Shown: piece by piece, positions 1-47,722 of the stretch | Numbering within the stretch: position 1 is the stretch's first letter | Layout of the letters: each line of letters opens with the position of its first letter | Assembly: GCF_900167915.1 (NCBI RefSeq) | Contig: NZ_FUYM01000020.1 | Span: 1 to 47,722 of the forward strand | Direction of reading: 5' to 3' | Source of the DNA: Rhizorhabdus histidinilytica | GTDB lineage: Bacteria > Pseudomonadota > Alphaproteobacteria > Sphingomonadales > Sphingomonadaceae | Length of the DNA stretch: 47,722 nt | Notes under the pieces: generated by a model | The model's database searches: none | Told to the model about the DNA's origin: nothing | Seen by the model: the letters and a program-made list of their open reading frames with translations, nothing else | Translations under genes and position numbers: made by a program

Positions 1-94
1 ACCGCCCGTCGGCGCGACGAACGTAGCCGCTGACGACTCACCGACCGGTGTCCGGCCGGATCGGCGCGATTACCGGCGGCTCTGGAGATTATGC

Positions 95-892
95 ATGAAG
101 AACGCCTATGATTATGCCGAGGTAAAGGTCGCGAAGGACGGCGCCATCCTTCGCGTCTCGCTCAATCGACCCGCGCAACTCAACTCCACGACGCACCGCA
201 TGAATGCAGAAGTGCTCGACATGCTGCGCACCGTGGACAGCGACGAAGAGATCAAGGTCGTCGTCCTGACCGGCGAAGGCCGGGCCTTCTGCGCCGGCGG
301 CGACCTGTTCGAACATGACGAGTTCGTCGGCGACCAGTTCGAACGCGAAATGCGCGTACACACCGAAATCATTTTCGCGATGCTCAACAACGCCAAGCCG
401 ATCGTCTGCCAGTTGAACGGTGCGGCGGTAGGCTGGGGCGCAACCTTCGCACTGTTCTCGGACATCATCATCGCCAGCGAGACCGCGACCATCAGCGATC
501 CGCATGTCCATCTGGGCCTGTCGACCGGCGACGGCGCGGCGATCATCTTTCCGCAGCTGATCGGCTATCCACGCGCGCGGCAGATGCTGATGACCGGCCA
601 GCCGATCAATGGCCGCCAGGCAAGCGAGTTCGGCCTCGTCGGCGAGGCGGTTCCCCCGGCGGAACTCGCCGCCCGCGTCACCGAGATCGCGCGCACCATC
701 GCGGCGATGCCGGCCCAGGCGATCCGCAACACCAAGGCTTCGATCAACATACCGCTGAAGAACCTGGTGCAGCAGATGATGGACACCTGCATCGCGCTCG
801 AGGTCGTGACGCAAAAGAGCGACGACCACAAGGCGGCGCTCAAGGATTTCGTCGAAAGCCGGGTCGCGCGCAAAAAGATATCCGCGGCCTAG
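95..892 (+). CDS. Crotonase-family protein (enoyl-CoA hydratase/isomerase-like)
   Basis: This 265-residue protein has the usual length and fold of a crotonase and probably acts on a CoA thioester in the cytoplasm. The two oxyanion-hole segments are visible: CAGGD at residues 66-70 and VGWG at 112-115. The two glutamates used by classical enoyl-CoA hydratase are absent: the PE position is PH (H137) and the second is Q163. An Asp, D146, sits in the loop STGDG. The reaction may therefore be isomerisation, hydrolysis or another crotonase chemistry rather than simple hydration. The ATG at 95 follows a GGAG about 10 bases upstream. A close relative with the same substitutions lies at 11111-11887. 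The 94 bases before it hold no gene or copy of the island's palindrome, so it may belong to an operon starting outside the window. Confidence 0.88.
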   Translation: MKNAYDYAEVKVAKDGAILRVSLNRPAQLNSTTHRMNAEVLDMLRTVDSDEEIKVVVLTGEGRAFCAGGDLFEHDEFVGDQFEREMRVHTEIIFAMLNNAKPIVCQLNGAAVGWGATFALFSDIIIASETATISDPHVHLGLSTGDGAAIIFPQLIGYPRARQMLMTGQPINGRQASEFGLVGEAVPPAELAARVTEIARTIAAMPAQAIRNTKASINIPLKNLVQQMMDTCIALEVVTQKSDDHKAALKDFVESRVARKKISAA

Positions 893-995
893 AGCGCACC
901 ACCGAACCAGACGTCTGTCAAAAGCGTACGTGATCGGCCGTCCCGCGCACCGTGGCGGCTCTGCGCGCCCGTGCGCGACGAAATCCGTAACCGCC

Positions 996-1015
996 AGTCC
1001 CCGGTCATAGGGACA
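996..1015. promoter_or_regulatory. Palindromic operator 1 (AGTCCC-N8-GGGACA)
   Basis: A 20-base dyad whose centre lies about 78 bases before the VOC gene start at 1084. It is one of 14 copies in the window and presumably controls the VOC-SDR unit 1084-2546. It is the only notable feature in the gene-free stretch 893-1083. Confidence 0.75.
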
Positions 1016-1083
1016 GGTCATTCGCATTCGATCGCGGTAACCTGCCCGCATATCCTGCATGCTGAGAATTTGGGAGCTTTCCT

Positions 1084-1716
1084 ATGATATCGACCACGCC
1101 GACCGAGGGCAAAACCGCGGCTGCGGCCAAGAGAAGCGCGAAGCTGACGCCGGTGATGCTCAACCACGCGGCCTGGGTCACCCACGACGTGGAGGCGACA
1201 GCCGACTTCTTCATGCGCATCATGGGCATGGAATTGGCCAGCACGGTCTATGACGACCGGGTGCCGTCGACCGGCGACGATTTTCCCTATTTCCACATCT
1301 TCTTCCGGATGCAGGACGGATCGACCATCGCCTTTTTCGAATGCATCGGCTTGCCCGAGCGGCCCGAGGCCAGCCACGCCGCCTACACCGTTTTCGACCA
1401 TATAGCGCTCGAAGCGAAGGACCGTGACGAAGTCGATCAGTGGGCCGAGTGGCTGAAGGAGAACGGGATTGATATCGTTGGGCCGGTCGACCACAAGGGA
1501 TTGATATATAGCATCTATTTCTTCGATCCCAACGGTATCCGGATGGAGATCACCACGCCGCTCGATGCCGACTGGAACCGGCATACCGAACAGGGCCTGG
1601 CCGATCTTCGCGCGTGGATCTCCACCAAGAACGAAGCTGCGGCGAATAATGCCGATGTCGGCGAGGCGCTGCTCAGGCTCATCCGTGGGCAGCGAAAGCG
1701 ATACGACAAGGCCTAA
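1084..1716 (+). CDS. VOC (glyoxalase/extradiol dioxygenase superfamily) protein 1
   Basis: A 210-residue vicinal-oxygen-chelate protein made of two beta-alpha-beta-beta-beta modules. The putative metal ligands are all present: H28 in NHAAWV, E86 in AFFE, H106 in DHIAL and E155 in RMEIT. This His/Glu/His/Glu set resembles glyoxalase I more than the 2-His-1-Glu set of two-domain extradiol dioxygenases, which are also about 300 residues long. Family membership is clear but the reaction is not; metal-dependent isomerisation, hydration or ring cleavage are all possible. A GGGAG precedes the ATG. It is followed after 71 bases by an SDR gene. It is very similar to the protein at 17687-18271, with identical spacing of all four ligands, so the two are recent paralogues or subunits for related substrates. 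Confidence 0.85.
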   Translation: MISTTPTEGKTAAAAKRSAKLTPVMLNHAAWVTHDVEATADFFMRIMGMELASTVYDDRVPSTGDDFPYFHIFFRMQDGSTIAFFECIGLPERPEASHAAYTVFDHIALEAKDRDEVDQWAEWLKENGIDIVGPVDHKGLIYSIYFFDPNGIRMEITTPLDADWNRHTEQGLADLRAWISTKNEAAANNADVGEALLRLIRGQRKRYDKA

Positions 1717-1787
1717 CGGACCGAGGGCCGCGCGCCATCCAGGCCCCGGCGGGACCGATCGGCACCAGGGATTTCAAGGAGAAGATG

Positions 1788-2546
1788 ATGCGTGGACTGA
1801 GTGGCAAATCCTATATCGTGACCGGCGGCGGCAGCGGCGTCGGCAGGGCGACGGCGCGCCGGCTGGCGGAGTTCGGCTGCAAGGTTACCATCGCCGATCG
1901 TTCGGAGGACACCGCGCGGGAGGCGGTCGAGATGATCACCAAGGCGGGCGGCGTGGCGCACGCCATTCGCACCGACCTGTCGCTGGAGAACGAGGTCAAG
2001 GCGATGGTCGACAGCGCGGTGAACAGCTATGGGCGGCTCGATGGCGCGGTCAACGCGGCCGGCACGCCCCAGCGCGGCAAGGCCACCCACGAACTGTCGA
2101 CCGAGGAATGGGATTTCTGCCACGGCGTGAACCTGCGGGGCCTGTTCTTCTGCAACAAATATGAAATTCTCGCGATGCTGCAGACCGGGGGCGGCGCCAT
2201 CGTCAACATCGCCTCGACGCTGTCGTCGGTCGCGGTCGCCAACAGCGCGGAATATAGTGCGAGCAAAGCCGGCGTCATGGGCCTCGTGCGCGGCGCGGCG
2301 CTCGACTACGGCACCAAGGGCATTCGTGTGAACGCGGTTTTGCCGGGCCTGATCGACACGCCGATGCTGCAGACCGCGCTCAACGGCGATCCCAATCTCG
2401 AAGAGGCGCTGTACGCCGCCTGCCCGATGAAGCGGATGTCCCAGCCCGAGGAACAGGCGTCGGCCGCCTGCTTCCTTCTGTCCGACGAGGCCAGCTTCAT
2501 CACGGGTGCGGGCCTGCCGGTAGACGGTGGAATGCTGGCCATTTGA
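1788..2546 (+). CDS. Short-chain dehydrogenase/reductase 1
   Basis: A classical SDR of 252 residues that oxidises or reduces a hydroxyl/keto group with NAD(H). Counting from the preferred start, the cofactor motif TGGGSGVG is at residues 12-19, an Asp after the second strand (D37) favours NAD(H), NAAG is at 89-92, and the catalytic set is N115, S143, Y156 and K160. Two adjacent ATGs exist at 1785 and 1788. I chose 1788 because AAGGAGA at 1776-1782 then has normal spacing. It follows the VOC gene and probably shares its transcript. The end faces the EthD-like gene tail to tail, with a hairpin at 2562-2592. The substrate is unknown. Confidence 0.88.
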   Translation: MRGLSGKSYIVTGGGSGVGRATARRLAEFGCKVTIADRSEDTAREAVEMITKAGGVAHAIRTDLSLENEVKAMVDSAVNSYGRLDGAVNAAGTPQRGKATHELSTEEWDFCHGVNLRGLFFCNKYEILAMLQTGGGAIVNIASTLSSVAVANSAEYSASKAGVMGLVRGAALDYGTKGIRVNAVLPGLIDTPMLQTALNGDPNLEEALYAACPMKRMSQPEEQASAACFLLSDEASFITGAGLPVDGGMLAI

Positions 2547-2561
2547 TCGACCGAAACCGGA

Positions 2562-2592
2562 GGTCGGGGCGGCGCATGCCACTGCCCCGGCC
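2562..2592. terminator. Hairpin between convergent genes
   Basis: The arms GGTCGGGGC (2562-2570) and GCCCCGGCC (2584-2592) pair over nine positions with one G-T wobble and a 13-base loop, between the SDR and EthD-like stop codons. No clear U-tract follows, so a terminator role is inferred from position. Confidence 0.4.
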
Positions 2593-2606
2593 TTCACGGC
2601 GTCGCG

Positions 2607-3290
2607 TCAGATGAATCGCTCGGCTGTCGCGACGAGGGCGGTCGATCCCTCGCGGTCCACCAACGCATTCCAAGCGGCGCGATCGGCTTCTATGCCGCTC
2701 CGCATATCCGACAGCGTGGGCCACCAGAGCTCGCGCACCCCGGAGACGAATGCGCCGTCGGGATGAAGCGACGCGATCGGCCGACACTGAACCTGGCGCA
2801 AGGCACCGATGCGGCGTCCCAGCTCGTAATCCTCGGGCCGCCAGGGTTGTTCGACCCCTGCCCCGATGAGCTGGATCAATTTGACGCTGAGCGCGCGATC
2901 ATCGGCGCACCAGGCGCCATCCATGCTACCGAGCAATTCGGCGTTGCGATCGCCGGTCGACAGCATCTCTTCCTGCGTGAAGACATATTCCAACCGCGGC
3001 ATATCGATGAACAACAGTTCGTCGGGCTTGATGTTGGCCACATAGTAAGGCTCGTCGGCGAAATTGAGGGCGTCCTGGGCATTGTCGAACCAGACTTCGG
3101 CGCAGCCGTCGAAGCTGGCCTGGCTATCGTCGAGAAAATCCGAATGGATCCTGTGGCTCTGGATATACCGCCGCAGCGTCGGCACCAGCCGCCCCATCGT
3201 GCCGTGCGGATGCCGCCAGTGATCGTGAAAATAGTCCGTCGACACGCCGAGTTTACGGGGGATCGCGGCAAACATCTTTACCCGTGCCAT
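2607..3290 (-). CDS. EthD-like protein with two dimeric alpha/beta-barrel units
   Basis: This 227-residue protein begins with an EthD/dimeric alpha-beta-barrel module (residues about 1-105, with DYFHDHWRHPHG and later AEVWFDN). It continues into a second, weaker module of similar size (about 130-227, with VRELWWPT in the equivalent place). Single-module EthD proteins are about 100-120 residues, so this looks like an internal duplication or fusion. EthD-type proteins occur near P450 systems and in ring-modifying pathways, but their chemistry is rarely known. AAGGA precedes the ATG at 3290. It lies 76 bases downstream of TonB receptor 1 on the same strand, separated by a strong hairpin. A single-module relative sits at 36212-36577. 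Confidence 0.72.
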   Translation of the reverse strand: MARVKMFAAIPRKLGVSTDYFHDHWRHPHGTMGRLVPTLRRYIQSHRIHSDFLDDSQASFDGCAEVWFDNAQDALNFADEPYYVANIKPDELLFIDMPRLEYVFTQEEMLSTGDRNAELLGSMDGAWCADDRALSVKLIQLIGAGVEQPWRPEDYELGRRIGALRQVQCRPIASLHPDGAFVSGVRELWWPTLSDMRSGIEADRAAWNALVDREGSTALVATAERFI

Positions 3291-3330
3291 GGTTCATCCT
3301 TGCTTGGTTGGGACCGGTGTCAGGAGGCTC

Positions 3331-3359
3331 GCCGGCCGCCCGGGGAGAGGGCGGCCGGC
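3331..3359 (-). terminator. Strong GC hairpin after TonB receptor 1
   Basis: A perfect 11-base stem, GCCGGCCGCCC (3331-3341) with GGGCGGCCGGC (3349-3359), and a 7-base loop, just past the receptor stop codon at 3367. It probably terminates or attenuates the receptor transcript before the EthD-like gene. A similar hairpin follows the second receptor at 38191-38220. Confidence 0.6.
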
Positions 3360-3366
3360 AAGTTCA

Positions 3367-5769
3367 TCAATATCGAACGCTGACCGACGCGCCGTAGGTT
3401 GCCGGCCGGCCGGCATAGCGGCCGATCGTGTCGAACGACGCCACGACATTGCTCCAATAATATTGGTTGAGGACATTCTTGCCGAAGACCATGAAGCGCC
3501 ACTGGCCGTCGGCCGATGCGACGCCCGCGCGCAGATCGACCAGCGCATAGCCGTGGATCAGCAGCGGATTGGCCAATGCCGATCGCGTGACCGGCGGCGG
3601 AATGTCGCCGCCGATCACGGCGACCGTTCCCGACCGATAGGTGACGGTCGTACCCACGAAGGCGTTCAGCCTCTCGGAGACCGGCAGCGTGTAATCGCCA
3701 TTATAGGCGATCTGGTATTTCGGCGTGTACGGAACGCGCGCGCCGGCGAAATCGGCGCCCACACCTGCGGCGTTGATGCCCACGAAGCGATCGATCTTCG
3801 CGTCGATATAGGTGAACGCCGCCGAGATATTCAGCCCGGTGAGCGGTGTCGCCGAAGCATCCAGCTCGAAGCCTTTGACGGTCGACTTGGGGATATTCTG
3901 CAGAACGTCGAGAATGCCGAATGGCGGCGCGTTGAGCTTCGAACGGAGCTGCTTGTCCTTATAGTCGTAATAGAAGGCCGCGCCGTTGAGATGGGCCTTG
4001 CGATCGAACAAATCGACCTTGAAGCCGGCCTCGTAGGTGAGGACCGACTCCTGCCGGACGGGCAGGAACTGGGTGAAAGCCGAAGCTGAGACCGCCGGGA
4101 AGCTGCCCGCCTTATAGCCCCTGGCAACATTTGCGTAGAGCAGCAGTTCGGGCTGCGGTTTCCAGTCCGCGCCCACGCGCCACGAAATGTTGTTCTGGTG
4201 CAGCTTCCCAGCATATTCGCCGGGCGTTCCGGGGGCGACGCCATTGATGGTGACACCCTGATCGTTGTTCACATAGCATTGGCCGGACGGATAGGCGCCA
4301 AACGCGCCGCCATAGACGACCTCATAGAAGAAATCGCCGATACCGTCGGGAATGCCGGTCGCGTCGCGGCTGCACAGGCGGGCGTCACGGTTCGACTGGG
4401 TGTAGCGGATCCCCCCTTTCAGCGTGACATGATCGACCAGATCATATTCGACATTCCCGAAGAAGGCGTAATTCTCCATCTTCTGGTCGCTGTAATAATC
4501 GAGAGTCGCGAAATTCGGATAGCCGATGCCGCCGAACAGATAGCCGGTCGACGAGTCCTGCGTGCGAACGAAAATGTCCTGATAGACCTTGCTCTTCTCA
4601 TAATTGGCGCCGGCAACCCAGCGGAGCGGATGATCGCCGCCGTTCGACAGGCGGAGCTCCTGGGCGAAGCTGTCGATCTTGCCGGTCGACGGCGTCAGAT
4701 CCAGCGAGATGGCGGGCAAGCCTTCTCCGTCGTCGCCCTGATTCTGCTTGAAATGCACATAGGATGTCAGCGACGTCAGCGTGACCTCGTCGGTGATGCC
4801 GACATCGGTCCGCAAGGCGGCCTGGACCATGTGGTTGTTCTTGTAGGGCGTGCCCGGAGTCCAGTCCGCCGCGCGCGGCTTGAGCGGGGAAAAGGGCGAA
4901 GCATCGACCGGCGGCGATGGCGCATGCTGCGCGATCAGCGCGACATATTGCGGCGCCTGGGTTTCACCCTTCTCCTTCCAGCCATTGAGATTGAGCTGGA
5001 ATCGAAGCCCATCGGCGGGCTGGAGATCGAACAGCATCCGGCCGGCGAACACCTCCTTCTTGCCATTATGGTCGCCCGGACGGGAATTGCTCGTCTGCCA
5101 ACCGTCGGCGCGCTCGTAGCGCCCCGCAAAACGCGCCGTCAGATTCTGGGCCAGCGGGCCGCTGACGAAGCCCTCGGCCTCGACCGCATTGAAGCGTCCA
5201 TAGCCGACATCGACGCCGGCCTTGAACGTGCTCGTAGGCTTGGCCGCGATATAGTTGATCGCGCCACCAGTGGCGTTCTGGCCGAACAGCGTGCCTTGCG
5301 GCCCTTTCAGCACCTCGACCTGCTCGAGATCGAACGCCGAATGGCTGGTCGTCCCCGGGAAGGACAGCGGAAATTCGTCAATATAGACCGGCACCGTTGG
5401 ATAGGCGCCGAGCGACGTCTCGTAGAAGCCGATGCCCCGCAACGTATAGACTGGGGTGCTGTTGGGGGTCGGCGTGAACGACAGGCCCGGAACCGACTGG
5501 GCGATATCGGCCAGCGACGATATGCGCTGGTTCCGCAGGGCCTGCCCGCCGACCACCGCGACCGCCAGGCCGACATCGTTCAATTTCTGTTCGCGCTTGT
5601 TCGCCGTGACGACGATGTCGCCATCGCTGGCGGCCGACCCGCTCGCGTCTCCCGCGGAAGACGTCTGCGCCAAGGCCGACGATGCCAACAGCAGCGCTAC
5701 CATCGAGCCGGCGCGGCCGACTATCTTCCCTGACGACGCACGCCTTACAGCGCCCCGCGAATTGCCCAT
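3367..5769 (-). CDS. TonB-dependent outer-membrane receptor 1
   Basis: An 800-residue receptor, the normal length for the family. It should import a bulky or scarce compound across the outer membrane using TonB energy. A signal peptide covers about residues 1-34 (hydrophobic MVALLLASSALA). The TonB box DIVVTA is at 51-56. The plug domain follows and includes the conserved segment VEVLKGPQGTLFGQNATGG, and a long beta-barrel ends in the typical aromatic terminus VSVRY. GGAGGAAGAGG precedes the ATG. The protein is strikingly similar to the receptor at 38234-40606, especially in the plug. An operator lies about 110 bases upstream (5869-5888). The family is certain. The ligand is not visible, but the context suggests the island's growth substrate. 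Confidence 0.95.
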   Translation of the reverse strand: MGNSRGAVRRASSGKIVGRAGSMVALLLASSALAQTSSAGDASGSAASDGDIVVTANKREQKLNDVGLAVAVVGGQALRNQRISSLADIAQSVPGLSFTPTPNSTPVYTLRGIGFYETSLGAYPTVPVYIDEFPLSFPGTTSHSAFDLEQVEVLKGPQGTLFGQNATGGAINYIAAKPTSTFKAGVDVGYGRFNAVEAEGFVSGPLAQNLTARFAGRYERADGWQTSNSRPGDHNGKKEVFAGRMLFDLQPADGLRFQLNLNGWKEKGETQAPQYVALIAQHAPSPPVDASPFSPLKPRAADWTPGTPYKNNHMVQAALRTDVGITDEVTLTSLTSYVHFKQNQGDDGEGLPAISLDLTPSTGKIDSFAQELRLSNGGDHPLRWVAGANYEKSKVYQDIFVRTQDSSTGYLFGGIGYPNFATLDYYSDQKMENYAFFGNVEYDLVDHVTLKGGIRYTQSNRDARLCSRDATGIPDGIGDFFYEVVYGGAFGAYPSGQCYVNNDQGVTINGVAPGTPGEYAGKLHQNNISWRVGADWKPQPELLLYANVARGYKAGSFPAVSASAFTQFLPVRQESVLTYEAGFKVDLFDRKAHLNGAAFYYDYKDKQLRSKLNAPPFGILDVLQNIPKSTVKGFELDASATPLTGLNISAAFTYIDAKIDRFVGINAAGVGADFAGARVPYTPKYQIAYNGDYTLPVSERLNAFVGTTVTYRSGTVAVIGGDIPPPVTRSALANPLLIHGYALVDLRAGVASADGQWRFMVFGKNVLNQYYWSNVVASFDTIGRYAGRPATYGASVSVRY

Positions 5770-5868
5770 CCTCTTCCTCCTGCTTGTCGTTATTTCGCTC
5801 CGGCATGGGTCGGTCGGACCGAAGTTCGGAGCGATCGGCAGAGCTTTAAGGACGGGTCCCCACGCCGC

Positions 5869-5888
5869 ACTCCCCGCCGACGGGGACC
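5869..5888. promoter_or_regulatory. Palindromic operator 2 (ACTCCC-N8-GGGACC)
   Basis: A copy of the island's palindrome with one core mismatch (CTCCC in the left arm), about 110 bases before the TonB receptor 1 start at 5769. It lies in the 221-base gap between the receptor start and the GST stop. Confidence 0.62.
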
Positions 5889-5990
5889 AGGAATTCGCAG
5901 TGGGGGTGATTTACTTTTGGTTCGGGTTTCGGGCCGGCGCGCGCAGGATTCGCGGCGCTTCGACGCCGGGGACGGTCGCTTCCGGAACTT

Positions 5991-6719
5991 CTACGGATCC
6001 GGCGACGCGACGGCGTCCAGCAACTTGTCGCCGAACAGGTTCGACCACTGCGCCGGCGTAAGCGACATCCGCCGCTGGACATAGGCGGTGGGTACTTCGG
6101 TGGTCGACGAGCGTACGACACGCTGCACCGCCGGACGTGCGGCGATGCCGTCCCACCAGCGCTGGATGGCCGGAAATTCGGCCCGGTCGATGTCGAGATT
6201 GCCGACATTCTGAAGCCAGGGCCAGCAGGCGATGTCGGCGATGGAATATTCGCCGGCGAGGAAGGGCTGGTCCGATAGCCGGTAGTTCAGGACACCCAAT
6301 AGGCGCCTTGCCTCGCGGGTGTAGCGGGCGATTCCGTAATCCTGCCCCTCGGGCGCATAGCGCGCGAAATGATAGCCCTGGCCGAGCATCGGTCCGAGAC
6401 CCGAAATCTGCCAGGCGAGCCATTGCAGCGCCTCCATGCGCCGACGCGGCGCCGACGGGATCAGCCGGCCCGACTTCTCGGCCAGATAGAGCAGGATCGC
6501 GCCCGTCTCGAAGATCGGCATCGCGCCTTCGCCGTCTTCAGGCGCGTGATCGACGATCGCGGGGAGCTTGTGGTTGGGATTGATCGCCTTGAACTGAGGC
6601 TTCAGATGATCGCCCGCGAAGATGTCATATTCGATGATTCGATAATCGAGCTCGATCTCTTCGAGCATGATCGCGATCTTCAGCCCGTTGGAGGTGCGAA
6701 CATAATGAAGATCGATCAC
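5991..6719 (-). CDS. Glutathione S-transferase-like protein (YfcG/YghU type)
   Basis: A 242-residue cytosolic GST with an N-terminal thioredoxin-like domain and an all-helical C-terminal domain. The cis-proline segment NPNHKLPAIVD and the glutathione gamma-glutamyl-binding segment FETGAIL (the Thr form of the usual Glu-Ser pair) are clear. The pattern near residues 8-12 (RTSNGLK) is like the YfcG/YghU disulfide-bond reductase group. It could conjugate glutathione, reduce disulfides, or remove a leaving group from an intermediate. The start is a GTG at 6719, only 11 bases after the ferredoxin stop, so it is translated from the P450-ferredoxin transcript. A GST in a P450 operon would fit detoxification of a reactive epoxide or enone product, but that is inference. 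Confidence 0.85.
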   Translation of the reverse strand: MIDLHYVRTSNGLKIAIMLEEIELDYRIIEYDIFAGDHLKPQFKAINPNHKLPAIVDHAPEDGEGAMPIFETGAILLYLAEKSGRLIPSAPRRRMEALQWLAWQISGLGPMLGQGYHFARYAPEGQDYGIARYTREARRLLGVLNYRLSDQPFLAGEYSIADIACWPWLQNVGNLDIDRAEFPAIQRWWDGIAARPAVQRVVRSSTTEVPTAYVQRRMSLTPAQWSNLFGDKLLDAVASPDP

Positions 6720-6730
6720 CGCGCGTCCAT

Positions 6731-7048
6731 TCAGTCAGAGGGGGCCACGGTGACCTTGATGCCGTCGAGCGCATCGACGCAGAAGATCTGGCACGAAAGC
6801 CGCGATTCCGGGGTGCGGTGATCCGAACTATCGAGCAGGTCGTCCTCCTCGGCCAGCATCGGCGGCAGGCGGTCCGCATAAGCGGGATCGACATAGACGT
6901 GGCAGGTCGCGCACGACAGCTGCCCGCCGCACAGCGCCCGGATTTCCTCGATATTCTTGTCGCGAAGGATTTCCATCACGGACTGGCTCTCGTCCGCTTC
7001 GGCGTAAAGGTCGTCCCCGTCCGTCGTGACGATATGGAGCTTGATCAT
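6731..7048 (-). CDS. [2Fe-2S] ferredoxin, putidaredoxin-like
   Basis: A 105-residue ferredoxin of the adrenodoxin/putidaredoxin class, which passes electrons from a flavin reductase to a P450. The four cluster cysteines are C40, C46, C49 and C86. The segment CGGQLSCATCHVYV matches the putidaredoxin pattern almost exactly. It lies 120 bases downstream of the P450 at 7169-8416 on the same strand, which makes that P450 its likely partner. No NADH:ferredoxin reductase is encoded in this window, so the reductase must come from elsewhere. The second P450 (21856-23127) has no adjacent ferredoxin and may share this one. Confidence 0.93.
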   Translation of the reverse strand: MIKLHIVTTDGDDLYAEADESQSVMEILRDKNIEEIRALCGGQLSCATCHVYVDPAYADRLPPMLAEEDDLLDSSDHRTPESRLSCQIFCVDALDGIKVTVAPSD

Positions 7049-7109
7049 GCGATGAATTTCCTGGCGTTAGATCGGGAAGAGGTCACCCGATCAGCAAAAG
7101 AGGTTATCT

Positions 7110-7132
7110 GCCCGTCCACAGAACGGACGGGC
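7110..7132 (-). terminator. Hairpin between P450 and ferredoxin genes
   Basis: A perfect 8-base stem GCCCGTCC/GGACGGGC with a 7-base loop in the gap after the P450 stop. It could reduce read-through into the ferredoxin gene, or be an mRNA-stabilising structure. Confidence 0.4.
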
Positions 7133-7168
7133 GGAGAAACAGAAGGATGTTGCGGTCCTATCGGCCGA

Positions 7169-8416
7169 TCAGGCGACGTCCCACTCCAGAGGCACGTTCT
7201 CTACCATCGCAACCATGCCCGATGAGAAAATCGGGTTGGCATCCTTGGTGACCCGAAAGCTCGGGATCCGCGCGAGCCATTCCTGCAGCGTGATCGTGAT
7301 TTCCATCCGCGCCAGATGCAGGCCGGCACAGCGGTGAGGGCCGCCCCCGAACGTCGAATGCTCGAGCTTTTTGCGATTGAAGATCACTTTCCAGGGATCT
7401 TCGTTCATCTCCTCGTCGAGGCCGGCAAGCGCTGTGGGCACCTGAACCATGTCCCCACGCTTGAGCATCACGCCGTCATATTCGAAATCGTCCGTCACCA
7501 TTCGGGCGTCCGACACGATCGGGAATCGACGGAGCAGCTCTTCTACGCTTTGCGGAATCGACGCGGGATTGTCGGCCAGCTGCTTGAGATGTTCGGGGTT
7601 GCGGCCCAGGAACAGCATCATGAAGCTCAGGAAGCTGACGACCGTATCGAGGCCGGCGAGCAGCAGGTTGGCAATCAGGCTCAGCGCATCGGCCTGTGAG
7701 ATCGGCGCGCCATCGATCTCGCTGTTAATAACGATAGAGACCATATCGGTGCCGTCATTGCCCCGGCGCTCGTTGATGACCGGCTCAAGATAAGCATAGA
7801 AGCCTTGGACCGCGTTTTCGACAGAGATGGCCATTTCGGCGCTGTTCGCGCCATCGGGCCGCAGAATCTGCGTCGCATAATGCTTGAGCAGCGGCGCGTC
7901 GGTCATCGGCAGGTCGACCATCTTCATAAAGACGCGGATGGGGAATTGCTGCGCGAAATCGAGCGAGAAGTCGCACCGGCCCTTGGCGACGAGTGGCTCT
8001 ATCAGGTCGATGGCGATCTGGCGGACCGAAGATTCGATGCGGCGCATCTCGCGCGGGTTCAGCGTCTTGTTGATCACCGCGCGATGTCCGCCGTGCTGCG
8101 GCGGATCGAGGCGGGTGGGCAGGAGATCGTATTTCTCGCCGGCTTCCTTCGGCAGCACGATGACCTGCGAGGAAAAGCGGTCGGGGCTGTTCAGCACATC
8201 GCGGACCAGCTTACCGCGCGTTACGATCCAGTGACCGCCGTTGCGCGGCGTCCAGATCATGTTGGGCATGCCGGGTGCCTGCAAGCGCTTGCAAGCTTCC
8301 TGATAACCTTCTTCGATGCCCGCCAAGTTGAAGCAGTCGACGTCAAAGACACGATCGATGGGGACATTGTCCGGGATGTCGCCAGCCGGAACGGCGCCTG
8401 CAGTGTAAGAGTTCAT
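7169..8416 (-). CDS. Cytochrome P450, CYP101 (P450cam)-like
   Basis: A 415-residue soluble bacterial P450 that should hydroxylate the island's substrate using O2 and ferredoxin-supplied electrons. The oxygen-activation pair is D257/T258 in LLLAGLDTVVSFLSF, the ExxR pair is E293/R296, and the heme thiolate is C363 in FGGGPHRCAG. From memory, resemblance to P450cam runs end to end: NGGHWI near the N terminus, AGEKYD with Tyr at residue 96 (P450cam uses Tyr96 to hold camphor), LDPP, PIRVFM, and the I-helix. CYP101 enzymes of sphingomonads oxidise terpenoids and norisoprenoids. Two ATGs lie at 8422 and 8416. GGGAG abuts the first but is six bases from the second, so I use 8416. An operator lies about 130 bases upstream. 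Confidence 0.92.
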   Translation of the reverse strand: MNSYTAGAVPAGDIPDNVPIDRVFDVDCFNLAGIEEGYQEACKRLQAPGMPNMIWTPRNGGHWIVTRGKLVRDVLNSPDRFSSQVIVLPKEAGEKYDLLPTRLDPPQHGGHRAVINKTLNPREMRRIESSVRQIAIDLIEPLVAKGRCDFSLDFAQQFPIRVFMKMVDLPMTDAPLLKHYATQILRPDGANSAEMAISVENAVQGFYAYLEPVINERRGNDGTDMVSIVINSEIDGAPISQADALSLIANLLLAGLDTVVSFLSFMMLFLGRNPEHLKQLADNPASIPQSVEELLRRFPIVSDARMVTDDFEYDGVMLKRGDMVQVPTALAGLDEEMNEDPWKVIFNRKKLEHSTFGGGPHRCAGLHLARMEITITLQEWLARIPSFRVTKDANPIFSSGMVAMVENVPLEWDVA

Positions 8417-8537
8417 GACCATCTCCCAGTCAAATGCACGTCAGCCGCCACATTATTGTAGCCGCCTAAAAGCCGTAAATTCCGCTCTTGCCGAAGCGAC
8501 TATGCCGGCTGCGATAGCATCGCCGGGCCGTTGGCAA

Positions 8538-8557
8538 AGTCCCCATTCTCAGGGACA
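8538..8557. promoter_or_regulatory. Palindromic operator 3 (AGTCCC-N8-GGGACA)
   Basis: A copy of the island's palindrome in the gap between the P450 start (8416) and the flavoprotein stop (8565). It presumably controls the P450-ferredoxin-GST unit. Confidence 0.75.
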
Positions 8558-8564
8558 CTTCTAC

Positions 8565-10280
8565 TTAAACCTCCTTTGATCCGGGGCATTTTCCAGCCAG
8601 GTCGCAGGCGGCCAGATAACTGCTGGTGAGCGCGGGTCCGAGTGACGCGCCCGGTCCCGGATAGGCTCCCTGAAAAACCGCGTCGGCGTCGTTGCCTACT
8701 GCGTAGAGTCCGGCAACCGGTCGGCCGTCGCGATCGATCACGCGCGCATGTGCGTCGGTCCGCAGGCCGCGACTGGTGCCGAGGCTGCCCGCGAAGATTT
8801 GCACCGCATAGAAAGGGGGCTTCGACACGGGTGCAAGGCAGGGATTTGGTTGCCGAAGCGGATCACCCATGGAGCGATCATAGACCGTCGCTCCCTTGCC
8901 CTGTTCCCGATCCACTCCTCGCGCGGCATCCGCATTATAGCGCTCGACGGTCGTTCGCAGTGCCGCCGGTTCGATCGCCAGCCGCATCGCCAGCGCCTCG
9001 ATCGATCGGCTGCGGATCAGATAGCCGTCGGCAAGCAACCGGTGCTTGGGAAAGGGCCAAGGGCGGGCATGGCCGAGACCATAGGCCCTGAGCGCGGTGG
9101 CGTCACAGATCAGCCAACATGGATTGCGCACCGATTGCCGAGCGGGATCGTGCATTGCGCGGACGAAATCATGATAGGTTGTGGCTTCATCGACAAAGCG
9201 ATTGCCTTGCTGATCGACGGCGATTACGCCCGGCTTGGCCCGGTCGCTGACCAGATGGGGGAAGGTTCGTTGCGACCCATCGGCTTTCGTCCACCGCGAT
9301 ACCGGCGACCAATAGGCGCTGTCCCGGCCATCGGTCCTCGACAGCAACCCACGGACGGACAAGCCCAGTCGTATGCCGTCCCCGGTCGTCTCGGGCACGC
9401 CCACTGCAAGATGGTGCTCCGGGGAGGGAATCCATGTGTTGATCATGTCGCGATCATGCCCAAAACCGCCAGCCGCCAGGACGATGCCCCGAGTTGCCGC
9501 AATCCGCACCGATTTCCCTCCGCGACGGATCTCCACGCCGCGAATGCTCTCCGCCTCTTCGATCAGTCGCTCTGCGGGCGCGTCGACGATGATCCGCACG
9601 CCCAGGGTGCGGAGTGATTTCAGCATCCGGCCGATCATGGCCTGGCCCAGCACCAGTCTCGTATCGCGGCCGTAGCGCAGCCGCCGGACACCATAAGCGA
9701 GCAGCTTGCCCGCGGTAAGGAGGAAGTCGGTCGGCGACCGAAAACTATTGCGCAATTGTGCGACGTCGGCGCCGCTGACCGCCATTCCGCCAAACAGGAG
9801 GGACTCTGGCCGCGGCGGGCGGATCAAGGCAAGGTCTTCGCCGAGCAGGCGCCCGTCATATTCTACGGTGTCGAGCGCACGGCTGCTGCGCGTGGCTTCG
9901 GGTTCTTCCGAATAATAATCGGGCGAGAAGGTGCGGGTCGAAAAGGCCAGGTCCGAATGGTCGCGGAGATAATCGATCGCTTCGGGTGCATGCGCCAGGA
10001 AGTTGGCGATCGCGGCCCGATCGCACTGCGGACCGATGATGGCGCACAGATAAGCCATGGCGCTGTCGACGGAATCGTCGAAACCCGCCGCCCGCATCAA
10101 GCTGTTTGCGGGAACCCATATTCCGCCGCCAGAGAGGGCCGTCGTTCCGCCGAGCAGAGGCGCCTTTTCGACCAATATGACCCGAAGGCCCTTCGAGGCC
10201 GCCACGATCGCCGCCGCCATGCCCGCCGCACCGGATCCGACGACCGCAACGTCGCAGTCGATTAGGGTCGGCGCGCCCAT
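8565..10280 (-). CDS. FAD-dependent dehydrogenase A (3-ketosteroid-1-dehydrogenase/fumarate-reductase family)
   Basis: A 571-residue flavoprotein with an N-terminal Rossmann fold (G15-S-G-A-A-G20, then the acidic VEK) and the C-terminal KstD-type segment Y540-PGPGASLGP. In ketosteroid dehydrogenase the equivalent Tyr and Gly help polarise the substrate carbonyl. The family removes or adds two hydrogens next to a ketone or in an enoyl system, so desaturation of a cyclic ketone is the most natural guess; steroid itself is not implied. An in-frame start at 10337 exists, but ATG 10280 begins the fold cleanly and lies one base after the hydrolase stop. That makes this the last gene of the operon starting at 14204. 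Three further family members are in the window. Confidence 0.86.
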   Translation of the reverse strand: MGAPTLIDCDVAVVGSGAAGMAAAIVAASKGLRVILVEKAPLLGGTTALSGGGIWVPANSLMRAAGFDDSVDSAMAYLCAIIGPQCDRAAIANFLAHAPEAIDYLRDHSDLAFSTRTFSPDYYSEEPEATRSSRALDTVEYDGRLLGEDLALIRPPRPESLLFGGMAVSGADVAQLRNSFRSPTDFLLTAGKLLAYGVRRLRYGRDTRLVLGQAMIGRMLKSLRTLGVRIIVDAPAERLIEEAESIRGVEIRRGGKSVRIAATRGIVLAAGGFGHDRDMINTWIPSPEHHLAVGVPETTGDGIRLGLSVRGLLSRTDGRDSAYWSPVSRWTKADGSQRTFPHLVSDRAKPGVIAVDQQGNRFVDEATTYHDFVRAMHDPARQSVRNPCWLICDATALRAYGLGHARPWPFPKHRLLADGYLIRSRSIEALAMRLAIEPAALRTTVERYNADAARGVDREQGKGATVYDRSMGDPLRQPNPCLAPVSKPPFYAVQIFAGSLGTSRGLRTDAHARVIDRDGRPVAGLYAVGNDADAVFQGAYPGPGASLGPALTSSYLAACDLAGKCPGSKEV

Positions 10281-10281
10281 G

Positions 10282-11079
10282 TCAGGCCGACGGCTTCGCC
10301 GCCGAGCGATGCGCGTCGGAGAAGAGGCGCCAGACATCTGCTGGCGCTTCGACGGGAACCTGATGACCGGCGCCGCCGATAATCGTCACTGGCACGCCGA
10401 GCTCCGCGAAATCCGCTGATGGGGCCAGAGGATCGGCTTCTCCGGTCGCGAAAGCCACTGGGCAGCGCGCGGCATCGACGATCGTCCTGACGCCGAGCGA
10501 TGCCGTCCCGAAGACCCTGCCGTCCATCGCTAGACGGTAACTGCCGTCCCGCTCGACGATCCCGGCGTCGGCCGACCGACGTATCCTCGCGGCGGAGGCG
10601 TCAAGCCCCGATACGCGCAGGTAGCGACCGAGCGCCTCATCGCGGCTGGGCAGCCACTTGACCGGATTGCGCGCCACGGCCCGACCCTTTTCGATCTCCT
10701 CGGGGCTCCACTTCATCTTGACTGACAAGGCGAGCACGTCATCGACCTCTACGCCAAACCATCCGGAGCCGAGAAACGCGCCTAGCAGCCCCCCAAGCGA
10801 ATGGCCGATGATGCTGACCCGCGCGCCGGGCGCGATCAGTCCTGCAAGATCCGCCGCCATTGTGCCGAACGAATAATTGTCGCGATGATCGGAGCGCCCA
10901 TGTCCGCGCAGGTCGGGAACGACGATCTTGCCGGGCCAGCTTTGGATGGCCAGTTCGAGCAATGGATCCCAGACGGCACCATTGGCGCCAAGCCCGTGGA
11001 CGAGCAGCAACACCGCGTCGCCGCCGCCATGCTGCTCCGACCAGATGCCATCCGCCGATTTGCTGCCGTCCATCTTCAT
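10282..11079 (-). CDS. Alpha/beta-hydrolase
   Basis: A 265-residue alpha/beta-hydrolase. The catalytic triad is readable: nucleophile S94 in GHSLGG, D216 in GEADPLAP and H239 in GGAGHQ. The oxyanion segment HGLGANG is at about 28-34. The family includes esterases, lactonases, enol-lactonases and C-C hydrolases of ring-cleavage products, and the sequence alone does not choose between them. GGGAGAG precedes the ATG at 11079. It lies between a crotonase and a flavoprotein gene in a tight operon, so cleavage of an ester, lactone or 1,3-diketone intermediate is plausible. Confidence 0.88.
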   Translation of the reverse strand: MKMDGSKSADGIWSEQHGGGDAVLLLVHGLGANGAVWDPLLELAIQSWPGKIVVPDLRGHGRSDHRDNYSFGTMAADLAGLIAPGARVSIIGHSLGGLLGAFLGSGWFGVEVDDVLALSVKMKWSPEEIEKGRAVARNPVKWLPSRDEALGRYLRVSGLDASAARIRRSADAGIVERDGSYRLAMDGRVFGTASLGVRTIVDAARCPVAFATGEADPLAPSADFAELGVPVTIIGGAGHQVPVEAPADVWRLFSDAHRSAAKPSA

Positions 11080-11110
11080 GTCTCTCCCGTGAATCTGGCG
11101 TGCACGTCGT

Positions 11111-11887
11111 TTATTTTCTGCGGCTGTTCAGGAACGCGTCGACCGCTTTCAGATGATCCGGGTGCTGCTGCGTCGCGAGTTCATAGGCGATATAGGTGTC
11201 CATGCTCGACTGGACGAGCTTCTTCAGCGCTATGTTGACCGAGGCTTTGGTCATCGCGACCGCAAGCTGCGGCTTGGACGCGATCTTCCCCGCGAGCTGG
11301 CCGATCCGCTCGTCGAGCGTGGCAGCGGCGACAACTTCGTTGACCAGCCCGTAGCGTTCGGCCTGGACCGCTCCCATCAATTCGCCGCTAAGCAGGAACT
11401 GCTTTGCACGGGCATAGCCCGCCAGTTGCGGCCAGATCACCGACGCGCCATCGCCGGTCGACAGCCCCACAGTGACATGTGGATCGCCGATCCGCGCCGG
11501 TTCGCTGGCGATCACCATGTCGCAATATAAGGCGATGGTGGCGCCCCAGCCCACCGCGTCGCCATGCAGCCGGCAGATGATGGGCTTGGGGCAGGACAGG
11601 ATGGCGAGGACGGTTTCCGCGAACAGTTCGAGTTCACGTTGGAAGGTCAGCGCGGTGAAGGATTCCTCAAGGGACAAGTCGCCGCCGACGCAGAAGGCCC
11701 GGCCTTGCCCGGCCAATATCGCGACGCGGCTGTCGGCATCATCGGAAAGCGCGCGCAACAGCCGCAGGAATTCGCGCGACATCTCGGCGGTAAGCGCATT
11801 GAGCTTGTCGGGCCGATTGAACGCTATAGTGACGATCGGGCCGTCCGTCCGGACGAGAATATCCTCGCAGGCCGATTCGATGGTCAC
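11111..11887 (-). CDS. Crotonase-family protein 2
   Basis: A 258-residue crotonase. The GTG start at 11887 overlaps the acyl-CoA synthetase stop by four bases (GTGA) and follows GGAGGA, so I prefer it to an in-frame upstream start at 11914. Oxyanion segments are CVGGD (66-70) and VGWG (112-115). As in the crotonase at 95-892, the classical catalytic glutamates are replaced (H137 and Q163) and D146 is in STGDG, all in the same register. Translational coupling to an acyl-CoA synthetase implies it acts on the CoA ester made by that enzyme. Hydration, isomerisation and hydrolytic ring opening are all possible. Confidence 0.88.
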   Translation of the reverse strand: MTIESACEDILVRTDGPIVTIAFNRPDKLNALTAEMSREFLRLLRALSDDADSRVAILAGQGRAFCVGGDLSLEESFTALTFQRELELFAETVLAILSCPKPIICRLHGDAVGWGATIALYCDMVIASEPARIGDPHVTVGLSTGDGASVIWPQLAGYARAKQFLLSGELMGAVQAERYGLVNEVVAAATLDERIGQLAGKIASKPQLAVAMTKASVNIALKKLVQSSMDTYIAYELATQQHPDHLKAVDAFLNSRRK

Positions 11888-13443
11888 GCAATCCTCCGCT
11901 GCATGGCCTGCCAATAGGGCTCACGCAGGACCGCCTTTAGCAGCTTGCCGGTCGGATTGCGTGGCAGTGCCGGCAGAAAGTCGACCGAGGTCGGCCGCTT
12001 GTAACCCGCCAGCAGCGTCGCCGAGTATCCAATCAGTTCCTCGGCGGTCGCCTGCTGGCCCGGCTTCAACGCGACGATCGCCTTGACCGTCTCGCCCCAG
12101 CGCTCGCTCGGCACGCCGATCACCGCGACTTCGGCCACGGCGGGATGCGATGCGAGGACATTCTCCACCTCGGTCGGATAGACATTCTCCCCGCCCGAGA
12201 TGATCACGTCCTTGAGCCGGTCGGTGAGGAAGATATAGCCCTCGGCATCGATATACCCGCCGTCGCCGGTTTTCAGCCAGCCGTCCGCGGTGATCGTCCG
12301 CGCGGTTGCCTCGGGCATATTGTAATAGCCGAGCATATTCTGGCCCGATCGGGTCCAGAGTTCACCGAACGCGCCGGGCGCCTGCTCCTCGCCGGTTTCC
12401 GGATCGACCACCTTGAGCTCGATGCCGGGATAGGCCTTGCCCACCGAGCGCAGCAGCGCCGCGCGCGGACCATTGGGGTCGTGGTCCTCGGGATCGAGCT
12501 GAGCAAAGCCGCCGGTCGTCTCGGCCAGGCCGTAATTCTGGATGAAGGCCGCATCGAATACCGCCATCGAGTCCAGCAGATTCTTCTCGGTGATCGGCGA
12601 GCCGGTATAGTTGATCTGGCGGACGCTGGCCGTCTTGTCTCGCGCGCCAGGCACCGCGCAGATTGCCGCCAGCATCGCCGGCACGAACATGCTGACCGTC
12701 ACCCCCTCGCGCGCGATCGTGTCGAGCACCGACCGTGCCTCGAACTGCCGCACCGTGACCGACTTACAGCCGTTAATCATGCCGCAGAGCGACCAGCCCG
12801 TGCCGCCGCTGTGGAACAGCGGCATCGTGAGCAGGCTCACATCGTCGCGAACGATCCCATAATAGCGGCTGGTGTCGCGCAGCAGGAATTCGGCGTTGGC
12901 CGCACTCCACAAAATGCCCTTGGGCCGGCCGGTGGTGCCGCTGGAATAGAAATGGATAGCAACATCGTCAGGCTTAGGATGGACCATCGGATCGGCCGGA
13001 TCACCTGTGCCGCACCAGTCGAGATAGCCCCGCCACCGCCCATGGTCGCCGATGGCGATCATCTCGACTGCAGGAAGGTCCGCCTCGATCGAGGCGATCG
13101 TCGGGTGGAACTCCTCGCCCACGATCAGCAACCGCGAACCAGCGTCGCGCAGCGTTTCCAGGATTTCGGCGGCCGACAGGCGCCAGTTGATTGGCACGGG
13201 AATGACGTTCAGCAGCGCGCAGCCGAAAATGAACTCGAAATATTCGATGCAGTTGCGATCGATGAAGGATACCCGCTCCTGGGGCCGGATCCCGCTGCGC
13301 TGCAGCCCGTCGGCCACGCGGCGTGCATTGCGATACAGCTCGGTCCAGTCGAGCGCCTTGTCCTCCGACGACACGGCCAGCCGCTGAGGATCCTCGGCGG
13401 CGCGGACGCGGACGACATCCGCCACGGTATATTGCATCGTCAT
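11884..13443 (-). CDS. Acyl-CoA synthetase (AMP-forming)
   Basis: A 519-residue ANL-superfamily ligase that activates a carboxylic acid to its CoA thioester through an acyl-adenylate. The P-loop SSGTTGRPKG is at 167-176. The motif YGLAETTGG lies near the middle. TGDGGYID, LTDRLKDVI and SGGENVYP mark the hinge and C-terminal domain at about 397-430, and the catalytic lysine is in PTGKLLK near the end. The start could be ATG 13443 or ATG 13437; a TTG at 13449 is less likely. It begins only three bases after the SDR stop and overlaps the crotonase, so it is central in the 14204-8565 operon. The acid substrate is not evident. Confidence 0.93.
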   Translation of the reverse strand: MTMQYTVADVVRVRAAEDPQRLAVSSEDKALDWTELYRNARRVADGLQRSGIRPQERVSFIDRNCIEYFEFIFGCALLNVIPVPINWRLSAAEILETLRDAGSRLLIVGEEFHPTIASIEADLPAVEMIAIGDHGRWRGYLDWCGTGDPADPMVHPKPDDVAIHFYSSGTTGRPKGILWSAANAEFLLRDTSRYYGIVRDDVSLLTMPLFHSGGTGWSLCGMINGCKSVTVRQFEARSVLDTIAREGVTVSMFVPAMLAAICAVPGARDKTASVRQINYTGSPITEKNLLDSMAVFDAAFIQNYGLAETTGGFAQLDPEDHDPNGPRAALLRSVGKAYPGIELKVVDPETGEEQAPGAFGELWTRSGQNMLGYYNMPEATARTITADGWLKTGDGGYIDAEGYIFLTDRLKDVIISGGENVYPTEVENVLASHPAVAEVAVIGVPSERWGETVKAIVALKPGQQATAEELIGYSATLLAGYKRPTSVDFLPALPRNPTGKLLKAVLREPYWQAMQRRIA

Positions 13444-13445
13444 TC

Positions 13446-14204
13446 TCAACCAATTTGACCGGTCGGCCTGATCAACATCTCGTTGATCTGGACGTGGCTC
13501 GGCGTTGACAGAAGATAGGCCACCGCATCGGCGACATCATCGGGGGTCAGCCGCTGGAACGGCAGCGCTTCGGTCGGATCTTCGCCCGTACGGACGAACA
13601 ATTTGTGGAATTCGGTGGCGACGGTGCCTGGCGATATGTTGGCCACCTTTGTTGGGCTGCGGATTTCCGCAAGTTCGAGGCGCAGCGCTTCCATGATCGC
13701 GCGAACCGCATGCTTGGACGCGGCGTACATGCCATAACCGCCGGCCGGTATGCGGTGCGCGGCCATCGACGAGATGGTGACGATCGCCGTATCCAGCCGA
13801 TTGTCGAAAAATGGCAACGCCTCGCGAATGCACAGCGCGGTACCCAGCACGTTGATGTCGAGCACCTGTCGCAGCTCGGTGGTGTCGAACGTCCCAATCG
13901 CGCTCTGATAGCCGACCCCGGCGTTGTTTATCAGCACGTCCAGGCCGCCTACGCGGTTTCGCACTTCGTCGAACAGAGCCGAGATCGCAGCGGGATCGCC
14001 GATGTCGCAGTTGATCGGCGTGGCCTTGCCCCCGCGCGCGCGGACATTCTCGGCGACGGCTTCGAGTCGGTCCGCGCGGCGGCCAACCAGAACGACCGAC
14101 AGACCCATCTCGGCGACCTGATAGGCGACGGCCTCGCCGATACCGGTCGTGGCCCCCGTCACCATCGCAACCTTGCCCTTCCAGCGGGATTTATCGTTCG
14201 TCAC
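13446..14204 (-). CDS. Short-chain dehydrogenase/reductase 2
   Basis: A 252-residue classical SDR. The cofactor motif TGATTGIG is at 16-23, NNAG at about 93-96, and the catalytic residues are N118, S145/S146, Y160 and K164. The basic pair GRR after the second strand suggests NADP(H), unlike the SDR at 1788-2546, which carries Asp there. It begins at a GTG (14204) and is the first gene of a five-gene operon leading to an acyl-CoA synthetase. Its operator (14267-14286) lies inside the end of the upstream flavoprotein gene. Carbonyl reduction or alcohol oxidation of an early intermediate is likely. Confidence 0.9.
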   Translation of the reverse strand: MTNDKSRWKGKVAMVTGATTGIGEAVAYQVAEMGLSVVLVGRRADRLEAVAENVRARGGKATPINCDIGDPAAISALFDEVRNRVGGLDVLINNAGVGYQSAIGTFDTTELRQVLDINVLGTALCIREALPFFDNRLDTAIVTISSMAAHRIPAGGYGMYAASKHAVRAIMEALRLELAEIRSPTKVANISPGTVATEFHKLFVRTGEDPTEALPFQRLTPDDVADAVAYLLSTPSHVQINEMLIRPTGQIG

Positions 14205-14255
14205 AGCCTGTCGGATCGCTTTCTATCGGCATGGGCCTCACCCATATTGAGCATG

Positions 14256-15944
14256 CTATACCCGTATGTCCCGCGCCATGGGGACAGGTTCCCGGCGGGC
14301 TTCGACGAACCTGATCGACACCGCGTCGCGGGCGGCGAGATAGCCGAAGACCAGGCTTCGGCCGATCGCCATGCCGCTGTTATAGCCGCAACCCATCTCG
14401 ATCCGCGCGGCGGCGTTACCGATCGCGTAGAGCCCCGGAACGGCTCGATCGGCCATGTCGATCACCTGTCCCGCCGCGCCGGTCTTCAACCCCGCCGACG
14501 CCAGCCCCGTTCCAACCCGACCGAGCCGGATAGCGTAGTAAGGCGGCGCCGTGAGCGGCCCCAGATTGGGATTGGGCAACCGGCTGTCGCCCCATCCGTT
14601 GCTCCACGGTTTCGATCCTCGCGCGAAGTCCGGATCGACGCCCTCGGCCGCATTCGCGTTGAAACGCCCGATCGTCGCCGCCAATCCCGCGGCATCGATG
14701 CCGGCCAGCGCAGCCAGTTCCTCGATCGAATCGGCGACCATTGCCATGCCCTCGGGCAGCGGATCCTCGGGTGCGATGGTGCCGATCGAATATTTGCTCT
14801 TGTAGGTCTGGTCGAAGACGAACCAGGCTGGCCAGTTCGGAAAGCGCTGACGATGGCCGTCGAACGCATAGGCGGTGCTGCTGTAGGTGTGGAAAAAGGA
14901 CTCGTCGCCGAAACGCCGCCCCTCGGCATTGACCATAACGCAATGCGGCAGCCCCATGATCATCATGCGGTACAGCGGACGACCGCCCCAGCTTTCCCCG
15001 GGAATGTGGATACCGACATGCCGCGAGCAGCCCTGCGGCAAGGTCGTCGCGGTCTTGGCGCGAAACTGCGACGCCAGCCGGAAATGATCGCCGGTAATCG
15101 TGGGCGGGGTGAGGCTGTACATGTCCCTGATGAACTCGTGCGCCTCGACGAGTTCGGGCGACCAGTCATAGGCCCCGGTCGCGAGGATCACGGCGTCGGC
15201 GCGAACCCGCCGCTCGCGATCGGGGCCGCCGACGATCAGGCCCTCGACCCGATCTTCGCCGATCAGGCGCAGCGCGGGCGAGGCGGTCCACATATCGACG
15301 CCGCGTTCGGCCGCCATGTGGACGAGATTGGCGATCAGCCCCGATCCCATGCACCGTTCGCCACGCCCGGCCCTGTCCGCTTTCCGACGCGCGATCCCGT
15401 CGGGATCGACCGCCGCGCGGGTCAATTCGGCATTGGTCAGCAGGCTGCCGCCATGCTGGGTCGTCATCGTGCCCTGGCCGACCGTCGTCCGCTCGGCCCA
15501 GGCCCCGAGCAGCGTCGCCGGGAACGGCAAGGGTTCGAGATATCGCCCATCGGCTTTCGAGCCGGGCGCGTCGGGGAAATAATAATCGGCGAAGCCGTCG
15601 ATCGGGCTCAGCCCGAGACCGAGACCGATCAGATACGCGATCGCCTCGCTGCCGCGCTCGACATAGGCGCGGCGATTCTCGACGCTGCCCATCCCCGCTG
15701 AAAGAAAATCCATATAGGCCAGGGCGTCCGCGACCGAATCGGCGGCGTCGCCCTGCGGCTGAAGCGGATTGGGCGCGACCCAGATCTGGCCCCCGGTGAG
15801 CGCCGTGACGCCGCCGAGCTTGTCGTCCTTTTCAACAACCAGGACGCGCGCGCCACGCTCCGCGGCGACCACCGCTGCGGCAAGTCCCCCAGCGCCCGAT
15901 CCGACGCAGACGATGTCGTAGCTATCGTCCCAATCCGGCATCAT
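14256..15944 (-). CDS. FAD-dependent dehydrogenase B (FAD-binding fumarate-reductase/KstD superfamily)
   Basis: A 562-residue flavoprotein with the Rossmann motif G15-S-G-A-G-G20, LGGVTALTGG shortly after, and a C-terminal FAD segment GLYAIGNAA. The segment where KstD enzymes carry Y-P-G-x-G is Y521-NSGMAIG here, so the active site differs from flavoproteins A and C. It probably oxidises or reduces a different intermediate. ATGATG at 15944 follows GGGAGCGG. It is a single-gene unit with its own operator at 16007-16026. Its last codons contain the operator of the next operon (14267-14286), so coding sequence and regulatory site overlap there. Confidence 0.85.
   Translation of the reverse strand: MMPDWDDSYDIVCVGSGAGGLAAAVVAAERGARVLVVEKDDKLGGVTALTGGQIWVAPNPLQPQGDAADSVADALAYMDFLSAGMGSVENRRAYVERGSEAIAYLIGLGLGLSPIDGFADYYFPDAPGSKADGRYLEPLPFPATLLGAWAERTTVGQGTMTTQHGGSLLTNAELTRAAVDPDGIARRKADRAGRGERCMGSGLIANLVHMAAERGVDMWTASPALRLIGEDRVEGLIVGGPDRERRVRADAVILATGAYDWSPELVEAHEFIRDMYSLTPPTITGDHFRLASQFRAKTATTLPQGCSRHVGIHIPGESWGGRPLYRMMIMGLPHCVMVNAEGRRFGDESFFHTYSSTAYAFDGHRQRFPNWPAWFVFDQTYKSKYSIGTIAPEDPLPEGMAMVADSIEELAALAGIDAAGLAATIGRFNANAAEGVDPDFARGSKPWSNGWGDSRLPNPNLGPLTAPPYYAIRLGRVGTGLASAGLKTGAAGQVIDMADRAVPGLYAIGNAAARIEMGCGYNSGMAIGRSLVFGYLAARDAVSIRFVEARREPVPMARDIRV
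14267..14286. promoter_or_regulatory. Palindromic operator 4 (TGTCCC-N8-GGGACA)
   Basis: A perfect consensus copy, centred about 72 bases before the SDR start at 14204. It is embedded in the last codons of flavoprotein B. It presumably drives the SDR-synthetase-crotonase-hydrolase-flavoprotein operon. Confidence 0.78.
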
Positions 15945-16006
15945 CCGCTCCCATTGCGCATCACTTTGGACGCACGTGCCGTTCTAGAGATGTCGACGGC
16001 TGCCAA

Positions 16007-16026
16007 TGTCCCCTGAAGGCGGGACC
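16007..16026. promoter_or_regulatory. Palindromic operator 5 (TGTCCC-N8-GGGACC)
   Basis: A copy about 72 bases before flavoprotein B (start 15944). It lies in the gap before the stop of the MarR-type gene. Confidence 0.75.
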
Positions 16027-16036
16027 CGCCTGAAGG

Positions 16037-16570
16037 TTACGCCTCGTCGGCGATCGAGCGCCAGTCCTTGTCGGATCCGAACAGCTCGTTCGATCGGTCC
16101 ACGAGCAGGTCCATGATCCTGCGCAAAGCCGCGCCGTCCTCGGGCGAAAGCTCCGACAACAGCATCCGCTCGCTCGCATATAGCAGCGGCACGACCTGAT
16201 TATAGATATCATGTCCGCGCTTGCTGAGGCTGAGCGCCACGCGTCGGCGGTCCGCGGTGTCGATCCGCCGGAGGACGAGCTTCTTGTTGCTCAGCTGATC
16301 GATCGCGCGACTGACGCTGACCTGATCCATCGCGGTCAGCTCCGCCAGCGCCTTGGCCGACAGCGGATAATGGGTTCCGAGGATCGCGACGATTCGCCAG
16401 TCAGCGACCGACAGGCCGAACAGTTCGCCATACATGCGCTCGAGCATGCGGCTGATCCGGTTCGCCACGACGCTGAACGCGTGCGGCAGCGAATGCTCTG
16501 GCGCGAAGCACGCTGGCGGGCGCGGATCGTGCGGCGCGTCGTCGCTTTCCTTGGCGCCCAGTCGGCTCAT
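16037..16570 (-). CDS. MarR-family transcriptional regulator
   Basis: A 177-residue winged-helix regulator. Residues about 30-130 carry the MarR fold: LSVADWRIVAILG, the helix-turn-helix SAKALAELTAMDQVSVSRAIDQL, and the wing DTADRRRVALSLSKRG. Such proteins usually repress and are released by aromatic or acyl-CoA ligands. ATG 16570 is preferred to an in-frame TTG at 16624. It is transcribed away from the LuxR-type gene, with a 210-base AT-richer region between them that has its own dyads. It ends 92 bases before flavoprotein B on the same strand. It could set the expression of the LuxR-type regulator, but this is inferred from layout only. Confidence 0.9.
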   Translation of the reverse strand: MSRLGAKESDDAPHDPRPPACFAPEHSLPHAFSVVANRISRMLERMYGELFGLSVADWRIVAILGTHYPLSAKALAELTAMDQVSVSRAIDQLSNKKLVLRRIDTADRRRVALSLSKRGHDIYNQVVPLLYASERMLLSELSPEDGAALRRIMDLLVDRSNELFGSDKDWRSIADEA

Positions 16571-16707
16571 CGAAGAATTAGCTCGCTCCACAGGTGATTC
16601 ACCCGCCCTTTGTCTCAGTCGCAACGCAAGAGTCGTGATGCGCAGAAGCGCACCGATCCCCTTAGCGTATCAGGCTTCGCACATCTCGCAACCGTCCCGA
16701 CAAATTA

Positions 16708-16738
16708 ATTACATATTGCAATAGATACGTTTTGTAAT
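16708..16738. promoter_or_regulatory. AT-rich dyads between the two regulator genes
   Basis: Two nested symmetries lie in the divergent MarR/LuxR gap (16571-16780): a perfect 10-base palindrome TATTGCAATA at 16714-16723, and ATTACA (16708-16713) with TGTAAT (16733-16738). The stretch is much richer in A and T than the flanking DNA. It is a good candidate for the promoters and MarR operator. No full copy of the GTCCC/GGGAC palindrome was seen here. Confidence 0.45.
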
Positions 16739-16780
16739 CATATTGCCGACTAACAAGACAACAAGCGAGGAGGGTGTGGA

Positions 16781-17560
16781 ATGGCTACCGTGCTGGCTTA
16801 CAGGGCTGCGGAGGCTGACGATTATGCGGAGGCATGGATGCCCGGCCTGTCCGATCTCGTCGAAGTCATAGGCCTCGAAGAATTCGGCAATCAGATGCTC
16901 GCTTTTCTCGATCGCGTCGTGGGCGCCGATCACTGCACCATCTATCAGCTCAGCAATTATGATCTGGTCGAAGTCGGCTCGGCGGGCATCGCCACGATTC
17001 CCGAAGCCTATTTGAGCTCCTATGAGGTCAAGCGCCGCTTTCGTCAGCTCGGGACGTCCGGATCGCGAGTCGACACCTACCGGCTTTCGAGCGCGCTCGA
17101 TTGCAGCATCCTGCCGGCCGTCCAGCACCAGGGCATCATGGTTCTCGGCAGCAAGCTCGGCTCGCCTTACTGCATCCGCATATTGCGCACGTCGCAGCGC
17201 CACGAAGCGACCGAGGCCCAGTTGGGCCGCCTGCGCGAAGCCGCCGACGTCCTCATCTCGCTGGCGGCGCGGCATCAGAATCTCTTCCTGTCGAAGCCGA
17301 CCTCGTCTTCGGCGCTGACGTCGCTCGTCCAGATCCAGGAGCGCATTCTCAGCACCAAGAGCCTGTCGCGCCGCGAAGGCGAGGTCTGTGCGCGCATCCT
17401 GTACGGCTATTCGTCCTGCGGCATCGCGCTCGATCTCGGGATCGGCAAGGAAAGCGTGATGACCTACCGCAAGCGCGCTTACCAGCATCTCGGGATCGGC
17501 AGCCAGCGCGAACTGCTGCTCTGGTATCTCGAGCAGGTGCCCGAGACGTTGAATAGCTGA
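16781..17560 (+). CDS. LuxR-family transcriptional regulator (candidate island master regulator)
   Basis: A 259-residue regulator. Residues about 195-250 form a LuxR-type helix-turn-helix: LSRREGEVCARILYGYSS, then the recognition helix around KESVMTYRKRAYQHLGI (223-239). The N-terminal 170 residues form an alpha/beta sensor-like region (DHCTIYQL near 51-58, later GSPYCIRILR) that I cannot assign. It does not show an obvious receiver-domain phosphorylation site, and no LuxI-type synthase is present in the window. GAGGAGGG precedes the ATG. LuxR-type dimers bind 18-20-base palindromes. The 20-base palindrome found upstream of most of the island's units is thus its most likely target, though this is inference. 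A small-molecule inducer from the pathway would fit. Confidence 0.9.
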   Translation: MATVLAYRAAEADDYAEAWMPGLSDLVEVIGLEEFGNQMLAFLDRVVGADHCTIYQLSNYDLVEVGSAGIATIPEAYLSSYEVKRRFRQLGTSGSRVDTYRLSSALDCSILPAVQHQGIMVLGSKLGSPYCIRILRTSQRHEATEAQLGRLREAADVLISLAARHQNLFLSKPTSSSALTSLVQIQERILSTKSLSRREGEVCARILYGYSSCGIALDLGIGKESVMTYRKRAYQHLGIGSQRELLLWYLEQVPETLNS

Positions 17561-17601
17561 CCGCCTCCAGATTTCGAACCGGTTCGAACGGTAAATATCG
17601 A

Positions 17602-17621
17602 AGTCCCGTTGTTCGGGGACA
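17602..17621. promoter_or_regulatory. Palindromic operator 6 (AGTCCC-N8-GGGACA)
   Basis: A copy about 75 bases before VOC protein 2 (17687). Distance and arm sequences match operator 1 in front of VOC protein 1. Confidence 0.77.
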
Positions 17622-17686
17622 TTAACGACCGGCTGCCGCGCCTACACCGCGATCTAGATCGAGAATCTGAATCTCCGGAGTTGTAA

Positions 17687-18271
17687 ATGTCCGAGTTTGC
17701 CGACACGAAATTGACGCCCCTGATGCTCAATCATGCGGCATGGGTAACACACGATGTCGAAAAGACCGCGGATTTCTATACGCGGATCATGGGCATGGAT
17801 CTGGCGAGCACCGTCTACGACGACAGCGTTCCGTCGACCGGGGATCAGTTCCCTTATTTCCATATCTTCTTCAAGATGCAGGACGGCTCGACCCTGGCCT
17901 TCTTCGAGGCGCCAGGCCTGCCCCCTCGCTCCGAAGTCGCGCATCCGGCCTATGACATCTTCGACCATATCGCGCTTCAGGCGAAAGACCGTGAAGAGGT
18001 CGATCGCTGGGCGGCCTGGCTTCGTTCCAACGGTGTCGATATCGTCGGCCCGACCGATCATGACGGCCTGATCTACAGCATCTATTTTCACGACCCCAAC
18101 GAGATCCGGCTCGAAATCACGACGCCGCTCGATCTCGAGTGGAACCAGCATGCCAAGCGGGCCGAAAACGACCTGAAGATGTGGTGCGATACCAAGAAGA
18201 GCGCGGAAGCCGAAGGCCGGGATGTCGGAACCGCGCTGGTGGAGTTCATCCGGAGCCAGCGGCAAGCCTGA
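17687..18271 (+). CDS. VOC superfamily protein 2
   Basis: A 194-residue paralogue of the protein at 1084-1716, shorter at the N terminus by 12 residues. The putative metal ligands are H16, E74, H94 and E143, with spacing identical to the first copy. Long stretches such as VTHDVE, STVYDD, VPSTGD and PYFHIFF are shared. GGAG precedes the ATG. It forms a single-gene unit with its own operator and meets the MFS gene tail to tail after 16 bases. Two copies with the same operator arrangement suggest gene duplication followed by specialisation, or a heteromeric enzyme. Confidence 0.85.
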   Translation: MSEFADTKLTPLMLNHAAWVTHDVEKTADFYTRIMGMDLASTVYDDSVPSTGDQFPYFHIFFKMQDGSTLAFFEAPGLPPRSEVAHPAYDIFDHIALQAKDREEVDRWAAWLRSNGVDIVGPTDHDGLIYSIYFHDPNEIRLEITTPLDLEWNQHAKRAENDLKMWCDTKKSAEAEGRDVGTALVEFIRSQRQA

Positions 18272-18287
18272 TCCGGTGACCCGCGCG

Positions 18288-19514
18288 TCAGTCGGTCGCG
18301 TGGGCGAATCCCTTGGGATAGCGGCCCAAGGTCAGCACCAGCAGCGAACCCACGGCATATAGCCCTGCGGCCACGTGGAATGCGGGCGTATAGCTCCCGA
18401 AATGATCGTAGAATTTCGCGAAGGCGAGGGGAGCGATTCCGCCGGCGATCGCCAGTGCTGCGTATATAACCGCATAGATCGTCGCATAGTCGCGTGATCC
18501 GAAATAGCGGGCGGTCAGGAACGCCAGGAAATCGAGCTCGGCACCGGTTGCGAGGCCCAGCAGGATGGTTGACAGCAGGATCGGCAGATAGCCAGTGCTT
18601 CCGGGAATCATCAGGCAGGCGACAACCGGCAGCGACGTCACTACGGCGGCGACTGCCGGCGCCCAGATCCTGTCGAGCAGCAGGCCAATGCCGATCCGCC
18701 CGACGATGATCGAAATGCCCAGCACGCCCTGGAAGTTGGCGGCATCCTGTGGCGAGAAACCGCGATCGCCAATCGCGGGAATGAGGTTGGTGATAATGCC
18801 TGCCTGGGCCAGATAGATGCAAGCGACCGAGGTGAATAACGCCCAGAAGCGATAAGTGCCCCGTGCTTCGGCCAAGCTCAGGCCGCTCCGCACAACGATC
18901 GGCTCGTCCGGTCGCTCCGCACCCGGCTGGACCGGATGGAAGAACAGCAAGACAAGCGGCAGCGCGATAATCAAAGGGATGAGGCCGAGCCCGGCAATAG
19001 CTGCCTGGACGCCGAAGCGGGCGATCATCCACGTGGTGAACTGCGGCGCGAGGATCGCGCAGATGCCGGTGCCGGTAAGCGTAAGGCCCAGCGCAAGTCC
19101 GAGTTCGCGCTGGAAGCTTGTGGCGATGCCGCGCGTCCAACTGACCGGACTCGATCCAGCGCCGAGGATCGCCATCATGACGAAAGCGGCGTGGAAGATC
19201 AGTATCGACGATCCGGCAGCCGCCGCAACCAGGAAGGAGGCGGACACACCGATCAGCCCGCCGATCGCGATCCGGCGCGGCCCGTAGCGTTCGACGAGCC
19301 GGCCGACCAGGGGCGCAACCGCGGCACCAATTCCGACGCTCAGCAGGATCGCTGTCTGTACATCGGAACGGCTCCAGCCGTTGACTTCGGTCAGCGGCTT
19401 GGTGAGCGAACCTACGGCGTAGAAGGGCAGCGCCATGGCGCTGCACGCGAGGCCTACGCCCGCCGCCAGGATGAGAGGCGCGCGGCGGACAACCTCCAAC
19501 TGTTTCAACCCCAT
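18288..19514 (-). CDS. MFS transporter
   Basis: A 408-residue major facilitator with about 12 hydrophobic segments and the loop-2 motif GRLVERYGPRR between helices 2 and 3. Its overall look is that of the monocarboxylate or oxalate/formate antiporter branch. It should move a small organic acid or the substrate across the inner membrane. It lies 44 bases after the quinohemoprotein dehydrogenase on the same strand. The gap lacks a hairpin and a copy of the operator, so it is probably co-transcribed with that gene from 21667. Periplasmic oxidation followed by import of the product would explain the pairing. Confidence 0.88.
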   Translation of the reverse strand: MGLKQLEVVRRAPLILAAGVGLACSAMALPFYAVGSLTKPLTEVNGWSRSDVQTAILLSVGIGAAVAPLVGRLVERYGPRRIAIGGLIGVSASFLVAAAAGSSILIFHAAFVMMAILGAGSSPVSWTRGIATSFQRELGLALGLTLTGTGICAILAPQFTTWMIARFGVQAAIAGLGLIPLIIALPLVLLFFHPVQPGAERPDEPIVVRSGLSLAEARGTYRFWALFTSVACIYLAQAGIITNLIPAIGDRGFSPQDAANFQGVLGISIIVGRIGIGLLLDRIWAPAVAAVVTSLPVVACLMIPGSTGYLPILLSTILLGLATGAELDFLAFLTARYFGSRDYATIYAVIYAALAIAGGIAPLAFAKFYDHFGSYTPAFHVAAGLYAVGSLLVLTLGRYPKGFAHATD

Positions 19515-19558
19515 ATTATCCGGTCCTTACTCTTTATGCCCGGTCCTAGCATGCCGGA

Positions 19559-21667
19559 TCAAAACCGTCCCGCGCCCTGCAGCTTCTCGGTCGGCTTGCG
19601 CAGTCCAAGTGCCTCGCGAGCACCAGCCCGGATATACATGTGCAGCCCGCGTATCTGCTCTGGCGAAAATTCTTCAAAGCGCGGCATGCCGCTCGGCGAA
19701 GCCGCGCCCGATGGTAAGAACACCGCCAGGTCTTCGCGCTTCAGTGCGATCGCCGATTCGCGAAGATCGGGCGCCGGCGCACCGGAACTCTGCAAGGCCA
19801 TGCCGTGGCACATGGCGCAGTTCGAACCGTAGAGCGCCGCGCCCTCGGCAACCTCCGCTTCATTGAGCTTCAGCGCCGGATCGTCAAGCGCGGCGACCTT
19901 GAGGTCCCGGGGAGCCGTCCCGGGCAGCCTGGCCTTGCCGCCGAGCTTGAAGGTCAGCAAGCGGCGCGGCTGCTGTCCATATTTCCACCCGCGATTGACG
20001 AACTTGCTGTTCAAGCCGGCGGCGCCGCCATAGCCTACTAGGATCGAGACGAATTGCACGCCGCGCACCGTATAGGTGATCGGGGCGGCGATGATGCCGA
20101 GCTTGGCATCGTAGTGCCACGCCTCGGCACCGGTCGACGCGTCATAGCCATGAAAAATCCCATCCGCATCGCCTTGGAAGACGAGGCCACCCGCGGTTGC
20201 TAGCACGCCGCCATTCCACATTGAGGGATAGGCCACCTTCCAGCGAATCTTCTGAGCGACGGGATCCCAAGCGACCAGCGCCCCTTTGCCGTCGTCGCCA
20301 TCGACGACGAGTGTCTCGAACTGGGCGCCGCCCCCGAAGGCCGTCTCCCGTGCCCCGCCTTTTTTCAGGCGCGCCATATATTCGGCGTCCTCCGAATAGC
20401 GGGCGGCGAGTTGCATATAGGGAATATAGGCAAGACCAGTGCGCGGACTGAATGCCATGGGCTGCCAATTGTGCGCGCCATAAGGGCTCGGCCAGAAGGT
20501 CACCGGCCCTTTTTCGTACCGGATGCCGGGCTCCTCGATCGGCCGTCCCGTCTTTAGGTCGACGCCCTTGGCCCAGGTCACCTTGCCATATTTCTCGGCA
20601 CCCAGCAGCTTTCCGTTCTCGCGGTCGACCACATAGAAGAAGCCGTTGGTCGGCGCCTGCATCAACACCTTATGCTGCTGTCCACCGATCTCCATATCGG
20701 CGAGCGAGATGTTTGCGGTGGCCTTGTAATCCCAGGCTTCCTGCGGATTGACCTGATAGTGCCAGATATAGCGGCCGGTATCGGCGTCGAGCGCGACGAT
20801 CGAGGCCAGGAACAGATTGTCGCCGACGCCCTCAGTCCGCACCCGCGGGTTATAGGGTCCCGAATTGCCGGTCCCGATATACAGGCGGTTGAGCTCGGGA
20901 TCGTAGGTCATGCTATCCCAGACGGTTCCACCGGTGCCGGTCTTCCACCATTGGCCACGCCAGGTGTCGGCGGCCATCTTCATCGCCGGCTGCTCGAAAC
21001 CATCGGCCGGGTTTCCTGGCACCGTGTAGAAGCGCCAGACCTCGTGACCCGTCTCAGTATCATAAGCGGTGACATAGCCGCGCGCGCCGAAATCGCCACC
21101 GCCATTGCCAATCACGACCTTGTCGTTGAACACGCGCGGTGCGCCGGTGATCGTCTGGCGCGAATCCTCGGCCAAGGTCTGGACGCTCCAGGCGGGCTTG
21201 CCCGTCCGCGCATCGAGGGCGATCAGCCGCCCGTCTAAGGTGCCGACGAAGACCTTGCCGTTCCAATAAGCGACACCGCGGTTGACCGGCATGACATAGC
21301 GTTGGTGCAGCGGCCGCCGCAGATAGGTCTCGGGATCGTAGTGCCACAGCAGCTTGCCCGAGACGGCATCGACCGCATAGACCGCCGACATCTGTCCCGT
21401 GAAATAGAGGACGCCGTCAACCGCCAGCGGCACAGCTTCGAGCGAATGCTCGCCCGGCAGGTCGAGCGACCAGGCCAGCCCGAGCTTCGCGACATTTCCG
21501 CTGTTGATCGCGGAGAGCTGGCTGAAATGGGTTTCCCCGGCTGGACCGCCAGTGCCGGCCCAGTTGGCATCTCCGACGGGGGTGGCCTGTGTCGCACCCA
21601 GACTGGCCAGCATGGCGAGAGCGAGAACCGCGCCTTCGCCCAATCGCATCGTCCGAACATGAAGCAT
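19559..21667 (-). CDS. PQQ-dependent quinohemoprotein alcohol dehydrogenase 1
   Basis: A 702-residue periplasmic enzyme with a signal peptide (to about residue 28), an eight-bladed PQQ beta-propeller, and a C-terminal cytochrome c domain (C617-x-x-C620-H621, probable axial M661). That is the type II quinohemoprotein layout. The segment EAWDY carries the expected catalytic Asp, and APTNGFFYVVDR resembles known enzymes. Two features are unusual: the vicinal Cys-Cys that normally precedes VNRGVA is replaced (YVMPVNRG), and the metal-ligand Glu of GGAEYG is Asp (GGGDFG). GGGAGAG precedes the ATG. It probably oxidises an alcohol of the substrate and passes electrons to the respiratory chain. It heads a unit with the MFS gene. 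Confidence 0.92.
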   Translation of the reverse strand: MLHVRTMRLGEGAVLALAMLASLGATQATPVGDANWAGTGGPAGETHFSQLSAINSGNVAKLGLAWSLDLPGEHSLEAVPLAVDGVLYFTGQMSAVYAVDAVSGKLLWHYDPETYLRRPLHQRYVMPVNRGVAYWNGKVFVGTLDGRLIALDARTGKPAWSVQTLAEDSRQTITGAPRVFNDKVVIGNGGGDFGARGYVTAYDTETGHEVWRFYTVPGNPADGFEQPAMKMAADTWRGQWWKTGTGGTVWDSMTYDPELNRLYIGTGNSGPYNPRVRTEGVGDNLFLASIVALDADTGRYIWHYQVNPQEAWDYKATANISLADMEIGGQQHKVLMQAPTNGFFYVVDRENGKLLGAEKYGKVTWAKGVDLKTGRPIEEPGIRYEKGPVTFWPSPYGAHNWQPMAFSPRTGLAYIPYMQLAARYSEDAEYMARLKKGGARETAFGGGAQFETLVVDGDDGKGALVAWDPVAQKIRWKVAYPSMWNGGVLATAGGLVFQGDADGIFHGYDASTGAEAWHYDAKLGIIAAPITYTVRGVQFVSILVGYGGAAGLNSKFVNRGWKYGQQPRRLLTFKLGGKARLPGTAPRDLKVAALDDPALKLNEAEVAEGAALYGSNCAMCHGMALQSSGAPAPDLRESAIALKREDLAVFLPSGAASPSGMPRFEEFSPEQIRGLHMYIRAGAREALGLRKPTEKLQGAGRF

Positions 21668-21723
21668 TGAGCTCTCCCGAGCGTTATCTATGCTTCCGCG
21701 ATAGCGGGCTCACTCCCCCGCCT

Positions 21724-21743
21724 CGTCCCTCCACCGGGGGACG
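21724..21743. promoter_or_regulatory. Palindromic operator 7a (CGTCCC-N8-GGGACG)
   Basis: A copy with fully symmetric arms, about 66 bases before quinohemoprotein dehydrogenase 1 (start 21667). It shares the divergent gap with operator 7b. Confidence 0.75.
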
Positions 21744-21761
21744 CCGGCCGCGCGGAGCCGA

Positions 21762-21781
21762 TGTCCCCGCTCGTTGGGACC
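21762..21781. promoter_or_regulatory. Palindromic operator 7b (TGTCCC-N8-GGGACC)
   Basis: The second copy in the same gap, about 84 bases before the P450 start at 21856. Its centre is 38 bases from that of operator 7a, so each divergent gene has its own site. Confidence 0.77.
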
Positions 21782-21855
21782 GACATTGGACGTGGTGTCT
21801 CTAAGGCTGAGGAGACAAGGCTTGCGCACAGCGTGCGAGACAAGGAAGGATCGCC

Positions 21856-23127
21856 ATGCGTCTTCTAGCATCCGAACAGGTCGGTTCTCCCCCGCCCGAG
21901 GTTACCGAAGCCGGCCGGCGGTTCGATCCCTTCCACCCCGATTTCGTGGTCGATCCCTATCCGACACTGGCGGAGTTTCAACGGTCCGAGCCGATCTTCT
22001 ACTCGCCCGTCCTCGATAGCTGGATAGTGACCCGCTATGCGACGGTGCGGGCCGTGCTGCGCGATACCGACCGGTTCTCGCCGCGCATCGTATCGGACCC
22101 GCTGACGCCCTTATGCCCGCACGCACGTGACATCATCGTCAATTCGGAATTCGACGTTCCGGGCTTGCTGGTGAACAACGACAGCCCGAGCCATCCGCAT
22201 TGCCGCAAGTTCTTCGGCGAGCCGCTCAAGCCGCAGCGCCTCGCCAGCCTTCGCCCGTTCATCGAGAAGACGGTGTCGGCGCAGATTGACCGGATGATCG
22301 AAACCGGTTCGCCGGCCGATCTCGCGATGGGGCTGACCTGGGACGTCCCCGCGCTGGTGCTGTTCCGCCTGCTGGGCATTCCGGACGAGGACGTGCCCCA
22401 AGTGAAGGAATATGCCGACAGCCGCGTGGTCCTGCTGTGGGGCCGTCCGACCGAGGAAGAGCAGATCCGCCTGACCAGCGGCGCGCTCGCCTTCTTCCGA
22501 TATACCACCAAGCTGGTGCATTCGCGGCTGGAAAATCCCGGCGACGACTATCCCAGCGACGTGATCCGGCAGCGTGCCGGCGATGATTCGCAGGCGACGA
22601 TCCGCGATATCATTGCCGTCACCTTCAACCTGCTGTTCGCTGGCCATGAGACGACATCGAGCGCGTCGGCGAACATCCTGTCGGCAGTGCTGTCCCGGCC
22701 GGAGATCTGGGCGGGCGTCGTCGACGGCTCGATCAACATCTCCAAGCTGGTCGAGGAAGGGCTGCGGTTCGATCCGCCGGTGCAGGCCTGGCGACGACTC
22801 GTCAAGGAAGACGCTGTCCTCGATGGCGTGGAGATCCCCGCTGGCAGCCGCCTTTTGCTGCACTTTGCTGCAGCCAACCGAGACCCGGAGCGGTTCGAGG
22901 AGCCGGAGCTGTTCAATCCCGAACGCGGCAACGCAGGGCAGCACACCAGTTTCGGAATCGGCGCGCATTTCTGCCTCGGCGCGACGCTGGCGCGCATCGA
23001 GATCGAGACGATGATCCGGCAGCTTGCCGAGCGGCTTCCCGGCATCAAGCTGGTGCCCGGACAGCAGCCCGACTATCTCCCCAACACCTCGTTCCGCGGG
23101 CTGCGCCGACTGCAGGTCAGCTGGTAA
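21856..23127 (+). CDS. Cytochrome P450 2
   Basis: A 423-residue class I bacterial P450. The oxygen-activation motif AGHETT is at 262-267, the ExxR pair is E301/R304, and the heme thiolate is C373 in FGIGAHFCLG. It is of a different family from the CYP101-like enzyme at 7169-8416, being closer in style to actinobacterial-type soluble P450s. It probably hydroxylates a second position or a later intermediate. AAGGAAGGA precedes the ATG. No ferredoxin or reductase adjoins it. The gene is a single unit, divergent from the quinohemoprotein dehydrogenase and convergent with an alpha/beta-hydrolase gene. Confidence 0.93.
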   Translation: MRLLASEQVGSPPPEVTEAGRRFDPFHPDFVVDPYPTLAEFQRSEPIFYSPVLDSWIVTRYATVRAVLRDTDRFSPRIVSDPLTPLCPHARDIIVNSEFDVPGLLVNNDSPSHPHCRKFFGEPLKPQRLASLRPFIEKTVSAQIDRMIETGSPADLAMGLTWDVPALVLFRLLGIPDEDVPQVKEYADSRVVLLWGRPTEEEQIRLTSGALAFFRYTTKLVHSRLENPGDDYPSDVIRQRAGDDSQATIRDIIAVTFNLLFAGHETTSSASANILSAVLSRPEIWAGVVDGSINISKLVEEGLRFDPPVQAWRRLVKEDAVLDGVEIPAGSRLLLHFAAANRDPERFEEPELFNPERGNAGQHTSFGIGAHFCLGATLARIEIETMIRQLAERLPGIKLVPGQQPDYLPNTSFRGLRRLQVSW

Positions 23128-23166
23128 TCGGGCTCGGCCATCCGGATCATGAACCGGGCTTCCCGT

Positions 23167-24345
23167 TCACACCTCGATCAGGCCGCGCTCGACCAGCCAT
23201 GCCTGGGTGAGCGCACTCACCTCACGCAGATGCTCGGGCTGCCCGGCATAATAATGGGTGGCGCCCTTCATGATCTTGAAAGTCTTGTCAGCGCTGGCCG
23301 CCGCGTCGAAGATCCGGCGGGCATGGGGTTGGGGTACCGCGTCGTCGGCTGTATTCTCGATCGCGAGCAGCGGGACACTGATCCGCGCAGCGCATTTGAT
23401 GCCGTCGGCATTGCTGTCCTCGACCGACCATTGTGACAGCCAGGCGCGCAGCGTCGAAAAGCGCCCAAGCCCGACCGGACCGCTGTTCACGGTTTCGGGA
23501 TTGCCGAGATAGCACCAACCGATTTTGCGATCGTTGGGATCCAGCGCGCCGTCCAGGAAGCGCGGATCGGCGAGCGTGCGGTGCGTAATGAAGCCGCGCT
23601 CCACCTCGCCCGTGCCCTTTGCTCGCAGCATGGCCAGAGTCTCCTTCGCGGTCGCGGTGATCTTGCGCATCCGCGCCAGTTGGGCCGCACGATAGCGCGT
23701 GATGAACTCCGCCGAATATGGCGGCTTATTGGGATTTGCAGGGTCGTAGATGTCGAGTTCAGGATCGCGATCGTCGGGATTGAGCTCGTCGCGCACCGAG
23801 GGATCGATGATGTCGAGCAACAGCTGCGCGCGCGAAATATGCGCCGCCTGGAAGATCACCGCATCCGCCGGGATCAGCCCGGCTCCTACGATGTCGACCG
23901 GGTCGCCCGCGGGGGTCTGCGTGATGGTCGGCCGTTCGGCCTGCGATTGGTAGAACAACGAGAGCGAGCCGCCGCCCGACCAGCCGACGAGGACGATCTT
24001 CTCATATCCCCAGATCTCCTTGGCGTGGCGGATATAGGCGCCGAGATCCAGCAGGACATTTTCCAGGATCCCGGCGGTGTCGTTGCGGGCGTAGCGGCTG
24101 CCGGCGCACAGCACATGCGCGCCCAATCGCGCCGCTTCGCGCGGCACGGGCAGCAGCTGCAAGGTCGACGCCGGGTGCATGAACACCAGCAGCGTCTTGG
24201 ACGGCCGGCCCCGCGGACGGATCAGTACGCCCTCGAGATTGATGACGCCCTGATTTCCCGAAAAGCCATAGGTCTCGACGAATTTAGTCGTCTCGCGATA
24301 GCCGATATGCACCCATTCGAAGTCGAGATCCGGATCATATTGCAT
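23167..24345 (-). CDS. Alpha/beta-hydrolase, about 390 residues
   Basis: A 392-residue alpha/beta-hydrolase of the longer type. The nucleophile S123 is in GWSGGG, the acid is in ENTADDAVPQPHA and the histidine in KGATHYY. A helical insertion separates the core strands (about 150-260). An in-frame start at 24528 would overlap leuD and the operator. ATG 24345 begins the recognisable domain and is preferred, although its ribosome-binding site is weak. It lies downstream of the LeuCD operon but has its own operator at 24431-24450. Ester, thioester or C-C bond hydrolysis cannot be told apart here. Confidence 0.82.
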   Translation of the reverse strand: MQYDPDLDFEWVHIGYRETTKFVETYGFSGNQGVINLEGVLIRPRGRPSKTLLVFMHPASTLQLLPVPREAARLGAHVLCAGSRYARNDTAGILENVLLDLGAYIRHAKEIWGYEKIVLVGWSGGGSLSLFYQSQAERPTITQTPAGDPVDIVGAGLIPADAVIFQAAHISRAQLLLDIIDPSVRDELNPDDRDPELDIYDPANPNKPPYSAEFITRYRAAQLARMRKITATAKETLAMLRAKGTGEVERGFITHRTLADPRFLDGALDPNDRKIGWCYLGNPETVNSGPVGLGRFSTLRAWLSQWSVEDSNADGIKCAARISVPLLAIENTADDAVPQPHARRIFDAAASADKTFKIMKGATHYYAGQPEHLREVSALTQAWLVERGLIEV

Positions 24346-24430
24346 GGCGAGACTCGGCCTTTCATGTGCTTCGAAACGGTGCGCCGGGTGGCGCGTCAGC
24401 AGCCTTTTCGGGAAGGCGAAGGTGGTTGCC

Positions 24431-24450
24431 TGTCCCCACCGGCTGGGACG
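24431..24450. promoter_or_regulatory. Palindromic operator 8 (TGTCCC-N8-GGGACG)
   Basis: A copy about 95 bases before the hydrolase start at 24345, between it and the leuD stop. It suggests the hydrolase has a promoter separate from the operon upstream. Confidence 0.75.
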
Positions 24451-24467
24451 GTGCGGCCGAACCCCGC

Positions 24468-25094
24468 CTAGGAAGACGGAACATCGAGCGGGATATCTGG
24501 CGCTATGAGCTGGCTTGCCCGTTCCCAACGCTCGATCTGCGGGAGGAAGGCGAGGCTGCCGCCGATCTCGTCAATGCCGTTAAGCAATGCATCCTTCTGC
24601 TGGGCGTCGATCTCGAAATCGACGATCTCGCCATTCGCGCGAGCGATGGTCTGCGTCGGCAGGTCGACCCGCATCCGGCACCGCGACGGGTCAGCCGCAT
24701 CGTCGAGCAGTTGATCGACGAGCGCGCGGTCTAGCACGATCGGCAGGATGAAATTCTTGAAGCAATTATTGTGGAAGATATCGGCGAAGCTCGGCGCGAT
24801 CACGCAGGTGATGCCGAAATCGCGCAACGCCCATGGCGCATGCTCCCGGCTGGAGCCGCTGCCGAAATTGTCGAGCGCGATGAGGATGCCGGCGCGGCGC
24901 CACGGGTCGCGATTGAGAATGAAGTCCGGCCGCTCGGCCCCCTGCTCGTCATAGCGCAATCCGGAGAACAGCTTCGCTCCAAGACCGCTGCGGCTGATCG
25001 TCTTGAGATGCTCGCCCGCCAGAATTTTGTCAGTGTCGACATTCGCCAGCGGCAGCGGCGCGGCCGGCGCAGTTATCGATGTGAAGCCGGCCAT
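24468..25094 (-). CDS. leuD: 3-isopropylmalate dehydratase small subunit-like protein (LeuD)
   Basis: A 208-residue aconitase swivel-domain protein. It is recognisable from NVDTDKILAGEHLKT near the N terminus and NFGSGSSREHAPWAL around residue 80, the loop that sets substrate choice in the family. It forms the active enzyme with the LeuC-like subunit, whose stop overlaps its ATG by one base (TGATG). In leucine synthesis LeuCD isomerises isopropylmalate. The family also hydrates citraconate to citramalate. Placement after a CoA-transferase and an HMG-CoA-lyase-like gene argues for a catabolic role here, although a housekeeping role cannot be excluded. Confidence 0.9.
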   Translation of the reverse strand: MAGFTSITAPAAPLPLANVDTDKILAGEHLKTISRSGLGAKLFSGLRYDEQGAERPDFILNRDPWRRAGILIALDNFGSGSSREHAPWALRDFGITCVIAPSFADIFHNNCFKNFILPIVLDRALVDQLLDDAADPSRCRMRVDLPTQTIARANGEIVDFEIDAQQKDALLNGIDEIGGSLAFLPQIERWERASQLIAPDIPLDVPSS

Positions 25095-26503
25095 CAGCCG
25101 AAACGCCTGACATCGACGATGTGCCCGGCCACGGCGGCGGCGGCGGCCATTGCCGGCGACATAAGATGCGTCCGACCGCCCGGCCCCTGCCGGCTCTCGA
25201 AATTACGGTTCGAGGTGGAGGCGCAGCGTTCGCCCGGCTTCAGCCGATCGGGGTTCATCCCCAAGCACATCGAGCAACCGGCGTCCCGCCATTCGAAGCC
25301 GGCCGCCTTGAATATCAGGTCCAATCCTTCGGCTTCCGCCTGCGCCTTGATCGCGCCCGAGCCCGGCACGACCAGCGCGCGCACACCGCTTGCCACATGC
25401 CCATCGCCTATGGTCGCCGCCGCCGCGCGGAGATCCTCGATGCGGCTGTTGGTGCAGCTGCCGATGAACACCACATCGATCGGCAGACCCGCGAGGGGGG
25501 TTCCGGGTTCCAGCGCCATGTATTTCAACATCTGGCGCGCCTGGCCCGCCGCGGCGGAATCCGGCATCGCTTCGGGATCGGGCACCCGATCGGCGATGGT
25601 CACGACCGCTTCGGGGTTTGTGCCCCAGGTTACCATCGGCGCGATCCCGGTCGCATCGATATCGATGACCTTGTCGTAGCTGGCGCCCGGATCGGACCGC
25701 AATGCGCGCCAGCTCGCCTTCGCGGTCTCGAACGCCTCTCCAGCGGGAACCAGCGGGCGCCCCTGCAGGTAGGCGAACGTGGTGTCGTCCGGCGCTATCA
25801 GTCCGGCGCGCGCGCCCGCCTCGATCGACATATTACACACCGTCATGCGCCCGGCCATGTCGAGCGCCTCAATACCCTCGCCGGCATATTCGATGACATA
25901 TCCGGTCGCGCCCGCAGTCCCGATCCGGCCGATGATTGCAAGGATCAGATCCTTGGCGGTTATTCCGGCGGGCAACCTGCCATTGACGCGCACCAGCATG
26001 TTCCGCGCCTGCTTCTGGATCAGCGTCTGAGTCGCCAGCACATGCTCGACCTCCGACGTACCGATCCCGAAGGCCAGCGCGCCGAACGCGCCATGGGTCG
26101 AGGTATGGCTATCGCCGCAGACGATCGTCAGGCCGGGAAGGGTTAACCCCAGATCGGGTCCGATGACATGGACGATGCCCTGCGCACGGCCTCGCAGCGG
26201 CACATAGGGTATGCCGAATTCCGCGACGTTACGCTCCAGGGTCTCAACCTGGATGCGGCTGTCGGCATCGGCGATCGGCAGGTGTCTGTTTTCGGTCGGC
26301 ACATTGTGATCGGCGACCGCGATCGTGCCGCCCGGACGGTGGACACGTCGCCCGGCAAGGCGCAACCCTTCGAATGCCTGCGGGCTCGTGACCTCGTTCA
26401 GCAGGTGCCGATCGATATAGAGCAGCGCGTTGCCGCCGGCGAGCGTAGCGACGACATGGGCGTCCCAGATCTTCTGGAAGATGGTGCGCGGCGCATCGGC
26501 CAT
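25094..26503 (-). CDS. leuC: 3-isopropylmalate dehydratase large subunit-like protein (LeuC)
   Basis: A 469-residue aconitase-family subunit of the bacterial LeuC type. The three iron-sulfur cysteines are C350 (GSCTNS), C410 and C413 (CSMC). The segment [18 protein letters not shown] is fully conserved, and the protein reads like E. coli LeuC along its length. ATG 26503 overlaps the upstream stop by one base. The long in-frame extension to 26989 runs through the lyase gene in another frame and is not real. Together with LeuD it should add or remove water on a hydroxy-dicarboxylic acid, such as isopropylmalate or citramalate/citraconate. Confidence 0.92.
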
Positions 26504-27426
26504 CAGCAGTGACCGGCCCGCTGCTCGGCTGCCGTGATCGCATCGCGAACGCGCCCACCCGACAATGCACCCGGCAAAGCCGCACCGTCGCGCGCGATCG
26601 GGATCAGCGCATCGACATCGACGCCGGTGGAGATCCCCATCGCCTCGAACATCCAGACCACGTCCTCGGTCGAAACGTTGCCGGTCGCGCCGGGCGCGAA
26701 CGGGCAGCCGCCCAGGCCCGCGAAGGAGGCATCGATCGTGGCGACGCCAGCCTGCCAGGCCGCCATTACGTTGGCAAGACCCAGGCCATAGGTATCGTGC
26801 CCGTGATAGGCCCATGCGCCGGTCTGCGGATAGCGCTGCTGCGCGGTCTGCAGAAGCGCGAACACCCGGTCGGGCGTCACCCGGCCAGTCGTGTCGCAGG
26901 GGCAGATCTCGGCGTCGGGCTTGATGTCGACCAGCGCGTCGAGCAGCGCGAAGGTCGCCGCGGAATCTACCGGACCATCGAACGGGCAATCGAATGCCGT
27001 GGCAAGGTTGAGGCGTATCTTCGTGCCGGTGGGCAGCGACGATATGATACGGCCATATTCCGCGACTGACTCCATCGGCGTCCGGCGCACATTGTTGAAA
27101 TTATGCTTTTCCGACACCGACAGCACGAACGCCAGATGGCGCGCGCCAGCCGCGAGCGCGCGTTCGGCATGCTTCAGATTGGGCACCAGCACCTGCGCAT
27201 CCATGCCCGGCAGAGCCTGCGCGGCCGCGAGCACGGTGCCGGCGTCGGCAAGCTGCGGGACGGCGATATCGCTGACGAACGCGGTGACTTCCATCCGTCG
27301 CAGCCCGGCGGCGTAGAGTCGCTCGACGAAGGCGATCTTGGTGGCGGTCGGGATGTCGGGCCCGATCGGCTGGAAGCCGTCGCGCGGCCCGACCTCCACG
27401 ATCGATGCGCGGCGCCGTTCGCTCAC
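26503..27426 (-). CDS. HMG-CoA lyase-like DRE-TIM enzyme
   Basis: A 307-residue TIM-barrel lyase. VGPRDG carries R15 and D16, CDTTGR carries D178, HGHD carries the metal ligands H208 and H210, and the catalytic loop [12 protein letters not shown] carries C241 and N250. The family cleaves 3-hydroxy-3-methyl acyl-CoAs such as HMG-CoA to acetyl-CoA plus a keto acid. A GTG start at 27426 overlaps the CoA-transferase stop by four bases. With a CoA-transferase before it and LeuCD after it, citramalyl-CoA (giving acetyl-CoA and pyruvate) or a longer homologue is a plausible substrate. That assignment is inference. Confidence 0.9.
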
Positions 27427-28655
27427 TTTACCACTCCATGTTGCTTCAAGGCTGCAATGTCCTCGGGAGCGAAGCCGGCCATGGCCAGAAGCTCCTCGCT
27501 ATGCTGGCCGATGTCCGGCCCGGTCCAACGGATTGTGCCTGGCGCCTCGGGCATATGCGGTACAACACCGGTATGCAGCACGGTCCCCAAGGCCGGATCC
27601 TCGACCTCACGGACCATGCCGCGAAAACGATATTGCGCGTCGTCGGCAGCATCGGCGGCAGTATAGGCCTTGGAGCTCGGAATGTCCGCCTGCTCCAGCT
27701 TCTCCTGCAACTCTGCCGCGCTATATTGCCGCGTCCAGCGAGCGATCAGCTCGTCGAGCTCGGCGCTGTTGGCGACCCGCTGCCGGTTGCCGATATATTT
27801 GGGATCGCGGGCGAGTTCAGGCTGGCCGAGCAATTCGGCCAGCCTGGCGAACAACGGCTCGGAATTGGCCGCGATCAGCATGAAACCGCCATCGGCGGTG
27901 GGATAGGCATTCGAGGGGGCCGCGGTGGCAATCCCGCCCCCGGTGGGCTGCTTGATCTTGCCGAGCTTGCCGTATTCAGGGAGCATCGCCTCCATCATGC
28001 TGAAGACGCTCTCGGTCAGCGCGACATCTATGCTCCGCCCCTTGCGGTCGCCCGCCACACGGTCGCGCTGCCACAAAGCGCTCATGATGCCGAAGGCTGC
28101 ATAGAGCCCGGCGATCGAATCCCCGATGCTGACGCCAACCCGGACGGGCGGCAGATCATAGGTGCCCGGCGGATGATTGGTGAGGTGGCGCAGGCCGCCG
28201 ATCGCCTCGCCGATCACGCCGAAAGCTGCCTTGTCCTTCCAGGGGCCGGTCTGGCCGTAACCCGAGACGTGGGCGATGACGAGATCCGGTTTTGCTTCGC
28301 GCAGTACGGCATCGCCCAGGCCCATTTTTTCAAGCTGGCCCGGGCGGAAGTTCTCGACCAGGACGTCGCACTGCGCAATCAGGCGCAACACGATGTCGCG
28401 CGCTTCCTTCGCCTTGAGATCGAGCGCCAGGCTACGCTTGTTGCGGCCATGAATCGACCACCACAGCGACCGGCCATCGATCTGCTCCCCCCATTGCCGT
28501 ACCGGATCTCCGGCCAGCGGCTCGATCTTGATGATGTCTGCGCCTAAATCGCCCAAAATCCGGGTACAGAAGGGCGCTGCAACGAAATGGCCGATTTCCA
28601 TCACCCGGAGCCCGTCAAGCGTGGCGCAAAATAACTGACTTTCAGGTATCGACAT
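27423..28655 (-). CDS. Class III (CaiB/BaiF, Frc-type) CoA-transferase
   Basis: A 410-residue family III CoA-transferase. The catalytic aspartate is D179 in VSIGDSIAG, and the N-terminal segment GLRVMEIGHFVAAPFCTRILGD is typical. Such enzymes move CoA between carboxylic acids, commonly from succinyl-CoA to a dicarboxylate (glutarate, itaconate, citramalate, benzylsuccinate). It is the first gene of a four-gene overlapping operon with the lyase and LeuCD, so it probably activates the lyase substrate. The ATG at 28655 has a weak ribosome-binding site. The operator at 28721-28740 lies about 75 bases upstream and is shared with the divergent flavoprotein. Confidence 0.9.
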   Translation of the reverse strand: MSIPESQLFCATLDGLRVMEIGHFVAAPFCTRILGDLGADIIKIEPLAGDPVRQWGEQIDGRSLWWSIHGRNKRSLALDLKAKEARDIVLRLIAQCDVLVENFRPGQLEKMGLGDAVLREAKPDLVIAHVSGYGQTGPWKDKAAFGVIGEAIGGLRHLTNHPPGTYDLPPVRVGVSIGDSIAGLYAAFGIMSALWQRDRVAGDRKGRSIDVALTESVFSMMEAMLPEYGKLGKIKQPTGGGIATAAPSNAYPTADGGFMLIAANSEPLFARLAELLGQPELARDPKYIGNRQRVANSAELDELIARWTRQYSAAELQEKLEQADIPSSKAYTAADAADDAQYRFRGMVREVEDPALGTVLHTGVVPHMPEAPGTIRWTGPDIGQHSEELLAMAGFAPEDIAALKQHGVVK

Positions 28656-28720
28656 ATATTCGCCAAGGCCGCGCGATAAGGATGAGGAGCCGGTACATAC
28701 CGGAGGCTAACCCCGGCCTT

Positions 28721-28740
28721 GGTCCCCTGGACCGGGGACA
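28721..28740. promoter_or_regulatory. Palindromic operator 9 (GGTCCC-N8-GGGACA), shared by divergent units
   Basis: A single copy serves two directions. Its centre is about 75 bases from the CoA-transferase ATG (28655) and 78 bases from the flavoprotein GTG (28809). The near-equal distances support the GTG as the true flavoprotein start. Confidence 0.77.
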
Positions 28741-28780
28741 TAAATGCTGCCTGAAAAATGGTTGCGGTTCTACTGCTGCA

Positions 28781-28786
28781 TATAAT
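28781..28786 (+). promoter_or_regulatory. Consensus -10 hexamer TATAAT
   Basis: A perfect TATAAT lies 53 bases from the centre of operator 9 and 23 bases before GTG 28809. If it is the -10 box, transcription would begin near 28793, and the ATG at 28758 would not be transcribed. No good -35 hexamer is seen at normal spacing, as expected for an activator-dependent promoter. Confidence 0.45.
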
Positions 28787-28808
28787 TGAAAAGGCGAGGT
28801 TGCGGAGA

Positions 28809-30542
28809 GTGGCGGAAGCTATCCCTGTCAGGGACTATGATGTCGTTGTCGTCGGCTCCGGCGCGGGCGGGCTGACGGCCGCTATCGTCGCCGCGCAGCA
28901 GGGCCTCGCTACGCTGGTGGCCGAAAAAACCGAATATTTCGGCGGTACTTCGGCGATCTCCGGTGGCGGCCTGTGGATTCCTGGCAACGACCATATGGCC
29001 GGGCTGGGCCTGTCCGACAGCCGCGAGGACGCGATCCGCTATCTCAGCGCCATCACCGGGAATTATTTCGATCAGCCCAAGGCCGAGGCGTTTGTGAGAG
29101 CCGGGCCAGAAATGGTCCGATATTTGGAAGACCGCACCGAGGTGCGTTTCATGGGCGGGCTGATCCCCGATTACGAGGCCGCCCTGCCCGGCGCGTCGAC
29201 TGGACGGACGCTGCTGACGCAGAGTTTCGACGGCAAGGCGCTCGGGCCCGACTTCGAGCATCTCCGGCCCGCGCTCGACCAGCTTGGCGTCTTCGGGGGG
29301 ATGCAGATCGGCTTCGAGGATGCCGGTCACTTCATGGCGGTACTGCGATCGCCGAAATCCTTCTTCTATTCCGCTGGCAAATTCCTTCGCTACGCGTGGG
29401 ATCGGATCCGGTATGGGCGCGCGACGCGGTTGGTGAACGGCAATGCGCTCGTCGCGCGCCTGCTGCTATCGGCACGCCGCGCTGGCGTCGAACTGTGGCG
29501 CGAAACCGGCGTTGCCGGACTGATCAACGAGAGCGGCCGGATCGCCGGCGTCCGGTTGACAAGGGGCGGCGAGACGATCGAAGTCCGGGCCCGGCGTGCC
29601 GTCATCCTGGCCAGCGGCGGCTATGGCGCGAACCAGCACATGCGCCGGGAAAATATGCCGATGGCCGATGCCGGCTGGTCGCTTCAGCCGACGGGCAATT
29701 GCGGCGACGGCATCCGGCTCGGCGAGCGGGAAGGCGGCGTCTTCATCCGCGAGAATATCGACAATGGCATATGGGCGCCGATGTCGTCGATGCTGGACGC
29801 AGACGGCCGGCGGGTCATCTTCTCGCATATCATGCTCGATCGTCATCGCCCCGGCTTCATCGTGGTCGACGGTACAGGCAAGCGCTTCGTCAACGAGGGT
29901 GCCTCCTACCAGGCGTTCTGCAAGGCAATGCATGCGCGCGGTATCGAGCGCGCCTGGCTTATCGGCACCCATGCCGCGATCCGTAAACATTCGATGGGCC
30001 TAGCGAAGGCTGCGCCCCTTCCCATCGGTCGCTATCTCGCCAACGGCTATCTGAAGAAAGCCGACACGATCACGGCATTGGCGGATGTGCTCGGCCTTCC
30101 GGCCGCGACGCTGACCGCGACCGTCGGGACCTTCAACCACTATGCCGACAGCGGCGTCGATGCCGATTTCCATCGCGGCGAGGATGTATATTCGTCGGTC
30201 CAAGGCGATCCCGCCAATAAGCCGAACCCGTCCCTCGGGCCTTTGCGAGACGGTCCGTTCTACGCGATCGAATTGCGGCCCGGTGAATTGAGCAGCCTCA
30301 ACGGCCTCGAAACCGATGCCCGGGCGCAGGTCATCCGACAGGACGGTTCGGTCATCGACGGGCTTTACGCCGTCGGCGTCGATGCCAACCCGGCGTTTCG
30401 CGGCGCCTATCCGGGCGGTGGCGCCAGCCTCGGCCCGACCATGACTTTCGCCTATCTTGCGGCGCGCCACATCGCCGCCCAGCACCCCGTCGACGCCGCA
30501 GCAGGCGCGGCGGCTCCCTTACGTGAAAGGCCCGCAGCATGA
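28809..30542 (+). CDS. FAD-dependent dehydrogenase C (KstD-like)
   Basis: A 577-residue flavoprotein from GTG 28809, or 594 residues from an in-frame ATG at 28758. The shorter form is preferred because the ATG lies upstream of a TATAAT box and the extra residues add nothing to the fold. The Rossmann motif GSGAGG directly follows the start, and the C terminus has Y534-PGGGASLGP, the ketosteroid-dehydrogenase-type active-site segment also seen in flavoprotein A. It should introduce or reduce a double bond beside a carbonyl. It overlaps the GMC gene by four bases (ATGA), so the two are translationally coupled and probably act in sequence. Confidence 0.85.
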   Translation: MAEAIPVRDYDVVVVGSGAGGLTAAIVAAQQGLATLVAEKTEYFGGTSAISGGGLWIPGNDHMAGLGLSDSREDAIRYLSAITGNYFDQPKAEAFVRAGPEMVRYLEDRTEVRFMGGLIPDYEAALPGASTGRTLLTQSFDGKALGPDFEHLRPALDQLGVFGGMQIGFEDAGHFMAVLRSPKSFFYSAGKFLRYAWDRIRYGRATRLVNGNALVARLLLSARRAGVELWRETGVAGLINESGRIAGVRLTRGGETIEVRARRAVILASGGYGANQHMRRENMPMADAGWSLQPTGNCGDGIRLGEREGGVFIRENIDNGIWAPMSSMLDADGRRVIFSHIMLDRHRPGFIVVDGTGKRFVNEGASYQAFCKAMHARGIERAWLIGTHAAIRKHSMGLAKAAPLPIGRYLANGYLKKADTITALADVLGLPAATLTATVGTFNHYADSGVDADFHRGEDVYSSVQGDPANKPNPSLGPLRDGPFYAIELRPGELSSLNGLETDARAQVIRQDGSVIDGLYAVGVDANPAFRGAYPGGGASLGPTMTFAYLAARHIAAQHPVDAAAGAAAPLRERPAA

Positions 30543-32152
30543 CCGACTATATCATCGTAGGCGCCGGATCGGCCGGATGTATCCTGGCCAACCGGCTTAG
30601 CGCGGATCCGTCCGCGCAGGTCACCCTGCTCGAAGCAGGCGGATCGGACCGGCATATCTTTTACCGCATGCCGGCCGGCTTCCTCGGCCTCATGAAGACC
30701 GGCATGGGCGACTGGGGCTATGAATGCGTTCCCCAGCCCGGTCTCAACGGCCGGACCATGCACTTTCCACGCGGCAAGGTGCTGGGCGGATCGAGCTCGA
30801 TCAACGGGCAAGTGATCGTGCGCGGCAATGCCGGCGACTTTGACGGATGGGCGCAATCCGGGGCGACCGGTTGGTCCTACGAGGATTGCCTGCCCTATTT
30901 CCGCAAGTTCGAACGCCATCCCGGCGGCGACACCGATCTGCGCGGTGGCTCAGGCCCGATCGGCATTACCGTTGCTCCGCCCGCCGAACAGATGACCCCG
31001 ATGGGCCAGGCTTGGTTCAAGGCCGCCGAGCAGGCCGGTTATCCGATCAACCCCGATCTCAACGGCAGCACGCAGGAAGGCTTCGGCCGCGCCGACGCCA
31101 ATTTCTCGGGCACCCGCCGCCAGAGCACGTCGGCCACCTATCTGGCCGAAGCGATCGGACGCCCCAACCTGCGCGTGATCAGCCAAGCGCAGGCCACCCG
31201 AATCCTGTTCCGCAACAGCCGCGCGATCGGGGTCGAATATGCCAGCAACGGCAAGCGCCGCACCATCGAGACCGATGGCGAGGTGATCCTCGCCGGCGGC
31301 ACCGTCAATTCGCCGCAGCTGCTCCAGCTGTCGGGCGTAGGCCCGGCCGAGCTCCTGCGCAGGCACGGCATTGCGGTCGTGCAGGAGCTGGCGGGCGTCG
31401 GCGAGAACCTACAGGACCATATCTGCCAGATGGTCAAGCAGGAGATGACCAAGCCCTATTCGGCGCTGGCCTATACCCGGCCGCTCAAGGCGGCGATCTC
31501 GCTCGCTCAATATGCGCTGTTCAAGTCGGGGCCGACGCTCTCCAACGGGCTGGAGGTGCTGGCCTTCGTGAAGACCCGCGCGGGTCTCGAATATCCCGAC
31601 ATCCAGTACCACTTCCTCAACCTGCTCTACGAGGACCATGGTCGGAAGATCATCCAGCGCGAGGGCTTCATGGCGTCGGCCAATGTGTCCCGCCCGCAGA
31701 GCCGCGGCAACGTCGTCATCGCGTCGAGCGATCCGCTGCAGGCGCCGCTGATCGATCCGCGCTATTTCAGCGATCCCGAGGACATGCGGACGGCGCGCGC
31801 ATCGCTGCGGATCGCACGCGAACTGATCGCCCAGCCGGCGTTCGACGAGTTCCGCGGCGTCGAATATGCGCCGGGCACCAACGTTCAGTCGGATGCCGAC
31901 CTCGACGACTATATCCGCAGCACCGCGAACAGCATCTATCACCCGGTAGGAACCTGCCGGATCGGCACCGATCCAATGGCGGTCGTCGATCCGCAGCTCC
32001 GGGTTCACGGCATAGACAATCTGCGCATCGTCGATGCGTCGGTCATGCCGACCATCGTGAGCGGCAATACCAATGCCGCTGTGATGATGATCGCGGAAAA
32101 GGCGTCTGACATCATCGTCCGCAAGGCGATGGGCCGGGCGATCGCGGCCTAG
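30539..32152 (+). CDS. GMC-family FAD alcohol dehydrogenase
   Basis: A 537-residue glucose-methanol-choline oxidoreductase. The N-terminal FAD motif GAGSAG is followed by the two family signatures, PRGKVLGGSSSING and GGTVNSPQLLQLSGVG. The catalytic pair is H468 in HPVGTC and N512 in SGNTN, the His/Asn form used by choline oxidase. It oxidises an alcohol to an aldehyde or ketone. Relatives include choline dehydrogenase and polyethylene-glycol dehydrogenase. It starts inside the flavoprotein C stop codon and is followed six bases later by a DUF2889 gene. Confidence 0.93.
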   Translation: MTDYIIVGAGSAGCILANRLSADPSAQVTLLEAGGSDRHIFYRMPAGFLGLMKTGMGDWGYECVPQPGLNGRTMHFPRGKVLGGSSSINGQVIVRGNAGDFDGWAQSGATGWSYEDCLPYFRKFERHPGGDTDLRGGSGPIGITVAPPAEQMTPMGQAWFKAAEQAGYPINPDLNGSTQEGFGRADANFSGTRRQSTSATYLAEAIGRPNLRVISQAQATRILFRNSRAIGVEYASNGKRRTIETDGEVILAGGTVNSPQLLQLSGVGPAELLRRHGIAVVQELAGVGENLQDHICQMVKQEMTKPYSALAYTRPLKAAISLAQYALFKSGPTLSNGLEVLAFVKTRAGLEYPDIQYHFLNLLYEDHGRKIIQREGFMASANVSRPQSRGNVVIASSDPLQAPLIDPRYFSDPEDMRTARASLRIARELIAQPAFDEFRGVEYAPGTNVQSDADLDDYIRSTANSIYHPVGTCRIGTDPMAVVDPQLRVHGIDNLRIVDASVMPTIVSGNTNAAVMMIAEKASDIIVRKAMGRAIAA

Positions 32153-32158
32153 CACGGC

Positions 32159-32917
32159 ATGCGCTTGTCCGGCCCCAGCATGCCGTTCGTCCCCAATCCC
32201 GACTACGGAAAGGGAGAGGCACGGCGGACGATCAGCCTGGCAAAGCGCGGACCAAGCCGGGTTGACGCCTACCTCGTGGACAATTACCACGAGATGCGCT
32301 GCACGATCGATCATGACGGATCGGTCGTCACCTCGGTTAAAGGCGAAATGATTCGCTATCCGACCACGGCCTGCCCGGGCGCACCCGACGCGCTGCAGGA
32401 GGTGGTCGGGCTACCGCTCGATATTGCCACGACCGGCTTCTACGATCCCGCAAGGTTGCGCCGGAACTGCACCCATCTGTTCGATAGCGCCCTTCTTGCG
32501 ATGCGCCATGCACGTCGGACCGAGCAAAGGAGGATCTATGAGGCGGTGGTGCCCGACGCCGCCGACGGCCCGATCTGGATCGAAGCGCGCTGTGACGGCC
32601 ATCTGGTCCATCGCTGGCGGATCGACGGCGACGTCATCGTCGCGCCCGCGGCACTAGCCGGGCGGCCCATGCTTAAGGGATTCGGGCACTGGTCGGCCGA
32701 AACCTTCGACAGCGACGCGCTGGAAGCCGCGTCCGTCCTCGGCAAGACTTGTTTCATCGCGACCATCCGCCCCTATTCGCCGGCCGCCAGCGTCGGCCAG
32801 CCGATCGTGGAAAACCGGCTGCTCCTCGGCGCTTGCTACGCATATGCACCCGAACGGATCGAGGGTGCGGTCCTTCGCGCCGAAGCGGCCGGAATACACA
32901 AGTCGGTGGGCCGTTAG
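32159..32917 (+). CDS. DUF2889 protein of unknown function
   Basis: A 252-residue protein I recognise as DUF2889 by RRTISL, the VDAYLVDNYHEM segment, and the conserved cysteine pair in ACPGAPDALQEVVG and NCTHLFD. No catalytic function is established for the family that I know of, and no membrane segment or signal peptide is evident. ATG 32159 is six bases after the GMC stop; ATG 32180 is an alternative. The fixed place in the flavoprotein-GMC transcript and repeated linkage to catabolic clusters suggest a pathway role, perhaps on an acyl-CoA or ketone. Confidence 0.72.
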   Translation: MRLSGPSMPFVPNPDYGKGEARRTISLAKRGPSRVDAYLVDNYHEMRCTIDHDGSVVTSVKGEMIRYPTTACPGAPDALQEVVGLPLDIATTGFYDPARLRRNCTHLFDSALLAMRHARRTEQRRIYEAVVPDAADGPIWIEARCDGHLVHRWRIDGDVIVAPAALAGRPMLKGFGHWSAETFDSDALEAASVLGKTCFIATIRPYSPAASVGQPIVENRLLLGACYAYAPERIEGAVLRAEAAGIHKSVGR

Positions 32918-32934
32918 CGCGTCACCCCTTCGCT

Positions 32935-32954
32935 CGTCCCTCCCGAGCGGGACA
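32935..32954. promoter_or_regulatory. Palindromic operator 10 (CGTCCC-N8-GGGACA)
   Basis: A copy about 85 bases before the Old Yellow Enzyme start at 33030. It marks a new transcription unit even though the genes before it run in the same direction. Confidence 0.75.
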
Positions 32955-33029
32955 TACTCAGCATCGCACCAACGCGCATCCTGGCGGTTCGAACGCAGAT
33001 GGGCCATCGCAGCCCCCCGGAGAGCGCGC

Positions 33030-34304
33030 ATGTCCAAGGAACTGGGGAAGTCTCTCGCCCTACCCTGCGGCGCCATCCTTCGGAACCGCCTGGCGAAATC
33101 GGCGACGCAGGAGGGGCTAGCGGACAACGAATACCGCGTCTCGGATGCGCTGTGCCGGCTCTATCGCCGCTGGTCGCACGGCGGCGCCGGCCTCCTCGTC
33201 ACCGGCGACGTCATGGTCGATGGCGCGCACATGGAGCGGTTCGGCAATGTCGTGCTGGAGACGCCGGACGATCTGCCCGCGCTAAGGAGATGGGCAGCGG
33301 CCGGCCAGGCCGCGGACAATCATTTCTGGATGCAGATCAACCACCCCGGTCGGCAGACTCCCATCAGGTTCAATCCGCACCCTTTCGCGCCGTCGGCTTC
33401 GACCGCCGGACTGCCACCGCGCGAATTCGGCATGCCTCGCGCGATGTCGGAGGACGATATCACCGACGTTATTACGCGCTTCGCGCGCACCGCCGCGATC
33501 TCGCGCGAAGCGGGCTTCACCGGCGTCCAATTGCACGGCGCACACGGCTTCCTGATCTCGCAATTTCTCAGCCCGCTCGCCAATCATCGCAACGACGCCT
33601 GGGGCGGATCGCTCGAAAACCGCGCGCGACTCCTGCTCGAATCGGTCAAGGCGATCCGCGCAGCGGTCGGCAGCGATTATCCGATCTCGGTGAAGCTCAA
33701 CTCCGCTGACTTCCAGCGTGGCGGTTTCGACATCGAGGACAGCGTCGCGGTCGTCGGCATGCTGAACGGCAGCGGGATCGATCTGCTTGAGATTTCGGGC
33801 GGCAACATCTCCAGCCTCGCGATGATGGGGTCCGCTTCCGATGAACCTGCCGCGCCCAAGGCACACAGCACGGTGAAGCGTGAAGCCTATTTTGCGGGCT
33901 ATGCGGAACGTATCCGGCCGGTGGCAGGCATGCCGCTGATGATAACCGGCGGCTTCCGACACGCCGCCGACATGACCGCAATGCTCGTCGAGGATCGGGT
34001 CGACATGATCGGCATGGCGCGCCCGCTTTGCGTCGATCCCGAGATCTGCGCCAAGCTGCTCGACGGGCGAGCGACGAGCGCGCCAACGCTGCAAGAAGAT
34101 CTTATCCTCGATCGCGGGACTTTGCCGGCCGATCTCGACGACAGCGCATTCGCCTACGCCGTCTCGGTTGCCCAGCTTTGCTGGCTCTACCTCCAGCTTG
34201 CCCGGATCGCCCAAGGCGACGATCCGGATTTCGGGCTACCGCTGGCCACCGCGATCGCCGAATTGGGCCGGATCGAGGAGCAACGCGCTTCGGTCTCCGT
34301 CTGA
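33030..34304 (+). CDS. Old Yellow Enzyme-family NADH:flavin oxidoreductase
   Basis: A 424-residue TIM-barrel FMN enzyme. The substrate-binding pair is H169/H172 in LHGAHGFL, followed by SQFLSPLANHRND and WGGSLENRARLLLE, the family hallmarks. Q102 in MQINHPGRQ binds flavin. The family reduces the C=C bond of alpha,beta-unsaturated carbonyls. An in-frame start at 32844 would run through the operator and the previous gene, so ATG 33030, preceded by GGAGA, is chosen. With KstD-like dehydrogenases in the same regulon, it may set the saturation level of a cyclic enone. Confidence 0.9.
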   Translation: MSKELGKSLALPCGAILRNRLAKSATQEGLADNEYRVSDALCRLYRRWSHGGAGLLVTGDVMVDGAHMERFGNVVLETPDDLPALRRWAAAGQAADNHFWMQINHPGRQTPIRFNPHPFAPSASTAGLPPREFGMPRAMSEDDITDVITRFARTAAISREAGFTGVQLHGAHGFLISQFLSPLANHRNDAWGGSLENRARLLLESVKAIRAAVGSDYPISVKLNSADFQRGGFDIEDSVAVVGMLNGSGIDLLEISGGNISSLAMMGSASDEPAAPKAHSTVKREAYFAGYAERIRPVAGMPLMITGGFRHAADMTAMLVEDRVDMIGMARPLCVDPEICAKLLDGRATSAPTLQEDLILDRGTLPADLDDSAFAYAVSVAQLCWLYLQLARIAQGDDPDFGLPLATAIAELGRIEEQRASVSV

Positions 34305-34338
34305 GCACACCACTCCCCCAGCATGAAAGACTGTCGTC

Positions 34339-34719
34339 ATGTCGATCGAAGAAAATAGCAGCATCGCGCGCCGGTTCATCGAGACGATGCACGAGGGCCA
34401 TTTCGACCTGCTGGCGGAAGATGGGACCTTCTGGGTGTCGGGCTCGACGCCCTTCTCCGGCACCAAGACCAAGCCCGAGATGGTCGCCCTGTTCGAAGCG
34501 CTCAAGACAATATCGGACGACCGGCTCGTCATGCGCATCACTTCGATGACCGCCCAGGACGACCGCGTTGCTCTGGAGGCCGAAGCCGGCATGACTCTGC
34601 ACAATGGCCGCCGCTACGCCAACCAGTACAATACTCTGCTCGTGATCCGCGACGGCCTCGTTCGCTCGGTCAAAGAGTATAGCGATACGGCGCATATGCT
34701 TGAGATCTTCGGCGCCTAA
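34339..34719 (+). CDS. SnoaL/NTF2-like small protein
   Basis: A 126-residue cone-shaped NTF2-fold protein. It starts with a helix (NSSIARRFIETMHEGHF) and ends with sheet strands including YANQYNTLLVIRDGLVRSVKEYSD. Members include ketosteroid isomerase-like enzymes, limonene-epoxide hydrolase-like enzymes and polyketide cyclases, and many are uncharacterised. The catalytic residues cannot be assigned with confidence. It lies between the OYE and flavoprotein D genes, so isomerisation of an enone or hydration of an epoxide would fit. Confidence 0.75.
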   Translation: MSIEENSSIARRFIETMHEGHFDLLAEDGTFWVSGSTPFSGTKTKPEMVALFEALKTISDDRLVMRITSMTAQDDRVALEAEAGMTLHNGRRYANQYNTLLVIRDGLVRSVKEYSDTAHMLEIFGA

Positions 34720-34749
34720 CCCTTCCCTTCGCATTCCGGGATCGAGATC

Positions 34750-36207
34750 ATGAACACACCTTTGCCACTGAACCAGATCGGCCAGTTCGACGACGAAGCC
34801 GATGTCGTCATCCTCGGCTACGGTATCGCGGGTGCCTGCGCCGCGCTGGAAGCACGTGGCGCCGGCGGGGACGTGCTGGTGGTCGAGCGGGCGAGCGGCG
34901 GCGGCGGCGCCAGCGCGTTGTCGTCTGGCATCTTCTATATCGGCGCCGGCACCGAAGTGCAGAAGGCGGCGGGCTATGACGACACGCCCGACAATATGTA
35001 CCGCTCGATGATCGCCAGCATGGGACCCGATCAGGCCGAGCTGATCCGCCCCTATTGCGACGGCAATGTCGAGCATTTCCGGTGGCTGGAGGCGCAGGGC
35101 ATACCGTTCGAGCGCAGCTATTATCCCGAAAAGACGGTGTTCCTGATGACGACCCATGGCCTGATGTGGTCGGGCAACGAGAAGGTCTGGCCCTTCCGCG
35201 ATGCCGCAACACCGGCGCCACGCGGCCATCAGGTGGCGATGGAAGGCGATACGTCGGGCGCTGCCGCGATGTTCGCGCTGCTGGCGCGCTGCGACGAGGC
35301 CGGGGTGCGCGCCAGTTTCGATTCGATCGCGCAATCGCTGATCGTCGACGGGGAAGGCCGCGTGTGCGGCGTGACGGTGCGTCAGTTCGGCCAGGAACGC
35401 CATTATCGCGCCCGCCGTGGCGTGATCGTCGCCACCGGCGGCTTCGGTCGCAACGAGCAGATGCTCGCGCGCTATTTCCCCGGACTGCCGGACACGGCCG
35501 AGCCGATGGGCATCCCCCACACCGACGGCTCGGGCATCACCATGGCGGTCGCCGCCGGCGGAGACGTCCGGGGCATGGATGGGCTGATCGCGACCGCCTC
35601 CATCTATCCGCCTCCGCAGCTGGTGAAGGGCATTATCGTCAACCGCCTTGGCAAGCGCTTCGTGGCGGAAGACGCCTATCACGGCAGGACGGCCTCCTTC
35701 ATTATGGAACAGCCCGACCAGCGCGCGTTCCTGATCGTCGATTCCGAAATTTTCGCCTATCCCGAGATCATCGGCGCGAACCACTCGCTCGTCGACGGCT
35801 ATGAATCGATCGAGGCGATGGAGAGCGGGCTGGAGCTGCCGCCCGGGTCTCTGGCCGACACGCTGGCGGTCTACAACCAACAGGCCGCGCAAGGCCGCGA
35901 TCCGCTGTTCGAGAAGCACACCGACTGGCTCAAGCCGCTGACCGACGGCCCATGGGCGGCGTTCGACATCTCGTTCAACCGATCGACCTATTATTATATC
36001 ACCCTCGGGGGCCTGCGGATCGGACCCGATGCGCGCGTGCGTCGCGCCGATGGCGGCGTCGTGGCGGGTCTCTATGCTGCGGGCGCCTGCACCGCGCATC
36101 TGTCGCCGGACGGCAAGAGCTATGCGAGCGGCATGAGCCTCGGGCCGGGCTCCTTCTTCGGCCGTGTCGCCGGACGCGAGGCGATGCGCGGATCGGCCGC
36201 TAGCTGA
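34750..36207 (+). CDS. FAD-dependent dehydrogenase D (fumarate-reductase/KstD superfamily)
   Basis: A 485-residue flavoprotein, shorter than the other three. The dinucleotide motif is G23-Y-G-I-A-G28, with GGFGRNEQM in the middle and a C-terminal Y458-ASGMSLG in place of the KstD Y-P-G-x-G segment. In that respect it groups with flavoprotein B rather than A and C. It is the last gene of the OYE unit and ends four bases from the convergent EthD-like gene. It probably performs a different hydride transfer from A and C, but the substrate is unknown. Confidence 0.85.
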   Translation: MNTPLPLNQIGQFDDEADVVILGYGIAGACAALEARGAGGDVLVVERASGGGGASALSSGIFYIGAGTEVQKAAGYDDTPDNMYRSMIASMGPDQAELIRPYCDGNVEHFRWLEAQGIPFERSYYPEKTVFLMTTHGLMWSGNEKVWPFRDAATPAPRGHQVAMEGDTSGAAAMFALLARCDEAGVRASFDSIAQSLIVDGEGRVCGVTVRQFGQERHYRARRGVIVATGGFGRNEQMLARYFPGLPDTAEPMGIPHTDGSGITMAVAAGGDVRGMDGLIATASIYPPPQLVKGIIVNRLGKRFVAEDAYHGRTASFIMEQPDQRAFLIVDSEIFAYPEIIGANHSLVDGYESIEAMESGLELPPGSLADTLAVYNQQAAQGRDPLFEKHTDWLKPLTDGPWAAFDISFNRSTYYYITLGGLRIGPDARVRRADGGVVAGLYAAGACTAHLSPDGKSYASGMSLGPGSFFGRVAGREAMRGSAAS

Positions 36208-36211
36208 TCGA

Positions 36212-36577
36212 TCAGGACGATGTCGGGATGAGCGTATCGGTCATGATATGCTCATCGCCGATAAACGACAGACAGCGCGACGCATCGAAGAATTTCTTCT
36301 CGTCGGGCCGGATTACCTCCAGATAGCGCGGCTCCTCGAACGCAGCCTTCATCGCCTCGCGGCTGTCGAACCAGATTTCTCCGACGCCGTCATAGTCGGG
36401 AGAGTCGCCGAAGGGTGCTACGGCCTCGCCGCCGGGCGCGCGATGATGCTGCACATATTTGCGCACATGCCTCATAAACTCAGGAACGCTTTTGACCAGC
36501 GGCGCGTGGCGGTTCAGCCAATAGTCGCTGAACTCGTCATAAGACAGATCGGTCTTGCGCGTGACGAACACGATCAT
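36212..36577 (-). CDS. EthD-domain protein
   Basis: A 121-residue single-domain dimeric alpha/beta-barrel protein of the EthD type (LSYDEFSDYWLNRHAPLV, then GEIWFDSREAMKAAFEEPRY). It resembles the N-terminal half of the protein at 2607-3290. Two ATGs are in frame; 36577 has AGGA eight bases upstream and is preferred to 36586. It follows the aldehyde dehydrogenase gene after 94 bases that include a hairpin. Such proteins are found near oxygenase genes and may isomerise or dehydrate ring intermediates; no catalytic residue can be named. Confidence 0.8.
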   Translation of the reverse strand: MIVFVTRKTDLSYDEFSDYWLNRHAPLVKSVPEFMRHVRKYVQHHRAPGGEAVAPFGDSPDYDGVGEIWFDSREAMKAAFEEPRYLEVIRPDEKKFFDASRCLSFIGDEHIMTDTLIPTSS

Positions 36578-36629
36578 GGTGATCATCCTGGCTCTCCATG
36601 CCTTCTGCGATCGACAATCGGGATTGCAC

Positions 36630-36650
36630 GCCGCCGGAAAGTCCGGCGGC
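36630..36650 (-). terminator. Hairpin after the aldehyde dehydrogenase
   Basis: A perfect 9-base stem GCCGCCGGA/TCCGGCGGC with a 3-base loop, 22 bases after the ALDH stop. It may lower expression of the EthD-like gene downstream. Confidence 0.5.
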
Positions 36651-36671
36651 GCCACGATCCGCTGGCGCCGT

Positions 36672-38168
36672 TCAGTCCGCCAGGTGATCCGGCGTCCCTT
36701 CAAGAACGACGGTTTTGGTCTCGAGATAAGGATGCAGGCCTTCGACGCCGCCTTCGCGGCCGATGCCCGACTGCTTGAAGCCGCCGAAGGCGATGCTGAA
36801 GTCGGTGCGGAAGGCGTTATGGCCGACCGTTCCCGAGCGCAGGCTGCGCGCGACCTCATAGGCGCGCTGGACGTCGTTGGTGAACACCGAGTTGTTCAGG
36901 CCGTAGATCGTATCGTTGGCGATATCGATCGCCTGTTCTTCATTGTCCGCGGGGATCACGCTGACGACCGGGCCGAAAAGCTCCTCGCGCGCCAGCGTCG
37001 AATCATTGTGGACGTTACCGAAGACGGTCGGCTCGATGTAGAAGCCGCGATTGAGATGCGCGGGCCGGCGTCCGCCGACGGCGAGGGTCGCGCCCTCGCT
37101 CTCGCCCTTGGCGATCAGCTGCTCGATCCGATCGCGCTGGCGCCGCATGGCGATCGGCCCAATCTCGGTTGCGGGATCGAACGGATCGCCGACCTTGATC
37201 GCGCCGAACTTCGCACTCAACGCATCGACCAGCGCATCATGCCGATGCCGGCTGACGATGATCCGGGTCAGTGAAGAGCAGACCTGACCGGACATCAGGC
37301 AGGTCGATCCGGCCAGCGAGGTCGCCGCGGTTTCCAGATCGAAGTCGTCGAGGATGACGGCCGCCGATTTGCCGCCGAGCTCGAGCGTGTAGCGCGCGAT
37401 GCGATCGCCGCAGATCGCCGCGATCTTGCGGCCCGCGGCGGTCGATCCGGTGAAGGCAACCTTGTCGACGCCAGGATGCCGCACCAGCATCTCGGAGGCG
37501 GCGCGCTCGGCGGTGATGACGTTGATGACGCCCGGCGGGATGCCGATGGCCTGCGCGATTTCCGCGACGATATAGGCCGACGACGGCGCTTCGGGAGACG
37601 CCTTGACGATCACGGTGCAGCCCGCGAGCAGCGCCGGCGCGAGCTTGTTGGACAGCAAGTTGATCGGGGCGTTCCAGGGGATGATCGCCGCGACCACGCC
37701 CACCGGTTCGCGCACCAACAGGCCGACCTGTCCGCCGCCATAGGGATGGTGGCGTTCCTCGAACTGGAAGGTGTCGGCGAGGCCGGCGTAATATTCGAAA
37801 ATCCCGCCCATCGCCCCGGAGAACATCTGGGCGGTCGAATGCAGGATGCCCATTTCATTGGGCCAGGTCAGCGCGACGTCCTCGGCCCGATCGTTGAGGC
37901 CCTTGGCGAGCGCGCGGAGATAACCCGCACGTTCCGCATGGCTCATCCGCGGCCAGGGACCACGATCGAAGGCCTCGCGCGCGGCGGCGACGGCGCGGTC
38001 GACGTCCGGCTCGAAGGCTTCGGCGACGCTGACGTAGATTTCCTCGGTCGCGGGCGCGATCACGTCAAACTTGCTGTCCGACGAAGGCTTAATCCAATTC
38101 CCGCCGATGAACAGCCGATCCTGATGTCCGAATGGAACCTCGCTGTGCTGTTTCGTCTGGCTGGTCAT
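36672..38168 (-). CDS. NAD(P)-dependent aldehyde dehydrogenase
   Basis: A 498-residue aldehyde dehydrogenase. The oxyanion asparagine is N166 in PWNAP, the general base E264 is in LELGGKS, and the nucleophile C297 is in GQVCSS. GSTAAG marks the cofactor site. It converts an aldehyde to an acid and would follow the GMC or quinohemoprotein dehydrogenases. ATG 38168 is chosen over an in-frame start at 38216, which would extend into the hairpin. There is no copy of the island's palindrome directly in front, so it may be read from the receptor promoter through a hairpin (38191-38220), or have an unseen promoter. Confidence 0.93.
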   Translation of the reverse strand: MTSQTKQHSEVPFGHQDRLFIGGNWIKPSSDSKFDVIAPATEEIYVSVAEAFEPDVDRAVAAAREAFDRGPWPRMSHAERAGYLRALAKGLNDRAEDVALTWPNEMGILHSTAQMFSGAMGGIFEYYAGLADTFQFEERHHPYGGGQVGLLVREPVGVVAAIIPWNAPINLLSNKLAPALLAGCTVIVKASPEAPSSAYIVAEIAQAIGIPPGVINVITAERAASEMLVRHPGVDKVAFTGSTAAGRKIAAICGDRIARYTLELGGKSAAVILDDFDLETAATSLAGSTCLMSGQVCSSLTRIIVSRHRHDALVDALSAKFGAIKVGDPFDPATEIGPIAMRRQRDRIEQLIAKGESEGATLAVGGRRPAHLNRGFYIEPTVFGNVHNDSTLAREELFGPVVSVIPADNEEQAIDIANDTIYGLNNSVFTNDVQRAYEVARSLRSGTVGHNAFRTDFSIAFGGFKQSGIGREGGVEGLHPYLETKTVVLEGTPDHLAD

Positions 38169-38190
38169 GGCTGCTCCTTTGGTTCCGCGA

Positions 38191-38220
38191 AAATCGACAG
38201 GCCGGCGCCGTCGCACCGGC
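38191..38220 (-). terminator. Strong GC hairpin after TonB receptor 2
   Basis: A perfect 10-base stem GACAGGCCGG/CCGGCCTGTC with a 10-base loop, directly after the receptor stop at 38234. It is placed like the hairpin after receptor 1. Confidence 0.6.
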
Positions 38221-38233
38221 CTGTCAGGCTCGA

Positions 38234-40606
38234 TCAGTAGCGGATGCTGAACGACGCCCCGTAGGTGGCGGGCATGCCCGCATAGCGACCGATCGTGTCG
38301 AAAGCCGCGACGACGTTGGTCCAGTAATATTTGTTAAAGACGTTCTTGCCGTACAGCTGCAAACGCCACTTGTTGTCGGGCGCCGCGATGCCGGCACGCA
38401 GGTCGACGATCGTGTAGGGATCAATGAGCAGTGGGTTGCCGACAGCGGATGCCGTCGTCGGCGGGGCGAAGTCGCCGCCGACAACGGCGACGGTGCCCGA
38501 CCGGTAGGTCATAGTACCGCCCAAGAAGGCATCGAACGACTCGTTCACCGGGATCCGGTAGTCGCCGTTCAGCGAGACCTGATATTTCGGCGTGAAGGGA
38601 ACGCGGGTGCCGTCGAACACCGCCGCGACGCCGGCCGCGTTGATGCCGGAGAACTTCTTGATCTGCGCATCGGTGTAGACGAACGATCCCGACATCGTCA
38701 GGCCGCCCAGCGACCGCGTCCCGACCTCCAATTCGAAGCCCTTGATGTCGGACTTGGGGATGTTCTGGAGGATGTCGAGGATGCCGAACGGCAGCGCCAG
38801 GGTCTTCGACCGAAGCTGCTTCGCCTTATAGTCGTAATAATAACCGGCCGCGGTGATGTTGATCAGGCGATCGAACAGCGACGTCTTGATGCCGGTTTCG
38901 AAGGCGAGCACCGACTCCTGCTTGACCGGCAGGAACTGGGTGAAGGCGGAGGCCGAAACCGCCGGAAAGCTGCCTGCCTTGTAGCCCTTGGCAACGTTGC
39001 CGTATATCAGCAGGCCGGGTTGCGGCTTCCAGTCGACACCGACGCGCCAGGACAGGTTGTCTTCCTTGAGGGTCGACTTGAACCGGCCCGGAGCACCCGG
39101 CGACACGCCGTTGATCGTGGTGCCTTGATCATTGATCACATAGCAGGCGCCCTGAACATAGGGACCGAACGCCCCGCCGAGCAGGAGGTTATAAAAGAAA
39201 TCGCCAACGTCGGGAGTTGCCGCGATATCGCGGGTGCAGAGGTCAGCATCACGCTTCGAGTTGGTATAGCGCGTACCGGCTTTCAACGTGACGGTGTCGG
39301 CGATGTCATGCTCGATATTGGCGAAGAAGGCGTAGTTGGTCATCTTCTGCTTCGCCGTATAATTCGGCTCGCAGGTCGGGAAGAAGATCGCCGCAGTCGA
39401 CGAGTCAGGACAGCTAGCCTGCACTTCCTGGAAAACCTTGCTGCGCTCGAAGTTCGATCCAACGACCCAGCGCGTCCCCGAAGAATCGCTGTTGGCGAGG
39501 CGGAGTTCCTGAGCGAAGCTCTTGATCGTACCGCGGTTGATGGTGAGATCCAGCGATACTGCCGGCAGGCCGTCGCCCTCGTTGCGCTGCTTCTGCTTGA
39601 AGTCGACATAGGAGGTCAGCGAGGTCAGAGTGATCGAGTCGGTGACATCGAGATCGCCGCGGAGCGCGGCTTGGAACATGTCGTTATTCTTGTACGGCAG
39701 GCCCGGCGTCCAGTCCGAGGCACGCGGCTTGCGGGGGGAGAAGCTCGCCCCGGCAACGTCGGGATCGAGCACTGCTTGCTGAGGCAGAGTCGCAACATAT
39801 TGCGGCGACTGGGTCTCGCCTTTTTCATGCCAGCCATTGAGGTTGAGGTTGAAGCGGAGCCTTTCGACCGGCTCGAAGTCGAGCAGCACGCGTCCCGCGA
39901 TGACCTCCTTCTTGCCGTTGCGGTCACCCGGCCGGGTGTTGCTGACCTGCCATCCGTCGGCGCGCTCATAGCGGCTGGAGACGCGCACGCCGACCTTGTC
40001 GCTTAACGGGCCACTCACATAGCCCTCAGCGTCGATCGCATTGAAGCGGCCATAGGAAAGGCTGAGGCCGGCCGAGAGATTCTTGGTCGGCTTGGCGGCG
40101 ATATAGTTGATCGCGCCTCCGGTCGCATTCTGGCCGAACAGCGTGCCCTGCGGGCCCTTGAGCACTTCGATCCGCTCGAGATCGAAAGCGGAATGGCTGG
40201 TGGTCGCCGGGAAGGAGAGCGGGAATTCGTCGATATAGACGGGAACCGTCGGATAGGCGCCGAGCGAGGTCTCGTAGAAGCCGACGCCGCGCAGCGTGAA
40301 CACCGGAGTCTCGTTCGCGGTGGGCGTGAAGGACAGGCCCGGAACCGTCTGCGCGATGTCGGCCAGCGAGGAAATCTTTTGCGTCTTCAGCGCATCGCCG
40401 CCGAGCACGGCCACGGCGAGACCCACGTCGGTAAGCTTCTGCTCGCGCTTGTTGGCGGTGACGACGATATCGGCATCGGCCGACTCCTCGGCCGGAGTCG
40501 ACTGCGCACTGACGGCCGATGCCCAGACAAGCGCGAGAAGGGATCCGCCGATCGTCAGGGCAAGAGCCCGGTGTGCGTGCCGCTTACCGACAAACCCGTA
40601 GGCCAT
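38234..40606 (-). CDS. TonB-dependent outer-membrane receptor 2
   Basis: A 790-residue receptor from ATG 40606, which follows GGGAGAAGAA; an in-frame start at 40636 is less likely. The signal peptide ends near residue 34 (VSAQ), the TonB box is DIVVTA, and the plug and barrel follow. It is nearly colinear with receptor 1. Shared stretches include SLADIAQ, YETSLGAYPTVPVYIDEFPL, KGPQGTLFGQNATGG and the terminal aromatic strand. The barrel halves diverge more, which is where ligand-contacting loops lie. The two may take up related compounds or different forms of one compound. The operator is at 40733-40752. Confidence 0.95.
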   Translation of the reverse strand: MAYGFVGKRHAHRALALTIGGSLLALVWASAVSAQSTPAEESADADIVVTANKREQKLTDVGLAVAVLGGDALKTQKISSLADIAQTVPGLSFTPTANETPVFTLRGVGFYETSLGAYPTVPVYIDEFPLSFPATTSHSAFDLERIEVLKGPQGTLFGQNATGGAINYIAAKPTKNLSAGLSLSYGRFNAIDAEGYVSGPLSDKVGVRVSSRYERADGWQVSNTRPGDRNGKKEVIAGRVLLDFEPVERLRFNLNLNGWHEKGETQSPQYVATLPQQAVLDPDVAGASFSPRKPRASDWTPGLPYKNNDMFQAALRGDLDVTDSITLTSLTSYVDFKQKQRNEGDGLPAVSLDLTINRGTIKSFAQELRLANSDSSGTRWVVGSNFERSKVFQEVQASCPDSSTAAIFFPTCEPNYTAKQKMTNYAFFANIEHDIADTVTLKAGTRYTNSKRDADLCTRDIAATPDVGDFFYNLLLGGAFGPYVQGACYVINDQGTTINGVSPGAPGRFKSTLKEDNLSWRVGVDWKPQPGLLIYGNVAKGYKAGSFPAVSASAFTQFLPVKQESVLAFETGIKTSLFDRLINITAAGYYYDYKAKQLRSKTLALPFGILDILQNIPKSDIKGFELEVGTRSLGGLTMSGSFVYTDAQIKKFSGINAAGVAAVFDGTRVPFTPKYQVSLNGDYRIPVNESFDAFLGGTMTYRSGTVAVVGGDFAPPTTASAVGNPLLIDPYTIVDLRAGIAAPDNKWRLQLYGKNVFNKYYWTNVVAAFDTIGRYAGMPATYGASFSIRY

Positions 40607-40732
40607 TTCTTCTCTCCCACATTCTACGATTATCATGAAACCAGACGCCGCCCCTCGGCGTCGGATGGAGGAACAACCGAATGCCGCGCTAACTCCAACG
40701 CTGCAATGCTAGGAAGATGTCGATGCTGGAGA

Positions 40733-40752
40733 TGTCCCATTTATAAGGGACA
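40733..40752. promoter_or_regulatory. Palindromic operator 11 (TGTCCC-N8-GGGACA)
   Basis: A perfect consensus copy with an AT-rich spacer, about 136 bases before TonB receptor 2 (40606). Confidence 0.78.
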
Positions 40753-40836
40753 TTGCGAATTGCGACGCGCGCCGAGGCGCCGACCGACGATTTTGAGATT
40801 ATTTCGGCACGGCGCGGTAGGCCCAACAATGTCCCG

Positions 40837-40856
40837 CGTCCCATTCGGTAGGGACA
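40837..40856. promoter_or_regulatory. Palindromic operator 12 (CGTCCC-N8-GGGACA)
   Basis: A copy about 67 bases before the small barrel gene at 40914, preceded by an additional TGTCCC half-site at 40830. Confidence 0.76.
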
Positions 40857-40913
40857 TGATCCGTGATCGCGCTCGCTAACTATCTCGGGCAAAATGGAGG
40901 ATGCAGAATTGCC

Positions 40914-41246
40914 ATGCCCGCTCATTTGCTTGTTCGTTCGATCGTGCCCGACGTGCAGCATCGCGCCGCGTTCGATCGCTGGTACGGCGAGGACCATATG
41001 GCAGAGGCGATCCGCGTCTTCTCCCCATCGCGCTGCTGGCGCTCCTGGAGCGAGATCGACGCATCGGTTCATTACGCATTTTACGAGTTCGATACGGTCG
41101 AAGCGCTGAAGGCCATGACGAGCACCGAGGCTTTTGCCGAAATGATCGCCGACTTTACACGCACCTGGGACGGCAAGGTCACCCGCGAACGCGATTTCAT
41201 CCAGTCGGTACAACTGGTTGAGGCGCGACCCGCCCCATTGGATTGA
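40914..41246 (+). CDS. Small dimeric alpha/beta-barrel protein
   Basis: A 110-residue protein that looks like a ferredoxin-fold dimeric barrel (FDRWYGEDHMAEA, later YAFYEFDTVEALKAM), related to EthD or DUF4286-type proteins. An upstream in-frame start at 40863 would sit almost inside the operator. ATG 40914 is preferred, with GGAGG about 14 bases upstream, a slightly long spacing. It precedes quinohemoprotein dehydrogenase 2 by 54 bases. The function is unknown; substrate or product binding for the downstream pathway is possible. Confidence 0.72.
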   Translation: MPAHLLVRSIVPDVQHRAAFDRWYGEDHMAEAIRVFSPSRCWRSWSEIDASVHYAFYEFDTVEALKAMTSTEAFAEMIADFTRTWDGKVTRERDFIQSVQLVEARPAPLD

Positions 41247-41300
41247 GTGATCGCAATATCGCATGACAGCCGTGCAAAGACGCGGAACGGGAGGATCAAA

Positions 41301-43391
41301 ATGCCAATGTCAAAACGCACGCGCATCCTCATCGGCTTCGTCACATTCGCCACCGTTCCGGCAATGACGCTGCTCGCCGGCGGAGCATCGCCTCCGTCGG
41401 GCGTATCGGCCCTGGTCGATCAGTCGGACGGCCGAAACTGGGCGGCCTTCGGACGTACGTTCGGCGAGCAGCATTTCAGTCCGCTGGCCGATATCAATGA
41501 CAAGACGATCGGGCGGCTCCATCTTGCCTGGTATGTCGATCTGCCGCCTGAAGCATCGATCAGCGCGCCGCTCGCAATCGACGGCGTGCTCTACACCGCA
41601 ACCGGGCACAGCGTCGTTCGCGCCTGGGACGCGGGCTCGGGCCGCCGGTTGTGGGAGTTCGATCCAAAGGCCCCGGAAGCGTCGGGGATGAAGCTGCGCC
41701 AGGGCTGGGGCAGCCGCGGTCTCGCCTGGTGGAATGGAAAGCTCTATGTCGGCACCCAGGATGGCCGGCTGATCGCCATCGACGCCAGGACGGGACGCGA
41801 GATCTGGTCGCAACTCACCGTATCGAAGGACGATCTGCGTTTCATATCGGGCGCGCCACGCGTCTTCGATGGCAAGGTCATCATCGGTCATGGCGGCGCC
41901 GATGCCGGCGATACGCGTGGCTATGTCACCACCTATGACGCCGAAACCGGCAAGCAATTGTGGCGCTTCTACACCGTGCCGGGCAATCCGGCGGACGGTT
42001 TCGAGAACGACGCCATGGAGATGGCAGCCAAGACCTGGTCTGGCCAATGGTGGAAGTTCGGCGGCGGCGGCACGGTCTGGAACGCGATGACCTATGACGC
42101 GCGAACCGACACCGTCTATATCGGCACCGGCAATGGTTCGCCCTGGAACCACCGCGTTCGCAGCCAGGGCGAGGGCGACAACTTATTCCTCTGCTCGATC
42201 GTCGCGCTCGATGCGAAGACCGGCCGGTATAAGTGGCACTATCAGATCAATCCCGGCGAGAGCTGGGACTATAACGCCGCCATGGACATGGAGCTTGCCG
42301 ACCTCGATATCTCCGGCCAGCGCCGCCAAGTGCTGATGACGGCGCCGAAAAACGGCTTCTTCTACGTCATCGACCGCATCACCGGGAAACTGATCTCGGC
42401 CGAGCCGATCGCCAAGGTCAGTTGGGCGTCCAAGATCGACCTCGCCACCGGTCGTCCCGTGGAGATGCCCGGCATCCGCTATGCAGACAGCCAGAAATCG
42501 GTGATGTGGCCCGGGACGGCAGGTGCGCATAACTGGCTGCCGATGTCGTTCGATCCCCGCACGGGCATCGCCTATATTCCGAAGATCGAGATGGCCACCA
42601 TCTATGACGACAAGGGTATCGATACCGGCAAGTGGCGGCGTCCGAGCGGCAACTTCATAGACGGCGCGAACCACGCGGACATGATCACGCCTCTTCCGGG
42701 CGCGGGGACCAGCGCGTTGCTCGCCTGGGACGTGCGCCGGCAAAAGCCGCTTTGGAGCGTCCCGACCCCCGGCTTCTGGAACGGCGGCACCATGGCGACC
42801 GCGGGCAATCTTGTCTTCCAGGGCCACGCCGACGGCAGCTTCAATGCTTTCGCATCCGACAGCGGCAAGAAGCTCTGGCGGTTCGACGCGCAGGTCGGCG
42901 TGCTTGCGCCGCCGATCACCTATCGGGCGCGCGGCCGCCAATATGTGACGGTGCTTACCGGCTTCGGCGGCGCGGGGGCGATCCTGGGCGAGATAGCCAA
43001 TAGATATGGCTGGGATTATCGCAGCCAGAAGCGGCGCATCCTGACCTTCGCGCTCGACGGAAAGGCAAGTTTACCGCCGGCATCGCCCACCGCCGCTCCG
43101 GTCGAGCCCGACACCGATTTCGCACCAGACGCCGCGCTCGTCGCCGAAGGGCAAGCGGTTTACGGTGCGCGCTGCACCTATTGCCACGGCGTGTTCGCGG
43201 TCGCCGCTGGCCTGGCGCCCGATCTGCGCCGATCGCCGATCGTACGCGACAAGGATGCTTTCGCCGCGATCGTCCATGGCGGCGCGCTCGTCCCGAACGG
43301 CATGCCGCAATTCGCGGAGCTCAGCGATCGCGAACTCGAATCGATCCGGCAATATGTGCGCAGCGAGAACCGGAAATCCTTGCGCAAATAG
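41301..43391 (+). CDS. PQQ-dependent quinohemoprotein alcohol dehydrogenase 2
   Basis: A 696-residue periplasmic enzyme from ATG 41301, which follows GGGAGG. It has a signal peptide (to about residue 28), a PQQ propeller and a C-terminal cytochrome c domain (C625-x-x-C628-H629, probable axial M668). The catalytic Asp is in ESWDY. Like dehydrogenase 1 it lacks the vicinal Cys pair before the SRGLAWWNGK segment, and it has Asp where the metal-binding Glu is expected (GGADAG). Its divergence from dehydrogenase 1 suggests a second alcohol substrate. It forms a unit with the small barrel gene and ends 36 bases from the convergent CoA-transferase gene. Confidence 0.92.
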   Translation: MPMSKRTRILIGFVTFATVPAMTLLAGGASPPSGVSALVDQSDGRNWAAFGRTFGEQHFSPLADINDKTIGRLHLAWYVDLPPEASISAPLAIDGVLYTATGHSVVRAWDAGSGRRLWEFDPKAPEASGMKLRQGWGSRGLAWWNGKLYVGTQDGRLIAIDARTGREIWSQLTVSKDDLRFISGAPRVFDGKVIIGHGGADAGDTRGYVTTYDAETGKQLWRFYTVPGNPADGFENDAMEMAAKTWSGQWWKFGGGGTVWNAMTYDARTDTVYIGTGNGSPWNHRVRSQGEGDNLFLCSIVALDAKTGRYKWHYQINPGESWDYNAAMDMELADLDISGQRRQVLMTAPKNGFFYVIDRITGKLISAEPIAKVSWASKIDLATGRPVEMPGIRYADSQKSVMWPGTAGAHNWLPMSFDPRTGIAYIPKIEMATIYDDKGIDTGKWRRPSGNFIDGANHADMITPLPGAGTSALLAWDVRRQKPLWSVPTPGFWNGGTMATAGNLVFQGHADGSFNAFASDSGKKLWRFDAQVGVLAPPITYRARGRQYVTVLTGFGGAGAILGEIANRYGWDYRSQKRRILTFALDGKASLPPASPTAAPVEPDTDFAPDAALVAEGQAVYGARCTYCHGVFAVAAGLAPDLRRSPIVRDKDAFAAIVHGGALVPNGMPQFAELSDRELESIRQYVRSENRKSLRK

Positions 43392-43393
43392 CA

Positions 43394-43418
43394 CACCGCC
43401 CGCGCCATGCGGACGGTG
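43394..43418. terminator. Hairpin between convergent genes
   Basis: The arms CACCGCCCGC and GCGGACGGTG pair with a single mismatch around a 5-base loop, between the quinohemoprotein dehydrogenase 2 and CoA-transferase stops. It is a plausible two-way terminator. Confidence 0.45.
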
Positions 43419-43427
43419 CGCTTGCGA

Positions 43428-44063
43428 TCAGACGGCGTAGCGCGCGCCGGTCTTTGCGGCGATCTCGTCGAGGGTCACGCCGGGCGCCAGTTCGACCAGC
43501 CGGAAATCGCTGGCATGATCGGGGCGCTCGAATACGCCGAGATCGGTGATGATCATATCGACCACGCCCTTGCCGGTCAGCGGCAGGCTACAACTCTGCA
43601 CGAACTTGGATTCGCCGTCCTTGCTGCAATGATCCATGGCAACGATCACGCGCTTCACCCCGGCGACCAGGTCCATGGCGCCGCCCATGCCCTTGATCAT
43701 CTTGCCGGGGATCATCCAGTTGGCGATGTCACCGCCTTCGGAGACCTCCATTGCGCCCAGGATGGTCAGGTCGATATGGCCGCCGCGGATCATCGCAAAA
43801 CTCTCGGCGGAGCCGAAATAGACGGTGGACGGCAGTTCCGAGATGGTCTGCTTGCCGGCGTTGATGAGATCGGCATCCTCCTCGCCCTCCAGCGGGAACG
43901 GCCCGATGCCGAGCATCCCGTTTTCGGACTGAAGCGTCACCGTCATCCCGTCGGGGATATTGTTCGCGACCAGTGTCGGGATGCCGATGCCGAGATTGAC
44001 ATAGAAGCCGTCGCGCAGTTCGCGCGCGGCCCGCGCTGCGATATCATTTCGTGTCCATGCCAT
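43428..44063 (-). CDS. 3-oxoacid CoA-transferase, subunit B
   Basis: A 211-residue beta subunit of a family I CoA-transferase. The catalytic glutamate is E47 in the signature QSENGMLGIGP; it forms the glutamyl-CoA thioester. GIGIPTLVANNIP is typical near the N terminus. It works with subunit A encoded two bases upstream. Such pairs move CoA from succinyl-CoA to a 3-oxoacid (acetoacetate, 3-oxoadipate). The thiolase gene in front completes a module that activates a 3-oxoacid and cleaves it to acetyl-CoA, like PcaIJF of the beta-ketoadipate pathway. Whether the substrate here is 3-oxoadipate is not shown. Confidence 0.93.
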   Translation of the reverse strand: MAWTRNDIAARAARELRDGFYVNLGIGIPTLVANNIPDGMTVTLQSENGMLGIGPFPLEGEEDADLINAGKQTISELPSTVYFGSAESFAMIRGGHIDLTILGAMEVSEGGDIANWMIPGKMIKGMGGAMDLVAGVKRVIVAMDHCSKDGESKFVQSCSLPLTGKGVVDMIITDLGVFERPDHASDFRLVELAPGVTLDEIAAKTGARYAV

Positions 44064-44065
44064 GG

Positions 44066-44770
44066 TCAGGCCTCCACCGTCCTAACGGTCCTGAATTCGA
44101 TTTTCTTGTCATAGGGCGCGCCGCAGATGAGGCGCTTGACGTAGATTCCGGGCAGATGGATCGCGTCGGGATCGAGCGTGCCGACCGGCACGATTTCCTC
44201 GACCTCAGCGACACACAAGGGCGCTGCCGTCGCCATCACCTGGTTGAAGTTGCGCGCGGTCTTCCGGAAGATCAGATTGCCGGCTTCGTCGGCCTTCCAG
44301 CCCTTGATGAGCGCCAGGTCGGCGCGGATGCCGCGCTCCATGATGAAGACGTCGCCATCGAACTCGCGATGCTCCTTGCCGTCCGCGACCAGCGTGCCCA
44401 CCCCGGTGCGCGTGAAGAAGGCGGGAATGCCGGCGCCACCCGCACGGCACCGCTCGGCGAGGGTACCCTGCGGACAGAACTCGACCTCCAGCGAACCGTC
44501 GAGATATTGCCGGGCGAACTCCTTGTTCTCCCCGACATAGGAGGAAATCATCTTGCGGACCTGGCCGCTGCGGAGCAGCTTGCCGAGCCCGACACCGTCG
44601 ATCCCGGCGTTGTTGGACACGCAGGTCAGCTGCGTTACGCCGGAGGCGAGCACCGCGTCGATCAGCCGCTCGGGAATACCGCAGAGGCCGAAGCCGCCGA
44701 CGCTGAGCATCATGCCGTCGTGCAGGAGCCCGTCCAGGGCTTCCTCGGCGCTTGCAAAAATTCGATTCAT
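44066..44770 (-). CDS. 3-oxoacid CoA-transferase, subunit A
   Basis: A 234-residue alpha subunit. [13 protein letters not shown] near residues 25-37 is the family's glycine-rich segment, and CVSNNAG and [16 protein letters not shown] follow. ATG 44770, preceded by GAGG, is preferred to an in-frame start at 44824 that would run into the thiolase gene. It lies seven bases after the thiolase stop and two bases before subunit B, so the three genes form one transcript. Confidence 0.93.
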
Positions 44771-44777
44771 GACAACC

Positions 44778-45947
44778 TCATGCTTTGACGGGTTCGAGGA
44801 TCGAGACGGCGCTGTTGACCGCACCGCCGCCGAGATTGAGGCAGAGGCCGAGCTCGGGCGCTTCGTCGAGCTGCATGTCCCCGGTCTCGCCCAGCAACTG
44901 GCGCGCGACCATCACGTGCATCGAGACCCCGGTGGCACCGACCGGATGACCCTTGGCCTTGAGTCCGCCCGACAAATTGATCGGCAACCGCCCCTGCCGC
45001 GTGGTCTGGCCTTCGCGGACGACCGCGGTCCCCTGCCCCGGCTCCGCCAGACCCAACGCCTCGACCGACAGCAGTTCGGCAATCGTGAAGCAATCGTGGA
45101 CTTCCGCCAGGTCGAGATCGTCGACTGTGATGCCCGCCGTCTTATAGGCCTGCTGGATCGCCCGGCTGGGGCCCTCGAAATGCTCGAGACGCTTGGCCGA
45201 CAGCGGCAGATAGTCGCTGACCATCTCGGCCGCGCGGAAGCCGACGGCGCGGCTGAACCGATCGAGAACCGAACGGTGCGCGATTACCAAGGCGGCAGCG
45301 CCGTCCGAGATCAACGAGCAATCGCTGAGCTTCAGCGGCGCGGCGATCATCGGGTTGCGCTCCGATACCGTCATGCAGAAGTCGAAGTCGACCGGCTTGT
45401 GCATATGCGCCAGAGGATTGCGCATCGCATTATCGTGGTTCTTGACCGCGATGTGCGCGAGCGCCTCAGCCGGATCGCCATAGGCGGCGTCATAAGCCTG
45501 CGCGAAGCGCGCGAAGATCTGCGGGAAGGACATGCCCTGTTCTTCGGCCTGGTAGCTTGCGCCGCCGAGCGCGCTGGTCACCCCGGCGGTGTCGAGCGCC
45601 GTCATCTTCTCGGCGCCGACGACCAACGCGATGCGGCACCGCCCGCTGTTGATCGCGTCGAGCGCCGAGTAGATCGCGGCGCTGCCCGACGCGCAGGCAT
45701 TTTCGCAGCGTATCGCGGGCTTGAACCGCAGGCCGGGATCGGCATGGAGGATCATCGACGAGCAGAAGCCGTCGGGCACGAGGCCCGAATTGAAGTTGCC
45801 GAGCCAGACTCCATCGATATCGTCGCCGGTCACGCCGGCATTCACCATGGCGTCGACCGCGGCTTCGCGGATCAGGGCTTCGAGATCGAGGTCTCCGAGT
45901 TTTCCAAAGCGCGTGTGCCCCCACCCGACGATATGCGCGTCCATCAT
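44778..45947 (-). CDS. Thiolase-family acyltransferase (SCP-x/acetyl-CoA acetyltransferase type)
   Basis: A 389-residue thiolase. The nucleophilic cysteine is C85 in ENACASGS, and [10 protein letters not shown] and [14 protein letters not shown] carry the remaining active-site elements. The spacing and the HDCF motif match SCP-x-like thiolases, a group used for branched or cyclic acyl chains, rather than the NEAF-type acetoacetyl-CoA thiolases. The start is ATG 45947 or 45944, after GGAG. It heads a unit with a 3-oxoacid CoA-transferase and probably releases acetyl- or propionyl-CoA from a 3-oxoacyl-CoA. Confidence 0.9.
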
Positions 45948-46022
45948 TTTCTCCAAAGAGATGAATTCCCGCCAATGCGATCGGCAGAACGATTATCATT
46001 GCCGTGGACGGGCCATGCTTGA

Positions 46023-46042
46023 ATGCCCCTTTGGTGGGGACA
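46023..46042. promoter_or_regulatory. Palindromic operator 13 (ATGCCC-N8-GGGACA), degenerate left arm
   Basis: A single copy in the divergent thiolase/cupin gap. Its centre is about 85 bases from the thiolase ATG and 58 bases from the cupin ATG. The right arm is perfect, but the left has C in place of T in the core. Confidence 0.58.
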
Positions 46043-46089
46043 CGGCTCTGAAGAAAAGCACGATATCGTCGCGCAAAAGAGGATACCGG

Positions 46090-46632
46090 ATGAGCAGCTT
46101 TCGACCCGAATTCATCGATACCGTGCCCGAGCAGGCGGCGCGATGGCGTCGCGTGGTGGTCGGCGAACGGGACGGCAAATCCGTCGTGGTCATCGACGAA
46201 GCCGAGTGCCCGTTCCAGATGGGCGTTGCTGGCGCCCTAGGCGTCGCCGTGACAGATTTATGGAAGACGTTTGCAAATCCCGAATGTGATCCCACAGGCC
46301 CCGACAGCTGCAGCATGCCGCTCAGCTTCGGCCCACCGCCGGGCGGCACAGTCGTTCAAATGCTCGAATGGCCGCCGGACAAGGAGCTATTCGGCGTCTC
46401 CGATCCAGCCATCGCCAAGGCGGCGACAAACCATCGCACGGCGAGCATCGATGTCGTCTATATCATTTCCGGCGAAATCTACGCGATGCTGGACGAGGAA
46501 GAAGTCTGCCTCAAAGCTGGTGATACGCTCGTTCAACGCGGGACCAGTCACGCCTGGAGCAACCGCCGGAATGAACCATGCCGCATGCTGGCTGTGATGG
46601 TTTCCGCCACCGCGTTCAAAACCCGCCGTTGA
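46090..46632 (+). CDS. Cupin-domain protein
   Basis: A 180-residue protein whose C-terminal half (about 118-175) is a cupin barrel: SIDVVYIISGEIYAML, AGDTLVQRGTSHAW with H154, then CRMLAVMV. It lacks a complete His-x-His metal set in the first cupin motif, so it may bind a ligand rather than catalyse oxygen chemistry. ATG 46090 is chosen over a distant in-frame start inside the thiolase gene. It shares an operator with the thiolase unit. Its end is close to the insertion element, which may have removed further genes of the unit. Confidence 0.8.
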   Translation: MSSFRPEFIDTVPEQAARWRRVVVGERDGKSVVVIDEAECPFQMGVAGALGVAVTDLWKTFANPECDPTGPDSCSMPLSFGPPPGGTVVQMLEWPPDKELFGVSDPAIAKAATNHRTASIDVVYIISGEIYAMLDEEEVCLKAGDTLVQRGTSHAWSNRRNEPCRMLAVMVSATAFKTRR

Positions 46633-46729
46633 CTTCCGGCTTCAGATCACCGCTTCAATTTATGATAGCGGTCGAGTCACTCGAAATTCACTTCGCCGAT
46701 CGCAACAAAGATCGGCTCGAAGAACCTAG

Positions 46730-47722
46730 CACTACTTTGGCAGAAGTATGGAATGCAGCGTTGATAGCGCCGTTCCGCAATGCGGACAGTGGCGTGACGG
46801 CGGGCGTAACAAGCGATCAAGGATGGCCTGACGGACAGCGGGGAGGCTCGGCTGAGGAGGCGGACCGGAGACTCTTTTTTTTCCGCCCCGCCTGAGCGAG
46901 CCTTCGTGTTTGAAGGAAGGCATAGGCGATCATTGTCATAAGCGCATGGCGATGCAGCCCGGTCCACGAGCGGCCTTCGAAATGGTCGAGACCGAGTTCC
47001 TCCTTGAGTTGCTGATGCGCCTGCTCGCAGATCCAGCGCGCCTTGATGGCGCCGGCGACGTCCTTGATCGGCGTGTCGGCAGGAAGGTTCGAGAGATAGT
47101 ATTTCCGCTCGCCACTGGAGCGATGCTCGCCCACCAGCCAGGCCTCTTCGCCCGGCATATGCTGTGCGCCTGCGGCGCCGATCCGCTGTGGTGGGCCATC
47201 GGCGATCCGCACGCGCATGACCGCGAAACGGGCCGTCAAGCGACCCTTTGTTCCTCGACGCCAACTGACCTGCCGCCACCTTGCCTCTTCGATCATGGCA
47301 TGGGCGGCCCGGGATTTGGCGTCGGGCACATGCCGAACCCGCGGTCGTCCACGCCCCGCCACCGGGAAGATCAGTTGCACGTCTGCGGGATAGACCTTCT
47401 GATGGCGGGGGACGCCGACAGCCCAGCACAATCCTCGATCGCTGAGCGCCTGCCGGAAGGGCGCTGACAGGCCGTAACCGGCATCCGCGAGGACGCAGCC
47501 AAAGCGCACACCGGCAGCTAGGACGCGGTCGATCTCCTCAATGGCGATGTCAGGCTTTGTGCGATAGGCTTGGAACGCTTCGGGCACGCCCGCCCTTGCC
47601 ATGCGGGGCGTATCGCTGGTCCAGCTTTCCGGGAGGAACAGTCGCAGGCCCAGCATGAGCGGAACTTCCCCCGAAGCCAGCGTCATCGACACCAACGTCT
47701 GGCAGTTCGCGTTCTTGCCCAG
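46730..47722 (-). mobile_element. IS701-like insertion sequence, partial (runs off the right edge)
   Basis: The element contains a DDE transposase gene reading leftward from outside the window. CTAG at 46726-46729 is a possible target duplication, giving a left boundary near 46730. The terminal repeat could not be checked because the other end is not in the window. The stretch 46633-46729 between the cupin and the element holds no gene. Confidence 0.5.
46817..47722 (-). CDS. IS701-family transposase, N-terminal part missing
   Basis: About 301 residues of a DDE transposase remain. The frame is open to the window edge and reads LGKNANCQT before the first internal start at 47695, so the 5' part lies outside. 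Visible family features are LRLFLPESW, the catalytic Asp region VLADAGYG, and the C-terminal ARWICEQAHQQLKEELGLDHFEGRSW, which carries the catalytic Glu. It seems intact within the window. It would mobilise the IS and marks the right border of the catabolic island as seen here. Confidence 0.88.
   Translation of the reverse strand: MGKNANCQTLVSMTLASGEVPLMLGLRLFLPESWTSDTPRMARAGVPEAFQAYRTKPDIAIEEIDRVLAAGVRFGCVLADAGYGLSAPFRQALSDRGLCWAVGVPRHQKVYPADVQLIFPVAGRGRPRVRHVPDAKSRAAHAMIEEARWRQVSWRRGTKGRLTARFAVMRVRIADGPPQRIGAAGAQHMPGEEAWLVGEHRSSGERKYYLSNLPADTPIKDVAGAIKARWICEQAHQQLKEELGLDHFEGRSWTGLHRHALMTMIAYAFLQTRRLAQAGRKKKSLRSASSAEPPRCPSGHP

Follow-up and report, generated by a model that had tools for sequence, protein, structure and literature searches.

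The window analysed here, a stretch of 47,722 nt of the Rhizorhabdus histidinilytica genome with a GC content of 64%, carries one palindrome before many of its catabolic genes, which raises the question of whether this element is an operator and, if so, which protein binds it. According to the pattern scan, the dyad GTCCC-N8-GGGAC (18 bp, with 5-bp half-sites and an 8-bp spacer without sequence conservation) occurs in 12 copies with all 10 core bases exact. The sequence-only reading had counted 14 copies, 12 perfect and two with one mismatch; the 12 and the single mismatch at 5870 stand, but at 46024 one half-site reads TGCCC, which makes two mismatches. Its sites are borne out as well, with the first base of the 18-mer one position higher than listed. 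At 11 of the 14 copies a TA lies 21–22 bp downstream of the palindrome, on the strand of the gene starting shortly beyond. The candidate operator copies are as follows:

997..1014, + strand, exact: VOC/glyoxalase gene from 1084 and SDR from 1785; TA one base past the 21/22 slot
5870..5887, − strand, one mismatch: TonB receptor 5769–3367; TA at 5847–5848
8539..8556, − strand, exact: P450–ferredoxin–GST unit; TA at 8515–8516
14268..14285, − strand, exact: SDR–acyl-CoA ligase–hydratase–hydrolase–KstD-like unit 14204–8565; TA at 14245–14246
16008..16025, − strand, exact: KstD-like flavoprotein 15944–14256; TA at 15985–15986
17603..17620, + strand, exact: VOC/glyoxalase gene from 17687; TA at 17643–17644
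21725..21742, − strand, exact: PQQ dehydrogenase 21667–19559 and MFS transporter; TA at 21702–21703
21763..21780, + strand, exact: P450 from 21856; TA at 21802–21803
24432..24449, − strand, exact: alpha/beta hydrolase (start 24345); no TA at 21/22
28722..28739, − strand, exact: CaiB–HMGL-like–LeuC–LeuD unit 28655–24468; TA at 28698–28699
32936..32953, + strand, exact: OYE–SnoaL–FAD unit (start 33030); no TA at 21/22
40734..40751, − strand, exact: TonB receptor–aldehyde dehydrogenase–EthD unit from 40636; TA at 40710–40711
40838..40855, + strand, exact: small ORF without Pfam match, then PQQ dehydrogenase from 41247; TA at 40877–40878
46024..46041, + strand, two mismatches: faces the + strand ORF from 46090; TA at 46064–46065

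The pairs 21725/21763 and 40734/40838 are each read as two divergent promoters, with one box per promoter. Regarding the placement of the copies, 13 are intergenic, as had been claimed, and the sole other one (14268) falls within the final codons of the ORF that stops at 14256. The proximity to start codons holds too, although the distance given earlier (58–137 bases) is recounted as 48–116 bp to a plausible start codon, with copy 28722 as the one exception. This copy may also serve the + strand unit from 28758, whose first ATG is only 18 bp from the palindrome; with the GTG at 28809 as start codon the distance is 69. As claimed, almost all catabolic units have a copy, and two are uncovered: the thiolase/CoA-transferase unit, where the adjoining copy has its TA on the opposite side, and the hydratase at 95–892, near the contig start, which no copy covers. 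By its sequence, the + strand ORF from 46090 is cupin-like in appearance.

In the entire genome (5.47 Mb) the exact pattern occurs 16 times, and 12 of these copies fall within the window, i.e., within 0.87% of the genome (binomial P = 3.4e-22), which agrees with the earlier statement that the recurrence exceeds chance even with GC bias. The genome total is close to the 11 copies of the backward-read control pattern, so the signal is the clustering rather than the total number, and it is diluted when up to two mismatches are allowed (46 observed vs 32 expected). The next highest exact count among 298 family genomes is 8. When spacer lengths 0–24 are scanned in the window, no length except 8 (12 copies) yields more than a single copy, with one each at 15 and 22, in line with the claim of a constant spacer length. 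Three of the four off-window copies are inside ORFs, and the motif is thus enriched at the island rather than spread over promoters of the genome. The translations of the ORFs holding off-window copies look like hisA, flgD, and primase; the off-window copy C36:446299 sits within a longer palindrome.

The TA downstream of the palindrome is likely the start of the −10 hexamer. With the offset 21/22 chosen after a scan of 60 offsets, TA is found in the window at 10 of 15 site–gene pairs (other offsets at most 4, with the overlapping slots 20 and 22 excluded from this maximum and both tandem pairs counted in one orientation, that of the nearest gene). The corresponding values are 16 of 23 for other family members and two Sphingobium plasmids (no other offset above 5; one or both orientations, GTCAC variants included) and 14 of 38 mostly two-way rows for Rhizobiales/Rhodobacterales (at most 7). 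No TA at 21/22 is present at 3 of the 14 window copies (997, 24432, and 32936) and, outside the window, at 1 of 17 and 7 of 21 sites. The genome has 9 occurrences of the composite of palindrome, N21–22, and TA, every one of them within the window, against one per strand for the reversed-pattern control; the only mismatched window sites (up to two mismatches) with the TA are 5870 and 46024. Upstream of marR in relatives, GTAAC-N8-GGGAC variants appear at 6 of 7 loci scanned, all six with the TA, four of them having first been spotted by eye. Reckoned from a TA 21–22 bp beyond the palindrome, the centre of the box would fall between about −42.5 and −43.5 and thus cover the −35 position, an arrangement known from class II promoters of LuxR-type activators. 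The 10 window pairs and 9 composites show the fixed distance between box and presumed −10 that such promoters have.

As for the protein, two regulator genes are located side by side in the island:

16781..17560, + strand: luxR-type regulator gene, 259 aa, proposed binder and activator (PF00196 GerE, E 3e-8)
16037..16624, − strand: marR-type gene, divergent from luxR, second regulator (PF12802/PF01047)

The palindrome is probably the operator of the LuxR-family protein, which would act as a class II transcription activator. The clustering and the conservation at matching promoters of relatives favour the earlier proposal of one dimeric regulator and one regulon, and as regards the choice that proposal left open between LuxR and MarR, the sequence evidence favours LuxR. 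The GerE HTH (PF00196) is present in all 12 aligned LuxR-type proteins, as befits the LuxR/GerE family, and its stretch is invariant between the window protein and seven related LuxR proteins. In the window protein Pfam gives no other match at E<=1. The autoinducer-binding domain of AHL quorum sensing has no Pfam match up to E 1 in the 12 members, and AHL-type LuxR proteins, including AHL solos, are therefore rejected; the receiver domain of the NarL/FixJ type has none at E<=1 either, and one member weakly matches GAF (E 0.0057). Searches of solved structures give no match at 0.01 with the LuxR profile and only weak or chance matches with the single protein. The half-site GTCCC is unlike the usual lux-box sequences. 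The luxR gene of the window has no palindrome before it.

According to the tree, there are two supported groups of LuxR proteins (9 and 5 rows), both with palindromes near luxR-type genes; the window protein is grouped with Rhizobiales/Rhodobacterales proteins, the second group is sphingomonad, and the test of whether both form one clade gives p-AU 0.109. Across 267 kb of LuxR neighbourhoods from both groups there are 20 exact sites (at least one in 8 of the 11), against 0 in the 193 kb of six neighbourhoods outside them, where the split was first drawn after the counts were seen, overlaps by identity to the window protein (Variovorax 35%, pTK2 33%), and excludes G174, G895, and the second LuxR of G301 from the tallies. 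Three neighbourhoods (L023, L025, and L026) are without exact sites in the fetched stretch, although four are present on the contig of L025 and four on that of L026; the LuxR of G174 falls in neither group but is accompanied by two sites in its vicinity. A class-wide LuxR search (E<=1e-25) matches this genome alone among 385, which, like the LuxR gene count of one other genome search, is a lower bound, as first-look candidates were scored in part.

In relatives, the palindrome is kept at the same promoters, namely those of the hydrolase/LuxR divergon, the VOC protein, the CoA-transferase, and the TonB receptor. It precedes luxR in G017 (provided that the gene starts at 14441 of L058), G162, pTK2, pMI1, and G895, and all exact sites of G017 (6/6) and G162 (3/3) lie within 35–38 kb around this gene. 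The composite scan of 396 genomes of the order finds at least three copies only in G895 besides R. histidinilytica; G895 has a LuxR gene beside one composite, and none of the eight two-hit genomes does. Because G895 is nearly identical to pTK2 and pMI1, it does not count as a further lineage, and the five clusters without MarR amount to about three. The conserved genes of the window are:

23167..24345, − strand: alpha/beta hydrolase (ABH2), conserved core, 70–75% identical in G017, G162, pTK2, pMI1, and G895
24468..28655, − strand: core block of LeuD-like, LeuC-like, HMGL-like lyase (26503–27426), and CaiB CoA-transferase genes

LeuC, LeuD, and CaiB are kept in other clusters, and HMG-CoA lyase is annotated there on pTK2 and pMI1. 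At the core block on AntQ-1 pl4 no exact palindrome occurs in 23.7 kb.

An alternative assigns the palindrome to the MarR-type protein, which would repress until the substrate releases it. It draws on the facts that MarR adjoins LuxR in the window, that all seven genomes of the related LuxR proteins with the invariant HTH stretch have MarR orthologs (47–62% identical), most with exact or variant palindromes near marR, and that MarR proteins bind palindromes of similar size. However, the site does not track marR from genome to genome: in G017 and G162 both the palindrome and LuxR are retained although a genome-wide search finds no MarR ortholog, and the three Sphingobium-type clusters pTK2, pMI1, and G895 keep the palindrome with none in the fetched stretches. 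The other MarR matches in 298 family genomes (n=13, E<=1e-22) are at most 41% identical, with 0–2 exact palindromes per genome, and two plasmid MarR-like neighbourhoods (45–46% identical) have 0 exact copies in 30 kb each. A box that covers the −35 position at a fixed distance from the −10 has, moreover, the geometry of an activator site. The MarR-type protein is thus probably not the binder, and this alternative is rejected as unlikely. In the tree, the window LuxR is placed in the group where the two regulators co-occur, so their separation rests on the sphingomonad group, which has the palindromes but, within the coverage just given, no MarR ortholog. A division of labour, in which LuxR activates at the palindrome and MarR represses elsewhere, e.g., in the luxR–marR gap (16625–16780), is conceivable but on the doubtful side: the pair co-occurs in eight genomes, the window's included, and the gap, which has no palindrome, shows an AT-rich dyad by eye, but LuxR-only clusters exist.

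Two further explanations dispense with a regulator. Structural or mobile repeats (REP-like elements or terminator stems) would also be inverted and mostly intergenic, and C36:446299 with its longer palindrome would suit them; however, only the two 5-bp half-sites and not the spacer are conserved, and position and strand are fixed relative to the −10 and the gene starts, which makes a repeat very improbable, and a mobile one is rejected. Chance recurrence in GC-rich DNA would suit the 64% GC, a two-mismatch count modestly above expectation, and a genome total near the backward control, but hardly the clustering, the restriction to spacer 8, the conservation in relatives, and a composite confined to the window; its probability is negligible, and it is rejected as well.

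Under LuxR activation, a dimer of the LuxR-type protein would bind the box at about −42.5 to −43.5, the signal presumably being a pathway compound sensed via the N-terminal domain, which matches no autoinducer-binding model. The bound protein would substitute for a missing −35 contact and bring in RNA polymerase, which would switch on uptake (two TonB receptors and the MFS transporter), oxidation (P450s, PQQ dehydrogenases, and KstD-like flavoproteins), and CoA-ester breakdown (CaiB, HMGL-like, and LeuCD-like proteins), with the divergent MarR-type gene as an optional second layer. Judging from the enzyme types, our guess is that the substrate is alicyclic (terpenoid- or steroid-like). More broadly, and with somewhat less than even confidence, we propose a new LuxR-type set, with a non-AHL sensor domain and its own operator, as a portable regulon of three alphaproteobacterial orders. 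Its fixed core would comprise the hydrolase, VOC protein, CaiB, HMGL-like lyase, and LeuCD-like hydratase, and varied oxidation and uptake modules would have joined by gaining that same box.

A LuxR-type regulator is hereby linked, by sequence alone, to a likely operator and about a dozen promoters, with a geometry precise enough for predicting transcription starts. The composite pattern also serves as a search tool: among 396 genomes it retrieved a single further case, nearly a duplicate of the pMI1 cluster, along with the regulator there. It offers a way to delimit catabolic islands of unassigned substrate, and the activator and operator are a candidate pair for building a biosensor as soon as an inducer has been established.

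In comparison with known systems, the mechanism, LuxR-family activation, is of a known kind, while searches of open-access PMC papers give no described operator of this sequence, consistent with the sequence-only reading; searches there on motif, cluster, or substrate likewise give no matching description. Both half-site strings came up together in one paper, PMC8579813, for a different arrangement: the operator of CggR (Firmicutes glycolysis) has these 5-mers in the opposite order with a 27-bp gap (GGGAC-27-GTCCC), and CggR is a repressor from a separate protein family. In Caenibius tardaugens, the edc estrogen cluster with its regulator EdcR likewise has a palindrome repeated at several catabolic promoters; however, EdcR is a repressor and its palindrome TnnCnnTACnAnTnGTAnnGnnA overlaps the −10 box, whereas that of the island is on the −35 position (PMC8700777). 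Likened by description, TeiR/TesR of Comamonas testosteroni is a LuxR-type activator of a steroid catabolism gene set, with no GTCCC operator mentioned in the relevant excerpts (PMC6895838, PMC8700777), and is reported to be restricted to C. testosteroni (PMC6895838). In the pdc progesterone cluster of C. tardaugens, EGO55_13855, also likened by description, is a LuxR-type gene of a sphingomonad catabolic cluster and a suggested activator, but the cluster is small and the excerpt mentions no operator (PMC12239570). Finally, the lux box is a 20-bp dyad bound by LuxR-type proteins and usually centred at −42.5 (PMC4471428), which the island box resembles in its centre as reckoned from the TA; the island system differs in that its LuxR shows no Pfam match to an autoinducer-binding domain and its targets are catabolic genes.

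According to a whole-genome scan, which the sequence-only reading had proposed, the palindrome GTCCC-N8-GGGAC occurs in 16 exact copies in the 5.47 Mb genome, a 59-contig draft in which the window is the entire 47,722-bp contig C16. The 12 perfect copies reported for the window are all recovered there, i.e., 12 of the 16 lie in 0.87% of the genome (binomial P 3.4e-22). The unusual feature is this clustering and not the genome-wide total, which is unremarkable (16 exact copies vs 11 for the backward-read pattern); the other members of a set of 298 family genomes have 0-8 exact copies each, compared with 16 here. Three of the 4 off-window copies are inside ORFs. The fourth (L147, position 446299 of contig C36 in the studied genome, G000), the only one outside a gene-like ORF, sits within a longer palindrome and is possibly an element of another kind. 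The constant 8-bp spacer also holds, since across lengths 0-24 enrichment is confined to 8 (12 copies; 15 and 22 have one each). With two mismatches allowed, just 46 sites are observed vs 32 expected, and thus the signal is carried by near-perfect copies. As for the two imperfect copies, the one at 5870 has a single mismatch as claimed, whereas the one at 46024 has two, not one.

For sites oriented towards genes, the -10-like score is maximal 22 bp past the 18-mer. Within the window a TA, the likely start of a -10 hexamer, is found at offset 21 or 22 in 10 of 15 site-gene pairs (other offsets reach at most 4), in G017, G162 (two related genomes), and the Sphingobium plasmids in 16 of 23 (at most 5), and in Rhizobiales and Rhodobacterales in 14 of 38 rows, mostly counted in both orientations (at most 7); maxima for other offsets exclude the overlapping slots 20 and 22. 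Counted per site in either orientation, the values are 11/14, 16/17, and 14/21, respectively, with related clusters not being mutually independent. The window sites lacking TA at 21/22 are 997 (TA one base further), 24432, and 32936. The offset was fixed after the first -10-score scan, so that the later-fetched and the variant sites test it more independently. Of the mismatched window sites (6 oriented sites with one mismatch and 62 with two), TA is present only at 5870 and 46024, which supports both imperfect copies; its placement at 46024 indicates that this site faces the + strand ORF at 46090 rather than the thiolase gene. The preferred reading of the close pairs 21725/21763 and 40734/40838 is two divergent promoters each.

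Genome-wide there are nine copies of the composite GTCCC-N8-GKGAC-N21,22-TA, every one of them within the window and facing a gene; its reversed control is found once per strand. Across 396 genomes of the order, 51 have at least one composite, mostly at or below the reversed-control level, and three or more are found in this genome (nine) and only in G895 (three, on one contig). In G895 the LuxR gene begins just past one composite and the stretch has the same core; MarR was not found there. G895 is not a new lineage, because its LuxR and that of plasmid pMI1 are nearly identical. Since G895 shares the family of the studied genome and carries the Sphingobium pMI1 cluster, that family is probably Sphingomonadaceae. 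The LuxR gene was detected at E<=1e-25 in none of the 8 other genomes tested, all having two composite hits, and in 2 of these 8 the two hits come from a single palindrome read in both directions.

Based on Pfam scans, the window is a catabolic island in its predicted gene content. Two TonB receptors and one MFS transporter represent uptake, and two P450s, one ferredoxin, and two PQQ dehydrogenases with a cytochrome c domain represent oxidation, along with several FAD_binding_2 flavoproteins, one GMC and one OYE oxidoreductase, and SDRs. CoA-type enzymes comprise an acyl-CoA ligase, hydratases, CaiB, an HMGL-like lyase, LeuC/LeuD-like proteins, CoA-transferase subunits, and a thiolase. Curated NCBIfam cut-offs are reached by 7 of 20 proteins scanned, mostly for subfamily models; the LeuC-like protein exceeds that of the 3-isopropylmalate dehydratase model, and KstD-like matches of the flavoproteins are below theirs. 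The HMGL-like lyase gene (26503-27426, - strand) lies between CaiB and LeuC, an order also annotated on pTK2, pMI1, and Sphingobium AntQ-1 pl4 as a recurring CoA-pathway block; the pl4 block has no exact palindrome. The right contig end carries one further gene:

46817-47695, - strand, DDE transposase gene

The assembly may have broken at an insertion sequence here, in which case the island may extend onto a further contig.

The regulators among the ORFs scanned are one MarR-type and one LuxR-type protein, the latter being the probable binder. The LuxR-type protein is rare, being found in at least 5 of 298 family genomes (this one included) at E<=1e-20 with candidates partly scored; one scan of another collection gave seven named genomes. 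MarR orthologs (47-62% identical) are present in all seven. G017 and G162 both conserve the palindromes together with the LuxR gene, hydrolase, VOC protein, LeuCD-like proteins, and CaiB, with 6/6 and 3/3 exact sites, respectively, within the 35-38 kb taken around luxR, and a MarR ortholog is absent genome-wide (the strongest hit in G017, an unlinked one, has 1.6e-7, and G162 gives no hit at 1e-5). This core recurs on the Sphingobium plasmids pTK2 and pMI1, where palindromes precede both luxR and the VOC gene, and no MarR was found in their 30.7 kb stretches by annotation or tblastn. When all plasmids were searched with MarR as the query, identity did not exceed 46% in the 60 listed records out of 253, a set that does not include pTK2 and pMI1; two MarR-like neighbourhoods from this search (45-46%) lack exact palindromes across 30 kb each. 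The marR-luxR gap (16625-16780) has no palindrome; an AT-rich dyad seen by eye at ~16709-16750 is a possible MarR operator. A Sulfitobacter genome has a second MarR-LuxR pair (L117, G301:C8:235441-239178), with an exact palindrome ~15 kb away.

Regarding the LuxR-type regulator, all 12 aligned proteins have a GerE domain and, at E<=1, none has an autoinducer-binding or receiver domain; a weak GAF match is seen in one. An AHL-type LuxR is rejected on domain content. The putative recognition helix does not vary between the window protein and the seven from the named genomes, and the N-terminal half diverges. Relatives also have the half-site variant GTCAC before P450 genes and, at six loci (L067, L068, L069, L070, L071, and L073), GTAAC-N8-GGGAC upstream of marR and facing away from it, with phased TA in 6/6.

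A tree of 22 LuxR-type proteins contains two well-supported groups, one of nine rows (the window protein, the seven from the named genomes, and the second LuxR of G301) and one of five (G017, G162, pTK2, pMI1, and G895); their union is neither rejected nor shown (p-AU 0.109). Eleven neighbourhoods of these groups have 20 exact sites in 267 kb, with at least one site in 8 of 11, vs 0 in 193 kb outside both groups (Variovorax, two Burkholderia, Gemmobacter, Sphingobium TomTYG64, and G075), a split originally made with the counts already known, and before the tree was built. The LuxR of G174, a long-branched protein belonging to neither group, counts against a clean split, as it has two exact sites within 39 kb. 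The window LuxR falls among Mesorhizobium and Rhodobacterales proteins, apart from the LuxR of other sphingomonads with the core pathway, a placement that suggests horizontal transfer between orders of either the regulator or the island.

At the level of sequence, the comparisons establish a repeated dyad that keeps a fixed distance to a -10-like TA on the strand of the gene and is conserved with luxR. A regulator dimer would bind the palindrome, respond to a ligand, and recruit polymerase in place of a -35 element. If TA begins a -10 hexamer at -12, the box centre would be at about -42.5 to -43.5, covering the -35 position, which is also the usual place of lux boxes according to passages of PMC4471428. 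No description of the motif, cluster, or regulator was found in the passages retrieved from open-access PMC literature. Judging from excerpts of the respective papers, EdcR differs in that it represses a promoter whose -10 is overlapped by its palindrome (PMC8700777), and the CggR operator in having the same 5-mers in opposite order, 27 bp apart (PMC8579813), whereas TeiR/TesR resemble this system in biological setting (PMC6895838, PMC8700777). The mode of action is likened to class II LuxR activation; the operator is rated as new, the regulator group is apparently undescribed, and the mechanism would be classical.
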